Positions 1-64,000 of a stretch of 64,000 bases of DNA are shown here, one piece after another; positions within the stretch are counted from its first letter, which is position 1, and each line of letters begins with the position of its first letter. The stretch lies in contig NZ_JXQI01000039.1 of NCBI RefSeq assembly GCF_000834015.1, positions 1 through 64,000 on the forward strand. Reading direction: 5' to 3'. This DNA comes from Prevotella pectinovora (GTDB lineage: Bacteria; Bacteroidota; Bacteroidia; Bacteroidales; Bacteroidaceae). The position numbers and the translations under genes were made by a program. The notes beneath the pieces were generated by a model. The model had not been told where the DNA came from, made no database searches, and saw nothing but the letters and a program-made list of their open reading frames with translations.

Positions 1-111
1 GGTGTCTTTATTCCTGTTTACTAAATGTAAAATGCGGTGTATGTCGCTGATATATAGTATATTGAATGAATGGAATAATGCCGCTTCATAATAATATCTG
101 TAATGCCATCC

Positions 112-143
112 TTTGGATGCTTGCTGAATATATTGTATCTTTG
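112..143 (+). promoter_or_regulatory. Bacteroidetes-type promoter for the gene at 248
   Basis: TTTG at 112-115, a 20 bp spacer and TATCTTTG at 136-143 match the -33/-7 consensus of the Bacteroidetes housekeeping sigma factor. Transcription would start near 150 and leave a leader of about 100 nt before the ATG at 248. Confidence 0.6.
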
Positions 144-247
144 CATAAGCAAAGCTTCACCTCAGCATAGCGTTCAATCAAGCTTGACGCTCTGCATTCG
201 GTTTGCATTATTTTTGCATATTAATCATTAACACAACATCAGATTTT

Positions 248-631
248 ATGAATAGAAATCTTTTATTATTGATAGTCTTGTTCCTGACATTTTCAAATGG
301 TGTCAGATCGCAGAATATTTCTCAAGTAGTTTCAGATTCAATTCTTTTGCATTGTAGCTATGTTGACCAGTCGCACTCTGCAAAACCAGTAAAACGTTCT
401 CCATCAAATAATGTTATTGTTGTATGTTATGAGAATGGAGTGTTGTCGATGCCTTATTGTCCTTGTTCGGGAATAATGACTTTAATGAATATGTCGACAG
501 GTGAAGTTGTCTTGTCTCAGAGTGTTGAATCAGGTGACGTCTGTCTTCAACTACCAATTTTGTATTGCGGTTGCTACAAATTGTCATATTATACGCAGGG
601 ATATTGTTATGAAGGGTATTGGGACGTTTAG
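248..631 (+). CDS. Small secreted protein, DUF3244-like
   Basis: Encodes 127 residues from the ATG at 248. An earlier in-frame start at 203 would put extra residues in front of an otherwise clean signal peptide (MNRNLLLLIVLFLTFSNGVRSQ). The remainder is a small all-beta-looking domain with the pattern of DUF3244: a central segment on turning a signal into a residue (GIMTLMNMSTGEVVLSQSV), then a C-terminal GCYKLSYYTQGYCYEGYW strand pair. The protein is unusually cysteine-rich for a periplasmic Bacteroidetes protein. No function is known for the family. Before the repeat element at 643-825 arrived, the next gene would have started only about 10 bp after this stop codon, so the two were probably one transcription unit. 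Confidence 0.6.
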   Translation: MNRNLLLLIVLFLTFSNGVRSQNISQVVSDSILLHCSYVDQSHSAKPVKRSPSNNVIVVCYENGVLSMPYCPCSGIMTLMNMSTGEVVLSQSVESGDVCLQLPILYCGCYKLSYYTQGYCYEGYWDV

Positions 632-642
632 TAATGCTTTAT

Positions 643-825
643 CCCAAAACGGTCATCAGACCGTTTATAAAATTATTTAATGACTGCTTGCAGCCTTTTG
701 TTTTTTATAAGGCGTCTTTTGTCTGTTTTTAATTCGCAATAGCTCGCTATTACTCATTAAAAGCCAAACAAAATCCACTCTTCTAAAAAAGCAAAATACA
801 AGCAAGCCCTAATGACCGATTTGGG
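643..825 (+). repeat. Full-length MITE-like element, copy A
   Basis: A 183 bp element that starts CCCAAAACGGTCAT and ends with the inverted form ATGACCGATTTGGG. It is flanked by the 5 bp direct repeat TTTAT (638-642 and 826-830). The same sequence recurs at 31771-31953, 41235-41417 and 55648-55831. It has no ORF of note. The right-hand copy of the TTTAT duplication contains the first two bases of the ATG start codon of the following gene, so the insertion replaced that gene's upstream region. Confidence 0.8.
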
Positions 826-828
826 TTT

Positions 829-2556
829 ATGAAGAAATTATCTTATTTTATTTTTGCGTTACTTTTGTTGTCTTGTTCTTTTTCCGATAAACCTTTTGTT
901 CTGAAGAAGGCTGAGGCATTGGTAGATAGTTTGCCCGATGCCGCCTTGAAGATTCTTGAAGAGAATAAATCTGCAGCGGATGGTTTTCCCACAAGATACA
1001 GGATGGATTATCTGCTTCTTTATGCTATGGCTATGAATAAGTCATACGTGTCTATGGATACGGTTGGCTTTATGCCCCAAGTAATTCGGTATTATGAGGA
1101 TCATGGCAGTACAGGAGATTTGGTTAAGGCAAATTATATGATGGGATGTGTCTTTCGGGATAAGGGAGACTCTCCAATGGCTTTGCGCTATTTTCTGAAT
1201 GCCACCAGATTGTCGGATGTCAATAACTCAGATTGTGACGTTAACGAACTTGCTGCCATCTATGGTCAGATAGGGTATGTATTTTATAATCAACGTATTC
1301 TCACCAAGGCTATTGAGGCATGGCATAAATGTCAAAAGTATGCCCTATTGGCGGGGGATACCATCAGGGCTATACAGAGCATTGAGTATTGTGGGTATTC
1401 TTATCGTGGACTGAATAAATTGGATAGTGCTATTTCCATAGCTAAGAGAGTATATGCTTCTTATAAAAGAATCGGCGATAATGAAAGGGCGGCTTCGTCT
1501 TTGGGCTCGCTTATCCTTTATTGTCTTGACACAGATAGTCTTGACGCAGCGAAGAAATATATGGATGATTATATCATGCATTCTGGATACTTTGACAAAG
1601 AAGGGAATTTGCAGCCAGGGCATGAGTCTTTCTATTATTATTTGGCTGATTATTATGAACGCTTGGACAGGTTAGACTCAGCAGAATATTTTTATCGCCG
1701 GTTATTATGCAATGCCACAAATTATAACAGTTCAGAAAATGGAAGCCGTGGATTGATGCGTATTTATTCTCGTAAGGGTGAAGCGGATTCTGTGATGAAA
1801 TATTCAAATATGTTTGTCGATTCAAACGATTCTTCCAGTTTTCACCGATCGGCAGCAGAAGTCAGCAAGATGCAAGCCTTATATGATTATTCAGAAAACA
1901 AGGCTTTGGCAATAAGGGAGTCAAACAGGGCTGATAGATACCAATATCTGGTAATTGTCTTGCTGTTGTTTCTTCTGTTTTTTTCTTTGGGCATATATTT
2001 CTTCCTTACAAAGCTCAGAAAAAGAAAAATGAGGGCATTGCAGGAAATAAATGAGAGATATTCAGATACGTTATTGAAATATTATGATGCTATAGCCGAA
2101 AGAGATAAACTGAAAAGTGGCATAGAGAAACAGAAGAATAGTATGGAGGAGGAAATAATGTATTTGAAGAACAAACTTTCTTCGTTCTCAGACGAAACCG
2201 ACTGGGCGAAATGGGACTCCGAGCAGTCTTTGTTGTCTCATGAGGTCGTGATGAGAATTCATAAGCATGCTTCGAGGGGCAAGATGCCATCGGCAAGCGA
2301 GTTGAACAGTCTTATAGAAGTGGTAAAGCAATCGCTTCCTGGCTTTTATGAGTTCTTGAGCAACCCCAAATACGCAGTGTCTGATAATGAGATGCTGGTT
2401 TGCATCTTTACACGCCTTCATTTTATACCATCAGAGATTGCTACATTGCTTAACTTGACAAAGCAGAGAATTTCAAATATGAGGTCTGGATTGAACAAGA
2501 AATTGTTCAAAACAAAAGGTACGAAATCTTTCACAGCGAATATATACCGATTGTGA
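829..2556 (+). CDS. TPR-containing membrane-anchored regulator with C-terminal HTH
   Basis: Encodes 575 residues. The N-terminus is a lipoprotein-type signal (LLLLSC, Cys near residue 16). Residues about 25-345 are helical TPR-like repeats (for example AAIYGQIGYVFYNQ and ESFYYYLADYYERLDRLDSAEYFY). A single transmembrane helix lies near residues 373-394, followed by a coiled-coil stretch to about residue 450. The C-terminus (MLVCIFTRLHFIPSEIATLL...ISNMRSGLNKKLF) has the spacing of a LuxR-like helix-turn-helix. This layout (periplasmic TPR, one membrane helix, cytoplasmic DNA-binding domain) is common in Bacteroidetes and suggests signal-dependent transcription control, but no ligand or target can be read here. 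The ATG abuts a repeat element, and no ribosome-binding site is apparent in the new upstream sequence. Confidence 0.75.
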   Translation: MKKLSYFIFALLLLSCSFSDKPFVLKKAEALVDSLPDAALKILEENKSAADGFPTRYRMDYLLLYAMAMNKSYVSMDTVGFMPQVIRYYEDHGSTGDLVKANYMMGCVFRDKGDSPMALRYFLNATRLSDVNNSDCDVNELAAIYGQIGYVFYNQRILTKAIEAWHKCQKYALLAGDTIRAIQSIEYCGYSYRGLNKLDSAISIAKRVYASYKRIGDNERAASSLGSLILYCLDTDSLDAAKKYMDDYIMHSGYFDKEGNLQPGHESFYYYLADYYERLDRLDSAEYFYRRLLCNATNYNSSENGSRGLMRIYSRKGEADSVMKYSNMFVDSNDSSSFHRSAAEVSKMQALYDYSENKALAIRESNRADRYQYLVIVLLLFLLFFSLGIYFFLTKLRKRKMRALQEINERYSDTLLKYYDAIAERDKLKSGIEKQKNSMEEEIMYLKNKLSSFSDETDWAKWDSEQSLLSHEVVMRIHKHASRGKMPSASELNSLIEVVKQSLPGFYEFLSNPKYAVSDNEMLVCIFTRLHFIPSEIATLLNLTKQRISNMRSGLNKKLFKTKGTKSFTANIYRL

Positions 2557-2681
2557 TGAGTTGTGTACTATGTTTATAATTTTGTCTAATTGCTAGATAT
2601 AATGTGGCTTAGGATTGTTCTTATTGATGTGGTGTTTACTTTGTTTACTCGCTTCTTGTCATAAGTGATTTATAATATGCG

Positions 2682-2689
2682 TATCTTTG
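2682..2689 (+). promoter_or_regulatory. -7 box upstream of the 2784 micro-ORF
   Basis: TATCTTTG matches the TAnnTTTG consensus about 100 bp upstream of the ATG at 2784. No good -33 element at the expected spacing was found. Confidence 0.4.
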
Positions 2690-2783
2690 CCTTCGTCAAA
2701 TGTATTTGTTTAGACCATACTAATAAAAAGGAGCAGAATCCGAAAAGCTTCAAGAGTAGGATAGTTTTTTAATTCTTATAGAA

Positions 2784-3008
2784 ATGAAGGAAATATGATT
2801 AAGTGCGATTTTCGCACTATTGGTTTGTTGCTCTGTCTCAGCACATCCAATCAAGGTGACTTTATCTAATGGACAAGTTGTTATTTTGGAGTCAGATGAT
2901 TATGAGACGATGGAGGATCTAATGGCTGCTATAAAAGCAATGGAGCGAAAAATTTCCTCCTCTACTGATTCGTCAAATCCTCCAACTACAGCTCCTAAGA
3001 ACCCTTGA
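2784..3008 (+). pseudogene. Small secreted protein with in-frame TGA at codon 5
   Basis: Reading from the ATG at 2784 gives MKEI, a TGA stop (2796-2798), then LSAIFALLVCCSVSAHPIKV and on to a stop at 3006-3008. The part after the TGA completes a typical signal peptide with an SAH cleavage region, followed by about 50 residues of mature protein ending in a Ser/Thr/Pro-rich tail. A TGG-to-TGA change is the simplest explanation. The alternative is initiation at the TTG at 2820, but that would lose half of the signal peptide. The mature part (VTLSNGQVVILESDDYETME) is not recognised. A promoter-like box precedes the ORF, which supports a once-functional gene. Confidence 0.45.
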
Positions 3009-3101
3009 TATATGTATATAATAATGGTGGTGACTCTAATTGTATTTTTGAGTCGCCACTATTTCTAATTATTGTCTTTATATGTCAAATTGATACTTTC
3101 T

Positions 3102-3134
3102 TTTGTTCCATTTCATAAATTTTCCCTATTTTTG
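3102..3134 (+). promoter_or_regulatory. Promoter for the GLPGLI/barrel operon
   Basis: TTTG at 3102-3105, a 21 bp spacer and TATTTTTG at 3127-3134 fit the Bacteroidetes promoter consensus. The ATG of the first gene follows at 3181. Confidence 0.6.
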
Positions 3135-3180
3135 CAATAATCTTATATTCCCAATCAGAGAAAAATTAGAACTGACAGAT

Positions 3181-4038
3181 ATGCAAATCAAGAAGATAAC
3201 GGCTTTATTCATGATGCTGGCAGCAGTGGCGAGTACGGCATTCTCGCAGTCTGTGCATGGCGGCACATTGCCACCGCTGAAACCGGTGGAGAAAACGGTG
3301 TATGACACGGCATACGTGAAGGTGTATTATGAATTCTCATACAGACCAGACTCACTCAGCAAGGGGAGGAAGGACGGTCAGACGATACTGCTCGTGGGCG
3401 ACAAGGCACAGAGCTTCGTCGACTATTTTGACGACAGGACAGATTTCATCAACGACTCGCTCGCCGCTGCCAAACGCCCACCGATGGAAGCCTTCACGAT
3501 GAATATGGGAATGATGAAAAGAATGGCATACACATATCCATTGGTGATAGACCGCAGTCGCAATGTGGCAATCATACAAGTGGACAACGTGAACACATAC
3601 CAGTACACCCAACCAGTTCCGGAAATCAGTTGGCAGACCGTAGAAGGCGACACCACAATATGCGATGTGGCATGCAGGAAAGCCGTGTGCAGTTTCGGCG
3701 GTAGAGACTGGACGGCATGGTATGCCCCTACGTTTGATTTGCGTACAGGACCATACCTCTTCGGAGGATTGCCAGGGTTGATATTCAGTATCTGCGACAC
3801 AAAAGACAACTACCGCTTCACGCTGAATGGACTGGAAAACCTCGGCAAGGGAGTGCCCGTATATCTCAAGTCGAGCAACAAGATCCTGCATACTACGCGT
3901 GACAAAGTGCGCAAGGCAGTGGAAAACGAACAGGCAGACATATACAAAGCTTTCCAGTTGCAGAACCCGGGTGCGGTGTTCACTCCGCAGGCAGGTGACA
4001 CCGGCAGACGCCCCTATAACCCTATAGAACTCGAATAG
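3181..4038 (+). CDS. GLPGLI family secreted protein
   Basis: Encodes 285 residues from the ATG at 3181 (MQIKKITALFMMLAAVASTAFSQ signal peptide); an upstream in-frame start at 3103 overlaps the promoter and is rejected. The family signature GGLPGLIFSICD lies about residue 195. Two earlier pairs of features typical of the family, TWYAP-like (WTAWYAPTFDL) and cysteine pairs (CDVACRKAVC), are present. Family members are exported proteins of unknown function that often precede an outer-membrane barrel protein. Here the stop codon TAG at 4036-4038 is directly followed by the ATG of such a barrel, so the two are almost certainly translated from one mRNA. Confidence 0.85.
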   Translation: MQIKKITALFMMLAAVASTAFSQSVHGGTLPPLKPVEKTVYDTAYVKVYYEFSYRPDSLSKGRKDGQTILLVGDKAQSFVDYFDDRTDFINDSLAAAKRPPMEAFTMNMGMMKRMAYTYPLVIDRSRNVAIIQVDNVNTYQYTQPVPEISWQTVEGDTTICDVACRKAVCSFGGRDWTAWYAPTFDLRTGPYLFGGLPGLIFSICDTKDNYRFTLNGLENLGKGVPVYLKSSNKILHTTRDKVRKAVENEQADIYKAFQLQNPGAVFTPQAGDTGRRPYNPIELE

Positions 4039-6381
4039 ATGAAAAGAATACCCACTCTGCTGTGTGCTTCACTCTGTGTAATCATCGCTGAAGCCCAGAA
4101 TGAAGGAGACGGAATACGCCGTACGACGAAACTGCCGGAAGTCACCGTCAGGCTGAAACCTGTGGAGCAGGTTGGCGACACAATTAAATACAACGTGTCT
4201 GCCTTTCAGGGCAAGGACGACCATTATCTGGAGGATGTGCTGAAAAAGATGCCCGGGATACAGGTGTCGCCAAACGGTACGATACTCTATAAGGGCGAAA
4301 CAATAAACCAGTTTAATATAGAAGGACAGAACCTCCTCGGCAACAGATACAGTCAGGCAACGCGCAACCTCCCCGTAGAGGCGATATCACAGGTGCAGGT
4401 GATGGAGAACGACCAGCCCATCCGTGCACTGAAGTCTACGGTTCCGTCAGACAGGGCAACGCTCAACATCAAACTGAAAAGCGGCTACAAGATGCGCCCC
4501 TTTGGAGAACTGGAAGGTGGAGTGGGATATGGCGAGGATGCCACATGGAACAACCACCTGTCGGTGATAAACATCGCCGCCAAGAACCAGCTGCTCCTCA
4601 CGGCAAAGATGAACAACACAGGCGAAGACCTCAGTGGCAATGCCGTATCAAACAATATCAATGTGAGCGACCTGGAAGGCTACGTGGCATTGCCGCGCAA
4701 CAGCGTGAACGCTATGGAAACCATCTTCTCGCCGATACCGCAGCAGCGCTATCTCAAAAACAGAGCGTATTCCGTCGGATTCAACCACATGCATAGGGTG
4801 GGGCGGTATGGCGGACTGCGCACTAACATCGACCTCTATTCCACTGCCGACAACCTTGCCGACAGTACCTATTATCTCTATGGCGGAGCACATACCGCCA
4901 CTCTCTCGCAGAGCAACCGCATAAAGGTGGGCGAGAAGACCATCGCCCCAAAGTTCAGATACGAACTGAACGCCCCCAAAGTGTATCTCCTCGACCAGCT
5001 GTCGGCATCCCTCTCTTATCATACGGGTCAGAACGACATCTATAGCAACGGCAGACAGGTGGGGCAGCAGGTGACACGCCATCCGTCATACGTCCAAAAC
5101 AAGTTGGCGATGACGATAAGTTCCGGTCTGCATACCTACAACATCGGTTCCACGCTCTTCTACTTCCGCCGAAGCGAGACGTTGGCGGCGACTGATGCCG
5201 GGGGAGTCTATGACATCCGTGAGCGCATCGGTTTCAACCGCTTCAAGACAGCCAACAGTATTTCCACGTCATTCCCCCTGTTCGGCAATATCCTCGACCT
5301 GAGATACGAATTTTCATATCTCTCAGACAGGGTGAGGATAGACGCTGCCGACGACAACGACAACAGCAGTCTGCTCAACACCATTGCCCCTTCATACACC
5401 ATGCGCTATTCCAAGGACATACTGGTGCTGGATTGTCCCATAAACCATTATGCCGCAAAGATACCATGGCGGTCAGGTGGAAGACATGTCAACCGGACAT
5501 ACCTCTCGCCATCCGTGCGCTGGAACCACAATTTCTCACCCCAATGGCGACTCACCATCGCCGGGGCAATGCTCCAAGGCGCTGACGACGATGTCATAAC
5601 GCCGCAGGCCTACCGCTCCGACTACCGAACTCTCACCGCTACCCCAGACCGCATGGGGTGGGCACGGTCGTCGAATGCGTCGCTGAAGATAAACTATGGC
5701 GATTTCGTGAATATGTTCACATGGAACCTCCTTGCCACAATGTCGTGGCGCCATTCCGACTGGCGTTTTGCCTATGATATCAGCAACGACCTCACCAAGT
5801 TGACTCCTCTGTGGCAGTCTGCCACCACACGCTATCTCATGGCGCAGACACGGGTGGAGAAGACTTTCACACAGGTACATGTCGCCATACAAGGCACCGT
5901 GAGCTACAGTCGCAATGAGTTGCCGGTGGTACAGAACGGACTGCAGCAGCGTGTGGTGTCGAATGTCGCCACGTCGTGTCTGTTGGTAAGATGGTATGAC
6001 TTGTCGTGGCTGCAGGTCACCAACGAGTCAACCTTCAACCTCTCCTGGCAAGACCGTTATGCTAACAGCAACAGTCAGACGCTGAAAAGCCTTTTCAACG
6101 ATTTCAGTCTTGTGCTTTCGCCCCTCAGCCGTCTCTCTCTTACTGTGTCATGCGATTACTCTTTGTTGGAGACATCCAAGGGTGAGTATAACTCCATCCT
6201 GTTTGCCGATGCCAAGCTGCTCTATACTCCATCCAAGAGATGGGAACTGGGTCTGCGTATCGACAATGCCCTGAACCGCAAGCAATATGTAGACGCTTCC
6301 TTCACCGGTTTCAACTACCGTTATTTCTCACTTCCTTTGCGGGGCAGAGAAGCAATGGTCACGGTGAAGTACAAGTTTTAG
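4039..6381 (+). CDS. TonB-dependent-receptor-like outer membrane beta-barrel protein
   Basis: Encodes 780 residues with a signal peptide ending near AEA/Q (residue about 19). Residues about 30-150 resemble a TonB receptor plug (LEDVLKKMPGIQVSPNGTI, then INQFNIEGQNLL and the ISQVQVMENDQP segment). No CarboxypepD-like beta domain is obvious before it. The remainder alternates amphipathic strands and ends in an aromatic residue (VTVKYKF), the usual outer-membrane barrel signature. Zero-base spacing to the GLPGLI gene indicates co-translation and probably joint function at the outer membrane. No substrate can be inferred, and no SusD-like partner is nearby. Confidence 0.8.
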   Translation: MKRIPTLLCASLCVIIAEAQNEGDGIRRTTKLPEVTVRLKPVEQVGDTIKYNVSAFQGKDDHYLEDVLKKMPGIQVSPNGTILYKGETINQFNIEGQNLLGNRYSQATRNLPVEAISQVQVMENDQPIRALKSTVPSDRATLNIKLKSGYKMRPFGELEGGVGYGEDATWNNHLSVINIAAKNQLLLTAKMNNTGEDLSGNAVSNNINVSDLEGYVALPRNSVNAMETIFSPIPQQRYLKNRAYSVGFNHMHRVGRYGGLRTNIDLYSTADNLADSTYYLYGGAHTATLSQSNRIKVGEKTIAPKFRYELNAPKVYLLDQLSASLSYHTGQNDIYSNGRQVGQQVTRHPSYVQNKLAMTISSGLHTYNIGSTLFYFRRSETLAATDAGGVYDIRERIGFNRFKTANSISTSFPLFGNILDLRYEFSYLSDRVRIDAADDNDNSSLLNTIAPSYTMRYSKDILVLDCPINHYAAKIPWRSGGRHVNRTYLSPSVRWNHNFSPQWRLTIAGAMLQGADDDVITPQAYRSDYRTLTATPDRMGWARSSNASLKINYGDFVNMFTWNLLATMSWRHSDWRFAYDISNDLTKLTPLWQSATTRYLMAQTRVEKTFTQVHVAIQGTVSYSRNELPVVQNGLQQRVVSNVATSCLLVRWYDLSWLQVTNESTFNLSWQDRYANSNSQTLKSLFNDFSLVLSPLSRLSLTVSCDYSLLETSKGEYNSILFADAKLLYTPSKRWELGLRIDNALNRKQYVDASFTGFNYRYFSLPLRGREAMVTVKYKF

Positions 6382-6390
6382 AATAGATGG

Positions 6391-6704
6391 TTGTGGGATT
6401 CAACCCCACGACCTTCAGGACTTTTTCTTTCCAGATATCAGCTATTGATGGTGATAATGGCTATTGATGGAATAATGATTATTGATGGGATAATGTCTAT
6501 TGATGAATAATGTTGAAATTGCTTGTCGCATATATATAAACAAGTGACTCCGGTGGGATTCAAACCCACGACCTTCAGAACTTTTTCTTTCCAGATATCA
6601 GCTATTGATGGTGATAATGGCTATTGATGGAATAATGATTATTGATGGGATAATGTCTATTGATGAATAATGTTGAAATTGTTTGTCGCATATATATAAA
6701 CAAG
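6391..6704. repeat. 160 bp tandem repeat carrying tRNA-Arg 3' halves
   Basis: The block beginning with the T-arm sequence GTGGGATTCAA recurs at 6391, 6551 and 6711, an exact 160 bp period. The first two units contain only the 3' half of the tRNA (acceptor strand, T arm, variable loop and part of the anticodon arm) and then switch to a spacer; the third is the intact tRNA at 6705-6778. Each spacer itself holds four degenerate copies of a 17-18 bp unit of the form CTATTGATGGnATAATG. Confidence 0.8.
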
Positions 6705-6778
6705 TGACTCCGGTGGGATTCAAACCCACGACCTTCAGAACCGGAATCTGACGCTCTATTCAGCTAAGCTACGGAGCC
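6705..6778 (-). tRNA. tRNA-Arg (anticodon CCG)
   Basis: On the minus strand the acceptor GGCTCCG pairs with CGGAGTC, followed by an unpaired A. The anticodon stem TCAGA/TCTGA encloses the loop TTCCGGT, so the anticodon is CCG. The T arm GTGGG-TTTGAAT-CCCAC is intact. The CCA end is not encoded. Two truncated copies of the 3' half lie immediately downstream of the gene. Confidence 0.9.
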
Positions 6779-7160
6779 ATAAAATAATAGTCACAATATA
6801 TATATATATGCACTGACACTCAATTTCAGGCTGCAAAGATAATGTATTTTTTTGATATGAAGAAATGATTGGCCGATAGTTTTAACCCAAATTGGTTATC
6901 AGGGCTGCTTGACACATGCGATGAGGTGATGACAACAACTGCTCCCAGCCAGTGTGTTCCCTCGCTGCAAAAGTAGAGAAAACGGCAGCAGGCAGGATGA
7001 ATGTTGTTAATATACACCTTGACGAGTAGTATCTCGACTATTTGTAAACTTGATTTTACATTGTTGAATAACGTTCCCCTCCAAGGTCGATAAATTGTAT
7101 TAAAATGCAGTTGGAAAGCAGTTTTTTCGTTCAGAATTTAGTTTATTCCCAAAAAACGAT

Positions 7161-7168
7161 TACATTTG
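7161..7168 (+). promoter_or_regulatory. -7 box for the decarboxylase-like gene
   Basis: TACATTTG matches TAnnTTTG. TTTA at 7137-7140 is a weak -33 candidate 20 bp upstream. The coding start is at 7276. Confidence 0.45.
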
Positions 7169-7275
7169 CAAAATAAAAACACACGCAACAGACTCAGTTC
7201 GGTGGGACATGAATAGTAGTTGTGATTTTGAATGTCCGCTAAGAATAGCCTGTTACGCTTTAAATCGAAGACGAA

Positions 7276-9051
7276 ATGAAAAAGAAAATCCAGTTCAGTC
7301 TCGTATACCGAGACATGTGGCAATCTTCTGGCAAGTTCCAGCCGCGCAAAGATCAGTTGGAGCGCATCGCTCCTGTGATAATCAAGATGGGATGCTTCTC
7401 TCGTGTGGAGACCAACGGAGGAGCTTTTGAACAAGTCAACCTTCTCGCCGGCGAAAATCCTAATGCGGCAGTAAGAGCATTCTGTAAGCCATTCAATGAG
7501 GTGGGTATAAAGACTCACATGCTCGACCGCGGTCTTAACGCTCTGCGTATGTATCCGGTGCCTGACGATGTGAGAGCACTTCAATATAAGGTAAAGCACG
7601 CCCAGGGCGTTGACATCACCCGTATCTTCTGCGGACTCAACGACGTGAGAAACATCATCCCGAGCATCAAGTGGGCTCTTGAGGCAGGAATGACACCACA
7701 GGCCACACTCTGTATCACCACTTCGCCTGTACACACCGTGGAATATTATTCGGCAATCGCCGACAAGCTCATCGCGGCAGGCGCCACCGAAATCTGTCTC
7801 AAGGATATGGCTGGTATCGGTCAGCCGGCATTGCTCGGAAAGCTCACCAAGTCTATCAAGGACAAACATCCTGAAATCATCATACAGTATCACGGCCACT
7901 CTGGTCCTGGTCTCTCTATGGCATCAATCCTCGAAGTCTGCAACAACGGTTGCGACGTTATCGATACAGCCATCGAGCCATTGTCTTGGGGTAAGGTTCA
8001 TCCAGACATCATCTCAGTGCAGAGCATGTTGAAGAACGAGGGCTTCGACGTTCCGGAAATCGACATGAACGCATATATGGAGGCACGCCGTCTCACACAG
8101 GAGTTTATCGACGACTGGTTGGGATGCTTCATCAACCCAGGCAACAAGATCATGAGCTCACTGCTCCTCGGCTGCGGTCTGCCAGGCGGTATGATGGGAA
8201 GTATGATGGCCGACCTCGCAGGTATCCATCGCTCCATCAACTCTATCCTCCGCTCTAAGGGCAAGGAGGAATATTCTACCGACGAGATGCTCGTGAAGCT
8301 CTTCGACGAGGTGGCATACGTATGGCCACGTGTCGGCTTCCCGCCACTCGTAACCCCATTCTCACAGTATGTCAAGAACATCGCCCTGATGAACCTGCTC
8401 ACCATGGCACAGGGCAAGGGCCGCTTCGTGATGATGGACGACGCCATGTGGGGTATGATCCTCGGCAAGAGCGGTACGCTCCCTGGCAAACTCGACGACG
8501 AGATTGTGGCTCTGGCAAAGAAGAACGGCAAGGAATTCACCGATGCAGATCCTCACACTCTCATTCCTAATGCTCTCGATGGCTTCAGAAAAGAGATGGA
8601 CGAGAACGGATGGGAATATGGTCAGGACGACGAAGAGCTCTTCGAGTTGGCTATGCACCCAGAGCAGTATCGCGACTTCAAGAACGGTATGGCAAAGAAG
8701 CGTTTCCTCGCCGACCTTCAGAAGGCAAGAGACGCCAAGCTCGGAAGCAACCTCACACCAGAGAAGATTGCAGAGTTCAAGCATGCCAAGGCAGACGCCG
8801 TTGTCTCTCCGGTTAAGGGACAGGTGTTCTTCGAGTTCCAGGGCTCAAGCGAGTGCACACCATGCATCGAGCCGTTCATCGGCCAGCACTATGATGAGGG
8901 ACAGACCTTCTGCTATGTGCAGGCACCATGGGGACAGTTCGTTGAAGTTCCTGCTTGTCTCGGTGGCAAACTCGTGGAGATTGCCACACGCCAGGGCGGC
9001 AAGGTGAACCGCGGCGACGTGATAGGATATATAGAGCGCGACCATGATTGA
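7276..9051 (+). CDS. Oxaloacetate decarboxylase alpha / pyruvate carboxylase B-like carboxyltransferase
   Basis: Encodes 591 residues. The N-terminal half is an HMG-lyase-like TIM barrel with family motifs: DMWQSSGKF (metal/substrate entry), GATEICLKDMAG and YHGHSGPGL (the HxH metal ligands). A PYC/OADA helical domain follows (about residues 290-500). The C-terminus (about 515-591) has the shape of a biotinyl barrel (SPVKGQVFFEFQG ... GGKLVEIATRQGGKVNRGDVI), but the place of the conserved EAMKM lysine motif reads VQAPWGQF, so there is no biotin-acceptor lysine. In related enzymes this protein moves CO2 between biotin and pyruvate/oxaloacetate. Here it may need a separate carrier, or the domain may be purely structural. 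It overlaps the next gene by 8 bp. Confidence 0.8.
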   Translation: MKKKIQFSLVYRDMWQSSGKFQPRKDQLERIAPVIIKMGCFSRVETNGGAFEQVNLLAGENPNAAVRAFCKPFNEVGIKTHMLDRGLNALRMYPVPDDVRALQYKVKHAQGVDITRIFCGLNDVRNIIPSIKWALEAGMTPQATLCITTSPVHTVEYYSAIADKLIAAGATEICLKDMAGIGQPALLGKLTKSIKDKHPEIIIQYHGHSGPGLSMASILEVCNNGCDVIDTAIEPLSWGKVHPDIISVQSMLKNEGFDVPEIDMNAYMEARRLTQEFIDDWLGCFINPGNKIMSSLLLGCGLPGGMMGSMMADLAGIHRSINSILRSKGKEEYSTDEMLVKLFDEVAYVWPRVGFPPLVTPFSQYVKNIALMNLLTMAQGKGRFVMMDDAMWGMILGKSGTLPGKLDDEIVALAKKNGKEFTDADPHTLIPNALDGFRKEMDENGWEYGQDDEELFELAMHPEQYRDFKNGMAKKRFLADLQKARDAKLGSNLTPEKIAEFKHAKADAVVSPVKGQVFFEFQGSSECTPCIEPFIGQHYDEGQTFCYVQAPWGQFVEVPACLGGKLVEIATRQGGKVNRGDVIGYIERDHD

Positions 9052-9586
9052 TTGGGAAGCGATAATAGACAAATACTGCGGTGAGGATGATGGCGAGCTG
9101 CGCCACATCCTCATCGTTCACTCACGATCTGTGGCGCAGAAAGCGCTGCAGATTGTTTCTTTGCACCCCGAACTGAATCTCGACCGCGACTTCATCGAAG
9201 AGGCGGCGATGCTCCACGACATCGGCATCATAAAGACCGATGCTCCCGGCATTCACTGTCATGGCACGGAACCATACATCCGCCACGGCATTCTCGGAGC
9301 AGAGATGCTGCGCAGCGAGGGACTGCCTCGTCATGCCCGTGTGTGTGAACGCCATACCGGAGCAGGACTCAGCAAGAGGGAGATAGAGACGCAAGACCTG
9401 CCTCTGCCCCATAGGGATTTCCTGCCTGAGACCCTCGAAGAGCAGGTGATATGCTATGCCGACAAGTTCTTTTCAAAGACGCATCTCGACAGGGAGAAGA
9501 CGGTGGAGAAGGCAGAACGCAGCATAGCAAAATTCGGTGACGAAGGTTTGGAACGTTTCAAACATTGGGAAGAGATTTTCGGTTGA
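9044..9586 (+). CDS. HD domain phosphohydrolase
   Basis: Encodes 180 residues. An HD-superfamily metal site can be read: HSRSVAQKA (first His, residue about 26), the AAMLHDIGIIK doublet (HD near residues 57-58), and later HGTEPYIRHGILGAEML and CERHTGAG. The final Asp is supplied by CYADKFFSKT. This arrangement is typical of the small uncharacterised HD hydrolases of Bacteroidetes. The ATG lies inside the last codons of the upstream carboxyltransferase gene (8 bp overlap), indicating translational coupling. The substrate is unknown, possibly a nucleotide. A short hairpin (ATGCTC/GAGCAT) follows the stop, directly before the intron remnant. Confidence 0.8.
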   Translation: MIDWEAIIDKYCGEDDGELRHILIVHSRSVAQKALQIVSLHPELNLDRDFIEEAAMLHDIGIIKTDAPGIHCHGTEPYIRHGILGAEMLRSEGLPRHARVCERHTGAGLSKREIETQDLPLPHRDFLPETLEEQVICYADKFFSKTHLDREKTVEKAERSIAKFGDEGLERFKHWEEIFG

Positions 9587-9621
9587 CAGACACCGGGAAT
9601 CTTTTTTTATGTATGCTCGGC

Positions 9622-10164
9622 ATGAGCATTGTCTAACGGGTGGAAGTCCCGAGTAAGCCCTAATAGCGGGAATTACATAGCCAAAGGCAAGGGTGTCCAT
9701 CGTGAGTTGGAGTCTGAAAGAAGCCGGAGGCAAACATCTGACTTAACGAACAGAAACTTCATACAATGCATATTACCATGGGTAAGGTTGCCAAACAAAT
9801 CAAAGCCCGATAGCTATTCGGAACGGTCGGTGGAGTTTCCTTGAGCTTGCGAAAAAATGAAGTGGGTATAAGATGGAAAGACAATGCCCTTATCCGAGGA
9901 GATTTCACGGACGCATGGTGAAGATGAGGTATTCGATGTACCATGACGGAGTAAACTCTATTCACACGATAGGACGGAATCCGACAATAGAATAGAAGTG
10001 ACGTATCTCGAAGGGATGGCTGAAAACAACTTGCCACACACCGCAAGGCGTAAAAGCACGAAACCGCCGTATGCGGAACCGCACGTACGGTGGTGTGGGA
10101 GGTCGGTAAATGTGAAAGTAGGAGGTAAATGCCTTTTATGAATAACATTTACCTCCTACCCGAT
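9622..10164 (+). ncRNA. ORF-less group II intron (or intron remnant)
   Basis: There is no protein-coding frame. The 3' part holds an unmistakable domain V hairpin at 10063-10094: arms ACCGCCGTATGCGG and CCGCACGTACGGTGGT, including the GUAUGCG/GCACGUACGG core seen in known introns. A 14 bp perfect stem (10118-10131 with 10146-10159) follows at the domain VI position. Upstream, GGAGGCAAACATCTGACTT and neighbouring blocks resemble domain I. Domain IV, where the reverse transcriptase would sit, is only a few tens of bases long. Ends are approximate. I could not identify the bulged branch-point A in the last stem, so splicing ability is uncertain. The element sits just after a small hairpin downstream of the HD gene. 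Confidence 0.65.
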
Positions 10165-10240
10165 TGGTTTCTGCGTAAACAATGCGTAAACAAACCATAT
10201 CTTAATCGTGTCAATTAGTAAGATTCGTGCTCCCAATAGC

Positions 10241-11488
10241 CTACATCAACCACTTCCAAACCGGCACCACGGGTATTCCATCTTCCGTGCCCTCCTCATC
10301 ATACGTAATCAGCAGGCACTTCCAATCCTCGTGCGCCTTGGCATATTTCGCCAATGGTGGCACCTCCCTGTTGTATGTGGTCTCATCCTTGATGCTATAG
10401 GACACCTGTATGGCCAACTTCTCTTCAGACACTATGAAGTCTATTTCCTTCTCAGCGTTTAGGAAAAACACATTCTCCTTGCCAAATCGTCTGCACAACT
10501 CCACCGCTACCATGTTCTCCAGTAATGATGTCTCTGAGTTCATCAGAAACAGGTTCAGCAAGCCGTTATCGATAAAGTAATACTTCTTCTGAGTCTCTTT
10601 CTCCGTCAGCTTTCCAACCTCATTCTCCATGGGCAATATAAGCCAACTGTCAGCGGCATACCCCGCATAGTCAATCGCAGTAGGCACACTAATGGGCGAC
10701 CCCGTTGCCACAATCACATTCTTCAGCCTGTTATACGACAGCGGTTGCTTCACGCTCTCTGCCATCTTCTTAATCAAGATGTTCAGCACCCTGTCGTTCT
10801 TAATGTTGTTTCGCGCACAGATGTCACCCAAGTAGATTTTCTGGTAAAGACTTGAAAGCATTGCCCTTTTGTTCTTAAACGACAGGATTTCTGGCAGACC
10901 GCCGTAATAGAAGTATTCATTCAAATGCCGCTTCACCTCACTTCTTTGGATAGTGTCATACTCCCAATGCTCCTTCAGTTCTACCTGCTGTGCTGCCAGA
11001 TACTCTTTGAATGAATATGGGTATACATCATAGATAAAGAACCGTCCGCCCAGCGTAGTTGCCACCTCTTTGCTCAGCATCTTCGCATTGCTGCCCGTCA
11101 CATACACCCTGTATTTCGCATCAGCCAATCTCCGCACGAACTTATCCCAGTGAGGAATGTTCTGCACCTCGTCCAGAAACACCACCGGCTTCTTACCATA
11201 CAGTTCCAGGTGGGCTTCCAGCAGACTGTTGAAGTCCTCCGTCTGGAATTCCGCCAGACGCTCATCCTCAAAGTCCACAAACAGAATCTCGTCCCATCCC
11301 TTTCCTGCTGCCTGCAACTGACGCACACGCTGATACAGCAGGTACGACTTACCCGCATGTCTCACGCCAACTATCACATAATTGCCATTCTCTTCAAAGT
11401 CAGTGGGACGGTTCACAATCACTGCCTCATCCACTTCGCGCTGCTTACTAATTAGGCACTGTTTGATGACATCTTTACTGATACTCAT
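10241..11488 (-). CDS. AAA+ ATPase with DUF4143 C-terminal domain
   Basis: Encodes 415 residues. Walker A is GVRHAGKSYLLY (about residues 41-52) and Walker B is KPVVFLDEVQNIPHWDKF. A sensor-1-like VYVTGSNAKML follows. The C-terminal DUF4143 region ends with a nuclease-like strand pattern (EKEIDFIVSEEKLAIQV: D...ExK-like with Q in place of E/K context), as is usual in this group. These ATPases are widespread, rapidly exchanged bacterial proteins often found in accessory islands; their role is not settled. The gene stands alone here on the minus strand, with the intron remnant beyond its 3' end. Confidence 0.8.
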   Translation of the reverse strand: MSISKDVIKQCLISKQREVDEAVIVNRPTDFEENGNYVIVGVRHAGKSYLLYQRVRQLQAAGKGWDEILFVDFEDERLAEFQTEDFNSLLEAHLELYGKKPVVFLDEVQNIPHWDKFVRRLADAKYRVYVTGSNAKMLSKEVATTLGGRFFIYDVYPYSFKEYLAAQQVELKEHWEYDTIQRSEVKRHLNEYFYYGGLPEILSFKNKRAMLSSLYQKIYLGDICARNNIKNDRVLNILIKKMAESVKQPLSYNRLKNVIVATGSPISVPTAIDYAGYAADSWLILPMENEVGKLTEKETQKKYYFIDNGLLNLFLMNSETSLLENMVAVELCRRFGKENVFFLNAEKEIDFIVSEEKLAIQVSYSIKDETTYNREVPPLAKYAKAHEDWKCLLITYDEEGTEDGIPVVPVWKWLM

Positions 11489-11751
11489 ATAAATTATATT
11501 TAATAAGAGTTGTATGATTTTATAAAGTTTGGTTTACAAAGTAAGGTATTTTCTATAAAACAGAATTAATAAACTCTGATTTTTTACTATATTTTCACAC
11601 TTTTTTATCACAATCCATGAGTTTTTGCCATTCTTGGTCAGGGTTTACCTATTGTATTGTGTCAAATATGTCTGTCAGATACGAAACGATTCTTCTTCCA
11701 CGTTGCCACTTTGAACTCTTGGATGTCTGAAACTCTTTCTCATTATGATAG

Positions 11752-12402
11752 ATGAAGGAGTCAACGCGTTGGGCTGGGTCATATTTTTTTGTGTCTTTAA
11801 TATGCCTTTTGAGGGATGGACAAGTAATAGGTCTGCCAAGACGTTTGCATCATTCACCACCATCTTTTGCATTTATAAGGTCAAGAAGTTTTGGCTCTAC
11901 ACCTCCGCCAAGCACAACCAGATACCGATGTGCCGTATCGCTGGCAAGATTATTGGAGGAAGGGCAAGAAAAGACTGTATCCGACCAGAAGCGACCAGAA
12001 AACGACCAGATAAGCGACCAGATAAAAATGATTTTAGAACTAATCAAGGAAAAACCACATATAAGTAGAAGCGAAATTTCACACAAAATGGGACTTCATG
12101 AAAGTAGTGTAAAGCGTCGTCTGAAGATGATGGTTGATAAAGGTATTATTCAACGCATAGGTTCCGACAAAGGTGTTGTTGGCAAATTAAATAATTCTAT
12201 TCTGATTATGAAATGTAAAATTGAAACATCAAATGGTATCATGTTTTTGAAAGGAATAGATGGAGATAAACGATTGGAAATTGCTGATTTCATATTAATG
12301 GAACATGTCGCAAAGTTACAGGAAATACGGGATTACGACAACTTTGAGCAAGAAATCTGTCGTAATCTCACTTTTTTATTGAGATTACGACAGATTATTT
12401 AA
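11752..12402 (+). pseudogene. Composite gene debris: excisionase-like fragment joined to a winged-helix fragment
   Basis: An open frame of 216 codons exists but is made of unrelated remnants. Around 11875-11960, in another frame, the translation KKFWLYTSAKHNQIPMCRIA closely matches part of the DNA-binding protein at 21440 (KQSWLYTTAKRNRISICRIA). From about 11985 to 12190 the open frame reads as a winged helix (ISRSEISHKMGLHESSVKRR) like the C-termini of AlbA_2/RecG-like regulators. The final 120 bp duplicate the promoter and palindrome found upstream of the ATPase gene at 19197. I do not think a working protein is made. Confidence 0.5.
12311..12397 (-). promoter_or_regulatory. Orphan promoter plus palindrome, duplicate of the one at 19226-19312
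   Basis: On the minus strand GTTG, 20 bp and TAACTTTG (12311-12318) form a promoter. Upstream lies the inverted repeat AATCTGTCGTAATCTCA (12354-12370) / TGAGATTACGACAGATT (12380-12396). The same arrangement precedes the ATPase gene at 19197, but here no gene follows on the minus strand. Confidence 0.5.
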
Positions 12403-12453
12403 ATCCAGGTTTTACTGCCTTACCATTACGATACCAAGTATTTCCTCGTTTTG

Positions 12454-13242
12454 TTAATTTTGGTTTTGCCATGTTCTTATATCCATTGGTGTTTGAAATT
12501 TATATCCATTAATCTGTATAATTGTTTTCCCTATTATAGGAATATAATTATCTATAGTTTCCCCTCCTGTACTTGTTCCCGTAACTATTTCTATATCTTG
12601 TGCAGGAATCCAACTATTAGCAAAAAGATAATAATCTACACCGTTTTTTTTCTTTTTATCGATTATTATCACTACATGCCCAGGATAACCACCAAGCACA
12701 AGCAAATCACCTATCTTAGGGTAATTACTGTGAGGCAAATCTCTTGATAATGAAGCAGAACCTGCATAAGTCATAATCACCTTCAGATATTCTTCAAAGT
12801 TACTTCTGCTGTAATCATTTGTGGTTTGTGTTTTAGCAAGAATTGCTTTATTACCATTAATTTTTACTCTATAACCTAAAGCCCATTTAGAAAATGGAAC
12901 TTCCAAGCCACATGTAAGTTTAAACTTTATTTTATCATATTCTTTTCTATAATAGAAAAACTCAGCTCTTAAGCGTATTGCAGCATCTGCACATTGCTGT
13001 ACTGATGTTACTTTTGTATTTAAAACTCCAAGTGATTGCTCTTTTATTACATTACCTGCATAATCTTTTACCACGGTGGATTTTTTTCTTGGAAAATGCT
13101 TTATAAACAATTCCCAATCTGATAATCCTTCATCTGATATTGTGTCAAGAGATTCTGTTACGACTATATTTGCAACAGTTTTGGTATCTGTATTACAGCT
13201 TATAACTATAGAAGCCATTATAAAAATTACTAATTTTTTCAT
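12454..13242 (-). CDS. DUF4846 family lipoprotein
   Basis: Encodes 262 residues with a lipoprotein signal (MKKLVIFIMASIVISC, Cys16). The body carries the DUF4846 landmarks: VQQCADAAIRLRAEFFYYRK, a GLEVPFSKWALGYRV stretch, and KIGDLLVLGGYPGHVVIIID near the middle. The domain has a conserved Gly-His (PGHVVII) reminiscent of NlpC/P60-like or CHAP-like hydrolase folds, but no catalytic activity has been shown to my knowledge. Expected location is the outer membrane or periplasm. It lies between gene debris and a repeat, is preceded by a copy of repeat R2, and shows no obvious operon partner. Confidence 0.7.
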   Translation of the reverse strand: MKKLVIFIMASIVISCNTDTKTVANIVVTESLDTISDEGLSDWELFIKHFPRKKSTVVKDYAGNVIKEQSLGVLNTKVTSVQQCADAAIRLRAEFFYYRKEYDKIKFKLTCGLEVPFSKWALGYRVKINGNKAILAKTQTTNDYSRSNFEEYLKVIMTYAGSASLSRDLPHSNYPKIGDLLVLGGYPGHVVIIIDKKKKNGVDYYLFANSWIPAQDIEIVTGTSTGGETIDNYIPIIGKTIIQINGYKFQTPMDIRTWQNQN

Positions 13243-13243
13243 T

Positions 13244-13325
13244 GTTTACCCGTTGGCGGAATTAATTTAAGTCGATAAATATGAGTAAAAAGTTGTACAT
13301 ATCGCTGATTTTTAAGTAACTTAGT
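13244..13325 (+). repeat. Repeat family R2, short copy
   Basis: CCCGTTGGCGGAATTAATTTAAG and the following ATATCGCTGATTTTTAAGTAA match the R2 repeat at 19566-19760 and, inverted, at 55490-55860. The left terminal block is shared with a small palindrome at 17560-17606. Confidence 0.6.
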
Positions 13326-13356
13326 GGTGATCAAAAAATTAAGTTCAAACCATCGT

Positions 13357-13458
13357 ATGTACAACCTTTATACAAAATTCGTCAAAATACTTGAGATATA
13401 CAAGCAATTCTCTGGAAATCTCGTCAATGAATCTGGTAATGGCTCGCTGTATCCCTGA
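13357..13458 (+). pseudogene. N-terminal fragment of an IS982-like transposase
   Basis: The ATG at 13357 opens 33 codons (MYNLYTKFVKILEIYKQFSG, NLVNESGN ...) resembling the start of IS982-family transposases of Bacteroidetes, then a TGA stop. No catalytic domain follows. An overlapping frame (13439-13591) ends in VHKRTDREERF...KHGKLNPR and is of unknown origin. Identification rests on remembered family sequences, hence moderate confidence. Confidence 0.35.
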
Positions 13459-13587
13459 AGCGACTGACAAGATGGAAACCATGCTCTTTGATTCCGTTCA
13501 CAAACGGACGGATAGAGAAGAAAGGTTTAAAGGTTTCTTATCCCGAATTGAGATATCTTTTGAGAAGCACGGAAAGTTAAATCCTCG

Positions 13588-13636
13588 ATAAAACAAGAAA
13601 GGAGGCCAACATTAAAGGCATCCTTTCTCGTTTTAT
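13588..13636. terminator. Bidirectional terminator after the nuclease-methyltransferase gene
   Basis: ATAAAACAAGAAAGGA (13588-13603) pairs with TCCTTTCTCGTTTTAT (13621-13636) around a short loop, giving U-runs in both directions. It lies just beyond the 3' end of the minus-strand gene at 13642. Confidence 0.65.
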
Positions 13637-13641
13637 CAAGA

Positions 13642-16149
13642 TTATTTCTTCAAGAAGCCATAGTCGTACACTTTAGGCTCTATGTGAGCAGCAAGTAGTT
13701 TCATGGACTGTTTGAGGTCGGCAAGCAAGGCATTATAGGTTGCATCCTCGCTGGTGGAGTTCATCTGCACCTTTCCATTCTTCGTGGTCTTTGTACCTTG
13801 GAAGTGCATTTTTATGTCATAGTAAGAAGCATTAGGGTTGGCTCCTGCTTGTTTGTGATAGTAACGCCATAGCTCTCTTCCGGCATCCAATACAGCTTGT
13901 GCTTCTTCTGAAAACTCCAGAGGTTCTGTTGGAGTGAATGAATTGCCATCTGACGTCTGAGCTTTTTGCTCTGTAAATAGGTCTTGTATTGTTCCTTCTT
14001 GATGAGGCTTTTCCTCTTTCACTTTGCCCATGATGAAGTCGTGCATAAAATGACTCTCGAAGTTGTCTTGTGCACCTACCTCTTCCTCGCTGAATGGAAT
14101 CCAATGGTTAGTGCCATGCAGGCTTTGGATGTTGTTTTTCTCATTGAATAACGTGAAGACTAAGCAGTCGGATAAAAAATGATCGTTGCCATTCCATTCC
14201 TTATTTGGATATAGAAATTGGTCTCGGTCATTTACCCATGTTGCTTCGGTACAAAGTCTGACACTGAAATAAACACATGATGGTATGACATTCTTTCTTG
14301 TTATCCAAGTACCTTTTACCTGTTTTAGGTCATTGGTAGATGGTGCTAAAGTCAAGAACACACCTCTGTTATTTTGAAAGTCAGTTCCTAAGAATCGCAG
14401 GTATCCAAGATGGTCTCCTTGTTTGTCGTAAAACTTTCTGAACCAGTCTATGATTAGTTCGCCTCCCTTACAAGAATAGATGTTCTTGCTGCCAATCGGA
14501 TTGCCTTTGCTGTCGTAAACATCAGCAATGCAAGATACGAACTCTTCCTTCTCTGCCAGGTGAAATATTTGGAAACCATATGGGAAATGCCCTGTTACAT
14601 TATCGAATGTATTTGCAGGAACGATAAACATCCTACTGAGCTTTGCTAGGTATTTAGCTCGAAATCCAGAAAAGTTTGGACCTTGTAGTGCTTTCAGTGT
14701 AGAGAACAAGGCAAGTGTGCAATCAGGAATATCATTTGCTATTCTTGCAAAGAATTGTGCGAATATCTCATTGCCTGCTCTTCCAAGTTCTTTCTTGTAC
14801 TTGTCTTTTATAGAGGTGTAGGCTAATCCCTTTCGGTTGCTACCTGTTCCTGTAACTGTTCTTGCATTGCTGGCTTCTGCACAAGGTGGATTGATATAAA
14901 TAATAAGTTTCTTGCGTCTTTCTTCATTTGTTATGATGTCTTTTAGACCAGGAGGTAATTTGTCGAAAGAGTCATTGAGAAAGTCAAATTGAAATACATG
15001 ACTATCCAAAAGGTTGGCAGTACCGACCTTTTCCATATTAGCAATTCTGTCGTGTATAACATCAACGTCTGCTTGGTCTAATGTGCTTGCCCAAATTTGA
15101 TATTTGTTAGTAAGGCCAGCAAGAAGATTCCCTGTGCCAGCACAACAATCCCAAATGTAATATTCATCTTGCCAGTCTTCTCCCAAATCTTTAGCGATGT
15201 ATTCTTGTGAGAGTTCTACCCAGCATTGAGGTGTGAAGAATGAACCTTTGCGCTCTCTGATGTCTTGCGGAACAAGTAAGTCTCTACGATTAGCAATATA
15301 TTCCCAGTATTCTTTACGTGGAGGGCGGACGTAGAGATTCCAAAATTGGTTGTGTGCAATCTGGTTGTCGTTGAACTGTGCTTTCTTAGAATCGAAAAGC
15401 CCTGCGGAGTCTATCTTACGCTCAAGTTCATAATGATTCTTCTTCAGCAATACATATAGCCTATCTCTAAGGGTTGTGTTTTCCTTAGAGAAGATGTCTG
15501 CAAGAAAGAAATCTGCATCAATAATGCCACTTTGTTTAGCTTTTTCCCAATCAAGTGTGATAGAAGGTTTGACCTTTTCCACCCATTTTCTGTAGATATA
15601 AGTGAAATTATTCTTTGTTATATTGATACCGTTAGTACGCTGCTTCCCCAACTTGAAATTAGAGCGAATGAACTTTCTTAGCTCCTTTTCATCTTTATGT
15701 AGGTAGAAGAGCCTAATCTCCTTTTTGAGTTTCTCTTTCAGCAAGTCGGAGAGCATGTGAAACTCTTTGGTGCTATGGTTGGAGGGAGTGACATTCCAGT
15801 TGAAGTCATTCTGATAGAATACACTTACAATGTGGTGATATTCGATAAAGGCAATCTTTTCTTCATCGAAGGCTCCAAGATAGCGAGGTGGTAAGTATGA
15901 TTCATGTGTATGGGCTTTACCTATGGTAATGATGAGTTGCACGAAAGATGCATAGATATCTTCTGTGTTTCCTGCTTTAGCTTCTGCCCATAAAAAATAT
16001 TCTTGGTCGGATAGCTCGTCCTCACTTGATTTTTTTGTTGTTACAGCAAAGTCTATGTCGCCCAAGATAGGTGTCGCATCATAGTCTTGAAAGAATTCTT
16101 GGCGAATTTTATTCTTTACTTCCTCTTCACGTATTTTATTTGTTGCCAT
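13642..16149 (-). CDS. Type IIG-like nuclease / N6-adenine methyltransferase fusion
   Basis: Encodes 835 residues. The N-terminus carries a PD-(D/E)XK pattern: GDIDFAV (D33) and FLWAEAKAG (E56, K58), followed by SFVQLIITIGKAH. After a helical linker come gamma-class methyltransferase motifs in order: motif X RKGSFFTP (about residue 300), motif I WDCCAGTGNLL (about 333) and motif IV as INPPC (about 420), where NPPY/F is usual. The remaining about 400 residues would hold the target recognition region. One polypeptide thus has cutting and methylating parts, as in type IIG enzymes. It begins 17 bp after the ATPase gene at 16167-17354 on the same strand, so the pair is likely one operon. No separate specificity subunit is present. 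The biological role is inferred to be restriction or defence. Confidence 0.75.
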   Translation of the reverse strand: MATNKIREEEVKNKIRQEFFQDYDATPILGDIDFAVTTKKSSEDELSDQEYFLWAEAKAGNTEDIYASFVQLIITIGKAHTHESYLPPRYLGAFDEEKIAFIEYHHIVSVFYQNDFNWNVTPSNHSTKEFHMLSDLLKEKLKKEIRLFYLHKDEKELRKFIRSNFKLGKQRTNGINITKNNFTYIYRKWVEKVKPSITLDWEKAKQSGIIDADFFLADIFSKENTTLRDRLYVLLKKNHYELERKIDSAGLFDSKKAQFNDNQIAHNQFWNLYVRPPRKEYWEYIANRRDLLVPQDIRERKGSFFTPQCWVELSQEYIAKDLGEDWQDEYYIWDCCAGTGNLLAGLTNKYQIWASTLDQADVDVIHDRIANMEKVGTANLLDSHVFQFDFLNDSFDKLPPGLKDIITNEERRKKLIIYINPPCAEASNARTVTGTGSNRKGLAYTSIKDKYKKELGRAGNEIFAQFFARIANDIPDCTLALFSTLKALQGPNFSGFRAKYLAKLSRMFIVPANTFDNVTGHFPYGFQIFHLAEKEEFVSCIADVYDSKGNPIGSKNIYSCKGGELIIDWFRKFYDKQGDHLGYLRFLGTDFQNNRGVFLTLAPSTNDLKQVKGTWITRKNVIPSCVYFSVRLCTEATWVNDRDQFLYPNKEWNGNDHFLSDCLVFTLFNEKNNIQSLHGTNHWIPFSEEEVGAQDNFESHFMHDFIMGKVKEEKPHQEGTIQDLFTEQKAQTSDGNSFTPTEPLEFSEEAQAVLDAGRELWRYYHKQAGANPNASYYDIKMHFQGTKTTKNGKVQMNSTSEDATYNALLADLKQSMKLLAAHIEPKVYDYGFLKK

Positions 16150-16166
16150 AATTATTTGTCCTTAAG

Positions 16167-17354
16167 TTATTCGAATAGTTTTCTTAGATCCATGTTCAAG
16201 AAAACTTCTGGGGAGATACCTTTCTCGCCTACGATAAATATTGCCGACGGATGTAATAGATTGCGGAAACGCTCTAAGCCCGTGGTATAAGCCTCTCCAT
16301 TACTTTTTGCTTCTATAGCTATGAATTTCTGATTCTTCTTGAGGATGAAGTCAACCTCGTCGTTGCCTTCTCGCCAGTAGAACACTTCAAAACGATGGAT
16401 AAAAGCTTCGCTTAATATGTAGGCTCCTATGGCGGATTCAAAGAATTGTCCCCATTGTTTACTATCAGAAACGGCTTCTTGAAATGTTAAACCTAATTGA
16501 GAACTCAATAAGGCATTGTTGTACACTTGGTATTTAGGAATGCTGGCACGTTTGCGGGCTACATCTATAGAGAATTTCTGTAGTCCTGTGACAAGTCCGC
16601 TATCGCTCAAAAGATTTAGATAGCCTGCCAATGTAACTGTGTTGCCAGCATCTTGCAATATTCCCAGCATTTTTGTTAGTGAAAGTATCTTACCCGAATA
16701 AGCTACGCTCAATTCGAAAGTTTGACGAAGCAGAGCAGGCTTTCCTATTGGAGAATCCATCAAGATGTCCTTGTTTATAGTAGCATCAATGATGGCTCCG
16801 CTAACATAGTTCTTCCAACGTTCTTCGTCACCAATAAGCATGGCAGCTCCCGGGTAGCCTCCAAAATAGATGTATTGTTCAATAGTCATTCCAAAGGCTT
16901 CTTTCATTTCTGGATAGCTCCAATGGCTCATTCTGATTTCCTCATATCGTCCCATGAGAGATTCTGCCAATCCTTTTTCTAATAACACCCTTGACGAGCC
17001 TAATAATGCCACTTTGATGTTGATGTGATTTATACTATCAGCGTCCCATTCTTTCTTTACATATTCACTCCAGTTTTTAAGTTTTTGTATCTCGTCAATA
17101 ACCAAGATCATTTCTTCAAGTCCTTGTGTGCGCATTTGAAGACGCGCATTATTCCAGCAATCGCTAATCCAAGTGGAAGATGTTGAAGGAATGGTGTCGG
17201 CAGAATAGAAAAGAAACGGTTTACTTAAATCATCCAATACTTGCTTGATAACGGTAGATTTTCCAATCTGTCGTGGTCCCATGATTACTTGGATGAACAT
17301 TCTTTGTTCACCTAATCTCTTGATGATGGTATCATATATCTTTCTTTTGTACAT
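16167..17354 (-). CDS. AAA+ ATPase with DUF4143 domain, first gene of the methyltransferase operon
   Basis: Encodes 395 residues. Walker A is GPRQIGKST (residues 26-34) and Walker B is EMILVIDEIQKLKNW (about 80-95). The sensor-like VALLGSSRVLLEKG follows. The C-terminal region has a nuclease-like core, NDEVDFILKKNQKFIAIEAKS (D...EAK). Stand-alone members are common, but here the gene is only 17 bp upstream of a nuclease-methyltransferase gene and shares its strand. The leader between the presumed promoter (17508-17515) and the ATG contains a dense cluster of palindromes (17424-17492), which suggests regulation by a dimeric repressor, possibly one encoded elsewhere. Confidence 0.8.
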   Translation of the reverse strand: MYKRKIYDTIIKRLGEQRMFIQVIMGPRQIGKSTVIKQVLDDLSKPFLFYSADTIPSTSSTWISDCWNNARLQMRTQGLEEMILVIDEIQKLKNWSEYVKKEWDADSINHINIKVALLGSSRVLLEKGLAESLMGRYEEIRMSHWSYPEMKEAFGMTIEQYIYFGGYPGAAMLIGDEERWKNYVSGAIIDATINKDILMDSPIGKPALLRQTFELSVAYSGKILSLTKMLGILQDAGNTVTLAGYLNLLSDSGLVTGLQKFSIDVARKRASIPKYQVYNNALLSSQLGLTFQEAVSDSKQWGQFFESAIGAYILSEAFIHRFEVFYWREGNDEVDFILKKNQKFIAIEAKSNGEAYTTGLERFRNLLHPSAIFIVGEKGISPEVFLNMDLRKLFE

Positions 17355-17423
17355 GGTCTGTTGTTTATAGATGATGATGTGATATGTATAGTCTTGCTAT
17401 ATTTAATGGGGGCTTTCAAGTTG

Positions 17424-17492
17424 TTTTACTCAGCAAAATGAATAATTTTACTCAGTCGACTGAGTAATTTTACTCAACGGACTGAGTAAAAT
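17424..17492 (-). promoter_or_regulatory. Palindrome cluster (candidate operators) in the ATPase leader
   Basis: Half-site TTTTACTCAG occurs at 17424-17433 and 17446-17455. TTACTCAGTCGACTGAGTAA (17448-17467) is a perfect 20 bp palindrome, and ATTTTACTCA (17467-17476) pairs with TGAGTAAAAT (17483-17492). They lie downstream of the -7 box and upstream of the ATG. Confidence 0.6.
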
Positions 17493-17507
17493 CCCATCTT
17501 CCGATGG

Positions 17508-17515
17508 CAAATATA
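17508..17515 (-). promoter_or_regulatory. -7 box for the ATPase/methyltransferase operon
   Basis: The minus strand reads TATATTTG here, matching TAnnTTTG. The predicted start site falls just upstream of the palindrome cluster, about 150 bp from the ATG at 17354. No convincing -33 element was found. Confidence 0.45.
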
Positions 17516-17559
17516 GGACTTTTATCTGAAATAACCGCATCTGGTATGTATATTTTACC

Positions 17560-17607
17560 TGTTGGCGGAATTAATTTAGTGCATACTTAATTCTGCCAAT
17601 GGGCTTG
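17560..17607. repeat. Small palindromic R2-end element
   Basis: CTGTTGGCGGAATTAA is followed after a short spacer by TTAATTCTGCCAATGGGC, its near inverse. The left arm is the terminal block of repeat R2 (13244, 19566), so this is probably a minimal, internally deleted copy. The rest of the 17355-17730 interval holds no other gene. Confidence 0.5.
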
Positions 17608-17730
17608 TCGTTAATGAAGTTTACGTATTAGTTCTCTTATTACAAATATTGCAGAAGAGTATTGTAACTTTCGCCATCATCTATAAGTTTGGTGGCTACA
17701 AAGAAAAAGGAAGTAAAAGAGGTAGAAACC

Positions 17731-19197
17731 TCAAGAATGGGACACTAAGAATAAGTCGTTTCCTATTACTTGCCTATTTATCTTTCTTGCATACATATTA
17801 TTATATAGCCCATATGGCGTAATGAAGGTTGGAATGAGAGTTTTGGTCGTCTTCGTCACCTTCTTAAACACATTTAAACGGTGTGCCAGGTGGGTATCGT
17901 ATGCCTTGCTGATTTCATATTCCCCATTACAATACTTCATTTCGCAGACAGAAATCGATCTGTCAGAACGGTCTATCAGTAAGTCTATTTGCGTTCCATG
18001 TTTCAAATCTTCGTCAGTCTCCTCATCTGCCATGACTTTTGCAGTAGGACGATAAGACCATGAACAAGGAGTGTTGATGCTACCGTCTATGCCCAAAGCC
18101 TTGACTATTTCGTTGATGTGGTGAAGACATACGATTTCAAAGGCATGACCACACCATGACTCATACTCAGCAGTGGTCTGCATCTTGACCCAATAGTTAT
18201 CGAGGAATGAACCCTTGTTGTGCATGAATTTGAAATAAAACAGGCAGAATGGGTCTGTCAGCTGATACATCATATCTTTCTTCGACTTGCCGAATGGGGT
18301 ATAGCTTCGGATGAAATCACATTGCTCTAACTCCTTAAGTATCAGACTAAACCTTCCATTGTTAGCCAATCCTGTAGCATCTAACAAGTCAAGTCGAGTC
18401 ATACCCTTTCCCTTATTTTTTAGGGCAGTAACTATGGCAAGATGATTGTTGGCTTTCTTAAAAAGCGAATTGAACAGACGGTCAAACTCTTCGGAGAGTT
18501 CTCCGCCACGTGTGAAACAAAGTTGCTGAATATTTTGCGCTACGCTTTTGTTGTTCTCGAAAAGAGACAGGTAATAAGCCACACCGCCCATCGCCATATA
18601 ACACTCTATGATTTCAGGTCGCTCATAATAGAAACCTTGCGATTTAAAATACTCTTCAACCTCATGCAGTTTGAATGGCGAGAGCAGAATATTGTGAGTA
18701 ATGCGATTGTGTAGTCCTCCTCGTGAATTGATAACATGATTAAGCATCCAGGTGGTAGCACTTCCGCAAGCTATCAGTTTGATATCGCTACGGTAGGAAG
18801 CCCAATCGTTCCAAAAATGTTCTAAGGCGCTGATAAAGTTGGATGCATAAGTGTCGAACCAAGGGAGTTCATCGAAGAAGATGATTTTAGTTCCGTTAGG
18901 CATCTTTTCCAATGCTTTCTGAAGAAGTCGAAAGGCTTCCGACCAATTGGTAGCATCTGTATCTATGCCTAACTGGTCGTTAAGTGCGAAGCTGAAACTT
19001 GCAAGCTGTTCCTTGGTAGTTACATTGTCTTTGCCAGTTACACGGAATGCAAACTGATTTTCAAACAGTTCTTTCACAAGAAAAGTCTTGCCTACACGTC
19101 GTCTACCATAGATAGCAATAAATTCAGATTTACGACTTGAAATATAGTTTTCAAGCTTTTCTATCTCAAGTTCTCTGCCTATAATATTCTCCTTCAT
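17731..19197 (-). CDS. AAA+ ATPase, ATPase_2/DUF234 type
   Basis: Encodes 488 residues. The protein opens with IIGRELEIEKLENYI, typical of the archaeal-type ATPase_2 family, then Walker A YGRRRVGKTFLV (G31-K37-T38) and Walker B GTKIIFFDELPWFD. A winged-helix region (KGMTRLDLLDATGLANNGRF) separates the ATPase from the C-terminal DUF234-like nuclease segment (GTQIDLLIDRSDRSISVCEMKY: D...E.K). Such proteins are frequent in mobile or accessory DNA and their role is unknown. A strong promoter and an inverted repeat lie directly upstream. Confidence 0.8.
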   Translation of the reverse strand: MKENIIGRELEIEKLENYISSRKSEFIAIYGRRRVGKTFLVKELFENQFAFRVTGKDNVTTKEQLASFSFALNDQLGIDTDATNWSEAFRLLQKALEKMPNGTKIIFFDELPWFDTYASNFISALEHFWNDWASYRSDIKLIACGSATTWMLNHVINSRGGLHNRITHNILLSPFKLHEVEEYFKSQGFYYERPEIIECYMAMGGVAYYLSLFENNKSVAQNIQQLCFTRGGELSEEFDRLFNSLFKKANNHLAIVTALKNKGKGMTRLDLLDATGLANNGRFSLILKELEQCDFIRSYTPFGKSKKDMMYQLTDPFCLFYFKFMHNKGSFLDNYWVKMQTTAEYESWCGHAFEIVCLHHINEIVKALGIDGSINTPCSWSYRPTAKVMADEETDEDLKHGTQIDLLIDRSDRSISVCEMKYCNGEYEISKAYDTHLAHRLNVFKKVTKTTKTLIPTFITPYGLYNNMYARKINRQVIGNDLFLVSHS

Positions 19198-19225
19198 ATC
19201 TATTTCATATTAATGGAATATGTCG

Positions 19226-19312
19226 CAAAGTTACAGAAAACACGAGATTACGACAACTTTTAAGTAAGAAATCTGTCGTAATCTCACTTTTTCATTGAGA
19301 TTACGACAGATT
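19226..19312 (-). promoter_or_regulatory. Promoter with upstream inverted repeat for the ATPase at 19197
   Basis: The minus strand reads GTTG (19254-19257), 20 bp, TAACTTTG (19226-19233). Upstream, AATCTGTCGTAATCTCA (19270-19286) and TGAGATTACGACAGATT (19296-19312) form a perfect 17 bp inverted repeat, and a further GAGATTACGACA copy (19244-19255) overlaps the -33 region. The same block recurs at 12311-12397. Confidence 0.65.
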
Positions 19313-19500
19313 TTGATGATAAAAGCCCAAATTAAAGACTTAAAAATAGGGAACAAGGCATTAGTGTCCAATTTTAAATTGGACACTAATGTTCTCTGAC
19401 TTGGAAGTAGTGGCATTATCCCTGTCGGCATTAAGGGCAGAATTGATGCCAGGCGGCTGCCTAATAAGTTCATGTCGCAATAACCATATTTCAGTTTTAA

Positions 19501-19565
19501 CCTAAATCGGCCATTAGGGCTTGCTTGGATTTTGGTATTTTAGAAGAGTGGATTTAGTTTGTCTT
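19501..19565 (+). repeat. Truncated MITE copy
   Basis: CCTAAATCGGCCATTAGGGC and the following TTGG and AGAAGAGTGGATTT blocks match the right end (inverted) of the 183 bp element. It stops where R2 begins at 19566. Confidence 0.6.
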
Positions 19566-19760
19566 ACCCGTTGGCGGAATTAATTTAAGTTGGTCGACAT
19601 GAGCAAAAGTTGCCCATATCGCTGATTCTTAGTAAAAACGAGAATTTCTGAAAAACTGTCAGATTGTCTGGTTTTTTGTCGTAATATTCTGTCAATCAGA
19701 TAGTTGACCGCCAGGCAATTGTCAGCCTATTGTCTGGATGGTTTGCTGATGAAAAGAGAA
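19566..19760 (+). repeat. Repeat family R2, long copy
   Basis: Begins CCCGTTGGCGGAATTAATTT and continues through AACTGTCAGATTGTCTGG and a TTGTCTGGATGGTTTGCTGA end. Homologous stretches occur at 55060-55190 (same strand) and 55490-55645 (inverted). This copy has the uninterrupted AATTAATTTAAGTTGG site that is split by a MITE at 55648. Confidence 0.65.
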
Positions 19761-19992
19761 GGTTCGTTGGAATGTCATTTGGCAGGAGCCAGAAATGACA
19801 GACGTATGGAGACGAGTGGAAGCACGTAAGGAGAAATTTTCACATCCATATTTTCTCCCCTATTTTTGAATTTCCAAATTTAGGGAAATAAAAGAGTGAA
19901 TAAGTTGCGTATCTGATACTATCAAATCGTGAGAGTGTTAAAGATGAGGTCTGATTTGATGAAAAACCGAATTTCTGTATCGTAGTTTGGAA

Positions 19993-20010
19993 ACAAAGCG
20001 TTATCTTTGT
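19993..20010 (+). promoter_or_regulatory. -7 box and overlapping inverted repeat of the toxin-antitoxin operon
   Basis: TATCTTTG (20002-20009) lies 20 bp before the toxin ATG. It overlaps the inverted repeat ACAAAG-6-CTTTGT (19993-20010). A second pair ATCAAATC (19921-19928) / GATTTGAT (19953-19960) lies upstream. Both are plausible antitoxin operators. Confidence 0.5.
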
Positions 20011-20028
20011 ACTATAATTCAAAACAAA

Positions 20029-20304
20029 ATGGGCATCAACAAACTAAAAGTGGTGTTGACAGAAGAAGCACAAGCCTTTTTGGATGCGCAACCATTCAAA
20101 GCTCAGCAGAAGATATACTACAACATCTTCAAGGTTGAGGAAGGAGTGATGAAAGTTGACATCTTCAAGAAACTGGAGAATACCGAGATATGGGAGTTTC
20201 GCACTCTCTACAATGGTATCTGCTACAGGCTTTTCTCCTTTTGGGATACTGAGGAAGAGACTTTGGTTATTGCCACACATGGCATAGTCAAGAAAACTCA
20301 GTAG
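20029..20304 (+). CDS. HigB/RelE-like (Gp49 family) toxin, truncated by an amber stop
   Basis: The ATG at 20029 begins MGINKLKVVLTEEAQAFLDA. The body has the Gp49/HigB pattern, with KLENTEIWEFRTLYNGICYR and FSFWDTEEETLVIATHGIVKKTQ. Translation ends at TAG (20302-20304). The same frame then continues with TPLKEIAKAEEIRKEYF and further basic residues to a stop at 20419-20421, which is the C-terminal helix normally seen after HGFxKKTQKTP in this family. A single K-to-amber change would explain it. The extended frame overlaps the antitoxin start (20378), the usual gene arrangement. Family toxins cleave mRNA on the ribosome, and whether the 91-residue form is active is unknown. Confidence 0.75.
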   Translation: MGINKLKVVLTEEAQAFLDAQPFKAQQKIYYNIFKVEEGVMKVDIFKKLENTEIWEFRTLYNGICYRLFSFWDTEEETLVIATHGIVKKTQ

Positions 20305-20377
20305 ACACCACTAAAGGAAATTGCCAAAGCAGAAGAGATAAGAAAAGAGTACTTTAATAATAAAAAGAAAAAGCATT

Positions 20378-20710
20378 ATGGCACAGATGAAATTGATACC
20401 AGCAGACAATATGAAAGATAAACTTTGGGGTAAAAGAGGTACACCAGAGCGTGAAGCCATGGAAGCCAAGCTCAAAGAAGATGTGAACGCCTATATTGTA
20501 GGCGAAGCCATACGCAAGGCTCGGTTGGCACAAAACCTCACGCAAGAACAGCTTGGTGAACGTATCGGTGTGCAGCGTGCTCAAATTTCAAAGTTGGAGA
20601 AAGGTACAAGTGTTATTACTTTGCCAACCATGAGTCGTGTATTCCAAGCATTGGGCATTGCAACGGCAACCCTTGATTTGGGTGTTGCAGGAAAGATTGC
20701 ATTGTGGTAA
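20378..20710 (+). CDS. HigA-like XRE family antitoxin
   Basis: Encodes 110 residues. The C-terminal half is a classic XRE helix-turn-helix (IRKARLAQNLTQEQLGERIG, then VQRAQISKLEKG and TLPTMSRVFQALG). The N-terminal segment would contact the toxin. It overlaps the full-length toxin frame by 44 bp but follows the truncated toxin stop by 73 bp. Family antitoxins neutralise HigB and repress their own promoter; the inverted repeats at 19921-20010 are candidate operators. The gene is intact although its partner is shortened. Confidence 0.8.
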   Translation: MAQMKLIPADNMKDKLWGKRGTPEREAMEAKLKEDVNAYIVGEAIRKARLAQNLTQEQLGERIGVQRAQISKLEKGTSVITLPTMSRVFQALGIATATLDLGVAGKIALW

Positions 20711-20711
20711 A

Positions 20712-20903
20712 ATGGAAAAGATAAAGAAACTTCGGTTATGTAACCTTTTGCTTATGCCAATTGCCTTGTTGGTATTGCTGACAAGTATACAAATGGAAGC
20801 GTGTGGAAGTAAATTCAATTGTTTTGGGCAAGCAGCGTGCCCAACATGGGCAAGGTGCTTGCCCTTGGTGAGTAAGCTGCTTGCCCCTGATGGGCAGAAT
20901 TGA
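20712..20903 (+). pseudogene. 5' fragment of a small membrane protein (DUF4405-like) broken by a repeat
   Basis: One base after the antitoxin stop, the ATG at 20712 reads MEKIKKLRLCNLLLMPIALL, VLLTSIQMEACGSK, resembling the first membrane helix of short DUF4405-like proteins (xxLVLxSSIQLEAxGS). At about 20815 the frame runs into the R3 repeat and continues only as repeat translation (CPTWARCLPL). The second membrane helix and the WxHxxLH heme-like motif are absent. Confidence 0.4.
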
Positions 20904-20957
20904 TGCCAGGCGGCTGCCCAAATAAGTGCATGTCGCAATAACCATATTCCAGTTTAA
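20815..20957 (+). repeat. R3 repeat: GGGCAAGC palindrome cluster
   Basis: Three or four GGGCAA-n-GCTTGCCC short palindromes followed by GGGCAGAATTGATGCCAGGC and an AATAACCATATTCCAG tail. The tail matches 19440-19500 and the cluster matches 55260-55440. Confidence 0.6.
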
Positions 20958-21022
20958 CCTAAATCGGTCTGTAGGCTTGTTTGGATTTGCTTTTACAACA
21001 GAATGTGGATTTAGTTTGTTTT
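20958..21022 (+). repeat. Truncated MITE copy
   Basis: CCTAAATCGGTCTGTAGGCT and GTGGATTTAGTTTGTTTT match the right end of the 183 bp element in inverted orientation. As at 19501, it follows directly on an R3 tail. Confidence 0.5.
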
Positions 21023-21439
21023 ATATATATAACGATGTAATCATGGATGAAGCATAGACTTGTAATGGATGAAGCATACATATGTATTTAGAAGCGTAGA
21101 ACAACCAAAAACAATCAGAAATATCCAAACATAAACATTTAATTATCAGTACATTCTAAAAATTAACACTTTTCGGCTGCTTTTTGATGCTTCCCAAATT
21201 TCCACATATTTTTGAGACGTATTTCTGACGTGGAGAATTTGCGGGGCTTGTTTTTTGTCACACCGTGCAGACAGTTGACAAGGGTTTACAACCGTTTACG
21301 ACAAGCGACAATATCCGCCCCGACATTCAGTGACGGTCACATCGTGTAGAAAGGCGACAACCGTTGACTGCCGTTTACATCCGTTCACCACTTCAGGAAT
21401 ATAGGATTGAAGAAATGAACCAGTAAACGATAAAGCAGT
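21023..21439. other. Gene-free interval before the excisionase-like gene
   Basis: No coding frame was seen. It contains a direct repeat ATGGATGAAGCATA near 21042-21075 and, at 21250-21400, several GTTTAC/CCGTTTACA words in both orientations. These could be recombinase or DNA-binding sites of a former mobile element, but no consensus could be built. Confidence 0.35.
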
Positions 21440-22375
21440 ATGAAAGCAACCCGAAAATGCAGTTTTTGCGGCAAGTCCTTTGTAACCTGCAGCGGAATGC
21501 AAAGGTATTGCAGCGAGGCTTGTCAGGCGGAAGCCCGGCGAGCCAGAATGACACAGAAGAACAACCTCTTCAAAGCCGTCCGGCCAATCATGGAGATACA
21601 GCATCAGGAGTATCTCACCTTTTCCAAAGCAGCCATACTCATGGGCTGTTCCCGACAGTACATCTATAAACTTGTAGCCATGGGCAAGCTGAAAGCCTCA
21701 CGCATCAGCAACCGCATGGCATTCATCCGCAGAGCCGACATCGAGCGGATGCTGGAGAGCAATCCCTACCACCGCATCCTGCCCGGCAGCACTTCCACAC
21801 CGAAAAAATCCGCTTCATCTTCCTTCCCGGCGAAAAAAGAAAAAAGGGAAAAGGTAACCGATGAAGTGCCGGACTTCTATTCCGGTGAAGAGGTGATGTC
21901 CCTTTATAAGGTCAAACAGTCATGGCTCTATACCACCGCCAAACGCAATCGCATTTCCATCTGCCGTATCGCTGGAAAGAACTATTACAGCAAGAAGCAT
22001 GTTGACGAGTTCTTCGGTACGGCTGTTGATATGGACAGTATCACCGACTGGCTCCTGACCGAAGAAGCGGAAGAGCAGTTCGGCATGAAGCCTGCCGCAC
22101 TCCGGGCATACGCCTACCGGCACAGGATACCGACCAAAAGAGAATACGGCCGCACCTATTACTCCAAGTCCCATCTGGACGAACTCCGCAGAACCGACCT
22201 TGTGAACGACGAGCGTTATTACACCGTGGAACAGGTCCGGCAGATTTACGGACTTTCCTCAGCCAACATCTGCCATATCGTCAAGGTTAGGCACATCGAA
22301 AAGATAAAGGTCGGCGTGAAGAACCTGCTTCTACGCTCCGACGTGGAGCGTGTCATGGCTGAAAGGAACAAATAA
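21440..22375 (+). CDS. Excisionase-like protein: zinc ribbon plus multiple MerR/HTH_17 DNA-binding domains
   Basis: Encodes 311 residues. The N-terminus has a zinc-finger pattern (CSFCGKSF ... RYCSEAC). Four helix-turn-helix units of the excisionase type follow: LTFSKAAILMGCSRQYIYKL, SGEEVMSLYKVKQSWLYTTA, the EQFGMKPAALRAYAYRHRIP unit and TVEQVRQIYGLSSANICHIV. Each is followed by a basic wing ending in a K/R-hydrophobic-DVE/DE motif. Such proteins occur in Bacteroides mobilizable and conjugative elements, where they help recombination or control transfer genes. No integrase or mobilization gene remains in this window, so this looks like a survivor of a decayed element. A fragment of a paralogue sits at about 11875-11960. 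Confidence 0.65.
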   Translation: MKATRKCSFCGKSFVTCSGMQRYCSEACQAEARRARMTQKNNLFKAVRPIMEIQHQEYLTFSKAAILMGCSRQYIYKLVAMGKLKASRISNRMAFIRRADIERMLESNPYHRILPGSTSTPKKSASSSFPAKKEKREKVTDEVPDFYSGEEVMSLYKVKQSWLYTTAKRNRISICRIAGKNYYSKKHVDEFFGTAVDMDSITDWLLTEEAEEQFGMKPAALRAYAYRHRIPTKREYGRTYYSKSHLDELRRTDLVNDERYYTVEQVRQIYGLSSANICHIVKVRHIEKIKVGVKNLLLRSDVERVMAERNK

Positions 22376-22734
22376 CCGCAAGCAACCGCCATTACTCGAA
22401 AATTATTTTAGATTTTTATCGGTTTGACTTAACCGATTGAAGAATAAACTTTTAGCGAATTATTTGAGAAATAGAGGTAACGATTTAGCAACTGTGCGAA
22501 TTTCAGCGTTTTGCGTTGCTATGCTGTCAAATAACTCTCTTATGTGCAAAGATACGAATTTTCTCAAAAATAGAAAATGTGTATGAATGTTTTTCTTGTT
22601 TATATAGTCTCTAATTTATAATGTTAGTATTTACAACTGATTATTAATCAATAATTTACGAGCAGTAAATCGGAAATATGGCCGTAATCTTTAATCGTGT
22701 ATTCTAAAGGGAGAAGATTTTAAAACAGTAAACA
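22376..22734. other. Intergenic interval with terminator-like hairpin and orphan minus-strand -7 box
   Basis: ATCGGTTTGACTTAACCGAT (about 22417-22436) can form a hairpin after the excisionase-like gene. On the minus strand TATCTTTG occurs at 22547-22554 with no gene downstream of it in that direction; its original gene may have been lost. The rest is AT-rich and empty. Confidence 0.4.
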
Positions 22735-23274
22735 TCAAATCTTCCTGCGACTATATACCACCTCTATTATGCCGTTGTATTTCTTGGTACGAATCATTTC
22801 CAAGTCAATTTTCTTATCGGTAGCACCAAACAGCCTTGTGCCGTTACCGAGAAGAACCGGTATAATCGCCAGATGATAAATGTCTATTTGATTGTTTGCG
22901 ATGAGTTGTTGCGCCACTTCTGCACCTCCGCAAATCCACACATCTTTACCCGATTCCTGTTTCAACTCCTCTACCAGTTGGCATACATCCATATTCCTGA
23001 AACGGATATTTTCTGTGCCCTCTTCTTCACTGTGATGAGTCAATACATAGGTCATCGCTTCCCCGTAGGGCCATTGGTCGGGAGAAAGTTCGGTCACAAT
23101 TTGGTCGTAGGTTCTCTTTCCCATAATGACCGTGTCCACACCACTGAAGAATGGAGTAAAGGTGTCTTCCATCTCCACGTTTTTATCTTGTCCGCTTATC
23201 CATTCAACGGAACCTTCGCTGTCAGCGATATAGCCATCCAGACTGACGGCAATATAAAGGATTACTTTTCTCAT
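22735..23274 (-). CDS. RibD C-terminal / dihydrofolate reductase family protein
   Basis: Encodes 179 residues from the ATG at 23274 (MRKVILYIAVSLDGYIAD); a longer frame from 23310 adds 12 residues without family similarity. Motifs of the RibD_C/DHFR-like fold are visible: the N-terminal SLDGYIA loop, VDTVIMGKRTYDQI (NADPH-binding region), DVWICGGAEVAQQL and the AIIPVLLGNGTRLF strand. These small reductases use NADPH; some are proposed to confer altered antifolate susceptibility, but they are not the classical DfrA type. It is the last gene of an operon with an aminoglycoside nucleotidyltransferase and a nucleoside phosphorylase, 77 bp downstream of the former. Confidence 0.75.
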   Translation of the reverse strand: MRKVILYIAVSLDGYIADSEGSVEWISGQDKNVEMEDTFTPFFSGVDTVIMGKRTYDQIVTELSPDQWPYGEAMTYVLTHHSEEEGTENIRFRNMDVCQLVEELKQESGKDVWICGGAEVAQQLIANNQIDIYHLAIIPVLLGNGTRLFGATDKKIDLEMIRTKKYNGIIEVVYSRRKI

Positions 23275-23351
23275 AGGTGTATTATTGTAAAAGAGGCAGC
23301 ACCATTTCAAACGGTTTATTTATTGTAGGGATATTCTTGCTTTTGCTTGCT

Positions 23352-24146
23352 TTACCCTTTGGCTTTAAGCAATTCTTCAATCCGACCTTTCATAAACCCG
23401 GTAAGCGCGAGCGTTTCATTTTCCATTGTTTCCCATTCGTCAGACAGGTTTCCCAAATAGGCTTCCTTTGCCGTTTTCAACAGGGAAGAAAAGGTTTCCG
23501 GCAATTGGGGAATCACCCACTCCGCAGCAACATCTTTCGTTGTCACGTCTTCGGTTTCTAATGTAAACCACATGCGGGATAGCGTCAATAGCACATTTCT
23601 TTCATCTCCCTTAACATTGGAAATCAAACCGGGTAGAGAAAATTGAATAGCCTTTTGTATTTCGCGGAACGGAATCGGGAGAATAAGTTGTTTGCAATCT
23701 GCGCCCTTCAGCGTCATACTACTTTTTCTCGCCTGCCATAATAGAATCGCTATATCAGGGTCGAAACACGCCTGCGGAATCATTCCGGCTTCCATCTCTT
23801 TCCGAAGCCACTCCCCATACATATACTCGCATTTGGGCGGAAACTGCCACGGAATAATGTCTTTTTGATGGATGACAGTTATCTCCAATGGTCTTTTTTC
23901 GGCGCAACCTACGAAGCCGGAAATTTCCAATAATTGCTTGGTCAACTCCTTTTTCGTTGACAGATTCAATTCTTGTCTGGTTATTATCAATATATCTATG
24001 TCACTGTCCGGACGCAATTTATTCATTGTCGCAGAGCCATATAAATACATTCCCAATATCTGCCCCTGCAATAGGGTTTCTGCTATGGAAACGACTTGCT
24101 TCACTTGTTGTGGGATTTCATTCCGATTGTTCATTGTATTTTCCAT
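23352..24146 (-). CDS. AadA-like aminoglycoside (spectinomycin/streptomycin type) nucleotidyltransferase
   Basis: Encodes 264 residues, close to the usual length of ANT(9)/ANT(3'') enzymes. The nucleotidyltransferase core is intact: MYLYGSATMNKLRPDSDIDI carries the GS-x10-DxD motif that binds MgATP, and the third acidic residue lies in RPLEITVIHQKDIIPW. The DUF4111-like C-terminal domain shows the typical GDERNVLLTLSRMWFT and AAEWVIPQLPE segments. The enzyme would adenylylate spectinomycin and possibly streptomycin. Subclass cannot be decided by eye. It starts 15 bp after the nucleoside phosphorylase gene, so co-transcription is likely. The island context (cfxA, IS elements) fits acquired resistance. 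Confidence 0.8.
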   Translation of the reverse strand: MENTMNNRNEIPQQVKQVVSIAETLLQGQILGMYLYGSATMNKLRPDSDIDILIITRQELNLSTKKELTKQLLEISGFVGCAEKRPLEITVIHQKDIIPWQFPPKCEYMYGEWLRKEMEAGMIPQACFDPDIAILLWQARKSSMTLKGADCKQLILPIPFREIQKAIQFSLPGLISNVKGDERNVLLTLSRMWFTLETEDVTTKDVAAEWVIPQLPETFSSLLKTAKEAYLGNLSDEWETMENETLALTGFMKGRIEELLKAKG

Positions 24147-24161
24147 ATAGATTTGTTTCCT

Positions 24162-24929
24162 TTATTCTTTGATTAATACAACAGCGTCAAATGCCAGTTC
24201 CAAGGCGGTGGATACACTTGCTTTTCCCCACTTCCGTTCTTGGTATTTATGAGGATTCGAGAGCGTGTCGGCTGTAAAAAGCAACATAGCCCATATTACT
24301 TCTCTAAATTCTGCACATGCAGCCAGTGCAGAACATTCCATTTCCACTACTTGACAGCCTTCCTCTTTGCGGTATTGCACCATTTCCAGTGTTTCTCGAT
24401 AAAAACCGTCTGTTGTCCATGTCTTGACTTCCAAATATGGGATTTTCTTTTGATTTAAAGCAAATTTGATTGCACTTATTCCTGCTGTTGAAATCTTTAT
24501 GTCTCTGGATGGCGGAAGATAATGGTAAGAAGTTCCCTCATCTCTCAATGCAGAAACGGGTATTAAGAATCTGTTCTCCGGAATATCTTCCAATACACCG
24601 CAGGAACCGACAGAAATAATTTCTGTCACACCTCCTGCTATTAAATACTCTAAAATCTGGACAGCAGCAGCACTCCCAACCGGAGCCGGACATAAACATA
24701 TCCTTTCCTGATTATGAAAGCATTCATAGATGGGATATAATTTTGTTGCACTCTCAAATTCATCTATCTGTATTCCACTGTGGGCATGTGCATACTTTTC
24801 CACTTCATCCCCCAAAAATGCAAATACGGCTTTTTTAGGGAAGTGCTTTTTCCCATTTCCCGGCTGAAAGATTGCTTTTGATGCGGTATCGTATTCCAAA
24901 ATAGGATAATCGTGCTTTACTAATGCCAT
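24162..24929 (-). CDS. Nucleoside phosphorylase family protein
   Basis: Encodes 255 residues from the ATG at 24929, chosen because a TAnnTTTG box lies inside the longer frame that starts at 25016 and because GGAG sits 8 bp before this ATG. PNP/UDP-phosphorylase landmarks are present: LCPAPVGSAAAVQILEYLIA, then GVTEIISVGSCGVLEDI (phosphate/nucleoside site) and EEGCQVVEMECSALAACAEF (the VxMExxAL base/ribose motif). The enzyme would split a nucleoside with phosphate. Its place at the head of an aminoglycoside-resistance operon is odd; it may be a hitchhiker or may act on a nucleoside-like drug, which is speculation. Confidence 0.75.
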   Translation of the reverse strand: MALVKHDYPILEYDTASKAIFQPGNGKKHFPKKAVFAFLGDEVEKYAHAHSGIQIDEFESATKLYPIYECFHNQERICLCPAPVGSAAAVQILEYLIAGGVTEIISVGSCGVLEDIPENRFLIPVSALRDEGTSYHYLPPSRDIKISTAGISAIKFALNQKKIPYLEVKTWTTDGFYRETLEMVQYRKEEGCQVVEMECSALAACAEFREVIWAMLLFTADTLSNPHKYQERKWGKASVSTALELAFDAVVLIKE

Positions 24930-24983
24930 ACTATCATCTCCAATAAAAATTTTCTTTCTCACATTTTCTGCATCTATTTTTTG

Positions 24984-24991
24984 CAAAGTTA
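24984..24991 (-). promoter_or_regulatory. -7 box of the resistance operon
   Basis: The minus strand reads TAACTTTG. A TTG lies 22 bp upstream. The expected transcript start near 24977 gives a leader of about 48 nt to the ATG at 24929 and argues against translation from 25016. Confidence 0.5.
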
Positions 24992-25082
24992 CTTTTTTCA
25001 TTTGGCTATACATCAATAAACTCTTAGTATTTTGAGTATATCCTTAATTCCGCAACACTTTGATTTAACTTTATTTATAAGT

Positions 25083-25113
25083 TCCTGAGCAACAAAAAGT
25101 TGCTCAGGATTTT
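25083..25113. terminator. Perfect hairpin at the left end of an IS1380-family remnant
   Basis: TCCTGAGCAAC (25083-25093) and GTTGCTCAGGA (25099-25109) form an 11 bp stem with an AAAAA loop and a following T-run. It could terminate read-through transcription and may be part of the IS end. Confidence 0.5.
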
Positions 25114-25177
25114 GCCATGTCAGATTTTTCACCTATCTTAGTGTTGCAAATCAAAATATGTATCAAACCCGACAGAC

Positions 25178-25249
25178 ATGGCAAAGGTAGCAATTAAATC
25201 TGAGAAACTCTCTCCTTTTGGAGGAATTTTTTCAATAATGGAGCAATAG
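25178..25249 (+). pseudogene. 5' fragment of an IS1380-family transposase
   Basis: The ATG at 25178 opens MAKVAIKSEKLSPFGGIFSI followed by MEQ and a TAG, matching the start of Bacteroides/Prevotella IS1380-type transposases as I remember them. The leader upstream, with TTTGCCATGTC (about 25110) and GACATGGCAAA (25175), is also IS-like. The rest of the transposase is missing: the IS4-family element begins at this point and no IS1380 sequence appears beyond its other end. Elements of this family are known to supply promoters to neighbouring resistance genes. Confidence 0.55.
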
Positions 25250-25251
25250 TA

Positions 25252-26575
25252 CTGATGCGATAAAATCGCATGGTTATTAAAATTCATCAAATAAAGTGAG
25301 TTCTTTGACATCTTGTTTTTGAATGATTGAGTTCTTTGGCTTAGTTATGAGGTCTCTCAAATCCACCCTTTCGAGTGCGGAGATTCTTATTAACGTAGCC
25401 ACCTCGGTGATTGAATACGGACTTTTGTAGTCAGCCTTGATTTTGGCGATTATCAGATATGCAATTATTGCAACCCATAAATGAGTACGTACTGCATTCT
25501 CTGAATATCCCCACAAGTTCTTCACTACGATATTCTGCTTTATCCACTTGAAGAAAACCTCAACATCCCATCTATGACGGTATAGATTGGCGACCCCAAG
25601 GGCACTGATCTCAAAGTTGTTGGTAATAAATTCCACATCATTACCTGTTACCGAGTCATGATAAGTAACCATCCTGATAGGTTCTGGATAGAGTTTCTTC
25701 GACTTATGGGTAGTCAGTTTTATGATAAAATCGCCACAGATTCCTGTACTTGGATCAAAGTCTAGACTATGGTTAACGACCTCGTATCTCATATTGTCTT
25801 TGGGACGACTTATCCAATATGCACCGGCTTTGTGAAAGCGAAACAAAGCGAGGAAATCAACGTATGCTTTGTCCATCATATAGAACGCAAATGGCTCAGG
25901 CACAATATCATCCAGTTCATTGCTGTCATGCCATTTTCCATCTGTAATATGGATATTTGCCGGAATGCTTCCACGAAGATCCAGCAGTGTGTGCATTTTG
26001 ACTGCGCCTTTGCTATACTTGCCCAATGCCCATGCAGCCAGGACAATGCTTGTTGAGATAGTTGTGGAGTCAAGCGCATAGAGGACATTGTCTATCGTTA
26101 TCTCAGCAACCTTTGTGTTTGAATACATTGGTCGGACGATACCGATTAGATACATGCCAAGTCCTTCGTAGATGCGATAGGCTCTTTTCTCATTAGCACG
26201 ACATAAATTGGATTGATTAACGGACTTGCGAATTCCCAAGTGGTATATGCTACTTCCATGAGCCTCTAGGCACAGACAAATATCACGGATGGATACACAA
26301 CCAGTAATCTGACCAAATAGCAGATGGAGCAACTGGTTATAGCAGGATAAATCTTTTGCATGCCAGTCACCTTTATACTTCTTCACCAACTTGTCAAATT
26401 GGTAGCGAGGTATGAAGTCGATGACTTGAGCAAAGATATACTTGCCGATGTTCATAATCTTGCAGTTTTGGCTGCAAAATTACTCAATCAATTTCAAATC
26501 AAAAAAACAAAGAACGCTTGTAAATGATTAAATATCAAATATATAACTATAGTTAAGCGATTAATATCGCATCAC
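25252..26575 (-). mobile_element. Intact IS4-family insertion sequence
   Basis: About 1324 bp with terminal inverted repeats CTGATGCGATAAAATCGC (left) and GTGATGCGATATTAATCGC (right, inverted). It is flanked on both sides by TAGTA (25247-25251 and 26576-26580), a likely 5 bp target duplication. It carries one full transposase gene on the minus strand. Confidence 0.75.
25277..26455 (-). CDS. IS4-family transposase (DUF4372 + DDE domain)
   Basis: Encodes 392 residues. The N-terminal DUF4372 region (FDKLVKKYKGDWHAKDLSCY) precedes the DDE core: first Asp in YALDSTTIS, second Asp in YMMDKAYVDFLAL, and the YREK signature in YRHRWDVEVFFKWIKQNI with the catalytic Glu. Length and all three acidic residues are intact, so the enzyme is probably active. 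It catalyses cut-and-paste movement of the surrounding 1.3 kb element. The element lies between the aminoglycoside-resistance operon and cfxA. Confidence 0.85.
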   Translation of the reverse strand: MNIGKYIFAQVIDFIPRYQFDKLVKKYKGDWHAKDLSCYNQLLHLLFGQITGCVSIRDICLCLEAHGSSIYHLGIRKSVNQSNLCRANEKRAYRIYEGLGMYLIGIVRPMYSNTKVAEITIDNVLYALDSTTISTSIVLAAWALGKYSKGAVKMHTLLDLRGSIPANIHITDGKWHDSNELDDIVPEPFAFYMMDKAYVDFLALFRFHKAGAYWISRPKDNMRYEVVNHSLDFDPSTGICGDFIIKLTTHKSKKLYPEPIRMVTYHDSVTGNDVEFITNNFEISALGVANLYRHRWDVEVFFKWIKQNIVVKNLWGYSENAVRTHLWVAIIAYLIIAKIKADYKSPYSITEVATLIRISALERVDLRDLITKPKNSIIQKQDVKELTLFDEF

Positions 26576-26614
26576 TAGTAATTACTAATCATTAATTATC
26601 AAAGCAAGTGCAGT

Positions 26615-27580
26615 TTAAGATTTTACTGAAGTTTGCATTAATAAAGAATATACTACAGCTGATATATGCGCAACATATTGTGACGCTTGTGATTCATTTC
26701 CCTTGAAATCCTTAACAAATACCGCTAAGGTATAACTGATATTATTAGGCAGACATATATAGGCAACATCATTGTGAGCTGCAAGAACACCATTTTCATT
26801 AACATCACCTGAACCTGTCTTATGCGCTATAACAACCCCTTCTTTATCAAGAAGTGGAGCTGCTATCCTATCTACACCTGTTTTGCATTCTTTTAACGTA
26901 TTCTTAATGAAACTTTGTTTCTCATCATCGATAAGACCTTCAGTAAACAAACGATTCATCAACATTGCAGCACCAAGAGGAGATGTATAGTTAGAGTAAG
27001 CCTTGTTATGGTCAGCCGACATTTCCTCTTCCGTATAAGCTATCTGAAAACTTGAACGAGGAATGAGTGTGGCTATAAAACTATCTGTTTGAGCGACATT
27101 AACCATATCCTTAAACATAAGGTTGCTTGCATTGTTGTCACTCTGAGTAAGAGTATAACGCAGCAAATCTCTCACTGTCAATGATATGACTGGCCCTGAA
27201 TAATCTTTCAGCATAGGACTCCAAGTCTTTGGGTCAAGTTTATCCCTATTTATATTTACTAAGGTATCAAGTGAAATTCCTTTATTGTCAAAGTCATTAC
27301 AAAGAGCTAATGCCTGATGAACCTTAAACACACTCATCATAGGATAAACACTCTTATTATTGACCTTAACCGTATCTCTGTTATAAAAAATAACCGCCAC
27401 ACCAATTTCGCCAGGACAAGCTGAGACAATTTGAGAAATGCTATCAGTCAAAACATTTGTTAAAGGAGGATTTGCGCTATCTTTTGTCGCTGATTTATGG
27501 AACAATGAAAATACCAAGATGAAAATGCAAACTAAAGCTATACACAAAACTACGATTTGTTTTTTTCTGTTTTTTCCCAT
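26615..27580 (-). CDS. cfxA: Class A (A2) beta-lactamase CfxA
   Basis: Encodes 321 residues with an N-terminal signal/anchor (about residues 8-28). All active-site motifs are present: SVFK (S83-x-x-K86), SDNNASN and HKTGSG. The sequence is recognisably CfxA, the Bacteroides/Prevotella cephalosporinase that hydrolyses penicillins and many cephalosporins in the periplasm. Compared with the CfxA sequence I remember, there are differences at the N-terminus (MGKN for MEKN, C13) and a double change, FY for VN, at residues 65-66; exact allele needs alignment. cfxA is classically carried by the mobilizable transposon Tn4555, and the decayed mobile-element context here agrees. It is transcribed towards the IS4 element. 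Confidence 0.93.
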   Translation of the reverse strand: MGKNRKKQIVVLCIALVCIFILVFSLFHKSATKDSANPPLTNVLTDSISQIVSACPGEIGVAVIFYNRDTVKVNNKSVYPMMSVFKVHQALALCNDFDNKGISLDTLVNINRDKLDPKTWSPMLKDYSGPVISLTVRDLLRYTLTQSDNNASNLMFKDMVNVAQTDSFIATLIPRSSFQIAYTEEEMSADHNKAYSNYTSPLGAAMLMNRLFTEGLIDDEKQSFIKNTLKECKTGVDRIAAPLLDKEGVVIAHKTGSGDVNENGVLAAHNDVAYICLPNNISYTLAVFVKDFKGNESQASQYVAHISAVVYSLLMQTSVKS

Positions 27581-27627
27581 GTTTATATTATTTATATTTG
27601 TTTGACGAGAATATCTTTATTTGCCGA

Positions 27628-27635
27628 CAAAGGTA
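27628..27635 (-). promoter_or_regulatory. -7 box of cfxA
   Basis: The minus strand reads TACCTTTG about 50 bp upstream of the cfxA ATG. No clear -33 element was found. Confidence 0.4.
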
Positions 27636-27705
27636 CATAACTTTACGGAAAAATATGTTTCTAAAATATATAAATAGACAGCTGTGGGGAAAAATTAGAT
27701 AATTA

Positions 27706-27743
27706 AAAAGGCTAAATGACTGAAAATAATCACTTAGCCTTTT
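27706..27743. terminator. Bidirectional terminator upstream of cfxA
   Basis: AAAAGGCTAAATG (27707-27718 region) pairs with CACTTAGCCTTTT (27731-27743), leaving U-runs on both strands. It separates cfxA from the Abi fragment. Confidence 0.55.
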
Positions 27744-27823
27744 AATCCGTACCCAGACCCGTACTTCGTAATTGCTGCGCCCATCATTCAAGACTGTCAA
27801 ATCGGGTCTTTCCTGTCAAGCCA

Positions 27824-28045
27824 ATGATGCCTATGCGTATGCCAAACACATGGATTACGGATTTCTCGTTCCGTGAACAAACACTTTATCCGCAACTCTG
27901 CTATGTGGTGTATTGGCTTAACTCCATTTCTATGGGCAACACTTTTGTTGCAGATTTCAAGCAGCTTTTATCGAAATACCCATCAGTAAGAACCCGTTTA
28001 TTAGGCTTTCCTCATAATTGGGAACAAGAGCCTTTGTGGAGATAA
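27824..28045 (+). pseudogene. C-terminal fragment of an Abi_2-like abortive infection protein
   Basis: The frame reads FREQTLYPQLCYVVYWLNSI ... ADFKQLLSKYPSV, then LLGFPHNWEQEPLW and a stop. This is the recognisable tail of Abi_2/AbiD-AbiF family proteins (LYPQLCxxxYxLNxI ... MGFPxDWxxEPLW). The N-terminal two thirds are missing; the sequence upstream is unrelated. It is a remnant of a phage-defence gene in the same island. Confidence 0.6.
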
Positions 28046-28462
28046 AATAATTGCCCTGTTTCTTAAAAAGCACTGGGGCAAACCAGCTCCGTCTTTAATT
28101 GTTTCCAATAAATGGATTGTTTCAAGCCCCTATAGAAAGAGAACAAAAATTCCTGTGTGAAAATTAATCTACGACAAGGAGCAAGCAAGGAGCAATATCA
28201 AACAAAAATCAATACCTTTGCAGTACATATGAGATAGACCAAAACAAAAGTGGAATATCGGAAACGAATAGCAAGGAAAAGAGAAGAAACGACCCAAGTT
28301 GATGTCCTTTTTGAGTTAATAATCAATAAAAGCGTTAAATCTTCACCTTTTAGAATGTGCAATTAAAAATAACAACCATATTTCTGACTTATTATCTATA
28401 AAATATTGAGTAATAATCGGTTGTAAATACTAGACTTGTAATTCATGAAATATTGACCTCTG

Positions 28463-28531
28463 ATTTCCCCCACGCCGTGGGGAACGGAACCCCCTAATGT
28501 GGGGATGTCTTCCCCCTGGCGTGGGGGAAAT
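28463..28531. repeat. 69 bp cruciform element
   Basis: ATTTCCCCCACGCC (28463-28476) pairs exactly with GGCGTGGGGGAAAT (28518-28531). The enclosed sequence forms two further GGGG/CCCC hairpins, giving a three-way, cloverleaf-like structure. Confidence 0.65.
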
Positions 28532-28548
28532 ATGGGATGCCGAAAGGC

Positions 28549-28607
28549 ATGATACTTCTATGATACTTTTATGATACTTTTCTGTAAAATATCCAGAAAA
28601 GTATCAT
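28549..28607. repeat. Iteron-like 11 bp direct repeats and hairpin
   Basis: ATGATACTTCT, ATGATACTTTT and ATGATACTTTT are head-to-tail at 28549-28581. The last copy extends into ATGATACTTTTCTG, which pairs with CAGAAAAGTATCAT (28594-28607) as a 14 bp stem. Confidence 0.65.
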
Positions 28608-28795
28608 CGGGTTAAGTCTTTAGTCTATAGCATTTTAGGAGCTTGGCGGCGGCGGAGAATGATACTATGTAGGCGCATCCGCAATTCTTTGTGTATACGG
28701 CTCAAAAAATCGTCCAAGTTATTATTTTACCGTCTCCAAACGTTAAATAAAGCATAAAAGGTCAGGCGGATAAGCGATATTATGCGTAAAAAGAG

Positions 28796-28803
28796 TAATT
28801 TTG
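28796..28803 (+). promoter_or_regulatory. -7 box for lptD
   Basis: TAATTTTG matches TAnnTTTG, 75 bp before the GTG start at 28878. No -33 element was recognised. Confidence 0.4.
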
Positions 28804-28877
28804 CATTCTGTATTCGTTCCTGTGGGAATTACGACAACCGGTTTATTAACTAAGACGACATCGCATAATACGATAAG

Positions 28878-31706
28878 GTGAGAAAGAAATCCACTATATT
28901 CTTATTGCTTTTCGCCTTTCTCTTTATATTGGCAGGCGCCGAGACGCCGCTGATGAGAAAAGACAAAAAGCATGCTGAAACAAAAGACTCTACAGTCCTT
29001 GCCGACACGCTGGGACCCGACACACTATTGTCTGACTCCGCATCCGGCGAGCCGGACACTACGCTCATGGACTCCATGCAGCTCGCAATCTACAAACACA
29101 ACAAGATGGTGGACGACTCCATCCGTCTCGACAGCATGAACAGGGCAAAGTCTACAGGCGTAGACGCGCCAGTGAAATTCTCTGCCCAAGACTCCATGGT
29201 CTACAGAGCATCCGACAAACTCGCCTTCCTCTATGGCAGTTCAAACGTGGTGTATCAGAACATGGACCTCTCGAGTGCCGACATCACGATGAACATGGAC
29301 AGCAGTCTCGTGCGAGCCACAGGAGTGAAAGACACTATCGGAGATCTGCAGGGACGACCAGTGTTCAAGATGGGCGACACACAGTATGACAGCGACACTA
29401 TAGCCTTCAACTTCAAGACGAAGAAAGGCTTTATCAATAATGTATACACCGCCCAGGAAGACGGATTCCTCACCAGTCAGCGCTCCAAGCGCAACGAGAA
29501 AGGCGAGCTTTTCCTGGAGCACGGCCGCTATACCACCTGCGACGCCGAGCATCCCGACTTCTATATAGCCCTGTCGAGAGCCAAGGTGCGCCCCGGCAAG
29601 GACGTGGTGTTCGGTCCGGCATACCTCGTGGTGGCAGATGTGCCGCTGCCTCTCGCCATCCCCTATGGCTTCTTTCCCTTCACCAAGAGCTATTCCAGCG
29701 GATTCATAATGCCGTCGTATGGTGATGAGAGCGCCCGCGGATTCTATCTGAAAGACGGAGGATACTATTTCGCCATGAGCGACAAATGGGATCTGAAGCT
29801 CCTCGGCGAGATATATACCAAGGGCTCATGGGGAGTGTCGGCGGCAAGCAACTACCGCAAGAGATACAAATACAGCGGCAGCTTCTATTTCAGCTATCAG
29901 GACACCAAGAACGGCGACAAGGGCATGCCCGACTTCACAGAGCAGGAGAGTTTCAAGATACAGTGGAACCACCGTCAGGACCCCAAGGCAAACCCCTTCA
30001 GCACACTCTCGGCGAGTGTCAACTTCGCCACGTCGAGCTATGAGCGCAACAACCTGAACAGCATGTATAACCCGCAGTCGATGACCCAGAGCACGAGAAC
30101 ATCATCCGTGAGCTGGAGCACCACATTCTCAAGTCTGGGCATGACGATAAGCGGAACCACTAACCTCAGCCAGAACATGAGAGACTCCACCGTGGCAATC
30201 ACGCTGCCAGACCTCAACATCTCGGTGAGCCGCTTCTATCCGTTCAAGCGCAAGCGCATGGTGGGCAAGGAGCGCTGGTATGAGAAGATCTCGATGAGCT
30301 ATACCGGTAGTCTCAGAAACTCCATCGACACGAAGGAGGACATGATAATGAAGTCGAATCTCGTGAAAGACTGGCGCAACGGTATGCAGCACAGTATTCC
30401 TATCAATGCCAACTTCACGCTCTTCAACTATATCAACATCAACCCGTCGATAAACTTCACCGACCGCATGTATACCAACAAGGTGATGCAGAGCTGGGAC
30501 GAGCAGAGCCAGACCGCCGTGAGGGATACCACCTACGGATTCTACAACGTCTACAACTGGTCGATGAGCGTGAGCGCATCAACGAAGCTCTATGGATTCT
30601 GGGTGCCGAACAAGAAAATCTTCGGCGACAAGATACAGGCCATACGCCACGTCATCACGCCACAGGTGTCATACAACTACGCTCCAGACTTCAGTTCAAG
30701 CCGATATGGATATTACGAAACCTATCAGAAGACCGACGCTCAGGGCAACGTGACGCTCGAACAGTATTCGCCATTCTCAGGTTCGCTCTTCGGAGTGCCG
30801 GGAAAGGGCAGGACGGGAAGCATCGCCATGTCGCTCTCAAACAACATCGAGATGAAGGTGAAGTCAGACAAAGACTCCACGGGATTCAAGAAACTGAGCA
30901 TCATAGACGAGCTGGGAGCCAACATGTCGTATAATATGGCGGCGAAAGAGAAGAAGTGGAGCGACCTGACGATGAACATCCGACTGAAGTGGTGGAAGAA
31001 CTATACGTTCAACATGACCGCCGTGTTTGCCACCTATGCCTATGAGCTTGATGCCAACGGCCGGCCGTACGTGGGCAACCACACGGAGTGGGGCAAGGGA
31101 CGCTTCGGACGCTTCCAGGGAATGTCGCAGAACATCTCATACACCCTGAATCCCGAAAAGATAAGGAAACTCTTCGGCGGAGGCAAGGATGAGGACAAAA
31201 ACAAGAAGACAACGGGCGACGATGACGACGACACGGGAGTGGAGACCAATGTGGACGACGACATGATGAAGGCGCAGAACGGTGCCAAGAAGCAGACCAG
31301 CCGAGCCGAGACCGACGAGAACGGATATATGAAGTTCTCCATGCCGTGGTCGATAACCTTCGGCTATGGCATCACGATGAGGGAGAACACCGCCGGCAAG
31401 TTCAACACCAAGACGATGCGCTATCCGTACAAGTTCACCCAGAACCTGAACTTCAGCGGAAACATACGCATCAGCGACGGATGGAACATCAGCTTCTCTT
31501 CCGGCTACGACTTCGAGGAGCACGATATGTCAATGACCACCGCTTCGCTGCAGCGCGACCTCCACTGCTTCAGCATGAGCTGCTCCGTGGTGCTGGCGCC
31601 ATACACGTCATACAACTTCTCCTTCCGTTGCAATGCCGCAACGCTGACCGACGCTCTGAAATATGACAAGCGCAGCGGTTACAGCAACGCTGTGGAGTGG
31701 TATTAA
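28878..31706 (+). CDS. lptD: LptD-like LPS assembly outer membrane protein (Bacteroidetes type)
   Basis: Encodes 942 residues. The start is a GTG at 28878 because it opens a full signal peptide (RKKSTIFLLLFAFLFILAGA); the first ATG lies beyond the cleavage site. After a low-complexity acidic linker, an OstA-like beta-jellyroll region (about residues 100-210: LAFLYGSSNVVYQNMDLSSA, then GDTQYDSDTIAFNFKTKKG) is followed by VPLPLAIPYGFFPF, a motif typical of LptD, and a long beta-barrel. A charged insert (KDEDKNKKTTGDDDDDTG) lies near residue 770. The protein would insert lipopolysaccharide into the outer leaflet together with a lipoprotein partner encoded elsewhere. It marks the return to core genome after the accessory island. 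Confidence 0.85.
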   Translation: MRKKSTIFLLLFAFLFILAGAETPLMRKDKKHAETKDSTVLADTLGPDTLLSDSASGEPDTTLMDSMQLAIYKHNKMVDDSIRLDSMNRAKSTGVDAPVKFSAQDSMVYRASDKLAFLYGSSNVVYQNMDLSSADITMNMDSSLVRATGVKDTIGDLQGRPVFKMGDTQYDSDTIAFNFKTKKGFINNVYTAQEDGFLTSQRSKRNEKGELFLEHGRYTTCDAEHPDFYIALSRAKVRPGKDVVFGPAYLVVADVPLPLAIPYGFFPFTKSYSSGFIMPSYGDESARGFYLKDGGYYFAMSDKWDLKLLGEIYTKGSWGVSAASNYRKRYKYSGSFYFSYQDTKNGDKGMPDFTEQESFKIQWNHRQDPKANPFSTLSASVNFATSSYERNNLNSMYNPQSMTQSTRTSSVSWSTTFSSLGMTISGTTNLSQNMRDSTVAITLPDLNISVSRFYPFKRKRMVGKERWYEKISMSYTGSLRNSIDTKEDMIMKSNLVKDWRNGMQHSIPINANFTLFNYININPSINFTDRMYTNKVMQSWDEQSQTAVRDTTYGFYNVYNWSMSVSASTKLYGFWVPNKKIFGDKIQAIRHVITPQVSYNYAPDFSSSRYGYYETYQKTDAQGNVTLEQYSPFSGSLFGVPGKGRTGSIAMSLSNNIEMKVKSDKDSTGFKKLSIIDELGANMSYNMAAKEKKWSDLTMNIRLKWWKNYTFNMTAVFATYAYELDANGRPYVGNHTEWGKGRFGRFQGMSQNISYTLNPEKIRKLFGGGKDEDKNKKTTGDDDDDTGVETNVDDDMMKAQNGAKKQTSRAETDENGYMKFSMPWSITFGYGITMRENTAGKFNTKTMRYPYKFTQNLNFSGNIRISDGWNISFSSGYDFEEHDMSMTTASLQRDLHCFSMSCSVVLAPYTSYNFSFRCNAATLTDALKYDKRSGYSNAVEWY

Positions 31707-31741
31707 CCCCAAAATATCAGATCGTCAAATTTATTTTCAGA

Positions 31742-31763
31742 CAAGCCCTGATAACCGATTGGG
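31742..31763 (+). repeat. Solo MITE right end
   Basis: CAAGCCCTGATAACCGATTG plus GG is a diverged copy of the right terminus, just upstream of full copy B. Confidence 0.45.
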
Positions 31764-31770
31764 TATTAAA

Positions 31771-31953
31771 CCCAAATCGGTCATTAGGCCGTTTAATGTA
31801 TAATTTTAATAACTGCTTGCAGTCTTTTGCTTTTTATAAGGCGTCTTTTGCTCGTTTTTAATTCGCAATAGCCCGCTATTACTCATTAAAAGCCAAACAA
31901 AATCCACTCTTCTAAAAAACAAAATCCATGCAAGCCCTAATGACCGATTTGGG
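31771..31953 (+). repeat. Full-length MITE-like element, copy B
   Basis: 183 bp, flanked by TTAAA on both sides (31766-31770 and 31954-31958). It lies between the convergent ends of lptD and the MaoC gene and could form a long hairpin in either transcript. It accounts for most of the gene-free interval 31707-32038. Confidence 0.8.
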
Positions 31954-32038
31954 TTAAACACCAAGCCCTGACCACCGCATATTGAGACACTTTCTCAATC
32001 ATCCCGGTAGTCAGGGCTTGTTCTGTTTCTCTTTCGTA

Positions 32039-32503
32039 TTACTCAAAGTAATACAAGAATGTGGCAACGCCTTCGAGAGCCTTCTTGCCAGTCTCCTTGA
32101 TTTCGATACGGAATTTGATTTCAGCCTTTGTCACACCGCGCAGGTTGGCGATAGACTGCAGGTCGGTTACGAGGCGGATGCTCTCGCCAGACTTCACTGC
32201 CTGTCCGAATTTCATCTTGTCCATACCGTAGTTCACCATCATCTTCAGGTTGTTAACCTCGATGATCTGGTTCCAGAGATATGGAAGCATGGATAGAGTG
32301 AGATAGCCGTGGGCGATGGTAGTCTTGTATGGACTCTCCTCCTTGGCCTTCGCCGTGTCCACATGAATCCACTGGTGGTCGAGCGTAGCGTCGGCAAACA
32401 TGTTGATGCGCTCCTGAGAGAGCTCCACATAGTCAGAAGTTCCGAGGTTCTTGCCCAGATAGGCAGCGAACTCGTCGTAGTTGTTGATGATCAGTTTTGC
32501 CAT
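32039..32503 (-). CDS. MaoC-like dehydratase
   Basis: Encodes 154 residues of a single hot-dog fold. The (R)-hydratase signature is clear: INMFADATLDHQWIHVD supplies the catalytic Asp and His, and TIAHGYLTLSMLPYL follows. Family members hydrate enoyl-CoA thioesters; this short form is common in Bacteroidetes and its native substrate is not known. No other fatty-acid gene is adjacent. The downstream gene on the same strand (a small lipoprotein at 32566) lies 62 bp upstream in transcription order, so the two may be co-transcribed. Confidence 0.85.
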   Translation of the reverse strand: MAKLIINNYDEFAAYLGKNLGTSDYVELSQERINMFADATLDHQWIHVDTAKAKEESPYKTTIAHGYLTLSMLPYLWNQIIEVNNLKMMVNYGMDKMKFGQAVKSGESIRLVTDLQSIANLRGVTKAEIKFRIEIKETGKKALEGVATFLYYFE

Positions 32504-32565
32504 TTTCTTGATGTATTTATTGTTTATATGTGTGTTATTTCCTTACGGATGCTGTCTCCGCGTTC

Positions 32566-32961
32566 CTATTGTTTGTAGTCGTTTTTCGTGATGTTTATCT
32601 CGAAGAGTTTCTTTCCCGGATGCTTTGTTGAGTGGAATGTATACATGAAGTTGTAGCCCGCCTCTTTGTATGGCCTCACCGAAGTGGTGCCACGCAGTGC
32701 CTTAACCATATCCTCCTTGATTTCAGAGTTTGCTATTGCCGTGGTGTCGGCAGGTCCCTTCACCGAGAGATAGTAGTGTAGCGTGAGCGTCTGTTTGTCA
32801 AACGTCATGCTGTCGGTCACTATCGCCTCGTTGATCTGCACGGGGCAGTTCTTCTCCGTGTATTCCTTCGCCTCCCTTGCCGCACGGTCTTCCAGACTCT
32901 CCTGACATGCCGACAGAGCCAATGCCGCAGCGGCAAGCATCATTGTTTTTCTTGTTGTCAT
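32566..32961 (-). CDS. Small lipoprotein of unknown function
   Basis: Encodes 131 residues with a clear lipobox (MLAAAALALSACQESLED, Cys19). The mature part begins with a charged helix (DRAAREAKEYTEKNCP), then predicted beta strands (AIVTDSMTFDKQTLTLHYYL, FMYTFHSTKHPGKKLFEINI). I do not recognise the family, but the pattern is typical of Prevotella lipoproteins. It precedes the MaoC gene on the same strand. The 5' region contains a run of TATATA sequences and a TTTGCAT-like stretch (about 33100) that could hold the promoter. Confidence 0.65.
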   Translation of the reverse strand: MTTRKTMMLAAAALALSACQESLEDRAAREAKEYTEKNCPVQINEAIVTDSMTFDKQTLTLHYYLSVKGPADTTAIANSEIKEDMVKALRGTTSVRPYKEAGYNFMYTFHSTKHPGKKLFEINITKNDYKQ

Positions 32962-33248
32962 ATATATATGCGCTGTTATAAGTCGTATTGTTTCGTTGCA
33001 GTACGGTTGGATGCCACACCTTATTATAAATTATATATATGGTTTCATTATATAAGTATATATAGCTTCGTGGCGATGTTCCTGCATCATCCGGCTGCGA
33101 TGCAAAGGTACAAATAATATCTGAATAACAGGCATTTGTCAACAAACTCTTCAAACTCACACATCAGAAGAAAGACCCGAAGGAGATTCTCGTGAGCGAG
33201 ATAAAGTACACCACATACTTTCTGGCTGCTTGCCCTTAGTCTTTCAGA

Positions 33249-34121
33249 CTATTTCTTTTCGAAATGCTGGTAATCCTGCGACCGTTTCCATCCGCCTCCC
33301 CATGTGAAGCCACGCTTTCTGAATTCCTTGTAGGCAAGGTCGTTGCGGTCAATCTTATATTTGAAGTCCTTTGAGCGGTCGGCATATCGCCGTGCGCTCA
33401 GAGGACTTACCGTTATCTTCCCGTTCGCCCCCTTCCTCACGTATGGATTATACAGAGGGTTCAGGTCGATAGCCTTGCCGTAGCTGTGGTTTGAAGGCAC
33501 CTTCGTGCCGGCCACATATCTGAAATTGAAACACGACGTGTTGTTTGCCTCCATCGACTTCAGGTCGTCAGCGTCATAGTTGTCTATGAGCACCATCCTC
33601 TCTATGGGATATTTCTTGGCGAAGAGTGTCTCGAAGATTTCCACCAAGTCGTTGGCGATGCTCTTGTGGCACACCAGCTCTCCCAGACAAATCTTGCCCT
33701 TGTCGTTCCAATGCAGCACCTTCACGTAGCGCAGCGACTCACGGCTCACCGTGCAGCCTTTCTTATATGATTTGCCCTGCATCCTTTCGAAAACGCGGTC
33801 TGGAATGGGCTCGCTCATGAAACATTTATTCAGGTCGTAGCCTCGCAGCGTCAGACTGCTTATCGTCTTGCCAGCCTCCCAGTTCTTCAGAACTGTTCTC
33901 TCTCCTCCGGGTCTTTGGTCTTTTCCCGTTATGGATGCCGTCTGTTGGCTGTCGTCAGTCAGGTTTGTCGTTTCTACGGATGTAGCCTGTCGTGCGTCGT
34001 CCGTCAGGTTTGTTGTCTGCTTTGCATAGGCAAATCCAGTGGCGAGGCAAATGGCAACAAACGTTGCTGCCGTAGTGATGGTGGATGGTCTTCTGTTGGG
34101 AAAACTGTGATTGTCTTTCAT
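33249..34121 (-). CDS. M15 family metallopeptidase (D-Ala-D-Ala carboxypeptidase-like)
   Basis: Encodes 290 residues with a signal peptide (ATFVAICLATGFAYA). A spacer containing two TTNLTDD copies precedes the catalytic domain (about residues 130-290). The zinc site is readable: SNHSYGKAIDLNP gives the first His and the Asp of SxHxxGxAxD, and SQDYQHFEKK at the C-terminus gives the last His. The domain is the M15_4 type found in VanY-like and phage-type endopeptidases, so it probably trims peptidoglycan stem peptides in the periplasm. It stands alone; a short MITE remnant lies just upstream of its ATG, at 34143-34211. Confidence 0.8.
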   Translation of the reverse strand: MKDNHSFPNRRPSTITTAATFVAICLATGFAYAKQTTNLTDDARQATSVETTNLTDDSQQTASITGKDQRPGGERTVLKNWEAGKTISSLTLRGYDLNKCFMSEPIPDRVFERMQGKSYKKGCTVSRESLRYVKVLHWNDKGKICLGELVCHKSIANDLVEIFETLFAKKYPIERMVLIDNYDADDLKSMEANNTSCFNFRYVAGTKVPSNHSYGKAIDLNPLYNPYVRKGANGKITVSPLSARRYADRSKDFKYKIDRNDLAYKEFRKRGFTWGGGWKRSQDYQHFEKK

Positions 34122-34142
34122 ATTGTCGTGAAGTTCTTTTAT

Positions 34143-34211
34143 CCTAAATCGGTCATTAGGGACTGCAAGCAGTTATTAAAAATATACCTTAACGGCCTAA
34201 TGACCGTTTGG
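34143..34211 (-). repeat. Short-form MITE copy
   Basis: A 69 bp, internally deleted version with both ends: CCTAAATCGGTCATTAGG at the left and CCTAATGACCGTTTGG at the right. It resembles the outer copy at 41209-41468 in inverse orientation. No target duplication is evident. The surrounding interval 34122-34484 holds nothing else recognisable. Confidence 0.6.
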
Positions 34212-34484
34212 TGGTTGTCTTGCTGCCGTAGTGAAAGCTCCTGTCTGGCGTTTCCTTTCGCTCTTCGGAGTCGGCAGCTTACTGTGTGTAATACCATATT
34301 TATGCCTTGTCTTACGGCATGGAATACTGCAAATATATGTTTTTTTTCGCTAACAGAGGCATTTTTGTTCTTTAAACGATATTGTTTGGATAATTTTTCT
34401 TACCTTTACACCCCGAATGACTTAGTATCTTAATTTAGTATATAAAAAATAGATATAACTTTAATTCTAGTAAACTTTAAATCT

Positions 34485-34939
34485 ATGGCATTAGAAAAAA
34501 CCTTAATTTTGCTAAGACCGAGTGCTTTGTCGCGAGGTTTAGCAGGAGAAATTCTCAGTGTCTTCTATAAGAAGGTGCTGTGGATCTGCGGTTTGAAGAT
34601 GATGCTGCCCGACGAAAAGATTTCTGACGGCCATTATTCCCATCTCGCAGGCAAGAGTTTCTTCAGGCGCGCCAGGGACCCCGCCTGTCGTGGCAGTATG
34701 TCTGAAGAGTGTAGAAGCAGCGTTGGCTGTGGACATTCTTTCAGAGTCAAATGGATGCAAAGCAGCTCCGTTGTCTGTTCGGAACATTTGTCGCATGAGT
34801 TGGCTGGAGTGTATCGTGCTTGCGCATGATTCTCTTGAGGACGCAGCGACAAAGTGGAATACGGTTCTTCCGCATCGACAAGTTCTTCGATAGGAAACCG
34901 GGTCTGCTATCCAAATTATATGCTTCTGACGATATTTAA
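34485..34939 (+). pseudogene. ndk: Nucleoside diphosphate kinase pseudogene (two frameshifts)
   Basis: The first frame from the ATG at 34485 reads EKTLILLRPSALSRGLAGEI ... CGLKMMLPDEKISDGHYSHL, a clear Ndk N-terminus. Near 34685 the homology moves to another frame (PPVVAVCLKSVEAALAVDIL ... LAHDSLEDAA), and near 34850 to the third frame (RFFRIDKFFDRKPG ... LYASDD) ending at TAA 34937-34939. The active-site histidine segment, normally IVHxSDS, reads IVLAHDS, so it has decayed too. The functional enzyme balances nucleoside triphosphates. Presence of another ndk elsewhere cannot be judged. Confidence 0.75.
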
Positions 34940-35027
34940 TTTTTTAATTATTTTTTATTGTTACGTTTTACTGACGGTGGAGTTTACGCTCCCTGTTGGG
35001 CCCCTTTCGTCAGACAGGCAAAAATAA

Positions 35028-35083
35028 TGACGGAACCAGATGCTTCTCCTTTCCCTGGAGACATCCGGTTCCGTCAGTTTTTT
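35028..35083. terminator. Terminator between ndk remnant and the rhamnosidase gene
   Basis: TGACGGAACC (35028-35037) pairs with GGTTCCGTCA (35067-35076), followed by a T-run at 35078-35083; an A-run precedes it, so it can act in both directions. It would end the minus-strand operon 35178-41193. Confidence 0.65.
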
Positions 35084-35177
35084 GATGCAGTTGATGAGTT
35101 AGACATTTTCTAATTACTGACTGGAAAATCTCCAATCCGTCTGTCACTACTGTCCTATTTTCAATGGTCTATCTATA

Positions 35178-37910
35178 TTATAATCCGAACGAATGCTTGC
35201 CGCTGCCCACCTTCTTCTTGAATCCGTTGGCGAGCTGTATGGTGGCGTCGCAGCCTACGGGGATTTCTACGGTGATGGTGTCGGCAGAGCAGTATACGGA
35301 AACCTTGCCGTAGAGCGTCGTGGTGTGAGCCTTCACGTATGTCAGGTCGCCGGGCAGGGTGGGGGAGATGAGAAGGTGGCGCATGCCATTGGTGCCAGGC
35401 ATGTTGCGTATGCCGGCAATCTCCTTGAACAGCCATTCGTCAATCTGCCCCATCATGAAGTGGTTCCACGATGATCCCTGGCGAGGGTCCCATTGTTCTG
35501 TGAGCGTCGTGGCTCCCTGTTTTATCTGGAAACCATAGCCCGGAGTGTCGTAGTGGTTGAGCATCTTGTATAGCAGTTCGTCCTTGCCGTTGGCAGCCAG
35601 TGTCATAAACAGGTATCTGTTGCCCACATCGCCGGTCGTCAACCTGTTGCCGTGCTTCTCAATGTCAGAAATCAGCGACTGTAGCACCGCCGCCTTGTTC
35701 TTTCCCGTTATGCCGAGGAAGAGCGGCAGGGCGTTTGATGTCTGGCTGCCGGAACCATAATAGCAGGAGTCAGCCTTATAGAATTCCCGGTTGAATGCTT
35801 CCACGGCATAGTCGCGTATCCTGGAGTATTTCTCCACGTCAGCCTTGTTTCCGGTCATCTTGGCAGCCTTTGTCAGCAGCTGCAGGTCGAGGATATAGTG
35901 AGCCGAGGCAACGAGTGGTATCGGTGTGTTATGGCAGAATCCGGCTTTGCCCTCCACCACGTCGTACCAGTCGCCCAGTCCGTGGCTCACGATACCGTCT
36001 TTTGCGCGCCCCGTGAGATAGTCCACATAGCGGCGCATGGCCTCGTAGTTGCGGGTGATGATGGAGTTGTCGCCATACTGCTCATAATACATGAACGGCA
36101 TTATCAGCAGAGTGCTTCCCCATTCAGGTGAGTCGTCGAAGAGGTTTCCGAACGACACATATTGCGGTGCCGTGGTAGGCACCATTCCGTCAGTCTTCTG
36201 CGTATCCGTGATGTCGCGTATTATCTTCGGGGTCAGCGTCGTCATGTCGTAGTTGTAGAAGAGACTCGGTCCCACGAGGTGGTCCTGCTCCAGCCATCCC
36301 AGTTTTTCGCGGTGCGGACAGTCCGTCAGCACACCCTGCATATTGCTCCTTTCGGCACGCTCTATCAGACGGTGGGTCTGTGTGAACAGCGGGTTGGAAC
36401 ATTCGAATTCTGAACCCTCTTCGGCAGAGTTGTATATGAAGCAACTCTTGAGGTCGGCAATCACCGGCAGGTTGTCAGGATTTGGTTCGCCCTCGAGCAC
36501 AGCATCCTCCACCTGTATGTATCTGAAACCATAATAAGAGAAGTGCGGATGCCATGTCTCTGTGGTGTCGCTGCCGATGGTATATTCGTAGTAATGCTGG
36601 CGGCCCGTCTGTCGCTGGTCGCATACACCCTGCCTGTTCAGATTCTCCGACACGAGCATCGTCACTTTCTGTCCAGGTCTTCCCTTCACTCTGATTTCAG
36701 GAAATCCCGCCAGGTTCTGTCCCATGTCAGCAATGAAGGTGTGAGGAGAGACGCTGCGCTTGGTCTTTGCCGATGCCGGTGCTACGGAGTCTAGAGGCAG
36801 ATAATGCCACTCCTTGATGGCGAAGCGCTCCATAATCTTCACAGGCGGTGCCGTCTGGGGAATGAGTTTTCCGTCCGTTCCCTCCGTCAGCACGGCATCT
36901 TTCCATTCCGTGTCGTCGAAGTGGGCGAGGTCGAACCCACTCTGTGTCAGTCTGGCGTCGAACGATTCTCCGCCGTAGATACTGTTGAAGGTAATGGGGC
37001 TGAGGGCATATTTCCACGACCCGTCGCTGACAATCGTCTGACTCGTGCCGTCGCTGTAGTTTATCTCCAGTCGCAGTATCATCTGCGGCGCACCGAAGCT
37101 GGTCATCAGCTTGCTGTATCTGTTGCCACGCTGCACGTTGAAGAATCCGTTGCCGAGCAGAAGGCTTATGGCATTGTGACCTCCAGTGAGCAGTGAAGTC
37201 ACGTCGTAGGTATTGTAGTATACGGTCTTGGAGTATTCGCTCCATAGCGGTGCAAATTCGCTGTCGCCCACCTTCTTGCCGTTGATGCGCATCTCGTAGT
37301 GGCCCATGCCGCTGACGTATGCCACGGCATCCGTCACCGTCCTGCCGTCGTTGGAGAATCCCTTCCTCATGATTATGCTCCTTGCCGAAAGAGAGTCTAC
37401 GGCGTTCCATTTCTCCTTGAAATAGTCTTTCTTGAATTCCGCGTTAGAGAATCTGCCCTCCGGCAGACGGGCGTCGGCTTTGGTTATGGCGCCAATCCAT
37501 CTTGGAGAGATACCGCCGGCAGACAGGTCGGCAGAAGCTGGTACGATGCGTATCTTCTGTCTTGCGCTCCATTCCGAAGGCTTCCCGTCTTTGTCCCATA
37601 CCCTCACCTGCCATTCGTATCCGTGTCTGTTTGCCGGCAGGTCAGGTGTGGTGATGTTCTGGCTTTCGGCAGATTTCCTTTTGCCGGAGTCATATACAGT
37701 CTTGCCCGTAACGCTCTCGGTGATGATTATCTGATAGGCTTTCTGACGGTCGTTGACGGCATCTGACGTCATCTTCCAACCGAATCTTACATCGCCCTGG
37801 CTGACAGCCAGTTCCCTCTGATAGTTGCATGATGTTCCGGTTATCGTTATCTTGGCTTCTGCCGAAAGGGCTGCCAATGCCAGAAGTGTTGATATAGTGG
37901 TCTTTCTCAT
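35178..37910 (-). CDS. GH78 alpha-L-rhamnosidase
   Basis: Encodes 910 residues with a signal peptide (STLLALAALSAEA). Domain order follows GH78: an N-terminal fibronectin-like domain (about 20-130, ending RVWDKDGKPSEWSARQKIRI), two beta-sandwich domains, the (alpha/alpha)6 barrel, and a C-terminal beta domain. In the barrel, GVLTDCPHREKLGWLEQDH matches the family DCPxRxExxGWxGD motif with changes at the last positions, and TTLTEQWDP contains a conserved Glu. It would release L-rhamnose from rhamnogalacturonan or similar glycans in the periplasm. It starts 14 bp after the DUF5703 gene on the same strand. Confidence 0.85.
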   Translation of the reverse strand: MRKTTISTLLALAALSAEAKITITGTSCNYQRELAVSQGDVRFGWKMTSDAVNDRQKAYQIIITESVTGKTVYDSGKRKSAESQNITTPDLPANRHGYEWQVRVWDKDGKPSEWSARQKIRIVPASADLSAGGISPRWIGAITKADARLPEGRFSNAEFKKDYFKEKWNAVDSLSARSIIMRKGFSNDGRTVTDAVAYVSGMGHYEMRINGKKVGDSEFAPLWSEYSKTVYYNTYDVTSLLTGGHNAISLLLGNGFFNVQRGNRYSKLMTSFGAPQMILRLEINYSDGTSQTIVSDGSWKYALSPITFNSIYGGESFDARLTQSGFDLAHFDDTEWKDAVLTEGTDGKLIPQTAPPVKIMERFAIKEWHYLPLDSVAPASAKTKRSVSPHTFIADMGQNLAGFPEIRVKGRPGQKVTMLVSENLNRQGVCDQRQTGRQHYYEYTIGSDTTETWHPHFSYYGFRYIQVEDAVLEGEPNPDNLPVIADLKSCFIYNSAEEGSEFECSNPLFTQTHRLIERAERSNMQGVLTDCPHREKLGWLEQDHLVGPSLFYNYDMTTLTPKIIRDITDTQKTDGMVPTTAPQYVSFGNLFDDSPEWGSTLLIMPFMYYEQYGDNSIITRNYEAMRRYVDYLTGRAKDGIVSHGLGDWYDVVEGKAGFCHNTPIPLVASAHYILDLQLLTKAAKMTGNKADVEKYSRIRDYAVEAFNREFYKADSCYYGSGSQTSNALPLFLGITGKNKAAVLQSLISDIEKHGNRLTTGDVGNRYLFMTLAANGKDELLYKMLNHYDTPGYGFQIKQGATTLTEQWDPRQGSSWNHFMMGQIDEWLFKEIAGIRNMPGTNGMRHLLISPTLPGDLTYVKAHTTTLYGKVSVYCSADTITVEIPVGCDATIQLANGFKKKVGSGKHSFGL

Positions 37911-37924
37911 TTACCTTGGATTAT

Positions 37925-40141
37925 TCAATCTTTCCATACTTTTTTGTTCTCAATCTTCCCGTTTCTGATTTCAGCCTCTACGGTGCGTCCACCAGTGGCT
38001 TTCAGTCTGAATCTGGCGTTTATGTCTCGTGGCCATGCCGGGAAGAACAGCAGTTCGCCGTCCGGCTTCTCCTGTAGCAGCATTTCCTGCAGACCAATCA
38101 TCGATGCTCCGCCCTTGTTGCAGTCGGGAGCCCAGTCGTAGCCGGGATCCCAGAAGGCAGGAAAACGGTAAGGTCCGTCGGCGAGCTTCTCACTGTTCAG
38201 GCGCATCGCCTCGTCAGTCAGTCCCAGACAGGCAGCCCAGATATTGTCCTGTTTCCATCCCTTGGTGGCTCTCATTTCCACAGCGTGAGGATCTTTCATA
38301 TATGTGTTACGGCCGATATTCAGATTGTCTCTGCCCATGCAGTATATCCTCCATGGAAATACGGGATATAGCTGAGGTGTCTCAATGTTCTGTATCCTTG
38401 CCCATACTATAGCCGGGGCGATGCAGGTGTCGCCGCTGATGGTGTGTAGCGGTATTTCGGGAATGCGTTTCATTATGCCGTTGAGGCTGTCGCCATTGTA
38501 TTCAGTCCATTGTCGGGCGACTGTCTGCAGGGCGGCCACGACGCTCGACGGGTTGTATGCCATCTTGTAGGTCTCGCAGCCCGAAGATGGGTATAACATC
38601 AGTTTGCCGTCGCCAGTGAGAGGTTTCACCCCGAGCTTCTTGGCAATATACTGGTAGTGCTCGTCGAAGAAAGTGAGTGTCTGTCGTATTATTGGTTCAT
38701 ATTTCGTGATGTCCATGCCGCTGTATTCATGCGCCAGCATTATCATCGAGCAGAACTCCAATGCCGTGTCCCACTGGTATTCTAGCCATGCGTTGCGCTC
38801 CATTCCCGGGTCGTCGCCGGGTTTGTGTTTGCCGTATTCTGTGGGGTTGGGCAGTCCGCAGTTCTCTATCTGTTCGGCGAACGAAGCTCCGTCGTGTCCC
38901 CAATAGAAACGGGTGCGTCGTGTGGCGTTTGGCAGCATCCGCAGATATGTGTCAAACTGTGCCGCCATCATGTCCGTGTCGCCGCTCTTGAGCATGGGCC
39001 AGTATACGAGGCGTTGGTTCTGTGCCGTCATGGTGCCTCCGCCCCATTTGCGGAAGTCGGGAGTGAAGGGGCATTTCGGATCAGCGAAGACGGGGTCGAA
39101 GGTGAATAGCGAACCGTTGAATTTCGTGGGATATTCGCTGTAGGCATTGCAGCCCAGCATGTAGCGGAAGAGTTCGTAGTTGCGAGCCATGCGTGCAGCT
39201 TCGCCTTCGGCAATGATATGGCTGCGCTGCCAGAACTGGTGCCACCACTTTGCGCTCTGTGTCTTTGATTTCGTTGCCGACAGGGGCTTGACTGTCATAT
39301 CTCCGGTATAAAGGTCGATGCTGACGGTGGCTTGTCTGATATCTGTGGCGGTATAGTTCCATGCCTTGAAATCTGTGGAGGCATAGGTGCCGGTAGACGT
39401 GCCGGTGAACTTGAAGCCGGGCATCGTGATGTTTCCGCCGAATTTCAGTCCGCCGATAGGATTATATAGTTCATCCTTTATTTCCGACAGTCCTTCCCTC
39501 TCCACGGTATAGTCGAATACGGTGTTGTTGCGGTTTGTGTGCCAGAAGTCCAGAGTATTATAGCCGGCTTTTATGGAGTCGGCAAAGGTGGTGCAGTCTT
39601 TCGGTATGTTCCATTTGTATGATCCCTGCTGGCATTCCGCCTTGGTGACCAGTCTGTCTTTGTATCTCCACGACTCATAGCTAAGTGTGGCGTTTCGCTT
39701 TTGTGCGGAAATGATTTCCACGAACACTTTCGGCTGATACACATCCGCCCAGATTCTTATCTTTGTACCGTTGCCTTTGATATATATGGCGCCGTCGTCG
39801 AGCGATAGCCTTTGTTCGAAACTGTTGCCGCTGAACGGCTGTCCGTCGATTTTCAAGCGGAAGCGACCTGCTTTGAGCAGGGTGTTGTTTTCGTCGAGCA
39901 TCCCGCTCTTCGAAAGATAGAACAGCACATCACCGTTCTCCACCCACACGTTCATCCCCACATCGTGTCCGCCGCAAGGCATCGACCCTGCGGAGTTCTC
40001 GCTCTGTGAGGTCCACACATAGTCCTGGGGCTTGTAGTCTGTCTTTGTCTTGTTTGCAGCATTGCCCTGTGCGGTGGAAATCAGAGCGCAAAGCATCGCA
40101 ATCGCCGCTGCCAATCTCTTTTTCGATATGATGATCATCAT
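37925..40141 (-). CDS. DUF5703-containing putative glycoside hydrolase
   Basis: Encodes 738 residues with a signal peptide (AAAIAMLCALISTAQGNA). The N-terminal beta domain (VWTSQSENSAGSMPCGGHDV, GMNVWVENGDVLFYLSKSG) is the DUF5703 signature and is followed by a helical barrel like those of GH95-type enzymes (RRTRFYWGHDGASFAEQIEN, LEYQWDTALEFCSMIMLAHE). Acidic residues in these two segments are candidate catalytic groups. No activity is established for DUF5703 proteins to my knowledge. Tight linkage to a GH78 gene (14 bp) points to pectin or rhamnose-containing glycans. Confidence 0.75.
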   Translation of the reverse strand: MMIIISKKRLAAAIAMLCALISTAQGNAANKTKTDYKPQDYVWTSQSENSAGSMPCGGHDVGMNVWVENGDVLFYLSKSGMLDENNTLLKAGRFRLKIDGQPFSGNSFEQRLSLDDGAIYIKGNGTKIRIWADVYQPKVFVEIISAQKRNATLSYESWRYKDRLVTKAECQQGSYKWNIPKDCTTFADSIKAGYNTLDFWHTNRNNTVFDYTVEREGLSEIKDELYNPIGGLKFGGNITMPGFKFTGTSTGTYASTDFKAWNYTATDIRQATVSIDLYTGDMTVKPLSATKSKTQSAKWWHQFWQRSHIIAEGEAARMARNYELFRYMLGCNAYSEYPTKFNGSLFTFDPVFADPKCPFTPDFRKWGGGTMTAQNQRLVYWPMLKSGDTDMMAAQFDTYLRMLPNATRRTRFYWGHDGASFAEQIENCGLPNPTEYGKHKPGDDPGMERNAWLEYQWDTALEFCSMIMLAHEYSGMDITKYEPIIRQTLTFFDEHYQYIAKKLGVKPLTGDGKLMLYPSSGCETYKMAYNPSSVVAALQTVARQWTEYNGDSLNGIMKRIPEIPLHTISGDTCIAPAIVWARIQNIETPQLYPVFPWRIYCMGRDNLNIGRNTYMKDPHAVEMRATKGWKQDNIWAACLGLTDEAMRLNSEKLADGPYRFPAFWDPGYDWAPDCNKGGASMIGLQEMLLQEKPDGELLFFPAWPRDINARFRLKATGGRTVEAEIRNGKIENKKVWKD

Positions 40142-40236
40142 TAGAGTAGTTTCCTCGTTTTAGTTATATAATGAGGACGCGTGACATAGGCTTTTGTAAT
40201 GTATAGCTTTACAACAGCTTGCGGTCTTTTGGTTTC

Positions 40237-41193
40237 TTATCTCTCGTTTCTGCCATATACCCGTGCCATTATCGCTCCGCTGATATTGTGCCATACGCTG
40301 AATACGGCGCCTGGGATAGTGGCGAGAGGGTAGGCGGCGAAATGGAGGGTGGCGAGAGAACTGGCGAGACCGGAGTTCTGCATACCCACCTCTATGGAGA
40401 TGGCTACACACTTCTTGTGCTCCAGTCGGAGCAGTCTGCCGATGCCGTAGCCCAAGGTCAGTCCGCAGATGTTGTGGAGCATCACTACGAGCATCACGAG
40501 AAGTCCGCAGGTGAGCAGTTTCCCGGCGTTGTGTGCAACGATGATACCAACGAGCAACACTATTGTCAACGACGAGAATGCCGGCAGGTAAGCCACCGCC
40601 CGCCTTGTAAACTCTGGCATATAACGTTGTATCATGAAGCCCACAAGTATGGGCAGGATGACAACCTGTAGAATGGAGAAAAACATGCTCACGGCATCCA
40701 CATGAACGAAGGTGCCGGCAAGAAGCCATGTTATTATCGGAGTGAGGAAAGGGGCGAGCACGGTAGACGTCGCCGTCATTCCAACAGACAGGGCGAGGTC
40801 GCCTTTCGCCAGATATGTTATCACGTTAGATGCCGTGCCGCCGGGACAGCAGCCGACGAGGATCACCCCCAGCGCCAAGTCCTCAGGCATTTGGAACAGA
40901 CGAGTGAGGAGCCATGCCGTTATCGGCATGATGGTGAACTGAGCCAGACATCCGATGATGACATCCTTAGGTCGGCTGAACACAATCCTGAAGTCGGTAG
41001 GGTTCAGCGTCAGTCCCATGCCGAACATCACCACCCCCAACAGCGGATTTATCCATATCGTGTCGATGCTGCCGAGCGGGGTTGGGAAAACAACCGAGAG
41101 CACTCCGATGGCGAGTACTATCAGTCCCATATTCTTTGCGATGAAGTCGCAAATGCGTTTCGTCATTGTTGTATGTGTATTTAAGTTTGTCAT
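40237..41193 (-). CDS. BASS family (bile acid:sodium symporter-like) transporter
   Basis: Encodes 318 residues with nine to ten hydrophobic segments. Family landmarks are visible: MFGMGLTLNPTDFRIV near the start, GCCPGGTASNVITYLAKGD (cross-over region with conserved Gly/Asn) and SIEVGMQNSGLASSLATLHF (second cross-over). BASS proteins import organic anions with sodium; some Bacteroidetes members are linked to sugar-acid or pantoate uptake. Here the gene heads a minus-strand cluster with DUF5703 and GH78 genes, so a carboxylated breakdown product of pectin-like glycan is a possible substrate, by inference only. Confidence 0.8.
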   Translation of the reverse strand: MTNLNTHTTMTKRICDFIAKNMGLIVLAIGVLSVVFPTPLGSIDTIWINPLLGVVMFGMGLTLNPTDFRIVFSRPKDVIIGCLAQFTIMPITAWLLTRLFQMPEDLALGVILVGCCPGGTASNVITYLAKGDLALSVGMTATSTVLAPFLTPIITWLLAGTFVHVDAVSMFFSILQVVILPILVGFMIQRYMPEFTRRAVAYLPAFSSLTIVLLVGIIVAHNAGKLLTCGLLVMLVVMLHNICGLTLGYGIGRLLRLEHKKCVAISIEVGMQNSGLASSLATLHFAAYPLATIPGAVFSVWHNISGAIMARVYGRNER

Positions 41194-41208
41194 GTCTGTT
41201 TCCTTGAA

Positions 41209-41468
41209 CCCAAAACGGTCATTAGACCGTTCAACCCAAAACGGTCATTAGGCCGTTCAATGTAATATTTTATAACTGCTTGCAGTCTTTTGCTTTTTAT
41301 AAGGCGTCTTTTGCTTGTTTTTAATGAGTAATAGCTCGCTATTACTCATTAAAAGCCAAACAAAATCCATCCTTCTAAAAAATCAAAATCCAAGCAAGCC
41401 CTAATGACCGATTTGGGTTCAATGGTAGTATTTTATAACTGCTTGCAGTCCCTGATGACTGATTTGAG
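41209..41468 (+). repeat. Outer short-form MITE carrying a nested full-length copy
   Basis: The outer element (CCCAAAACGGTCATTAGACC ... ATGACTGATTTGAG, about 72 bp without the insert) is flanked by TTGAA at 41204-41208 and 41469-41473. It is split by a complete copy at 41235-41417. Confidence 0.75.
41235..41417 (+). repeat. Full-length MITE-like element, copy C (nested)
   Basis: 183 bp, flanked by TTCAA at 41230-41234 and 41418-41422, both inside the outer copy. Removing the insert and one TTCAA restores a continuous short-form element. Together with the terminator it fills the interval 41194-41603. Confidence 0.8.
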
Positions 41469-41514
41469 TTGAAATTCAGGAGCAGTACCCGTCGACAGAT
41501 TTGCGGCAAAAGGA

Positions 41515-41549
41515 AATAGGAGGAAAACCATTTCTTTTTTCCTCCTATT
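41515..41549. terminator. Terminator of the tricorn protease gene
   Basis: AATAGGAGGAAA (41515-41526) pairs with TTTCCTCCTATT (41538-41549), with T-rich loop and flanks; it lies about 55 bp beyond the 3' end of the minus-strand gene at 41604. Confidence 0.6.
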
Positions 41550-41603
41550 CTAATGATTAACCCCTATTTTTATCACGGCCTGATTGCCGTTGGGGATATA
41601 GTC

Positions 41604-44600
41604 TTATTTCTTTTCGCCGATCTGCTTCATCATTTCCTCTATGGCTGCTTTCAGCTGTCGGTCATTGCCGTTGAGGAAATCCTCCGGTGTGTTATATACG
41701 GTGATGTCAGGGTTCAGCTGAGTGTTCTCTGCATATTTTCCGTCGAGAGTCATACATCCCACCTGCGGAATTCCGAATACCATGGTGTTGTCGATCATCG
41801 TCTCCCACCATACGGCAGTCATTGTGCCTGCCACTGGAGTACCGATGAGCTTGCCGATGCCGAGAGTCTTGTATACCATAGGGAATCCGTGACCGTTGCT
41901 GTAGTCGTCTTCGCAGATGAGCACACACGAAGGTTTTGTCCACTTGTTGAACGGGTCGCGGCCGATATAGTTGCCTCGTGGCATGAAATTCTGGTATTCC
42001 TTGCCGTTGAGCAGAGTACACAGGTCGTCGTGCAGCCATCCTCCACCATTGTGACGGTCGTCAACGATGACAGCCTCACGGTTGCGGTTCTTGTCGCTCA
42101 GGAGCTCGCGGTATACGGTGCGGAAGCTCTCGCTGTTCATCGCTCTTACGTGTACGTAGGCGAGGCGACCACCCGACAGGCTGTCTACCAGCTGGCGGTT
42201 GCGGTCAACCCAACGCTTGTAGAGCAGGTCGTCAACGGCGTTCATCGACATTCCCTTTGTCGTTACATCGAATGAGCGTCCGCTCTTCGGGCGTATTGTC
42301 AGGCGTACTGGTTTGCCGATTTTGCCGTCGAGTAGCGGGAAGTAGTCCATGCCGGCCTTGATTTCCGTGCCGTCAATCTTCTCTATGATGCATCCGGACT
42401 TCACGTCAGTCTGCTTGCAGGCTATTTCGCTGCCCTTTATCACTTCGGCAATCTTCAGTCCGTCGCCGGTGTAGTCCTCGTCGAAGAAGAGACCGAGACT
42501 TGCAGTCTGCAATGAAGCCCATGAGCCGGAGTATCTTGCACCGGTATGCGAGGCGTTCAGCTCACCGAGCATTTCGCTCAGCATCTCCTGGAAGTCGTGA
42601 TTGTTGTTGATATAAGGCAGGAAGCGTTCGTAAGTCTTGCGGTAGCCCTCCCAGTCAACTCCATGAATGTTCTTGTCATAGAACTTGTCTTTCACCTGTC
42701 GCCAAACGTGGTCGAACATATATGCGCGCTCCTTGTATGGCTGGTAGTTGAACTGAGCCTCAAACTCTATGTTCTTCACGGCTTTGCTCTGTGGCGTCAC
42801 CTTCTTGATGCCTCCGTCGGCAGCGAGATAGATTTCCTTATAAGACTTGTCGAACATCATTTCTCCATTGCCCACGTTCTTTATCAGCAGCTCCGTGTTT
42901 CCGGTCATCAGGTCGCGGTGCCATAGGTCCATGCCTTTCTCAAACGCCACATTGTAGTAGATGTTCTCGCCATCCTTGTCGAGCAGGATGTCGCCGAGGA
43001 ACGAAGGAGTGACGGTGAGTCGTACGATGCGGTCACGACAGTTTTCGAGGTCGAATTTCAGAGGCTCCATTTCCTTTGCCTCCGGTTTCTCCATTTCCTT
43101 CTTTTCCTTTTCTTCCTTCTTCTCCTCTTTCTTCTTCTCCTTTTCGGTCATGTTTTCCTTTGCCAGCGCACGCTCTTCCTTATTCATGCGGTAGCGTTCG
43201 TAGGCTTCAAGGTCGAAGAACATGAGATAGGCATCGTATTCTGCGCCCCAGCTGCCATGGCTGCGGTAGCCGGCACGGTCGCTGCAGAACAGCATCGCCT
43301 TTCCGTCGAGCACCCATTTGGCATTGCTTTCGTTGTATCCGCTCTCGGTGAGGTTGTGAATCTCGCCGTTGCCGGAAGCATTTACCAAAGCGATGTCTGA
43401 ATTGTTCCATCCGCCCACACCGATGTATGAAGAGAGCAGCCATTTGCTGTCGGGGCTCCATGTGAAGTCGATGTCGCCGTCGCTGTAAGAATAAACGAAC
43501 TTGCCGTCCATCGCCGTCTTCACATTCTTGCCTTTGGCATCCATGACGCGCAGGGTTCCACGGTTTTCCCAGAAGGCAATCTGCTTGCCGTCGGGACTGA
43601 ATTTAGGTTGGAATGAAGTCTGGTCGGATTGTGTCAGACGTTCTTCCACGAGTTCAGTAGCGTAAGCGAACTGCTTCTCATCCTTGTTCTTCATTGTAGT
43701 GGCATAGATCTGCCACACACCATTGCGCTCCGAATCATAGATGATGGTGCGGCCGTCGGGCGAGAAGTCGATGTAGCGTTCCTGCTCAGGAGTGTTCGTA
43801 ATCTGCTTTGTGGTGCGGTATTCTATAGATGTCACATAAACGTCGCCATGCATGACGAAACCGATTTCCTTTCCGTTTGGCGACAGTTTGATGTTGTATG
43901 CTCCAGAGTTTCTGATTTGGCGTATAAGTTCCTTCCCCTCGGTGTCGGCGGCAATCCTGATGGCAGTCTTTTGTGGCTGTCCGCCGTTGCGCACGGTATA
44001 AATCTCACCGTCGTAGCCATAACACAAAGTGCCGTCGGTGGCTGCCGAAAGGAATCGCACTGGGTTCTTCTCATGATTGGTTATCTGTGTCTCCTTGCCG
44101 TCGAGAGTGCGGTGGTAAACATTAAGGGTGCCGCTTTGTTCGCTCAGATAGTAGAACGACTTGCCGTCGGAAGCCCATACCGGGTCGCGGTCTTCACCGT
44201 CGAATGTAGTCAGCTTCCTGAACGAGTCGCCGCTCTTGAGCCATACGTCGCGAGTGATAGGCGAGCGGTGGTGCTTGCGCCATTCGTCCTCATAGCCTTT
44301 GCGGTCGATGTAGATCACATCTCCAGAGGCGTTGATGTCGAGGGCATCCATGGTGATGTCGGAAAACAGTTTCGGACGTCCGCCATCCATTCCTACAGTG
44401 TATACCTGAGGGTAGGAGCCTGCGAAGATGATAGACTTGGCTGTTGGCATGATAGAAGCCTTGAACATGATGGTATAGTTGTCTTTCCATCTCAGAGGAT
44501 ATTCGCTGCCACTGTTGGTAGTGACGCGTTTGGGAATACCGCCGTTGGCATCCATTACCCACACGTCAATGCTTCCTTCTCGATTAGAGGCGAAGGCGAT

Positions 44601-44831
44601 GTGGTTGCCGTCGGGACTCCACACTGGGTAGGAGTCGAAAGCCGCATTGGAGGTAATCTGTTTCGCCGTGCCACCGCTTGACGGAACGGTGAAGATATCG
44701 CCTTGGTATGAGAAGGCGATAGTCTTGCCGTCGGGCGAGATTGCCGGGTGGCGCATCCATAGCGGGTTGTCCTGAGCCTGTGCTGCAAGGCCGTAGGCGC
44801 CAAGGAGAGTCGCTAAAATAAGTTTGTTCAT
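41604..44831 (-). CDS. Tricorn-like S41 family serine protease
   Basis: Encodes 1075 residues with a signal peptide (ATLLGAYGLAAQA). The N-terminal half consists of WD40/PD40-type repeats (HPAISPDGKTIAFSY, YPVWSPDGNHIAFAS, RYIDFSPDGRTIIYD, FQPKFSPDGKQIAFW). A Lys/Glu-rich linker (EKEKKKEEKKEEKEKKE) follows near residue 570. The C-terminal half has tricorn features: LGELNASHTGARYSG with the catalytic-type His, a PDZ domain, then the S41 core VIVDDRHNGGGWLHDDL and CEDDYSNGHGFPMVY with the presumed nucleophile Ser. The protein is exported and would degrade peptides in the periplasm. It is monocistronic, with its own terminator. Confidence 0.85.
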   Translation of the reverse strand: MNKLILATLLGAYGLAAQAQDNPLWMRHPAISPDGKTIAFSYQGDIFTVPSSGGTAKQITSNAAFDSYPVWSPDGNHIAFASNREGSIDVWVMDANGGIPKRVTTNSGSEYPLRWKDNYTIMFKASIMPTAKSIIFAGSYPQVYTVGMDGGRPKLFSDITMDALDINASGDVIYIDRKGYEDEWRKHHRSPITRDVWLKSGDSFRKLTTFDGEDRDPVWASDGKSFYYLSEQSGTLNVYHRTLDGKETQITNHEKNPVRFLSAATDGTLCYGYDGEIYTVRNGGQPQKTAIRIAADTEGKELIRQIRNSGAYNIKLSPNGKEIGFVMHGDVYVTSIEYRTTKQITNTPEQERYIDFSPDGRTIIYDSERNGVWQIYATTMKNKDEKQFAYATELVEERLTQSDQTSFQPKFSPDGKQIAFWENRGTLRVMDAKGKNVKTAMDGKFVYSYSDGDIDFTWSPDSKWLLSSYIGVGGWNNSDIALVNASGNGEIHNLTESGYNESNAKWVLDGKAMLFCSDRAGYRSHGSWGAEYDAYLMFFDLEAYERYRMNKEERALAKENMTEKEKKKEEKKEEKEKKEMEKPEAKEMEPLKFDLENCRDRIVRLTVTPSFLGDILLDKDGENIYYNVAFEKGMDLWHRDLMTGNTELLIKNVGNGEMMFDKSYKEIYLAADGGIKKVTPQSKAVKNIEFEAQFNYQPYKERAYMFDHVWRQVKDKFYDKNIHGVDWEGYRKTYERFLPYINNNHDFQEMLSEMLGELNASHTGARYSGSWASLQTASLGLFFDEDYTGDGLKIAEVIKGSEIACKQTDVKSGCIIEKIDGTEIKAGMDYFPLLDGKIGKPVRLTIRPKSGRSFDVTTKGMSMNAVDDLLYKRWVDRNRQLVDSLSGGRLAYVHVRAMNSESFRTVYRELLSDKNRNREAVIVDDRHNGGGWLHDDLCTLLNGKEYQNFMPRGNYIGRDPFNKWTKPSCVLICEDDYSNGHGFPMVYKTLGIGKLIGTPVAGTMTAVWWETMIDNTMVFGIPQVGCMTLDGKYAENTQLNPDITVYNTPEDFLNGNDRQLKAAIEEMMKQIGEKK

Positions 44832-44867
44832 GGTTGTATTGATTTAGTTAATATGGATAATTCATGA

Positions 44868-44907
44868 AAAAATCCCAGCCGAAGTCGTTTGTGCTTGGCT
44901 GGGATGT
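44868..44907 (-). terminator. Terminator of the DUF349 gene
   Basis: ATCCCAGCC and GGCTGGGAT form the stem; on the minus strand the stem is followed by TTTTTT. It lies 26 bp beyond the 3' end of the gene at 44933. Confidence 0.7.
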
Positions 44908-44932
44908 TTTATTTAGCTTGTATTCTTCTCTT

Positions 44933-46780
44933 TTATTTCTCTTCAGAGTCGATGGCCTTGATCTTCTGCTTGATGAGTTCCAGATCGTCCTTCAGCTTCT
45001 GCACCTTGCGGTTCATCTCGTCGATGAGGCTGTTGCCCTTCTTGCTTGAAGCGTTGAGGAAACCGAGGTTGTTCTCATAGGTCTGTATCTCCTGCTTCAT
45101 CTGTTCGGCACGGCGCTGCAGTCTTGTGCGCTCATTGTCGAGAGCATCCTCGCCACGCTTAGCCACATTCTTCAGGTTTGTCTTGAAGTTGTTCAGGCGG
45201 CGACGGGCTGTAGAGATGTTCAGTTCCTTGAAAATCTTGTCGAGCACCTCGTGGTATTCGTTGAAGATCTTGTCCTTCTCCTTGTATGGCACGTGACCGA
45301 TGCTGTTATACTCTTCAGTCAGTTTGCGAACCTCAGCCTGTGTGTCGTCGACAGGGTTCTCGAGCAGAGCCTTCAGCTTCTCCACCACGGCTTTCTTCTT
45401 GTCCAGGTTTGCGTGCTCCTCGTTGCGTGCTCCGGCATTGGCGGCGTTGCGTGCTTCAAAGAAGTGGTTGCATGCTGCGAGGAAGTCATTCCATAACTGG
45501 TCGCCGTATTTCTTCGGTACCATTCCGATAGTTTTCCATTCCTTCTGCAGAGCGATGAGTTTGTCGCTTGTAGCCTTCCATTCAGTGCTGTCTTTCAGAG
45601 CCTGTGCCTTCTCCACGAGAGCCTTCTTCTTCTCGGCGTTCTCGGTGAATTCCTTCTTCATCTGTGTGAAGTAAGCCGACTTGCGTCCGAAGAAATCATC
45701 GCAAGCAGCACGGAAGCGCTCAAAGATCTTCACGTTCATCTTCTGAGGTGCAAATCCGATGGTCTTCCATTCTGTCTGTATCTCGATAATCTGCTTGGTG
45801 TGGTTCTCCCAGTCGGCAGAAGTCTTGTTCTCCTCCTTGGCAATAGCCTCCACCTTCTCGCAGAGTTCAGTCTTCTTGTTGAGGTTGTCTTCCTCTTTGG
45901 CGCGTATGTCCTCAAAGTGCTGCTGGTGCTTCTTGTTTATCACTGTAGATGCAGCCTTGAAGCGAGCCCAGATGCCCTCTCTCAGCTCCTTTGCCACAGG
46001 TCCGCTCTCGCGGTATTCCTGGTGCAGCTCCTGCAGCTGGTGGAATGCGCTTATCACGTCGTCTTCGTCGGCAAGCTTTTCAGCAGCCTCACAGAGTTTT
46101 GTCTTTATCTCCAGGTTCTTCTTGAAGTCATATTCGCGGGCTTCGCTGTTGAGCTTCAGCAGGTCGTAGAACTGTTCCACGTAGAGCTGATAGTTTCTCC
46201 AAAGCTCGTTGGCGTTTTCAGCAGGCACCATCTTGATTTCCTTCCATTCCTGCTGGAGCTGTTTGAATTCCTGGTATGACTTGTTGGCTTCCTCCGGCGA
46301 GGTTGCCATATTCTTGATTTTCTCTATGATGTCGAGCTTCTTCTTGAGGTTGTCCTGCTTGAGCTTTTCCTGTTCCTCAAACTGTTTAGCTCTTCTTTCC
46401 TTGATGATAGTCATTTCGGCCTTGAACGCGTTTTCGTTCTCGTCGGGTTTCACCTGATAAGCTGCCGGGTCACCGCCAGCGTCCAAATATGCCTTCATGT
46501 CAGCTTCTCTCTCAGCGAAATGAAGCTTGTAGAATACGGTTTTGAGATAATCCACCTCATCCTTCTGCGGAATTTCCTCCGCATGAGCTATCTCTTTGAT
46601 TCTTTCCACAACCTCCGCTTTGGTCTTGTAGACTTTTCTCTGTCCGCTGGCATTTTCTGCCTCGGCAGCGTTGTCGGTTGTTTCCACCTGCTCCTTCTGG
46701 GCTGTTGCCTCATTTGGAGTTACTTCTACATTCTTCTCGTTTTCCATTGTCTGTTCGAGAGATTTTTCTTGAGAGTCCAT
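44933..46780 (-). CDS. DUF349 repeat protein
   Basis: Encodes 615 residues from the ATG at 46780; a GTG-started extension to 46825 is less likely. An acidic, Glu-rich N-terminus (about 60 residues) is followed by a helical region and then at least five DUF349 repeats, recognisable by the recurring pattern LxxxWKxIGxVPxKxxxxLWxxFxAACxxFF (for example QKEWKTIGMVPKKYGDQLWN and QTEWKTIGFAPQKMNVKIFE). The C-terminus is a coiled coil. It is cytoplasmic. DUF349 proteins are conserved in Bacteroidetes; no firm function is known to me. A TAAGTTTG -7 box on the minus strand at 46956-46963 suggests its promoter. Confidence 0.85.
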   Translation of the reverse strand: MDSQEKSLEQTMENEKNVEVTPNEATAQKEQVETTDNAAEAENASGQRKVYKTKAEVVERIKEIAHAEEIPQKDEVDYLKTVFYKLHFAEREADMKAYLDAGGDPAAYQVKPDENENAFKAEMTIIKERRAKQFEEQEKLKQDNLKKKLDIIEKIKNMATSPEEANKSYQEFKQLQQEWKEIKMVPAENANELWRNYQLYVEQFYDLLKLNSEAREYDFKKNLEIKTKLCEAAEKLADEDDVISAFHQLQELHQEYRESGPVAKELREGIWARFKAASTVINKKHQQHFEDIRAKEEDNLNKKTELCEKVEAIAKEENKTSADWENHTKQIIEIQTEWKTIGFAPQKMNVKIFERFRAACDDFFGRKSAYFTQMKKEFTENAEKKKALVEKAQALKDSTEWKATSDKLIALQKEWKTIGMVPKKYGDQLWNDFLAACNHFFEARNAANAGARNEEHANLDKKKAVVEKLKALLENPVDDTQAEVRKLTEEYNSIGHVPYKEKDKIFNEYHEVLDKIFKELNISTARRRLNNFKTNLKNVAKRGEDALDNERTRLQRRAEQMKQEIQTYENNLGFLNASSKKGNSLIDEMNRKVQKLKDDLELIKQKIKAIDSEEK

Positions 46781-46955
46781 TACTTCACGTTTTAAATTTG
46801 TGATTGGGGTTCCATATAAATACACTTGCGGCAGGAAAGTGCTTCATGTAGCCTTTTTCCTTAGTCCATGCTTCGGCTCTTATAATATATAATAAGGTAT
46901 TATAATACTAATTGTTATAGCCGTTGATATGCAATTACCGCTCTAAAATGAATTG

Positions 46956-46963
46956 CAAACTTA
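46956..46963 (-). promoter_or_regulatory. -7 box for the DUF349 gene
   Basis: The minus strand reads TAAGTTTG, matching TAnnTTTG, about 175 bp before the ATG at 46780. Confidence 0.4.
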
Positions 46964-47016
46964 CTTAAAAAGATTGTAACTTCCTAATTTATGTAATGAT
47001 TTTTAATATTTCGTTG

Positions 47017-47943
47017 TTAAATAAGACGTTTATGGCGGAATATCCACCATGAAACTCCTGATATCATGACAGATGCGACGAGGGCTATGAGGAATCCGTA
47101 TTTGTTGTTTTCCATTCCGTTTATGAGGTTCATACCCAGCAAACTGGCGATGAGCGTCGGGAACATCAGGATGATGCTGACCGAGGTGAGCGTACGCATC
47201 ACGGTGTTCATGTTGTTGTTGATGATGCTCGAATATGTGTCCATCGTTGATTCCAGAATGTCGGAATATATGCTCGTCGTTTCCCGCGCCTGGCTCATCT
47301 CGATGTTCACGTCCTCGATGAGGTCGGCGTCCAGCTCGTCCACCTGCAGTTTGAACTTCAGTTTGGCGAGCAGGTTCTCGTTTCCGCGGATTGATGTCTG
47401 GAAGTATGTCAGCGAGTCCTGCAGTCTCGACAGTCCGATCAGCGACTCGTTGTTCACCTCTCTGTCGAGGTTTCTCTTGGCTTTCTCAATAAGGCTGTTT
47501 ATCTGCTTCAGTCGTTTCAGATACCACACCGCCGATGACAGAAAGAGACGGAAAATCATGTCAACATAGTCGGTGAATCCCTCGCTTCTCTTCTGCTGAT
47601 AGCTCACGAAGTCTATCATCATGTTCGTTTCGTAGAAGCACACGGTTATAGTGACATCGCGCTTGTGTATGATACCCAACGGCACTGTGGTGTATGGCGT
47701 GCGCGAACGTATCTCCTTTACGTATGGAATACGCAGGATGATAAGCATCCATCCGTCGTCGTACTCATAGCGGGCACGCTCGTCGGTATCGCTGATGTCT
47801 GATATGAAATAGTCGGGAATGTTGAAACGGTCGATCAGCATCTGCTGATCTTCCTCGCTTGGACATGTTACTTGTATCCAGCAGTTTGGCTCCCATTCTT
47901 TGATGGCCTTCAGGCCTTCGGTATAGTTCCAGTATGTTCTCAT
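47017..47943 (-). CDS. corA: CorA family magnesium transporter
   Basis: Encodes 308 residues from the ATG at 47943, preferred over 47973 because GGAGG lies 7 bp upstream of it. The cytoplasmic funnel domain occupies the first 240 residues; two C-terminal transmembrane helices flank the pore loop. The signature GMN is present in SLLGMNLINGMENNKYGF. CorA pentamers carry Mg2+ (and Co2+/Ni2+) inwards. The gene has a good promoter on the minus strand (48080-48109) and an about 130 nt leader that contains a strong stem-loop, which could sense ions or simply protect the mRNA. Confidence 0.87.
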   Translation of the reverse strand: MRTYWNYTEGLKAIKEWEPNCWIQVTCPSEEDQQMLIDRFNIPDYFISDISDTDERARYEYDDGWMLIILRIPYVKEIRSRTPYTTVPLGIIHKRDVTITVCFYETNMMIDFVSYQQKRSEGFTDYVDMIFRLFLSSAVWYLKRLKQINSLIEKAKRNLDREVNNESLIGLSRLQDSLTYFQTSIRGNENLLAKLKFKLQVDELDADLIEDVNIEMSQARETTSIYSDILESTMDTYSSIINNNMNTVMRTLTSVSIILMFPTLIASLLGMNLINGMENNKYGFLIALVASVMISGVSWWIFRHKRLI

Positions 47944-47974
47944 CGATAAATCCTCCACTTGGTAAACAATCAAG

Positions 47975-48022
47975 CGCAGGAGTCTCTGCTGAGAGAGCCG
48001 TTGCCGTCCCTGCGCCTACAAG
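47975..48022 (-). promoter_or_regulatory. Structured leader hairpin of corA
   Basis: In the minus-strand transcript AGGCGCAGG pairs with CCTGCGCTT around an inner GAGA/TCTC hairpin. It lies between the promoter and the ribosome-binding site. It does not match a riboswitch class I can name. Confidence 0.4.
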
Positions 48023-48079
48023 TCTTTATTTTCCGCGTGATAATCGTCCATAATTAATAGAATTGATAAAAATCGTGTG

Positions 48080-48109
48080 CAAATTTACATTATTATTTTT
48101 AAAAAGCAA
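48080..48109 (-). promoter_or_regulatory. Promoter of corA
   Basis: The minus strand reads TTG (48107-48109), 19 bp, TAAATTTG (48080-48087), matching the Bacteroidetes consensus. Confidence 0.6.
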
Positions 48110-48130
48110 GGAGTTGTAGCGGCGAATTAG

Positions 48131-48138
48131 TATCTTTG
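48131..48138 (+). promoter_or_regulatory. -7 box of the TonB receptor gene
   Basis: TATCTTTG, 34 bp before the ATG at 48172; this promoter is divergent from the corA promoter 22 bp away. Confidence 0.5.
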
Positions 48139-48171
48139 CAACCGTTTTTTAATAATTTACTTTATATTTTT

Positions 48172-50274
48172 ATGTACAACAGACCAATGGCATCGTGCGA
48201 GCCAATGAAGTTCAAACGCTTCTCCCACAAGGGCTACGCACTTTTTGCATGCCTGGGCAAGGTGGTGCTCATCGGCACTCTGAGCGTTGCTACAGTCTCT
48301 CATGCCAAGGCAGAGGGAGTGAGCACCAAGGAGCTTCGTCCTGACACCCTTTCCACCCAGAGCGATGTGATGCTGAACGAAGTGAGCGTAACGGGCTCAC
48401 GTGCGCCGCTGACCAGAAGTCAGGCGGCGAGAATGGTAACTGTACTGGACAGCAAGGAAATTCAATGTGCGCCAGTGCAAAGTGTTAACGATTTGCTGAA
48501 ATACATCGCCAGCGTGGATGTGAGGCAGCGCGGTCCGATTGGAGCGCAGACCGACATCAGTATCCGCGGCGGAAACTACGAGCAAATCACAGTCCTCCTC
48601 AATGGCATAAACATCTGCGACCCGCAGACGGGACACAACGCCTTCGATTTCCCGGTGGATGTGGCAGACATAGAGCGCATTGAAGTGCTCGAGGGACCTG
48701 CCGGAAGAGTGTTCGGCACCTCGTCGCTGCTCGGAGCCATCAACATCGTGACGAAGAAAGAGAAGACGAGCAACGTTTCCGCCCACATCGACGGCGGAAG
48801 CTACGGCTACCTCAGTGGCGGAGCCTCTCTCAACCTCTCGTCGGGCAAGTGGACCAACCGCGTTTCAGGAAGCTACACCCGTTCCGACGGCTACAGCCGC
48901 AGCAAGGCTGGAAAGCTCAACGGCGATTTCTATGGCGGAAAGGCTTTCTATCAGGGCGGCTATGAGGACAGCGACATCAAGGTGGACTGGCATGCAGGAC
49001 TGAGTTCCCGCGATTTTGGTTCTAACACCTTCTATGGCACTGGCTCCGACAATCAGTTTGAGCATACCTTCAAGACGTATACCGCCGTGCAGGCGGAGAC
49101 GAAGCGAGGCAAGTTCCACCTCAAACCTTCTATATATTGGAACAGAAACATGGACCGCTTTGAATGGTTCCGCGGTCACGACGGCAAAAAACCAGAGGGA
49201 CTGTCATACGGAGTTCCCTACAATTATCACCGCACCGACGTCTATGGTGTGAATCTCAACTCATATTTCGACTGGGCATTCGGCCGCACCGCCATCTCGG
49301 CAGAGCTGCGCAACGAAGACCTCGTGAGTACCACGCTCGGCGAACCGCTCGACAAGCCCAAGCATGTGCACAAGACCGACCGCGACTATACCAACGGTCT
49401 GAACCGTACGAACATCAGTTTCGCCCTGGAGCACAACATCCTGCTCGAAAGGTTTACCCTCTCGGCTGGACTGGTGGCAGTGAAAAACTCATGGAGCAAC
49501 ATGAACATGCGCCTCTATCCAGGCGTTGACGCCAGCTATCGCATCGGCGACCACGTGAAGTTCTATGCTTCATACAACACGTCGCTGCGCATGCCGGCGG
49601 CAACGGAGCTATATTATTCCGTAGGCGGCCACAAGGCAGACAAACATTTGAAACCGGAGGAACTGCAAGCCTTTGAGGGCGGAGTGAAATATCTCAGCGC
49701 CGGCATCACGGCAAGCGCAAGCGTGTTCCACAACCGCTGCAAGAACATGATAGACTGGATCTGGGACAGCAGCGAAGGCGACGAGGCAGTGTGGAAGTCA
49801 GTGAACTTCACCAAGGTAAACACCATAGGCACCGAGGCACAAGTCGGTCTCAACTTCCTGCGTCTCATCCCGGCGCAGCATGTGGTGAAGAACCTCACGC
49901 TGCAGTACACCTACCTCTCACAAGACAAGGACGAGCCTGCCAATATCCAGAGCCGTTCCACACTGGAGTATCTGCGTCATAAGTTCATCGCAAACCTCGA
50001 CCTCAACCTTTGGCGCAACCTCGACCTGACGGTGAAATACCGTTTCCAGAAGCGCGACGGCAAGTTCACCGCCACCGATGCTTCAGGCAATGCCGTAGTG
50101 AAGCACTACCAGCCGTATGCCGTCACCGACGTGCGTCTGGCATGGAATGACAAATGGTATAAGGCTTATGTAGAGGCAAACAACGTGTTTGCCAAGAAAT
50201 ACTACGACTTCGGATCTATTCCCCAGCCAGGTGCATGGGTGATGGCCGGCGTAGCGGTGAACGTCAATCTGTAG
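48172..50274 (+). CDS. TonB-dependent outer membrane receptor
   Basis: Encodes 700 residues from the ATG at 48172. A twin-positive N-terminus and hydrophobic stretch (ACLGKVVLIGTLSVATVSHA) form the signal peptide. A TonB-box-like stretch (MLNEVSVTGSRAPL) precedes a complete plug domain: SVNDLLKYIASVDVRQRGPI, DISIRGGNYEQITVLLNGIN and DIERIEVLEGPAGRVFGTSS. The barrel follows and ends in GVAVNVNL. It lacks the N-terminal CarboxypepD domain of SusC-type receptors, so it is more like BtuB/CirA receptors for cobalamin, heme or siderophores. No substrate-binding partner is adjacent. An iron-type regulator site was not seen. Confidence 0.85.
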   Translation: MYNRPMASCEPMKFKRFSHKGYALFACLGKVVLIGTLSVATVSHAKAEGVSTKELRPDTLSTQSDVMLNEVSVTGSRAPLTRSQAARMVTVLDSKEIQCAPVQSVNDLLKYIASVDVRQRGPIGAQTDISIRGGNYEQITVLLNGINICDPQTGHNAFDFPVDVADIERIEVLEGPAGRVFGTSSLLGAINIVTKKEKTSNVSAHIDGGSYGYLSGGASLNLSSGKWTNRVSGSYTRSDGYSRSKAGKLNGDFYGGKAFYQGGYEDSDIKVDWHAGLSSRDFGSNTFYGTGSDNQFEHTFKTYTAVQAETKRGKFHLKPSIYWNRNMDRFEWFRGHDGKKPEGLSYGVPYNYHRTDVYGVNLNSYFDWAFGRTAISAELRNEDLVSTTLGEPLDKPKHVHKTDRDYTNGLNRTNISFALEHNILLERFTLSAGLVAVKNSWSNMNMRLYPGVDASYRIGDHVKFYASYNTSLRMPAATELYYSVGGHKADKHLKPEELQAFEGGVKYLSAGITASASVFHNRCKNMIDWIWDSSEGDEAVWKSVNFTKVNTIGTEAQVGLNFLRLIPAQHVVKNLTLQYTYLSQDKDEPANIQSRSTLEYLRHKFIANLDLNLWRNLDLTVKYRFQKRDGKFTATDASGNAVVKHYQPYAVTDVRLAWNDKWYKAYVEANNVFAKKYYDFGSIPQPGAWVMAGVAVNVNL

Positions 50275-50284
50275 TATAACGACC

Positions 50285-50905
50285 CTATTTCCGAAGTTCG
50301 CCCAGAATGACGATCTTGTCGCTTCTCGACAAGTCTCCGGGATTGCTTCCCGGTTCGCCTTCTGGCACCTTCAATCCCTGACGGGCATAATAATCCCTCC
50401 AATAGGCGGTTATTGTGCCCGTCTTGTCATGAAACGACATCGGAATCGGTTTGAACACCAGTTCGCCATCCCTGCTCCTGTAGCATTTCTGCACCAGTTC
50501 GCTGCAATACATCGCACTGTCCGACGGCATGAAATTGAAGTCGTATGGTGTACCGATAAACTGTATTGCCCTCTCCACCGAGCGAGCCACGCCGACTGTG
50601 TCTTTCAGTTGTCCCACCACCACATGACGTCTCGCCATGAAGCTGTCGATAGGAGTGAGACACACTCCCTTGTGTATGGCTTCAAGGGCAAATCCCTTTC
50701 CTCCGGCATTATGATAAATCGCCACATGGTCGATCTGTCTGCCGTCAAGTCCCGTAGTTACGTCAGTTATGTTGTTGCCGCTTTCAGCCACACAGAAGAG
50801 CAGGTCGCCCTCGGCAAGTCTGCTTGCGGTTATTCCCTTGTTTCCCTGTGCCCACAGACATATAGAAAGACACATGACCGTTGCGGTGATAATTATCTTC
50901 TTCAT
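50285..50905 (-). CDS. YiiX/YebB-like NlpC/P60 family cysteine hydrolase
   Basis: Encodes 206 residues with a signal peptide (TATVMCLSICLWAQG). The permuted papain-like arrangement is visible: GDLLFCVAES near the N-terminus, QIDHVAIYHNAGGKGFALEA with the catalytic His, and SAMYCSELVQKCYRS with the catalytic Cys. Family members cleave lipid or peptidoglycan bonds. The protein should act in the periplasm. Its 3' end faces the end of the TonB receptor gene, separated by 10 bp, so the two genes are convergent and unrelated in transcription. Confidence 0.8.
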   Translation of the reverse strand: MKKIIITATVMCLSICLWAQGNKGITASRLAEGDLLFCVAESGNNITDVTTGLDGRQIDHVAIYHNAGGKGFALEAIHKGVCLTPIDSFMARRHVVVGQLKDTVGVARSVERAIQFIGTPYDFNFMPSDSAMYCSELVQKCYRSRDGELVFKPIPMSFHDKTGTITAYWRDYYARQGLKVPEGEPGSNPGDLSRSDKIVILGELRK

Positions 50906-51000
50906 CGTCTTGAATGTTATTTTTATTTCAGGATATGAATCCTTTTATATCAGTTGTTTTTTTGATATCTGCTAATGTTGAAATTAAAGATCTGGGTTAA

Positions 51001-51050
51001 CCCCAGGCAGTCATAAAAACACATAAAACTGCCTAATGACCGATTAGACC
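51001..51050 (+). repeat. Very short MITE remnant
   Basis: CCCCAGGCAGTCAT ... CTGCCTAATGACCGATTAGA with TTAA on both sides (50997-51000 and 51051-51054). It is a minimal inverted-repeat derivative of the family, just beyond the 3' end of the DUF5056 gene. Confidence 0.45.
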
Positions 51051-51437
51051 TTAAATCTCAGACAGTTTCTTGTTCTCTGCCAGACACCATATTGCTACGA
51101 CCATTGTGGCAACAAGTGGCAGTGTGAAAACCAATGGGTTGATATGTTCAGGATCAAACTGCTGCATGATGTCTGTCATCCATCTTATGCAGTTCCAAAA
51201 GACGTGTGTGGCAGACTCGTGGATGTTTGATATCAGGTCGATGTATATCAGGATGACGATGCCCGCTGTCCAGCATACCGCCGTCCATATCCTGGAGATT
51301 CTCCTCAGCCTCTTGTCAGCCGCAGGTTCGATGGCTTCCATCACCCTGTCAGAGAATCCCTCGTCGGCAATCACCGTCTGGTTTGCCGTTGAGAAAAAGC
51401 GTTTCAGCAATTCGTCTTTATCTTCTTTCATATCCAT
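51051..51437 (-). CDS. DUF5056 family small membrane protein
   Basis: Encodes 128 residues. A soluble N-terminal part (DELLKRFFSTANQTVIADEG, FSDRVMEAI) is followed by two transmembrane helices (WTAVCWTAGIVILIYIDLIS; LVFTLPLVATMVVAIWCLA). It overlaps the sigma-factor gene upstream by 20 bp, so the two are translationally coupled. A two-helix membrane protein directly behind an ECF sigma gene suggests an anti-sigma-like role, but the canonical zinc anti-sigma domain is absent. Its stop codon lies inside the flank of a MITE remnant. Confidence 0.75.
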   Translation of the reverse strand: MDMKEDKDELLKRFFSTANQTVIADEGFSDRVMEAIEPAADKRLRRISRIWTAVCWTAGIVILIYIDLISNIHESATHVFWNCIRWMTDIMQQFDPEHINPLVFTLPLVATMVVAIWCLAENKKLSEI

Positions 51438-51963
51438 TGTCTTTTAAGTATGTGGTGAGTTTCTCCTTGCCTCTGTGCAGGTGGGATTTCACTGTGCCCT
51501 GCGGTATGCCGGTTATGGCGGCAATCTTGTCAATCGGCTGTCCGTCGATGAGCTGTAGCGTTATGCATGTGCGTTCGTCAGGTTTCAGTGTGGCGAGAGC
51601 CTTCAGTATGTCCATCCCCAAAGTGCAGTCGTCATTGTCGGCATGGCGAGCCGCAACAGAGGGTGTGTCCATGTCCTCCGTCTGGTGGTGGCTGCGGCGA
51701 TAGTCGTAATGGGTGTTGTAGGCTATTCTCATCAGCCATGTGGAGAATGATGACAGTCCTCTGAACTTCCCTATGTTGGCATACGCCTTGATGAACGTCT
51801 CCTGTGCCAGGTCGTCGGCGAGCTGCCGGTCGCCCAGCGTGAGGCTGAGCAGGAAGCGGCGCACTTGCGACTGGTATTTGCGCAACAGCGAGTCGAAAGC
51901 CCGCTTGTTGCCAAATACCGCCACCTGGGTGACGAGCTTTATGTCATTCATCAATTCAGGCAT
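51418..51963 (-). CDS. ECF-type RNA polymerase sigma factor
   Basis: Encodes 181 residues. Region 2 is clear (KRAFDSLLRKYQSQVRRFLL, DLAQETFIKAYANIGKFRGL, FSTWLMRIAYNTHYDYRR), followed by region 4 (ALATLKPDERTCITLQLIDG, IDKIAAITGIPQGTVKSHLH). It belongs to the RpoE-like ECF group. It lies between a DUF6249 gene upstream (35 bp) and the overlapping DUF5056 gene. The three genes form one minus-strand operon, probably a membrane-linked stress response. Confidence 0.88.
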   Translation of the reverse strand: MPELMNDIKLVTQVAVFGNKRAFDSLLRKYQSQVRRFLLSLTLGDRQLADDLAQETFIKAYANIGKFRGLSSFSTWLMRIAYNTHYDYRRSHHQTEDMDTPSVAARHADNDDCTLGMDILKALATLKPDERTCITLQLIDGQPIDKIAAITGIPQGTVKSHLHRGKEKLTTYLKDNGYERR

Positions 51964-51998
51964 GATGTCAGAGTCCTTTCCTTTGGGTTGTTGTATCT

Positions 51999-52784
51999 TT
52001 ATCCTATGTTCTCGTCGTTGGCATTCTGAGTAGTGCCGTTGTCATATCCTTGCCGGTTGTCGTTGTTTTGCCGGTTGTATCCGTTTTGTGGATTGTTATA
52101 GCCATTGTCGGCATAAGGTGCGTTCTGTCTCTGGTCGTTGAAGTTTTGCTGGGAGAAGTTTCCATTGATGTTTCCTCCGCCGGTTGTCTTGGCTATTATC
52201 GCCTGCCCCACTCCGTATATGGCGATGAGCAATCCGATGCCACACGCCAAATTGATGTTGAGGATGAAGTACATCACGGTGAGTCCGATGCCGAGGAAGA
52301 TGTTCTTTATGCCCTTCGACCACAGGTAGTCGTTGCGTGAAGCTTGGTTCTTTGCCGCGAAGTCGGGTATCGGCTGTCCGCTTTTTATCGCCATCTCCGC
52401 GAGTTTCAGTTTCTGGTTGCGCGATTTCACTATGAGATAGATGACGAGGCCTATTATTGCCACCGGAGCGAGGAAGCATACGATGAACACTATCGTTATA
52501 GGTATCATCGCTTCTTTGAACATCTGTTTCGCCACATCCGACATGTTCGAGTGTATCTTTGTGTAATTCATCACGGAATCGGGAGCTGCATCCTGGTCGT
52601 CCGTGTCGGTAGTGTCGCTGAATGCCACAATTGCTGTAGCGGAATCTTTCTTTGCGCCGGCGTCAGCATTCTTGTGTCTTACTACGGAGCTCGTTGCCGA
52701 TGTCCTGTTGCCGTGTCTTGCCATCGTAGGGAGGGCAGCCGACAATGTCATGCCGATAATCAGTGTTGCTATAATTCTTTTCAT
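51999..52784 (-). CDS. DUF6249 membrane protein, head of the sigma operon
   Basis: Encodes 261 residues from the ATG at 52784 (MKRIIATLIIGMTLSAALPT signal peptide); the longer frame to 52916 is rejected because it runs back through the upstream repeat region. After a Thr/Asp-rich spacer come a helix-rich DUF6249 region: one membrane helix (PITIVFIVCFLAPVAIIGLV), a KLAEMAIKSGQPIPDF segment, two more helices, and an Asn/Gln/Gly-rich tail. The family is found beside ECF sigma factors and its function is unknown. It may act as the sensor part of the sigma/DUF5056 unit. Confidence 0.72.
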   Translation of the reverse strand: MKRIIATLIIGMTLSAALPTMARHGNRTSATSSVVRHKNADAGAKKDSATAIVAFSDTTDTDDQDAAPDSVMNYTKIHSNMSDVAKQMFKEAMIPITIVFIVCFLAPVAIIGLVIYLIVKSRNQKLKLAEMAIKSGQPIPDFAAKNQASRNDYLWSKGIKNIFLGIGLTVMYFILNINLACGIGLLIAIYGVGQAIIAKTTGGGNINGNFSQQNFNDQRQNAPYADNGYNNPQNGYNRQNNDNRQGYDNGTTQNANDENIG

Positions 52785-53193
52785 ATCCGTTATGTTTTTT
52801 GTTTCGTTGATATTTTGTCTTGTTTCAGCAGTTAGACGGAGTGGGGTGGGGAATAGTTGCAAAATTATGAAAAAAAATGCTTTGACCCAAATCGCTGATT
52901 GTGATTTACCCCACAATGGTCATTAGGACTTGCCAGAATTTTGTTTTGTAGAAGAGTGGATTTTGTTTGTCTTTTTAAAGAGCAATAGCGGCTATTGCGA
53001 ATTATGGGTTTAAGGTATATAAAATCCGATTCTTCGTCGTTTTTTTATGTCTCGTGTCACAATATAATAAGTTGGCAAACGTTTATCTGTCATAGATAGA
53101 CCAATGTGGATAGATGGGTCTCGTCCAGACTTTCTTGTAAGACAACTTCCTTTGTCAACTCGATTTCTCGTCAACTCGTCAACTTAATAAAAT
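52785..53193. other. Divergent intergenic region between sigma operon and FMN/4Fe-4S gene
   Basis: Holds the leader of the DUF6249 gene, a solo MITE end-like CCCAAATCGCTGATT near 52886, an internally deleted MITE (52909-53008) and a TCGTCAACTCGTCAACTT repeat (about 53165-53187). No gene was seen. Confidence 0.5.
52909..53008 (-). repeat. Internally deleted MITE copy
   Basis: 100 bp beginning CCCCACAATGGTCATTAGGA and ending AATTATGGG, flanked by TTTA (52905-52908 and 53009-53012). Only the right-hand end of the family and the AGCAATAGCGGCTATTGCG core remain. Confidence 0.55.
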
Positions 53194-54273
53194 ATGAATA
53201 AGATAAAACAGATTCTGAGTCTTGTCACTTGTCTGATGATTCTCCTTTCGGTAGCTGTGTTGCGCAGCAACAAGATTTGGGGCAATCAGCTTGGCGGTGA
53301 AAAGACAGAAGTTGCCGACAGTCTGTCGGCAGGACCCGTCGTCACGAACGACGATGGAAGTATGGTGGTAAACACCGCATCCCTTGGCAAAGACATCCAG
53401 GGCTTTGCCGGCACCGTGCCCCTTGAAATCACCGTCCGCGACGGTGTGGTGGAGAACATCAGAGCTCTCGACAATCAGGAGACACCCTCTTTCTTTGCCA
53501 ATGCCGCCACATTATTTGATAAGTGGAAGGGTAAGACCATAGGTGAAGCCCTGGCGATGAAGGTGGATGCCGTTTCGGGAGCCACCTATTCGTCGCAAGC
53601 CATAATAGCGAATATGCAGCGCGGACTGCAGCTTGTGGCTAAGAAGCAGGAGGCAGACCGTGGTCCAGCCCTTGCTGATGTGTTGTCGCTGAAGAATGTG
53701 GCTGCTCTCATCGTGGTGCTCCTCGCCGCTATCCTGCCGCTCTTTGTCAAGAACCGCCGTTACCAGCTTGTTCAGATGGTACTCAATGTTGTGGTCCTCG
53801 GTTTCTGGTGTGGCAGCTTCCTGTCGTATGCCTCGCTGATGGGATTCCTTGCCAATGGCATGAACCTATGGCTGACTCTCGTTCCGGTGGTGATGATCGT
53901 CACGGCGTTCGTATATCCTCTTTTCGGCAAGAAGAGCTACTATTGCGCCCATGTCTGTCCGTTCGGTTCGCTGCAACAGGTTGCCGGTCAGCTAATCCCT
54001 CATAAATTGAAGATTGGCGCTGCCACGTTGCGCTTCCTCGACACGTTCAGACAACTGCTGTGGGCAGTCCTCATGTTGCTCTTGTGGAGTGGCGCATGGG
54101 GAGGCTGGACCGACTACGAACCCTTCTCTGCCTTCATCATGGATCAGGCTTCCCTGCCGGTAATTATCATTGCCGGTGTCTTTGTAGTGCTGTCGCTGTT
54201 CGTGCAGCGTCCGTATTGTCGTTTCGTGTGTCCGATGGGTACATTGCTGAAATTGGCGCAGAAAGGAGAATAA
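53194..54273 (+). CDS. NosR/RnfG-like FMN-binding protein with 4Fe-4S motifs
   Basis: Encodes 359 residues. After an N-terminal membrane helix comes a periplasmic FMN-binding domain with the flavinylation-type motif SGATYSSQAI (about residue 133). Four to five membrane helices follow, and two cysteine clusters of the NapH/NosR type: YYCAHVCPFGSLQ (about 250) and YCRFVCPMGTLL (about 345). Each cluster shows CxxxCP rather than the full four-cysteine set. The protein would move electrons across the membrane between a quinol/flavin pool and a periplasmic partner. A nitroreductase-like protein follows 23 bp downstream and is the likely partner. Confidence 0.8.
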   Translation: MNKIKQILSLVTCLMILLSVAVLRSNKIWGNQLGGEKTEVADSLSAGPVVTNDDGSMVVNTASLGKDIQGFAGTVPLEITVRDGVVENIRALDNQETPSFFANAATLFDKWKGKTIGEALAMKVDAVSGATYSSQAIIANMQRGLQLVAKKQEADRGPALADVLSLKNVAALIVVLLAAILPLFVKNRRYQLVQMVLNVVVLGFWCGSFLSYASLMGFLANGMNLWLTLVPVVMIVTAFVYPLFGKKSYYCAHVCPFGSLQQVAGQLIPHKLKIGAATLRFLDTFRQLLWAVLMLLLWSGAWGGWTDYEPFSAFIMDQASLPVIIIAGVFVVLSLFVQRPYCRFVCPMGTLLKLAQKGE

Positions 54274-54296
54274 TCCACTTGTCAACAAAAACAGAT

Positions 54297-54944
54297 ATGA
54301 AAATGAAATCATCATTCTTCCTCAACGTAGTGCTTGCCGCCGCTCTCCTTTGTGTCAGTGTGCGTCTTGCCACGGTGTCGGAAGAGAAAGCAGTAGAGAA
54401 GACCGGCGGCATCTCCGCCGAAGTATATCAGAACATCATGACGCGGTCGTCGGTGAGGGAATATCTCGACACCAGCATCTCCGACTCACAGATAGACACG
54501 CTGCTTCATGCCGGAATGGCTGCCCCAACGGCAATGAACCGTCAGCCGTGGCATCTCGTGGTGGTGAGAGACCGCAGTTTGCTGCAGCAGATTGCCGGGC
54601 TGTGTCCCAATGCCTCTATGGCGAAAGACGCACCGCTCGCCATCGTGCCGTGCGGTGACATGAGCAAATATGAAGAAGGCGAAGACGGGCTACGCGGCTT
54701 CTGGCCACAAGACCTCTCTGCCGTGACGGAGAATATCCTGCTGCAGGCACATGCCATGGGACTGGGTGCTGTCTGGACCGGCACCTATCCGTCGGAAGAG
54801 CGCTGCAAGGCGATGAGCCAGCTCCTCCGTCTTCCTTCCAATCTTGTTCCTTTCTGCACCATCGTTATAGGTTATCCCAAGGGCGACCAGCAGCCGAAAG
54901 ACAAGTGGGACGAGAGTAAGGTGACTTATGACATGGGTAAATGA
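54297..54944 (+). CDS. Exported nitroreductase family protein
   Basis: Encodes 215 residues from the ATG at 54297 (MKMKSSFFLNVVLAAALLCV), giving a hydrophobic export signal; the longer frame to 54060 overlaps the previous gene. The nitroreductase fold is clear: IMTRSSVREYLDTSISDSQI (FMN phosphate-binding Arg/Ser), AAPTAMNRQPWHLVVVRDRS, and GLGAVWTGTYPSEERCKAMS. Family enzymes use FMN and NAD(P)H, but an exported form cannot use cytosolic NAD(P)H, which fits electron supply by the FMN/4Fe-4S membrane protein just upstream. Substrate unknown. Confidence 0.8.
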   Translation: MKMKSSFFLNVVLAAALLCVSVRLATVSEEKAVEKTGGISAEVYQNIMTRSSVREYLDTSISDSQIDTLLHAGMAAPTAMNRQPWHLVVVRDRSLLQQIAGLCPNASMAKDAPLAIVPCGDMSKYEEGEDGLRGFWPQDLSAVTENILLQAHAMGLGAVWTGTYPSEERCKAMSQLLRLPSNLVPFCTIVIGYPKGDQQPKDKWDESKVTYDMGK

Positions 54945-55259
54945 ACCCCGTCTTAAGGCGATGTGCCAAGACATTTGCCTCATCCTGACTTTGACAGTGA
55001 CATAATTCCAGATTCTATATTCTGAAACAAATGGGGCAAAACCTTGCCCATAACGCTGATTTTTAGTAAAATCAAGAATTTTCAAAAAACTGTCAGACCA
55101 TCTGGTTTTTCGTGGTAATATTCTGATAAACAGATAGTTGACTACCTGGCAACTGTCAGCCAATTGTCTGGATGGTTTGAATACGAGATAAAAATTGTCA
55201 GGCGACAGAAAATCAGACGAATGGTATTCGGATGACAAGAATATGGATATAGCAACATC

Positions 55260-55440
55260 AACTTTTTGGGGCAACCGCTTTGCATAAATTCTGCCCAATT
55301 GGGGCAACGTGCTTGCCCATGTTGGGCAACGTGCTTGCCCCACTTGGGCACGCTGCTTGCCCCAGTTGGGCAGAACTGCTGTCAGACAAGTTCCCAATAA
55401 GTTAATGTTGTAATACCCATATTCCTGTTTTACAGGATTC
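55260..55440 (+). repeat. R3 repeat cluster with 23 bp period
   Basis: GTTGGGCAACGTGCTTGCCC-type palindromes recur three to four times head to tail, followed by GGGCAGAACTGCTGTCAGAC and an AATACCCATATTCCTG tail, as at 20815-20957. Confidence 0.6.
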
Positions 55441-55489
55441 TGCCAACGTATGCAATTCCTCACATCTGACAAATCCTTTCATCAGCAAA

Positions 55490-55861
55490 CCATCCAGACA
55501 ATTGACTGACAGTTGCCAGGTAGTCAACTATCTGTTTGTCAGAGTGTTATGTAGAAAAACCAGACAGTCTGACAGTTTTTTGGAAATTCTCGTTTTTACT
55601 AAGAATCAGCGATATGGGCAACTTTTACTTATGTCGACCAACTTAAACCCAAAACGGTCATTAGGCCGTTCAATGGTAGTATTTTATAACTGCTTGCAGC
55701 CTTTTGTTTTTTATAAGGCGTCTTTTGCTTGTTTTTAATTCGCAATAGCTTGCTATTACTCATTAAAAGCCAAACAAAATCCATCCTTCTAAAAAGACAA
55801 AATCCAGGCAAGCCCTAATGACCGATTTGGGTTAAATTAATTCTGCCAACGGGCATTGTCT
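55490..55861 (-). repeat. Repeat family R2, inverted copy split by a MITE
   Basis: Inverse of the 19566-19760 copy, from AACCATCCAGACAATTGACT to TTAATTCTGCCAACGGGC. The MITE at 55648-55831 interrupts it at TTAAA. Confidence 0.65.
55648..55831 (+). repeat. Full-length MITE-like element, copy D
   Basis: 184 bp, flanked by TTAAA (55643-55647 and 55832-55836). The R2 copy at 19566 shows the unoccupied site with a single TTAAA, so this is a true insertion with target duplication. Confidence 0.85.
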
Positions 55862-56061
55862 ATTTTTTACTCCTCTGCTTGTCTTCTTATCTTTCCAATC
55901 CCTACATCGCAACCTTAGTAGAGACAACATTGCCGTTGTCTGCCGTTGCATTCCAAATTCAAGAATCTGAAACAAATGGGGTAGAAAGGCAATACTTTTG
56001 GAACTTCTATCCCTATTTTTCGGTATTTTTGTCTTTGAATGAAAAAAAACTGCCAATAGAT

Positions 56062-56092
56062 TTTGTATGTATTATAAAACGTTATAAATTTG
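56062..56092 (+). promoter_or_regulatory. Promoter of the M6 protease operon
   Basis: TTTG (56062-56065), 19 bp and TAAATTTG (56085-56092). A leader of about 180 nt follows before the ATG at 56280. Two further TAnnTTTG boxes (55993-56000 and 56024-56031) lie upstream. Confidence 0.55.
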
Positions 56093-56279
56093 CAGTTAAT
56101 TAGTGATAAATGTGCATTAAAAGTTGGGATATGCAGACGTAATGATAGTCTGCATGTTGAATATGCAGAAAAACTGTTATATATGTAATCGTTAAAAGGT
56201 TATTTCCGCAATGCCAATAACAGTCTATTGGCGAACCTTCGACTTACAATATATATAAAAGAAAACAACATATATCTAT

Positions 56280-58130
56280 ATGAAAAGAATCCTTATTTCA
56301 GCCGTACTATCCTTATGTGCGGCAATGACATTCGCTATTCCTGCAAAGAAAAGCTGGAAGGTAGTTTCGCAGAGCGACGGCACCACAATCAAGGTGAGCC
56401 AGGCTGGCGATGAACACCTGCACTACTATATCACCGAAGACAACGTGCCCCTCTATGAAGCCGCCGACAACAGATACTGCTATCTGACCATAGAAAACGG
56501 CAAGCTCCATAACTCTGGTGTGCTCGCACATGAGTCAGCGGCACGGTCGGCAAAGGAGCTTCAGGTGATGAATACCATCCACGACCTTGCTCCCATAGCC
56601 CGCCAGATGGCGGCAAAAAAGAGAAGCGCCGCCAAGCGGTGTGTCAGACCGGACCGCTTGCCGAGCAAAGACGACATAAGTGTGTTCAAAGGCAGCAAGA
56701 AGGCACTCGTTATCCTTGCGGCATTTTCAGACAAGTCTTTTTCGAAAGGCGACGATGCCATAGTGAAATTCTATGACGAAGTGCTCAATCAGGAAGGCTA
56801 TTCGCAGAATGGAGCGGCAGGCAGCGTGCATGATTATTTCAAGGACATGAGCCGCGGAGAGTTTGATTTGACGTTCGACATCGTAGGTCCGGTGAAAGTC
56901 AGCAAGTCGGCTACATATTATGGTGGTCCGTCGCCCATCATGGGAGGCACCGACCACATCGGCGAGTTCATCACCGAGGCGATTAAGAAAGCCGACGAGA
57001 AATGCGACATCGACTGGAAGAAATACGACTGGGACGACGATGGCGAGGTGGAACAGGTGTTCGTGCTCTATGCCGGATACGGACAGGCCACGGGGGGACC
57101 TACGGGAACGATATGGCCCAACGCCTGGACTCTGGATGAGGCTCTGCAGAACAGCGACGGCAACGGCGGATTCTCCATCGACGGAGTGTTTATCAACCAG
57201 TATGCATGCAGCAATGAGCTATACCTCGATTCGGGCACAGTGCCGATGGGACTCGGAGTGTTCTGCCATGAGTTCTCACACTGCATGGGACTGCCCGACA
57301 TGTATGACACCAACTATGGGTCAACACCGACCATGGGCGATTGGGATCTGCTGGCTGGCGGAAGCTATAACGGACCGCAGGGCATCGGATGGTGTCCGGC
57401 AGGATGGACCAGTTATGAGCGCGCCTATGCCGGTTGGCTCGAACTGACAGAACTCAAAGCCGGCGACATTATAAAAGGCATGACGAGTCTGGAGGAGGCC
57501 GACGGCAAGGCATACGTAATCTACAACGACAACCACAAAGACGAATATTATCTCCTGGAGAACCACAAGGGCATGGGATGGGACAAGTATACACCGGAGA
57601 ACGGACTCCTCATCATCCATGTGGACTACGACAAGGATCTCTTCGACAACAATATCGTAAACTCAAAAGGAGAATTCACCCCAGCCGAGGGCTACGACAG
57701 ATATTTCACCAACGACCACCCGCGCATGGCACCCTTCAGCAGGGTGAGAAGCATACAGAACGACACCTATTTCTATACCTATCCGATGGATGCTCCAAGA
57801 GGGGTGGTGGACAGTCTGACAGACACGAGCAAGCCGGCGGCGGAACTGTATAATGCACTTGCCGACGGTTCGAAGCTGATGGGCAAACCGGTATACAATA
57901 TTGAGAAAGACGACGACGGTAATATCTCGTTCACCTTCATGACAAAGGAAAAGGAAACGGATGCTATACAGGATATAGCCATGGCAGAAGATACTACCGG
58001 CGACGATACCGTATACGACATCACGGGAAAGAAGGCAGGACGCATTGGCGACATCAAGAACGGCAGCCTGAAAGCAGGCATATATATAATAGGAGGAAAG
58101 CGGCTCCAGAAGAAGGTACTGCTGAAGTAA
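56280..58130 (+). CDS. Secreted M6 family metalloprotease
   Basis: Encodes 616 residues with a signal peptide (LISAVLSLCAAMTFAIPA). A propeptide-like region (about 20-130) is followed by the M6 catalytic domain: KKALVILAAFSDKSFS, SVHDYFKDMSRGEFDLTFDI and the zinc site HEFSHCMGLPD (His330, Glu331, His334, Asp340), then MGDWDLLAGGSYNG. This is the immune-inhibitor-A fold. The C-terminal 45 residues (VYDITGKKAGRIGDIKNGSL, AGIYIIGGKRLQKKVLLK) are a tail shared with the next two proteins and resemble secretion/anchoring tails of Prevotella proteins. It likely degrades host or dietary proteins outside the cell. It is the first of three genes with short gaps (44 and 110 bp). Confidence 0.87.
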   Translation: MKRILISAVLSLCAAMTFAIPAKKSWKVVSQSDGTTIKVSQAGDEHLHYYITEDNVPLYEAADNRYCYLTIENGKLHNSGVLAHESAARSAKELQVMNTIHDLAPIARQMAAKKRSAAKRCVRPDRLPSKDDISVFKGSKKALVILAAFSDKSFSKGDDAIVKFYDEVLNQEGYSQNGAAGSVHDYFKDMSRGEFDLTFDIVGPVKVSKSATYYGGPSPIMGGTDHIGEFITEAIKKADEKCDIDWKKYDWDDDGEVEQVFVLYAGYGQATGGPTGTIWPNAWTLDEALQNSDGNGGFSIDGVFINQYACSNELYLDSGTVPMGLGVFCHEFSHCMGLPDMYDTNYGSTPTMGDWDLLAGGSYNGPQGIGWCPAGWTSYERAYAGWLELTELKAGDIIKGMTSLEEADGKAYVIYNDNHKDEYYLLENHKGMGWDKYTPENGLLIIHVDYDKDLFDNNIVNSKGEFTPAEGYDRYFTNDHPRMAPFSRVRSIQNDTYFYTYPMDAPRGVVDSLTDTSKPAAELYNALADGSKLMGKPVYNIEKDDDGNISFTFMTKEKETDAIQDIAMAEDTTGDDTVYDITGKKAGRIGDIKNGSLKAGIYIIGGKRLQKKVLLK

Positions 58131-58174
58131 AACGCATACAAACATAAATCACTAAATAAAGGAAAGGACTGATT

Positions 58175-59239
58175 ATGAAGAAACTTTACACAACATTATT
58201 CATGGCTGCGGCGGCAATCGCCGCTTCTGCCCAGATTACGCTACAGAAGCCGGAAACCAAGTTGGCGACAGATATCACATCTACTGCTTTCACTGCCAAC
58301 TGGGGCGCCGTGAAGGATGCCGACGGATATGCGGTGTTCGTATACGACCGTAAGCCGGTGACTGCCGATGGCGAGGTGACAATTGCCGACGAAGATTTCT
58401 CCGGCATAACACGCGGAAGCCTCAATGAGCCATTGGGAGGCGAGGAGGAATTCGTAGACCTCTCGGCATACGGATATGCACTCTCGTATGGATGGGGAGC
58501 CTACGCATTCCCTAACTTCATTCCGAGCATGGTGGCAGGACTGATTTACTCACCTTATCTCGACCTGCGCGCTGACGACGGTAAATACAAAGTCATCATT
58601 GACGCATACTGCTCCGACGGCGATGAAATCCGTGTGGAGAGCCACGGCAAGAACGGCAGGGAGATAAAGACACAGAAGGCCGTAGTGGAAGGCGGAGCAA
58701 CAGGAATAGCCGAAGTGACATTCGATTTCGACAACGGTATAAAGGACCTCTTCTTTACCGTGATAAACAACACCGCGATGGATGGCAAACCTGACTATTT
58801 CGACCGCATTCAGGTGAAGCAGAACTTGAAGGCCGGCGACGTGGTGAATGTGATGGTTGGCGGTAACGAGGCAGTAGGCTCTGTAAACGAAGTTACCAAC
58901 GACTCCGTGACATCTTGCCGCATCACATCATTGGCAAAATACACCAACTCAAAGGTGGTATACTACGACCTGTATGCTTCGGCAGACGATTTCTCCACAC
59001 CAAACGGATCAATGCCTTACACCTTTGTCGTAAGTCCGTTCACAGACCTCGTGAAGGTGGACCTCACGGCAAGGACATCTGAAATCTACAATCCGGAGAC
59101 CGACGGCATTGACAAGGTAAAGACAGATGCTGCAGAAAAGGTGAAGGACGACGTGTGGTATAACCTCGCCGGACAGCGCGTGAGCAGACCTACTAACGGA
59201 CTGTATATCTGCAACGGCAGAAAAGTGGTAGTCAGATAA
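58175..59239 (+). CDS. Secreted beta-sandwich protein with Prevotella-type C-terminal tail
   Basis: Encodes 354 residues with signal peptide (LFMAAAAIAASAQ). An N-terminal fibronectin-like segment (TSTAFTANWGAVKDADGYAV) precedes a domain with a DEDFSGITRGSLNEP start and a predicted jelly-roll (DYFDRIQVKQNL end), resembling choice-of-anchor or carbohydrate-binding modules. The C-terminus WYNLAGQRVSRPTNGLYICN plus GRKVVVR is the same tail type as in both neighbours. It sits 44 bp after the M6 protease gene, so it is probably co-expressed and exported with it. Function unknown. Confidence 0.7.
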   Translation: MKKLYTTLFMAAAAIAASAQITLQKPETKLATDITSTAFTANWGAVKDADGYAVFVYDRKPVTADGEVTIADEDFSGITRGSLNEPLGGEEEFVDLSAYGYALSYGWGAYAFPNFIPSMVAGLIYSPYLDLRADDGKYKVIIDAYCSDGDEIRVESHGKNGREIKTQKAVVEGGATGIAEVTFDFDNGIKDLFFTVINNTAMDGKPDYFDRIQVKQNLKAGDVVNVMVGGNEAVGSVNEVTNDSVTSCRITSLAKYTNSKVVYYDLYASADDFSTPNGSMPYTFVVSPFTDLVKVDLTARTSEIYNPETDGIDKVKTDAAEKVKDDVWYNLAGQRVSRPTNGLYICNGRKVVVR

Positions 59240-59349
59240 GACGTCTGTTCTCCTCTCTTATTGTCAGAGACAGGATTCCCTACTCAATAGCGAACTACGT
59301 TTCTGATTCGATAAACAACACTCATGACAATTTTTAAAAAGGCGATGAC

Positions 59350-61704
59350 ATGAAAAAGATAAATTATATACTCACGCTCTTGCTCCTCGCAGTGGGAGTG
59401 AACTGGGCAAAGGCTGACGACCAGACGTTGGCGCTGGGAAATTATGACGACCTTACGGCATACGACTGGGATGAGAACCAGACATACCAGGGCAGCTGGT
59501 GGATGGTTGCACCGACACAGCTTCAGGTGAAACACACCGGTGCGCAGATCATATATACCAAAGAGCAGCTCGCAAGCATGAAGGGAAAGGAAATCAAGGG
59601 CATCAGCTTCAAGTATTACAACCTTGCCGCTTTCCAGGCATACCCAAGGACAATCAACGTATGGGTGAAGGAAATCGACGACAATGCCTTCGTATATAAC
59701 GAGGCGAAGAAGAGCTATTGCTACTTTGAATATTCTGATGCCACCAAGGCGGCTACGGACTTCACTTTCGACACGGATTTCGTTGACGCCTACAATGAGA
59801 ACGGTGATCTTGCCATCAACTTCAACACACCGTTTGCCTACAGCGGTGAGAAGAACTTGCTCGTGACCATAACCTTTGATGGCGAAGACGTGACGGATAG
59901 CTCTACCGACATCGAGTTCTATTTCAATACCGATGCTCCGAATCTGGCGATGTCGACATGCAGCGACAATACAACCTTTGCTGATTTCAACGAATCGGAA
60001 GACTGGCCTTATGCCAACGGCGGAGGTTCCACAATCTCTCATGCCACGAAGCTGAGCCAGCCTCTCACCCGTTTCACATATCAGGAGGCAAGCAAGCCGG
60101 TGGTGAAACCTGCCGAGCTGAGCGGCAGCGTGAAGTGTGGCGAGAGTGCAATTGCCGGTGCCAAGGTGGTTCTGACCAGCGGCGAGACCTCTCTTGAGGC
60201 TACATCAGACGCTGAGGGCGCTTACACCATAAACATCCCGGCTGAGGACATCGACAAGGAATATACCCTCACGGCAACAGCAGAAGGCTACGACGACTAT
60301 TCGGCAGCAGAACCGGTGAAATTCACTTCAGGCGAGAAGAAATCTCTCAATATCGAGATGACGAAGAAAGACGTGCCTTCAGAACTCTCGGGCAAGGTGA
60401 AGTCTAACGACGACAACGCTCCTGTTGCCGGTGCTGTCATCACGTTGACAAGCGGCGACAACAAATACTCTACTACCTCTGACGAGAGCGGCAACTACAC
60501 CATGACAGTGGTGAAGAGCGAGGAAACCTACACCCTCACCGCCAAGGCTGAAGGCTACGAAGACAAGACCATCGCAGACGTGACGTTCGCACCGGGCGAA
60601 CCGAAGACGCAGGACATCACGATGATAAAGATAGACAATCCGGCTACCATGCAGGGCAAGGTGACATGCAACGACGAACCTGTGGAGGGAGCTGTGGTGA
60701 GAATTGCGGCAAAGGACAACAAGTATGTTACCTACAGCGCCACGACAACCGCCGACGGTTCTTATAGCATAAAGGTGGTGAAGAGCGAGAAGACATACAC
60801 ACTCACGGTGACCGACGGAGAATGTGAGGATTATACAGAAGACAACATCACCTTCACTCCAGGTGAGACTACTACCAAGAACATCTCGCTGACGAAGACT
60901 CCAGAGCCGGAAAACAGCGTGACTCTCGGCAAATACAACAAGATGCTCAAAGACGGAACGGAGGAGGATGTATATGAGGGACACGGATTCTCATGGGCGG
61001 CAGCTCCAACGAACTTCACTCACCAGTATACCGGATCTGAAATCATCTACACCAAGGAGCAGCTCGCAAAGATGGCTGGCAAGGCTATCACGAAGGTAAA
61101 CTTCGTCTTCCACAACGAAAGTGCTTACGACGCTTGTCCTCGTACAGTGAAGGTATGGGTGAAGGAAATCGACAGCGATGCATTCGACTATGACGACAAG
61201 GCAGGCAGATACAAATTCTATGAATATGAGGATGCCACAGTGGCAATCGCTGGATATGAATATGAAGGAGAGCTATACAACTATGCCGGAGGAAACGGAG
61301 AACTGGAACTCACCTTCGACCAGCCTCTCAACTATAGCGGCGACAAGAATCTTCTCATGGCGCTCACCTTCGAGGGAGAGAATACCTGCAATGTGCTCGA
61401 CTTCAACTTCTTCTACAATCCTGACATGAAGAAGAAGGCAATGAGCTATTTCAGCGACAGATACACCTTCGGCGACTATGCAGAAACAGAAGACTGGCCA
61501 TATCTCAACGACGACTGCGTCAATTCATTGGAACAGCCTGTCACCCGCTTCTTCTATACAGAGGCTGATGGTATCGTAGACATCACTACTGGCAACAAGA
61601 CCACTGTAAACGCTGATGGCAAGGCATACAACCTGGCTGGTCAGAGAGTGGGCAAGAGCTATAAGGGTATCACGATACAGAACGGAAAGAAGTTTGTGAG
61701 ATAA
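59350..61704 (+). CDS. Large secreted protein: duplicated outer module around three CarboxypepD-like repeats
   Basis: Encodes 784 residues with a signal peptide (LTLLLLAVGVNWAKA). Two homologous modules of about 220 residues lie at the ends (about 24-250 and 525-750). Matching landmarks are TGAQIIYTKEQLASMKGKEI versus TGSEIIYTKEQLAKMAGKAI, RTINVWVKEIDDNAF versus RTVKVWVKEIDSDAF, and ESEDWPY versus ETEDWPY. Between them are three carboxypeptidase regulatory-like repeats (SGSVKCGESAIAGAKVVLTS, SGKVKSNDDNAPVAGAVITL, QGKVTCNDEPVEGAVVRIAA). The C-terminal tail AYNLAGQRVGKSYKGITIQN plus GKKFVR matches the two upstream proteins. It looks like an adhesive or binding protein at the surface. A terminator follows at 61813. 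Confidence 0.75.
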   Translation: MKKINYILTLLLLAVGVNWAKADDQTLALGNYDDLTAYDWDENQTYQGSWWMVAPTQLQVKHTGAQIIYTKEQLASMKGKEIKGISFKYYNLAAFQAYPRTINVWVKEIDDNAFVYNEAKKSYCYFEYSDATKAATDFTFDTDFVDAYNENGDLAINFNTPFAYSGEKNLLVTITFDGEDVTDSSTDIEFYFNTDAPNLAMSTCSDNTTFADFNESEDWPYANGGGSTISHATKLSQPLTRFTYQEASKPVVKPAELSGSVKCGESAIAGAKVVLTSGETSLEATSDAEGAYTINIPAEDIDKEYTLTATAEGYDDYSAAEPVKFTSGEKKSLNIEMTKKDVPSELSGKVKSNDDNAPVAGAVITLTSGDNKYSTTSDESGNYTMTVVKSEETYTLTAKAEGYEDKTIADVTFAPGEPKTQDITMIKIDNPATMQGKVTCNDEPVEGAVVRIAAKDNKYVTYSATTTADGSYSIKVVKSEKTYTLTVTDGECEDYTEDNITFTPGETTTKNISLTKTPEPENSVTLGKYNKMLKDGTEEDVYEGHGFSWAAAPTNFTHQYTGSEIIYTKEQLAKMAGKAITKVNFVFHNESAYDACPRTVKVWVKEIDSDAFDYDDKAGRYKFYEYEDATVAIAGYEYEGELYNYAGGNGELELTFDQPLNYSGDKNLLMALTFEGENTCNVLDFNFFYNPDMKKKAMSYFSDRYTFGDYAETEDWPYLNDDCVNSLEQPVTRFFYTEADGIVDITTGNKTTVNADGKAYNLAGQRVGKSYKGITIQNGKKFVR

Positions 61705-61812
61705 CGCGGAAATAACAAATTCGTTTGTCCACAACATCCATAGGAGAAACCTGTAATGATGATTCAGACAAACGAATAATATGGTGAACAAGAACATGTT
61801 TGCCGGTATAAC

Positions 61813-61858
61813 AAAAAAGCCAGCAGTGGATTGTATTTCCTACTGCTGGCTTTTTTTT
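61813..61858. terminator. Strong bidirectional terminator
   Basis: AAAAAAGCCAGCAGT pairs with ACTGCTGGCTTTTTTTT. It ends the protease operon from the left and the esterase operon from the right. Confidence 0.85.
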
Positions 61859-61867
61859 ATTCTATAG

Positions 61868-61920
61868 TCAACTTGTCAACTCGTTACTTGTTAACTTGTC
61901 AACTTGTTACTCGTCAACTC
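61868..61920 (+). repeat. Tandem TTGTCAACT-type repeat
   Basis: Degenerate head-to-tail copies of AACTTGTCAACTCGTTA. Similar words occur near 53150-53187 and 63363-63385. Confidence 0.5.
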
Positions 61921-61928
61921 AAAACATC

Positions 61929-63341
61929 CTATTTCTTCCAGTCATCCGTTCTGAATGAACTTATTGGCAGTCCGTCGCAGAACAGGTCGCCGTCTGCCCA
62001 GTCTTTGAAAGCATAGCGGACACTGACGGGATTTTTCACCTTGTCGCTCTTCACGTAGAGCTTGCTGCGTTCTATCCATGCCTTGGCAGGATGGAACACG
62101 CTGTCAGCACCAGCCACCTCAACGAGGTCGCTCTTCAGACCATTCTTGCCGTATATCCACATTCCGGCACGGTCGAACGATACCACGGCAGTGTCGCCCT
62201 TGAACTCTACATTCTTATAGCAGGCGCTCTCAGAAGTTATACCCTTTATTCCGTAAGTCTTGTCGAGGGCGAGCAGGGCGAGGCGCATTCCGGCAATCTG
62301 CTTCTTGCGAGGATGAATGCCATATTCCAGTCCGGCATCCATAAGCACCGCCATTCCCACGTTCTTGTTCATCTGTTCCGCCTTTGCCTGCTGTTCGCGC
62401 AGGAAAGCACTGTTATACTGCTGCCAGTTGATGAGGCTATAGTCGTAAGGCGCTATCTGACAGAAATAGAACGGGAAGTCACCCCTCTGCCATTCTTCTC
62501 TCCATCCTTGTATCATGCGGGAGAAGAGGTCGGCATAGTAGCTGGAGCGGCTCACGTTCTCTTCGCCCTGATACCATATCACACCACGCATGGCGATGCC
62601 AGCAAGAGGATGGAGCATACCGTTGTAGAGCACCGTAGCGGTGCGGTTTTTTGATTTTATCGTTTCCTGTGATTCCGGCAGTTCTATCTGTGGAAAAGCC
62701 TTCAGCCAGTCTCTTCTCATCCATGCCTCGCATGAGGAACCGCCCCATGAGGTGACGATGAGGCCTACGGGAACGTTGAGCATCCGTCGGAGCTCGCGTC
62801 CGAAATGATATGCCGTGGCACTGAAATCGCGTACTGCCATTGGCGATGCCTCCTGCCATGACCCTACAACATCCTCTTGCGGTTCGAATTTGCTCGTACG
62901 CTTCACTGTGAAGAGACGCATCTCTTTGTCGCTGCTATGGAGTATGTCCTCCACGGCATTCTCCACGGGCTGGTTCTTGAATCCCTTCATCGGCATCTCC
63001 ATATTGCTTTGTCCGGAACATATCCACAGTTCGCCCATGAGTATGTCGTTGACAACAGTCTTTTCGCCATCGTTGAATGTGATGGAGTAGGGACCGCCGG
63101 CAGACGGTGTAGTGATGCTGACTTTCCATTTCCCGTCATTGTCCGTCTTTGTCGTTATTGTCTTTTTGTTCCACGATGCCGTGATCTTCACCGTGGCGTT
63201 TGCCTTGGCAGTTCCCCAGAGGTTGGCTTCCGTCTGTTGTTGCATAACCATACCGTTGGAGAATATCCTTGGCAGTGTAACCTTAGCGCTCGCTGTTGAT
63301 GCGGCAGCGATGATGGCGCCTAATATTAATATCTTCTTCAT
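61929..63341 (-). CDS. Sialate O-acetylesterase family carbohydrate esterase
   Basis: Encodes 470 residues from the ATG at 63341 (MKKILILGAIIAAASTASA signal peptide); the longer frame to 63605 overlaps the upstream gene. A small beta domain (VTLPRIFSNGMVMQQQTEAN, LWGTAKANATVKITASWNKK) precedes the SGNH-like esterase core: MGELWICSGQSNMEMPM with the nucleophile Ser, VTSWGGSSCEAWM (Gly block) and IWYQGEENVSR. These enzymes remove O-acetyl groups from sialic acid or from xylan/pectin sugars. The gene begins 35 bp after the end of a glycoside hydrolase gene, so glycan de-acetylation coupled to hydrolysis is likely. Confidence 0.85.
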   Translation of the reverse strand: MKKILILGAIIAAASTASAKVTLPRIFSNGMVMQQQTEANLWGTAKANATVKITASWNKKTITTKTDNDGKWKVSITTPSAGGPYSITFNDGEKTVVNDILMGELWICSGQSNMEMPMKGFKNQPVENAVEDILHSSDKEMRLFTVKRTSKFEPQEDVVGSWQEASPMAVRDFSATAYHFGRELRRMLNVPVGLIVTSWGGSSCEAWMRRDWLKAFPQIELPESQETIKSKNRTATVLYNGMLHPLAGIAMRGVIWYQGEENVSRSSYYADLFSRMIQGWREEWQRGDFPFYFCQIAPYDYSLINWQQYNSAFLREQQAKAEQMNKNVGMAVLMDAGLEYGIHPRKKQIAGMRLALLALDKTYGIKGITSESACYKNVEFKGDTAVVSFDRAGMWIYGKNGLKSDLVEVAGADSVFHPAKAWIERSKLYVKSDKVKNPVSVRYAFKDWADGDLFCDGLPISSFRTDDWKK

Positions 63342-63376
63342 GTATTTGTTTGTTTCTAATGTTCTTGTCAACTCGT

Positions 63377-64000
63377 CTACTTGCTGATCATTATCGGAGA
63401 TGTAAGTCCCGACGGCAACAGGTCCTTGCTTGCGCGGCGGTATTTGCCGTTGGTCCATATTCCTGTGAAAGGCGCCTTTCCCTCGTCGTTGCCTTGTAGG
63501 GCATTTGCCCATGTGTTCACCACGACTATTTTCAGCGAGTTCTTGCCCTTCTTCACAGCCTGCGTTATGTCTACGGTGTATGGCGGACGCCATGCTGTGC
63601 CGCACTGCTTGCCGTTGACGTATACCGTAGCGATGTCTGCCACCGTGCCGAGGTCTATCACTACGCTCTCGTCCTTGGCAGGAGAATGCTTTCGCTTGAA
63701 AGTCGTTTCATAGGCAGCATGACCGGAATAGTATCTGATGCTGTTGTCGTCGGTAAACGATGTCCAGTCTTTCAGTTCCTTCATCTCCACCACCTTTCCT
63801 GTGGTTTCGAACGTCACCTTCCATCCGTTGTTGTCTATCGGCATCATCTCGCCGACGTGTTTGGGCTGATAGAGATAATCTGCGTCAATCTCATTGTCGG
63901 TGAACACATAGAAGAGGGCGTCGTCGGCAGCGAGAGCTATCTCACTGTTGGCGTCAACCTTCATTGTTCTGTTGTGTTCGGCATCTATGATATAGCAATA
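63377..64000 (-). CDS. C-terminal part of a glycoside hydrolase (GH106/GH2-like), cut by the window edge
   Basis: The frame is open to the right edge of the window, so only the last about 207 residues are seen; the Met at 63964 is internal. The segment LKDWTSFTDDNSIRYYSGHA, YETTFKR and VIDLGTVADIATVYVNGKQC, GTAWRPPYTVDIT is a galactose-binding-like beta-sandwich found at the ends of GH106 rhamnosidases and related GH2-type enzymes (IKYYSGxAxYxxxF ... LxLGxVxxxAxVxxNGxxxGxxWxxP). The catalytic domain lies outside the window, so the activity cannot be read here. It is followed on the same strand by the esterase gene. Confidence 0.7.
   Translation of the reverse strand, partial: YCYIIDAEHNRTMKVDANSEIALAADDALFYVFTDNEIDADYLYQPKHVGEMMPIDNNGWKVTFETTGKVVEMKELKDWTSFTDDNSIRYYSGHAAYETTFKRKHSPAKDESVVIDLGTVADIATVYVNGKQCGTAWRPPYTVDITQAVKKGKNSLKIVVVNTWANALQGNDEGKAPFTGIWTNGKYRRASKDLLPSGLTSPIMISK

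Follow-up and report, generated by a model that had tools for sequence, protein, structure and literature searches.

A MITE family of Prevotella pectinovora with the ends of an IS1380-family element and a conserved internal hairpin that also occurs behind other ends

The window analysed here, a stretch of 64,000 bp from Prevotella pectinovora, contains repeats of about 183 bp that are non-autonomous inverted-repeat elements (MITEs). We hold it to be highly probable that these MITEs are moved by an IS1380-family transposase and carry a conserved hairpin predicted to fold and to act as a single strand. The pairing of this hairpin is maintained by compensatory changes across genera. Related bacteria also have this hairpin in small inverted-repeat elements whose ends are quite unlike those here, and it therefore seems to be a component that hitch-hikes on several kinds of transposon. 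The initial annotation had recognized the MITEs correctly; the conserved hairpin inside them and its occurrence behind other ends had not been noticed. The features in the window are given below, the strand of a full copy being the one whose hairpin has G.A mismatches.

638..642 and 826-830, no strand: target duplication TTTAT of the 643 copy, exact direct repeat
643..825, minus strand: full MITE copy, 183 bp, with ends and a hairpin-model match on the minus strand, 83.8 bits
694..797, minus strand: hairpin module, model R2, 83.8 bits
6886..6903, plus strand: single end of a truncated copy, end-motif match, absent from the initial annotation
19501..19518, plus strand: single end of a truncated copy, end-motif match
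19567..19673, minus strand: unoccupied paralogous counterpart of the 55648 insertion site, with a single TTAAA and 94.4% identity across the junction (107 bp)
20958..20975, plus strand: single end of a truncated copy, end-motif match
31747..31764, minus strand: truncated right end adjoining the 31771 copy
31766..31770 and 31954-31958, no strand: target duplication TTAAA of the 31771 copy, exact direct repeat
31771..31953, minus strand: full MITE copy, 183 bp, exact 18 bp ends on both sides
31823..31926, minus strand: hairpin module, model R2, 90.2 bits (opposite strand 29.4 bits)
34143..34213, no strand: short derivative of 71 bp that retains both ends but has neither a target duplication nor the hairpin
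41204-41208 and 41469-41473: duplication TTGAA of the 72 bp short MITE
41209..41468, no strand: 72 bp short MITE without hairpin, split by the 41235-41417 copy
41230..41234 and 41418-41422, no strand: target duplication TTCAA of the 41235 copy, exact direct repeat
41235..41417, minus strand: full MITE copy, 183 bp, nested inside the short MITE, with a hairpin-model match
41286..41389, minus strand: hairpin module, model R2, 74.0 bits
51001..51049, no strand: degenerate short copy
52910..52927, plus strand: single end of a truncated copy, end-motif match
55643..55647 and 55832-55836, no strand: target duplication TTAAA of the 55648 copy, exact direct repeat
55648..55831, minus strand: full MITE copy, 184 bp, inside a copy of another repeat family
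55700..55804, minus strand: hairpin module, model R2, 77.3 bits

The end motif occurs 17 times in the window at three or fewer mismatches, against 0.02 expected from shuffles. The four full copies, which the initial annotation had placed with exact 5 bp repeats TTTAT, TTAAA, TTCAA and TTAAA, were all reproduced at those positions with those repeats. They had been called near-identical, but they differ by small indels and have 72–88% ungapped identity to the first copy; each copy has the exact 18 bp terminus on its right side, but on the left only the 31771 copy does. Among the shorter copies proposed, the one at 34143 does have both ends, and lacks a target duplication. The supposed separate copy at 41209 is the left piece of the interrupted 72 bp element, and of those placed at 51001 and 52909 one is degenerate and the other consists of one end.

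Genome-wide, the end motif was found 275 times (133 + 142) at two or fewer mismatches, and a reversed-pattern control at the same threshold gave no matches. In the 312 kb of the genome that were sampled there are 63 full copies, each 181–185 bp, and 50 of these are flanked by exact 5 bp target duplications, the remaining 13 having no exact duplication. Could the flanking 5-mers match by chance? Over 20,000 shuffles the number of identical pairs averaged 10.3 and never exceeded 23, which rules this out. When the first 44 end pairs were compared at different lengths, the flanks matched over 5 bp in 32, over 4 bp in two and over 3 or 6–9 bp in none. The 50 duplicated insertions define a target rule, W-T-N-A-W, in which only the second and fourth bases are fixed (50/50). 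The elements are thus shorter than 300 bp, contain no transposase gene, and have terminal inverted repeats, target duplications and the ends of an autonomous element. Searches of plasmids with two elements and of phages with one found no match. Three viral contigs contain the end motif.

Are these elements mobile, or are they host regulatory repeats held at fixed places? The latter would fit with 52 of 53 scorable copies lying outside predicted ORFs, on crude ORF calls, and with the effects of bacterial MITEs on their neighbours through RNA folding that are reported in part of PMC3733652. Gene orientation, though, is unbiased against background, and a search with the complete element gives matches in just 4 of the 201 genomes of the family. 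Furthermore, eight sets of identical copies (2–6 per set) sit at different sites, the 31771 copy having identical copies at four other sites in the genome sample, and one window copy is nested in another element. The window itself also contains unoccupied counterparts of the insertion sites of two of its four full copies. Junction matches exist for 16 of the 50 insertions; some of them are nested or neighbouring MITE copies, so not every one is a clean empty site. As weak evidence on presence or absence, all 19 same-genus loci examined beside the lptD homologue lack the end motif, although synteny cannot be taken as given because the downstream gene could not be located in them. On the duplications, the empty sites, the nested insertion and the identical copies elsewhere, we set the fixed-repeat explanation aside as very improbable.

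The initial annotation had proposed looking for an autonomous element with matching ends, and one exists outside the window in the same genome. It is an IS of 1467 bp, present in two copies, with ends as in the MITE. The two transposase matches in this genome, of 441–442 aa without stops, score 233.7 and 230.2 bits with the NCBIfam IS1380 model NF033539 (cut-off 180). IS1380-family insertion gives short direct repeats of 4–5 bp. One of the two IS copies has TTTAT at both sides, and the other is flanked by ATAAA/TTTAT, which is not a direct repeat. In named genomes 38 IS1380 loci were found, of which 18 were examined; both ends are present at 13 of these, and eight of the 13 have exact 5 bp duplications, all fitting W-T-N-A-W, the other five being without. 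Inverted ends, exact duplications, empty sites and the IS partner together uphold the reading of the repeats as non-autonomous MITEs. Since partner and MITE have the same 17 bp ends and the same kind of 5 bp duplications, the MITE is very probably moved in trans by the transposase of this IS1380-family element. The transposase would act by binding the MITE ends and transposing the element through its family's DDE pathway. The interior of the MITE is unrelated to the IS, and the hairpin is absent from all four IS copies tested. Nothing but the ends is common to both, which rules out that the MITE arose from the IS by deletion. It counts against the partnership that genome G056 has many hairpin MITEs and no transposase match, and that G092 has many with only distant (29%) transposase matches.

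The interior of the element folds as one long imperfect hairpin (fold z-scores -8.6 and -10.1). In 19 elements from six genera 92.0% of cells are paired and 29 of 39 pairs have changed on both sides; none of 500 shuffles reaches any of these measures, and slid controls are 37–51% paired. The same is seen in 34 elements with other ends, outside the training set, where 90.2% are paired and 34 of 38 pairs have changed on both sides (0/500 shuffles). Two of the alignments, A5 and A6, were made by fitting to the hairpin model and lean towards its structure. The apex motif TAGYGRDCTA is present in 78 of 85 hairpins, and one fixed 2x2 loop has A/A at its second place in 68 of 85 and GA/GA in 40 of 85. 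No apex match was obtained in viral contigs searched with one pattern. Rfam has nothing over the window elements and gave no matches in 20 loci; membership of a known RNA family was rejected, as no match rose above the gathering threshold and the weak sub-threshold microRNA-like matches are usual for long hairpins.

The mismatches within the hairpin are strongly one-sided. Under symmetric scoring there are 101 A.G against 2 C.T and 67 G.T against 11 A.C, whereas six 151 bp MITEs with the same ends have 18:12 and 19:12, respectively; in other genera the orientation for these counts was set by fold energy, but among 20 elements measured the longer flank is 3' of the module in 19 and the flanks are equal in one. 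The bias towards one strand is present in three end types, with A.G:C.T at 38:0 in type B and 46:1 in type C. An excess of A.G over C.T mismatches is expected if selection acts on one single strand, and in all likelihood the hairpin is selected in this way. The hairpin is dispensable for movement, since target duplications also flank the 72 bp derivative and the 151 bp class, neither of which contains it.

A covariance model restricted to the hairpin, for which IS1380-ended elements were the sole training set, has matches in 71 of 201 family genomes and 20 of 30 genera, with at most 19 candidates scored per genome. The opposite strand of true hairpins also scores 25–55 bits, so the weakest matches (about 38–50 bits) rest on the apex and flank as well; L281 and L282 match the model without having the apex motif. 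Among the matches are elements whose ends belong to two other, clearly distinct types and whose duplications are 3 or 4 bp long. Ends of the type CCCAAATCGGTCATTAG go with 5 bp duplications, GGGTGTTCTATAAATTAG-like ends with 4 bp duplications (12 of 23 inspected rows) and GAAGCTGTTTGAAT-like ends with 3 bp T-N-A duplications (8 of 20 inspected rows). The last presumably resemble ends of the IS5/IS1031 group. For GGGTGTTCTATAAATTAG-like ends an autonomous IS was sought in five genomes, and among the places listed there was no pair at IS spacing.

Is this one module on several transposons, or one MITE lineage in which the ends have drifted? The hairpin tree of 85 rows requires 11 end-type changes, against a mean of 37.7 (minimum 30) in 300 shuffles, so that hairpin and ends have mostly been inherited together, and in each of the 20 measured elements that have other than IS1380 ends the module lies 27–29 nt from the 5' end. 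Both observations are what drift would give. Against it, the length of the duplication varies with the end type (5, 4 or 3 bp), which points to different transposases, and within a single genome, G082, hairpin elements of two end types occur together (L260 and L288). Drift of the ends is thus a real but lesser possibility. A bolder reading, put forward tentatively, is that the hairpin may be a selfish structured RNA/ssDNA module of about 105 nt, residing in MITEs, that within the Bacteroidales has passed from one transposon end system to another, at least three unrelated ones in all, and is itself the unit of selection.

How might such a hairpin act? We lean slightly towards RNA rather than ssDNA as the predicted acting form. 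In read-through from neighbouring transcription the G.A-pair strand would form a rod-like fold of approximately 100 nt, which a host RNA factor would bind or cut, so that the insertion would be better tolerated; such a tolerance role is conceivable though doubtful. A MITE with the module would persist under any transposase that moves it, which would explain the module behind different ends. The hairpin strand is the same as that of co-oriented flanking genes in 15 cases and opposite in 12, and on this count we rejected a cis role that depends on the direction of the genes. This want of bias would equally suit a hairpin of folded single-stranded DNA, formed during lagging-strand replication, uptake or transfer and serving, for example, as a priming or protein-binding site. 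A one-strand mismatch bias would come about equally on ssDNA, and with only about 27–29 nt 5' of the module an internal promoter for the hairpin strand is not evident. The apex TAGCG resembles, we assume, the TAGCGT motif of a single-strand origin (sso), for which a literature search gave no confirmation. A portion of PMC4595007 describes the single-strand origins of mobile elements as orientation-specific stem-loops. In G092 C2, 11 of 13 matches have the G.A-pair strand on the lagging strand as defined by skew, but in G056 C1 the same test gives seven lagging and six leading; the test uses weak local skew and top-scoring matches only. Moreover, the MITE ends belong to DDE-type double-strand transposition, and we regard the ssDNA form as rather unlikely. 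Less probable again is a hairpin without function, a palindrome left from the origin of the MITE and kept paired by gene conversion between its arms. MITEs are commonly fold-back structures, and the 179 bp class of G012 is palindromic and includes the left-end motif of the IS. However, homogenization of the arms would remove mismatches, yet A.G mismatches persist with a one-strand bias in all three end types, and the apex motif and the fixed A/A loop are retained in most of the hairpins.

Several known systems share features with these elements. ERIC, NEMIS/Correia, RUP, YPAL and Bcr1 are presented in the relevant section of PMC3733652 as bacterial MITEs that fold as RNA and, like the MITE described here, are 70–300 bp, non-coding, intergenic and strongly structured with terminal repeats of 15–30 bp. 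Here, unlike in those, one hairpin defined by covariation and with a fixed apex is shared with elements of two or more additional end types, whose duplications differ in length, and our literature search found no report of one MITE hairpin behind several end types. REP/RAYT elements have imperfect strand-defined palindromes, as here, but as characterized in that section they are 20–40 bp, have no terminal repeats with target duplications and depend on an IS200/IS605-type transposase. A 183 bp element with 5 bp duplications does not fit this group (20–40 bp palindrome, GTAG or CGTC foot, no duplication). BrickBuilt of Porphyromonas gingivalis is also an intergenic Bacteroidales MITE with predicted structure, although it is based on a 23-nt minisatellite (as outlined in part of PMC4596501). 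The piggyBac transposons, to which IS1380 transposases are the outgroup, duplicate TTAA (from a part of PMC10813416); W-T-N-A-W includes TTAA-like cores, but the MITE duplication is 5 bp rather than 4 and has only its second and fourth bases fixed.

The 50 insertions supply a target rule for IS1380, and movement of the MITE can be tested in a genome whose IS1380 partner is intact. The hairpin provides a testable RNA/ssDNA family that is absent from Rfam, with many copies in 20 of the 30 sampled genera of one bacterial family. MITEs are usually viewed as passive debris defined by their ends. In this family the pairing, the apex and the one-strand mismatches stay constant while the ends differ, which suggests that the interior of the MITE may be the selected part. 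If this is true, and we offer it only as a possibility, the unit of selection would be the hairpin rather than the transposon ends.

The 183-bp repeats of the P. pectinovora window are a mobile family. The four full copies of the initial annotation (643–825, 31771–31953, 41235–41417 and 55648–55831), with their ends and 5-bp direct repeats, were all recovered when the window sequence was rechecked. The end motif occurs 17 times in the window, where 0.02 are expected, and genome-wide 133 + 142 times at up to two mismatches, with 0 for the reversed control; a 193-bp query including flanks has 83 matches. The initial search turned up 250 candidates, of which 40 were scored. Stretches of the genome picked by the end motif were merged with the window into a sample of 312,089 bp in 62 segments, which holds 63 full-size copies of 181–185 bp. 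Identical 5-mers flank 50 of these 63, against a mean of 10.3 and a maximum of 23 in 20,000 shuffles, which is above chance; exact duplication is absent at 13 of the 63. Among the first 44 end pairs the duplication is 5 bp in 32 and 4 bp in 2, with none at the other lengths within 3–9 bp. The 50 duplicated copies give the target rule W-T-N-A-W, the second base being T and the fourth A in 50/50, and the outer bases A or T in 49/50 and 50/50. Eight sets of identical copies, each of 2–6 members, are present at different sites in the sample.

Empty as well as occupied sites were found for two of the window copies. The 41235 copy splits a 72-bp short element at TTCAA, the short element having its own duplication, TTGAA, and unsplit relatives of this element carry a single TTCAA. 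The 55648 copy is lodged in another repeat, whose paralogue at 19567–19673 has a single TTAAA and matches the occupied site with 94.4% identity over 107 bp spanning the junction. The repeat interrupted by the 55648 copy belongs to a second dispersed family of up to about 174 bp (13246, 17555, 19564–19757, 55039 and 55474–55647).

The window contains other repeats as well. A tandem 160-bp direct repeat (6393–6712, 98% identity) overlaps at its end the tRNA-Arg gene at 6704–6778. A repeat pair with a palindrome (TGTCGTAATCTCA...) lies at 12287–12401, adjoining a winged-helix gene, and at 19202–19313, with 93–94% identity. Two neighbouring family model matches to group II introns look like a remnant without its protein, spanning 9696–10164:

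9696–9888, + strand, group II intron, D1D4-3
10062–10164, + strand, group II intron, Intron_gpII

It is already known that MITEs can be mobilized in trans by an IS. The autonomous element with the same ends that had been sought is present in the same genome as two 1467-bp copies of the IS1380 family, sharing the 17–18 bp ends of the MITE. Their transposase homologues, of 441–442 aa and with 99% mutual identity, both exceed the NCBIfam IS1380 cut-off; in relatives, two pairs of terminal inverted repeats about 1469 bp apart led to a 443-aa transposase. One IS copy is flanked by TTTAT on both sides and the other by ATAAA/TTTAT, with no direct repeat. Relatives were found at 38 named loci (e.g. 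Hallella bergensis, 96%; Prevotella pallens, 92%). Both IS ends are present at 13 of the 18 loci examined, and 8 of these 13 have an exact 5-bp duplication, all 8 fitting W-T-N-A-W. The end motif is found in 57/201 family genomes and 15/30 genera, and the transposase in 17/201 genomes, some with only distant homologues. At two loci (L055, L056) the IS left end is followed by a palindrome, TTTCTAATGACCGCCATTAGAAA, in which the inner part of the end motif recurs; the palindrome lies immediately upstream of the transposase gene, where it could have a role in autoregulation.

The complete 183-bp element is predicted to fold as one hairpin. In other genera, elements sharing these ends differ in sequence and keep the layout: inside the first end come about 10 nt and then the hairpin, which is about 105 nt long, followed on its 3' side by an unpaired arm and the second end. 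Across 19 elements from 6 genera, 92.0% of cells at 39 interior pairs are paired and 29 of the 39 have changed on both sides; none of 500 shuffles reaches this alignment on any of five measures. The mismatches are lopsided, with A.G 101, C.T 2, G.T 67 and A.C 11 in the 19 elements under symmetric scoring and A.G 285, C.T 2, G.T 147 and A.C 48 in 44 distinct copies from the window's genome; a set of six same-ended MITEs of 151 bp has A.G 18, C.T 12, G.T 19 and A.C 12. Selection thus seems to target one of the hairpin's strands once that strand is single. The hairpin is absent from the IS copies tested (4/4), and among same-ended MITEs the 151-bp and 179-bp classes give no match to the hairpin model; 162-bp elements match it weakly in 4 of 5 tested. 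The interior of the 179-bp class in genome G012 (L200–L202) holds the palindrome motif of the IS left end, and this class is a fold-back of that end.

The hairpin is also found behind other ends. A covariance model (R2) built solely on the hairpin, with 18 IS1380-ended elements as its training set, has matches in 71/201 family genomes and 20/30 genera (E <= 0.001; no more than 19 candidates were scored in any genome). In a class-wide draw it matches 4/395 genomes at E <= 1e-5, including one from a different family (G592) with at least 10 copies. Three end types flank the matches: CCCAAATCGGTCATTAG, with 5-bp duplications; GAAGCTGTTTGAAT / GAGCCTGTTTAAAT-like, with 3-bp T-N-A duplications (8 of the 20 rows checked); and GGGTGTTCTATAAATTAG-like, with 4-bp duplications (12 of the 23 rows checked, 7 of them from one genome, G198). 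Automatic typing of 85 hairpins assigned these types at both ends in 40, 10 and 17 cases and at one end in 2, 7 and 4, respectively, leaving 5 others. Three loci (L273, L274, L276) have still other ends, which may be variants. Prevotella ihumii (L107) is a named example with the hairpin.

In 34 held-out rows of non-IS1380-ended elements, in an alignment fitted to the model, 90.2% of cells are paired and 34 of 38 pairs have changed on both sides (0/500 shuffles). The mismatch bias recurs behind the non-IS1380 ends (type B, A.G 38 and C.T 0; type C, A.G 46 and C.T 1). The apex TAGYGRDCTA is present in 78 of the 85 hairpins and a fixed loop with GA opposite GA in 40, and the module starts 27–29 nt from the 5' end in 20 elements measured. 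A hairpin tree of moderate branch support has 11 end-type changes against a shuffled mean of 37.7, which suggests that hairpin and ends have mostly been inherited together, with several switches.

No Rfam family matches the hairpin. RNA folding of MITEs is already known (PMC3733652). No report of a covarying hairpin common to MITEs of three end types was found in the literature searched, which included few subscription journals.

What might the hairpin do? Of the 53 MITE copies that could be scored (10 of the 63 could not), 52 are outside predicted ORFs. The copy at 643–830 ends 3 bp upstream of the ATG of a TPR-like ORF (829–2556), whose start codon is overlapped by the duplicated TTTAT. The copies favour no particular strand or orientation relative to genes, and a role tied to neighbouring genes is therefore unsupported. 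In genome G056 the strand carrying the G.A pairs is the contig plus strand in 16 of the 19 matches listed, with no clear tie to the replication strand. The hairpin is dispensable for movement, since target duplications also flank short and 151-bp elements that do not contain it. We therefore infer that the hairpin may help the element to be tolerated or to persist, acting as RNA or, with lower probability, as single-stranded DNA.
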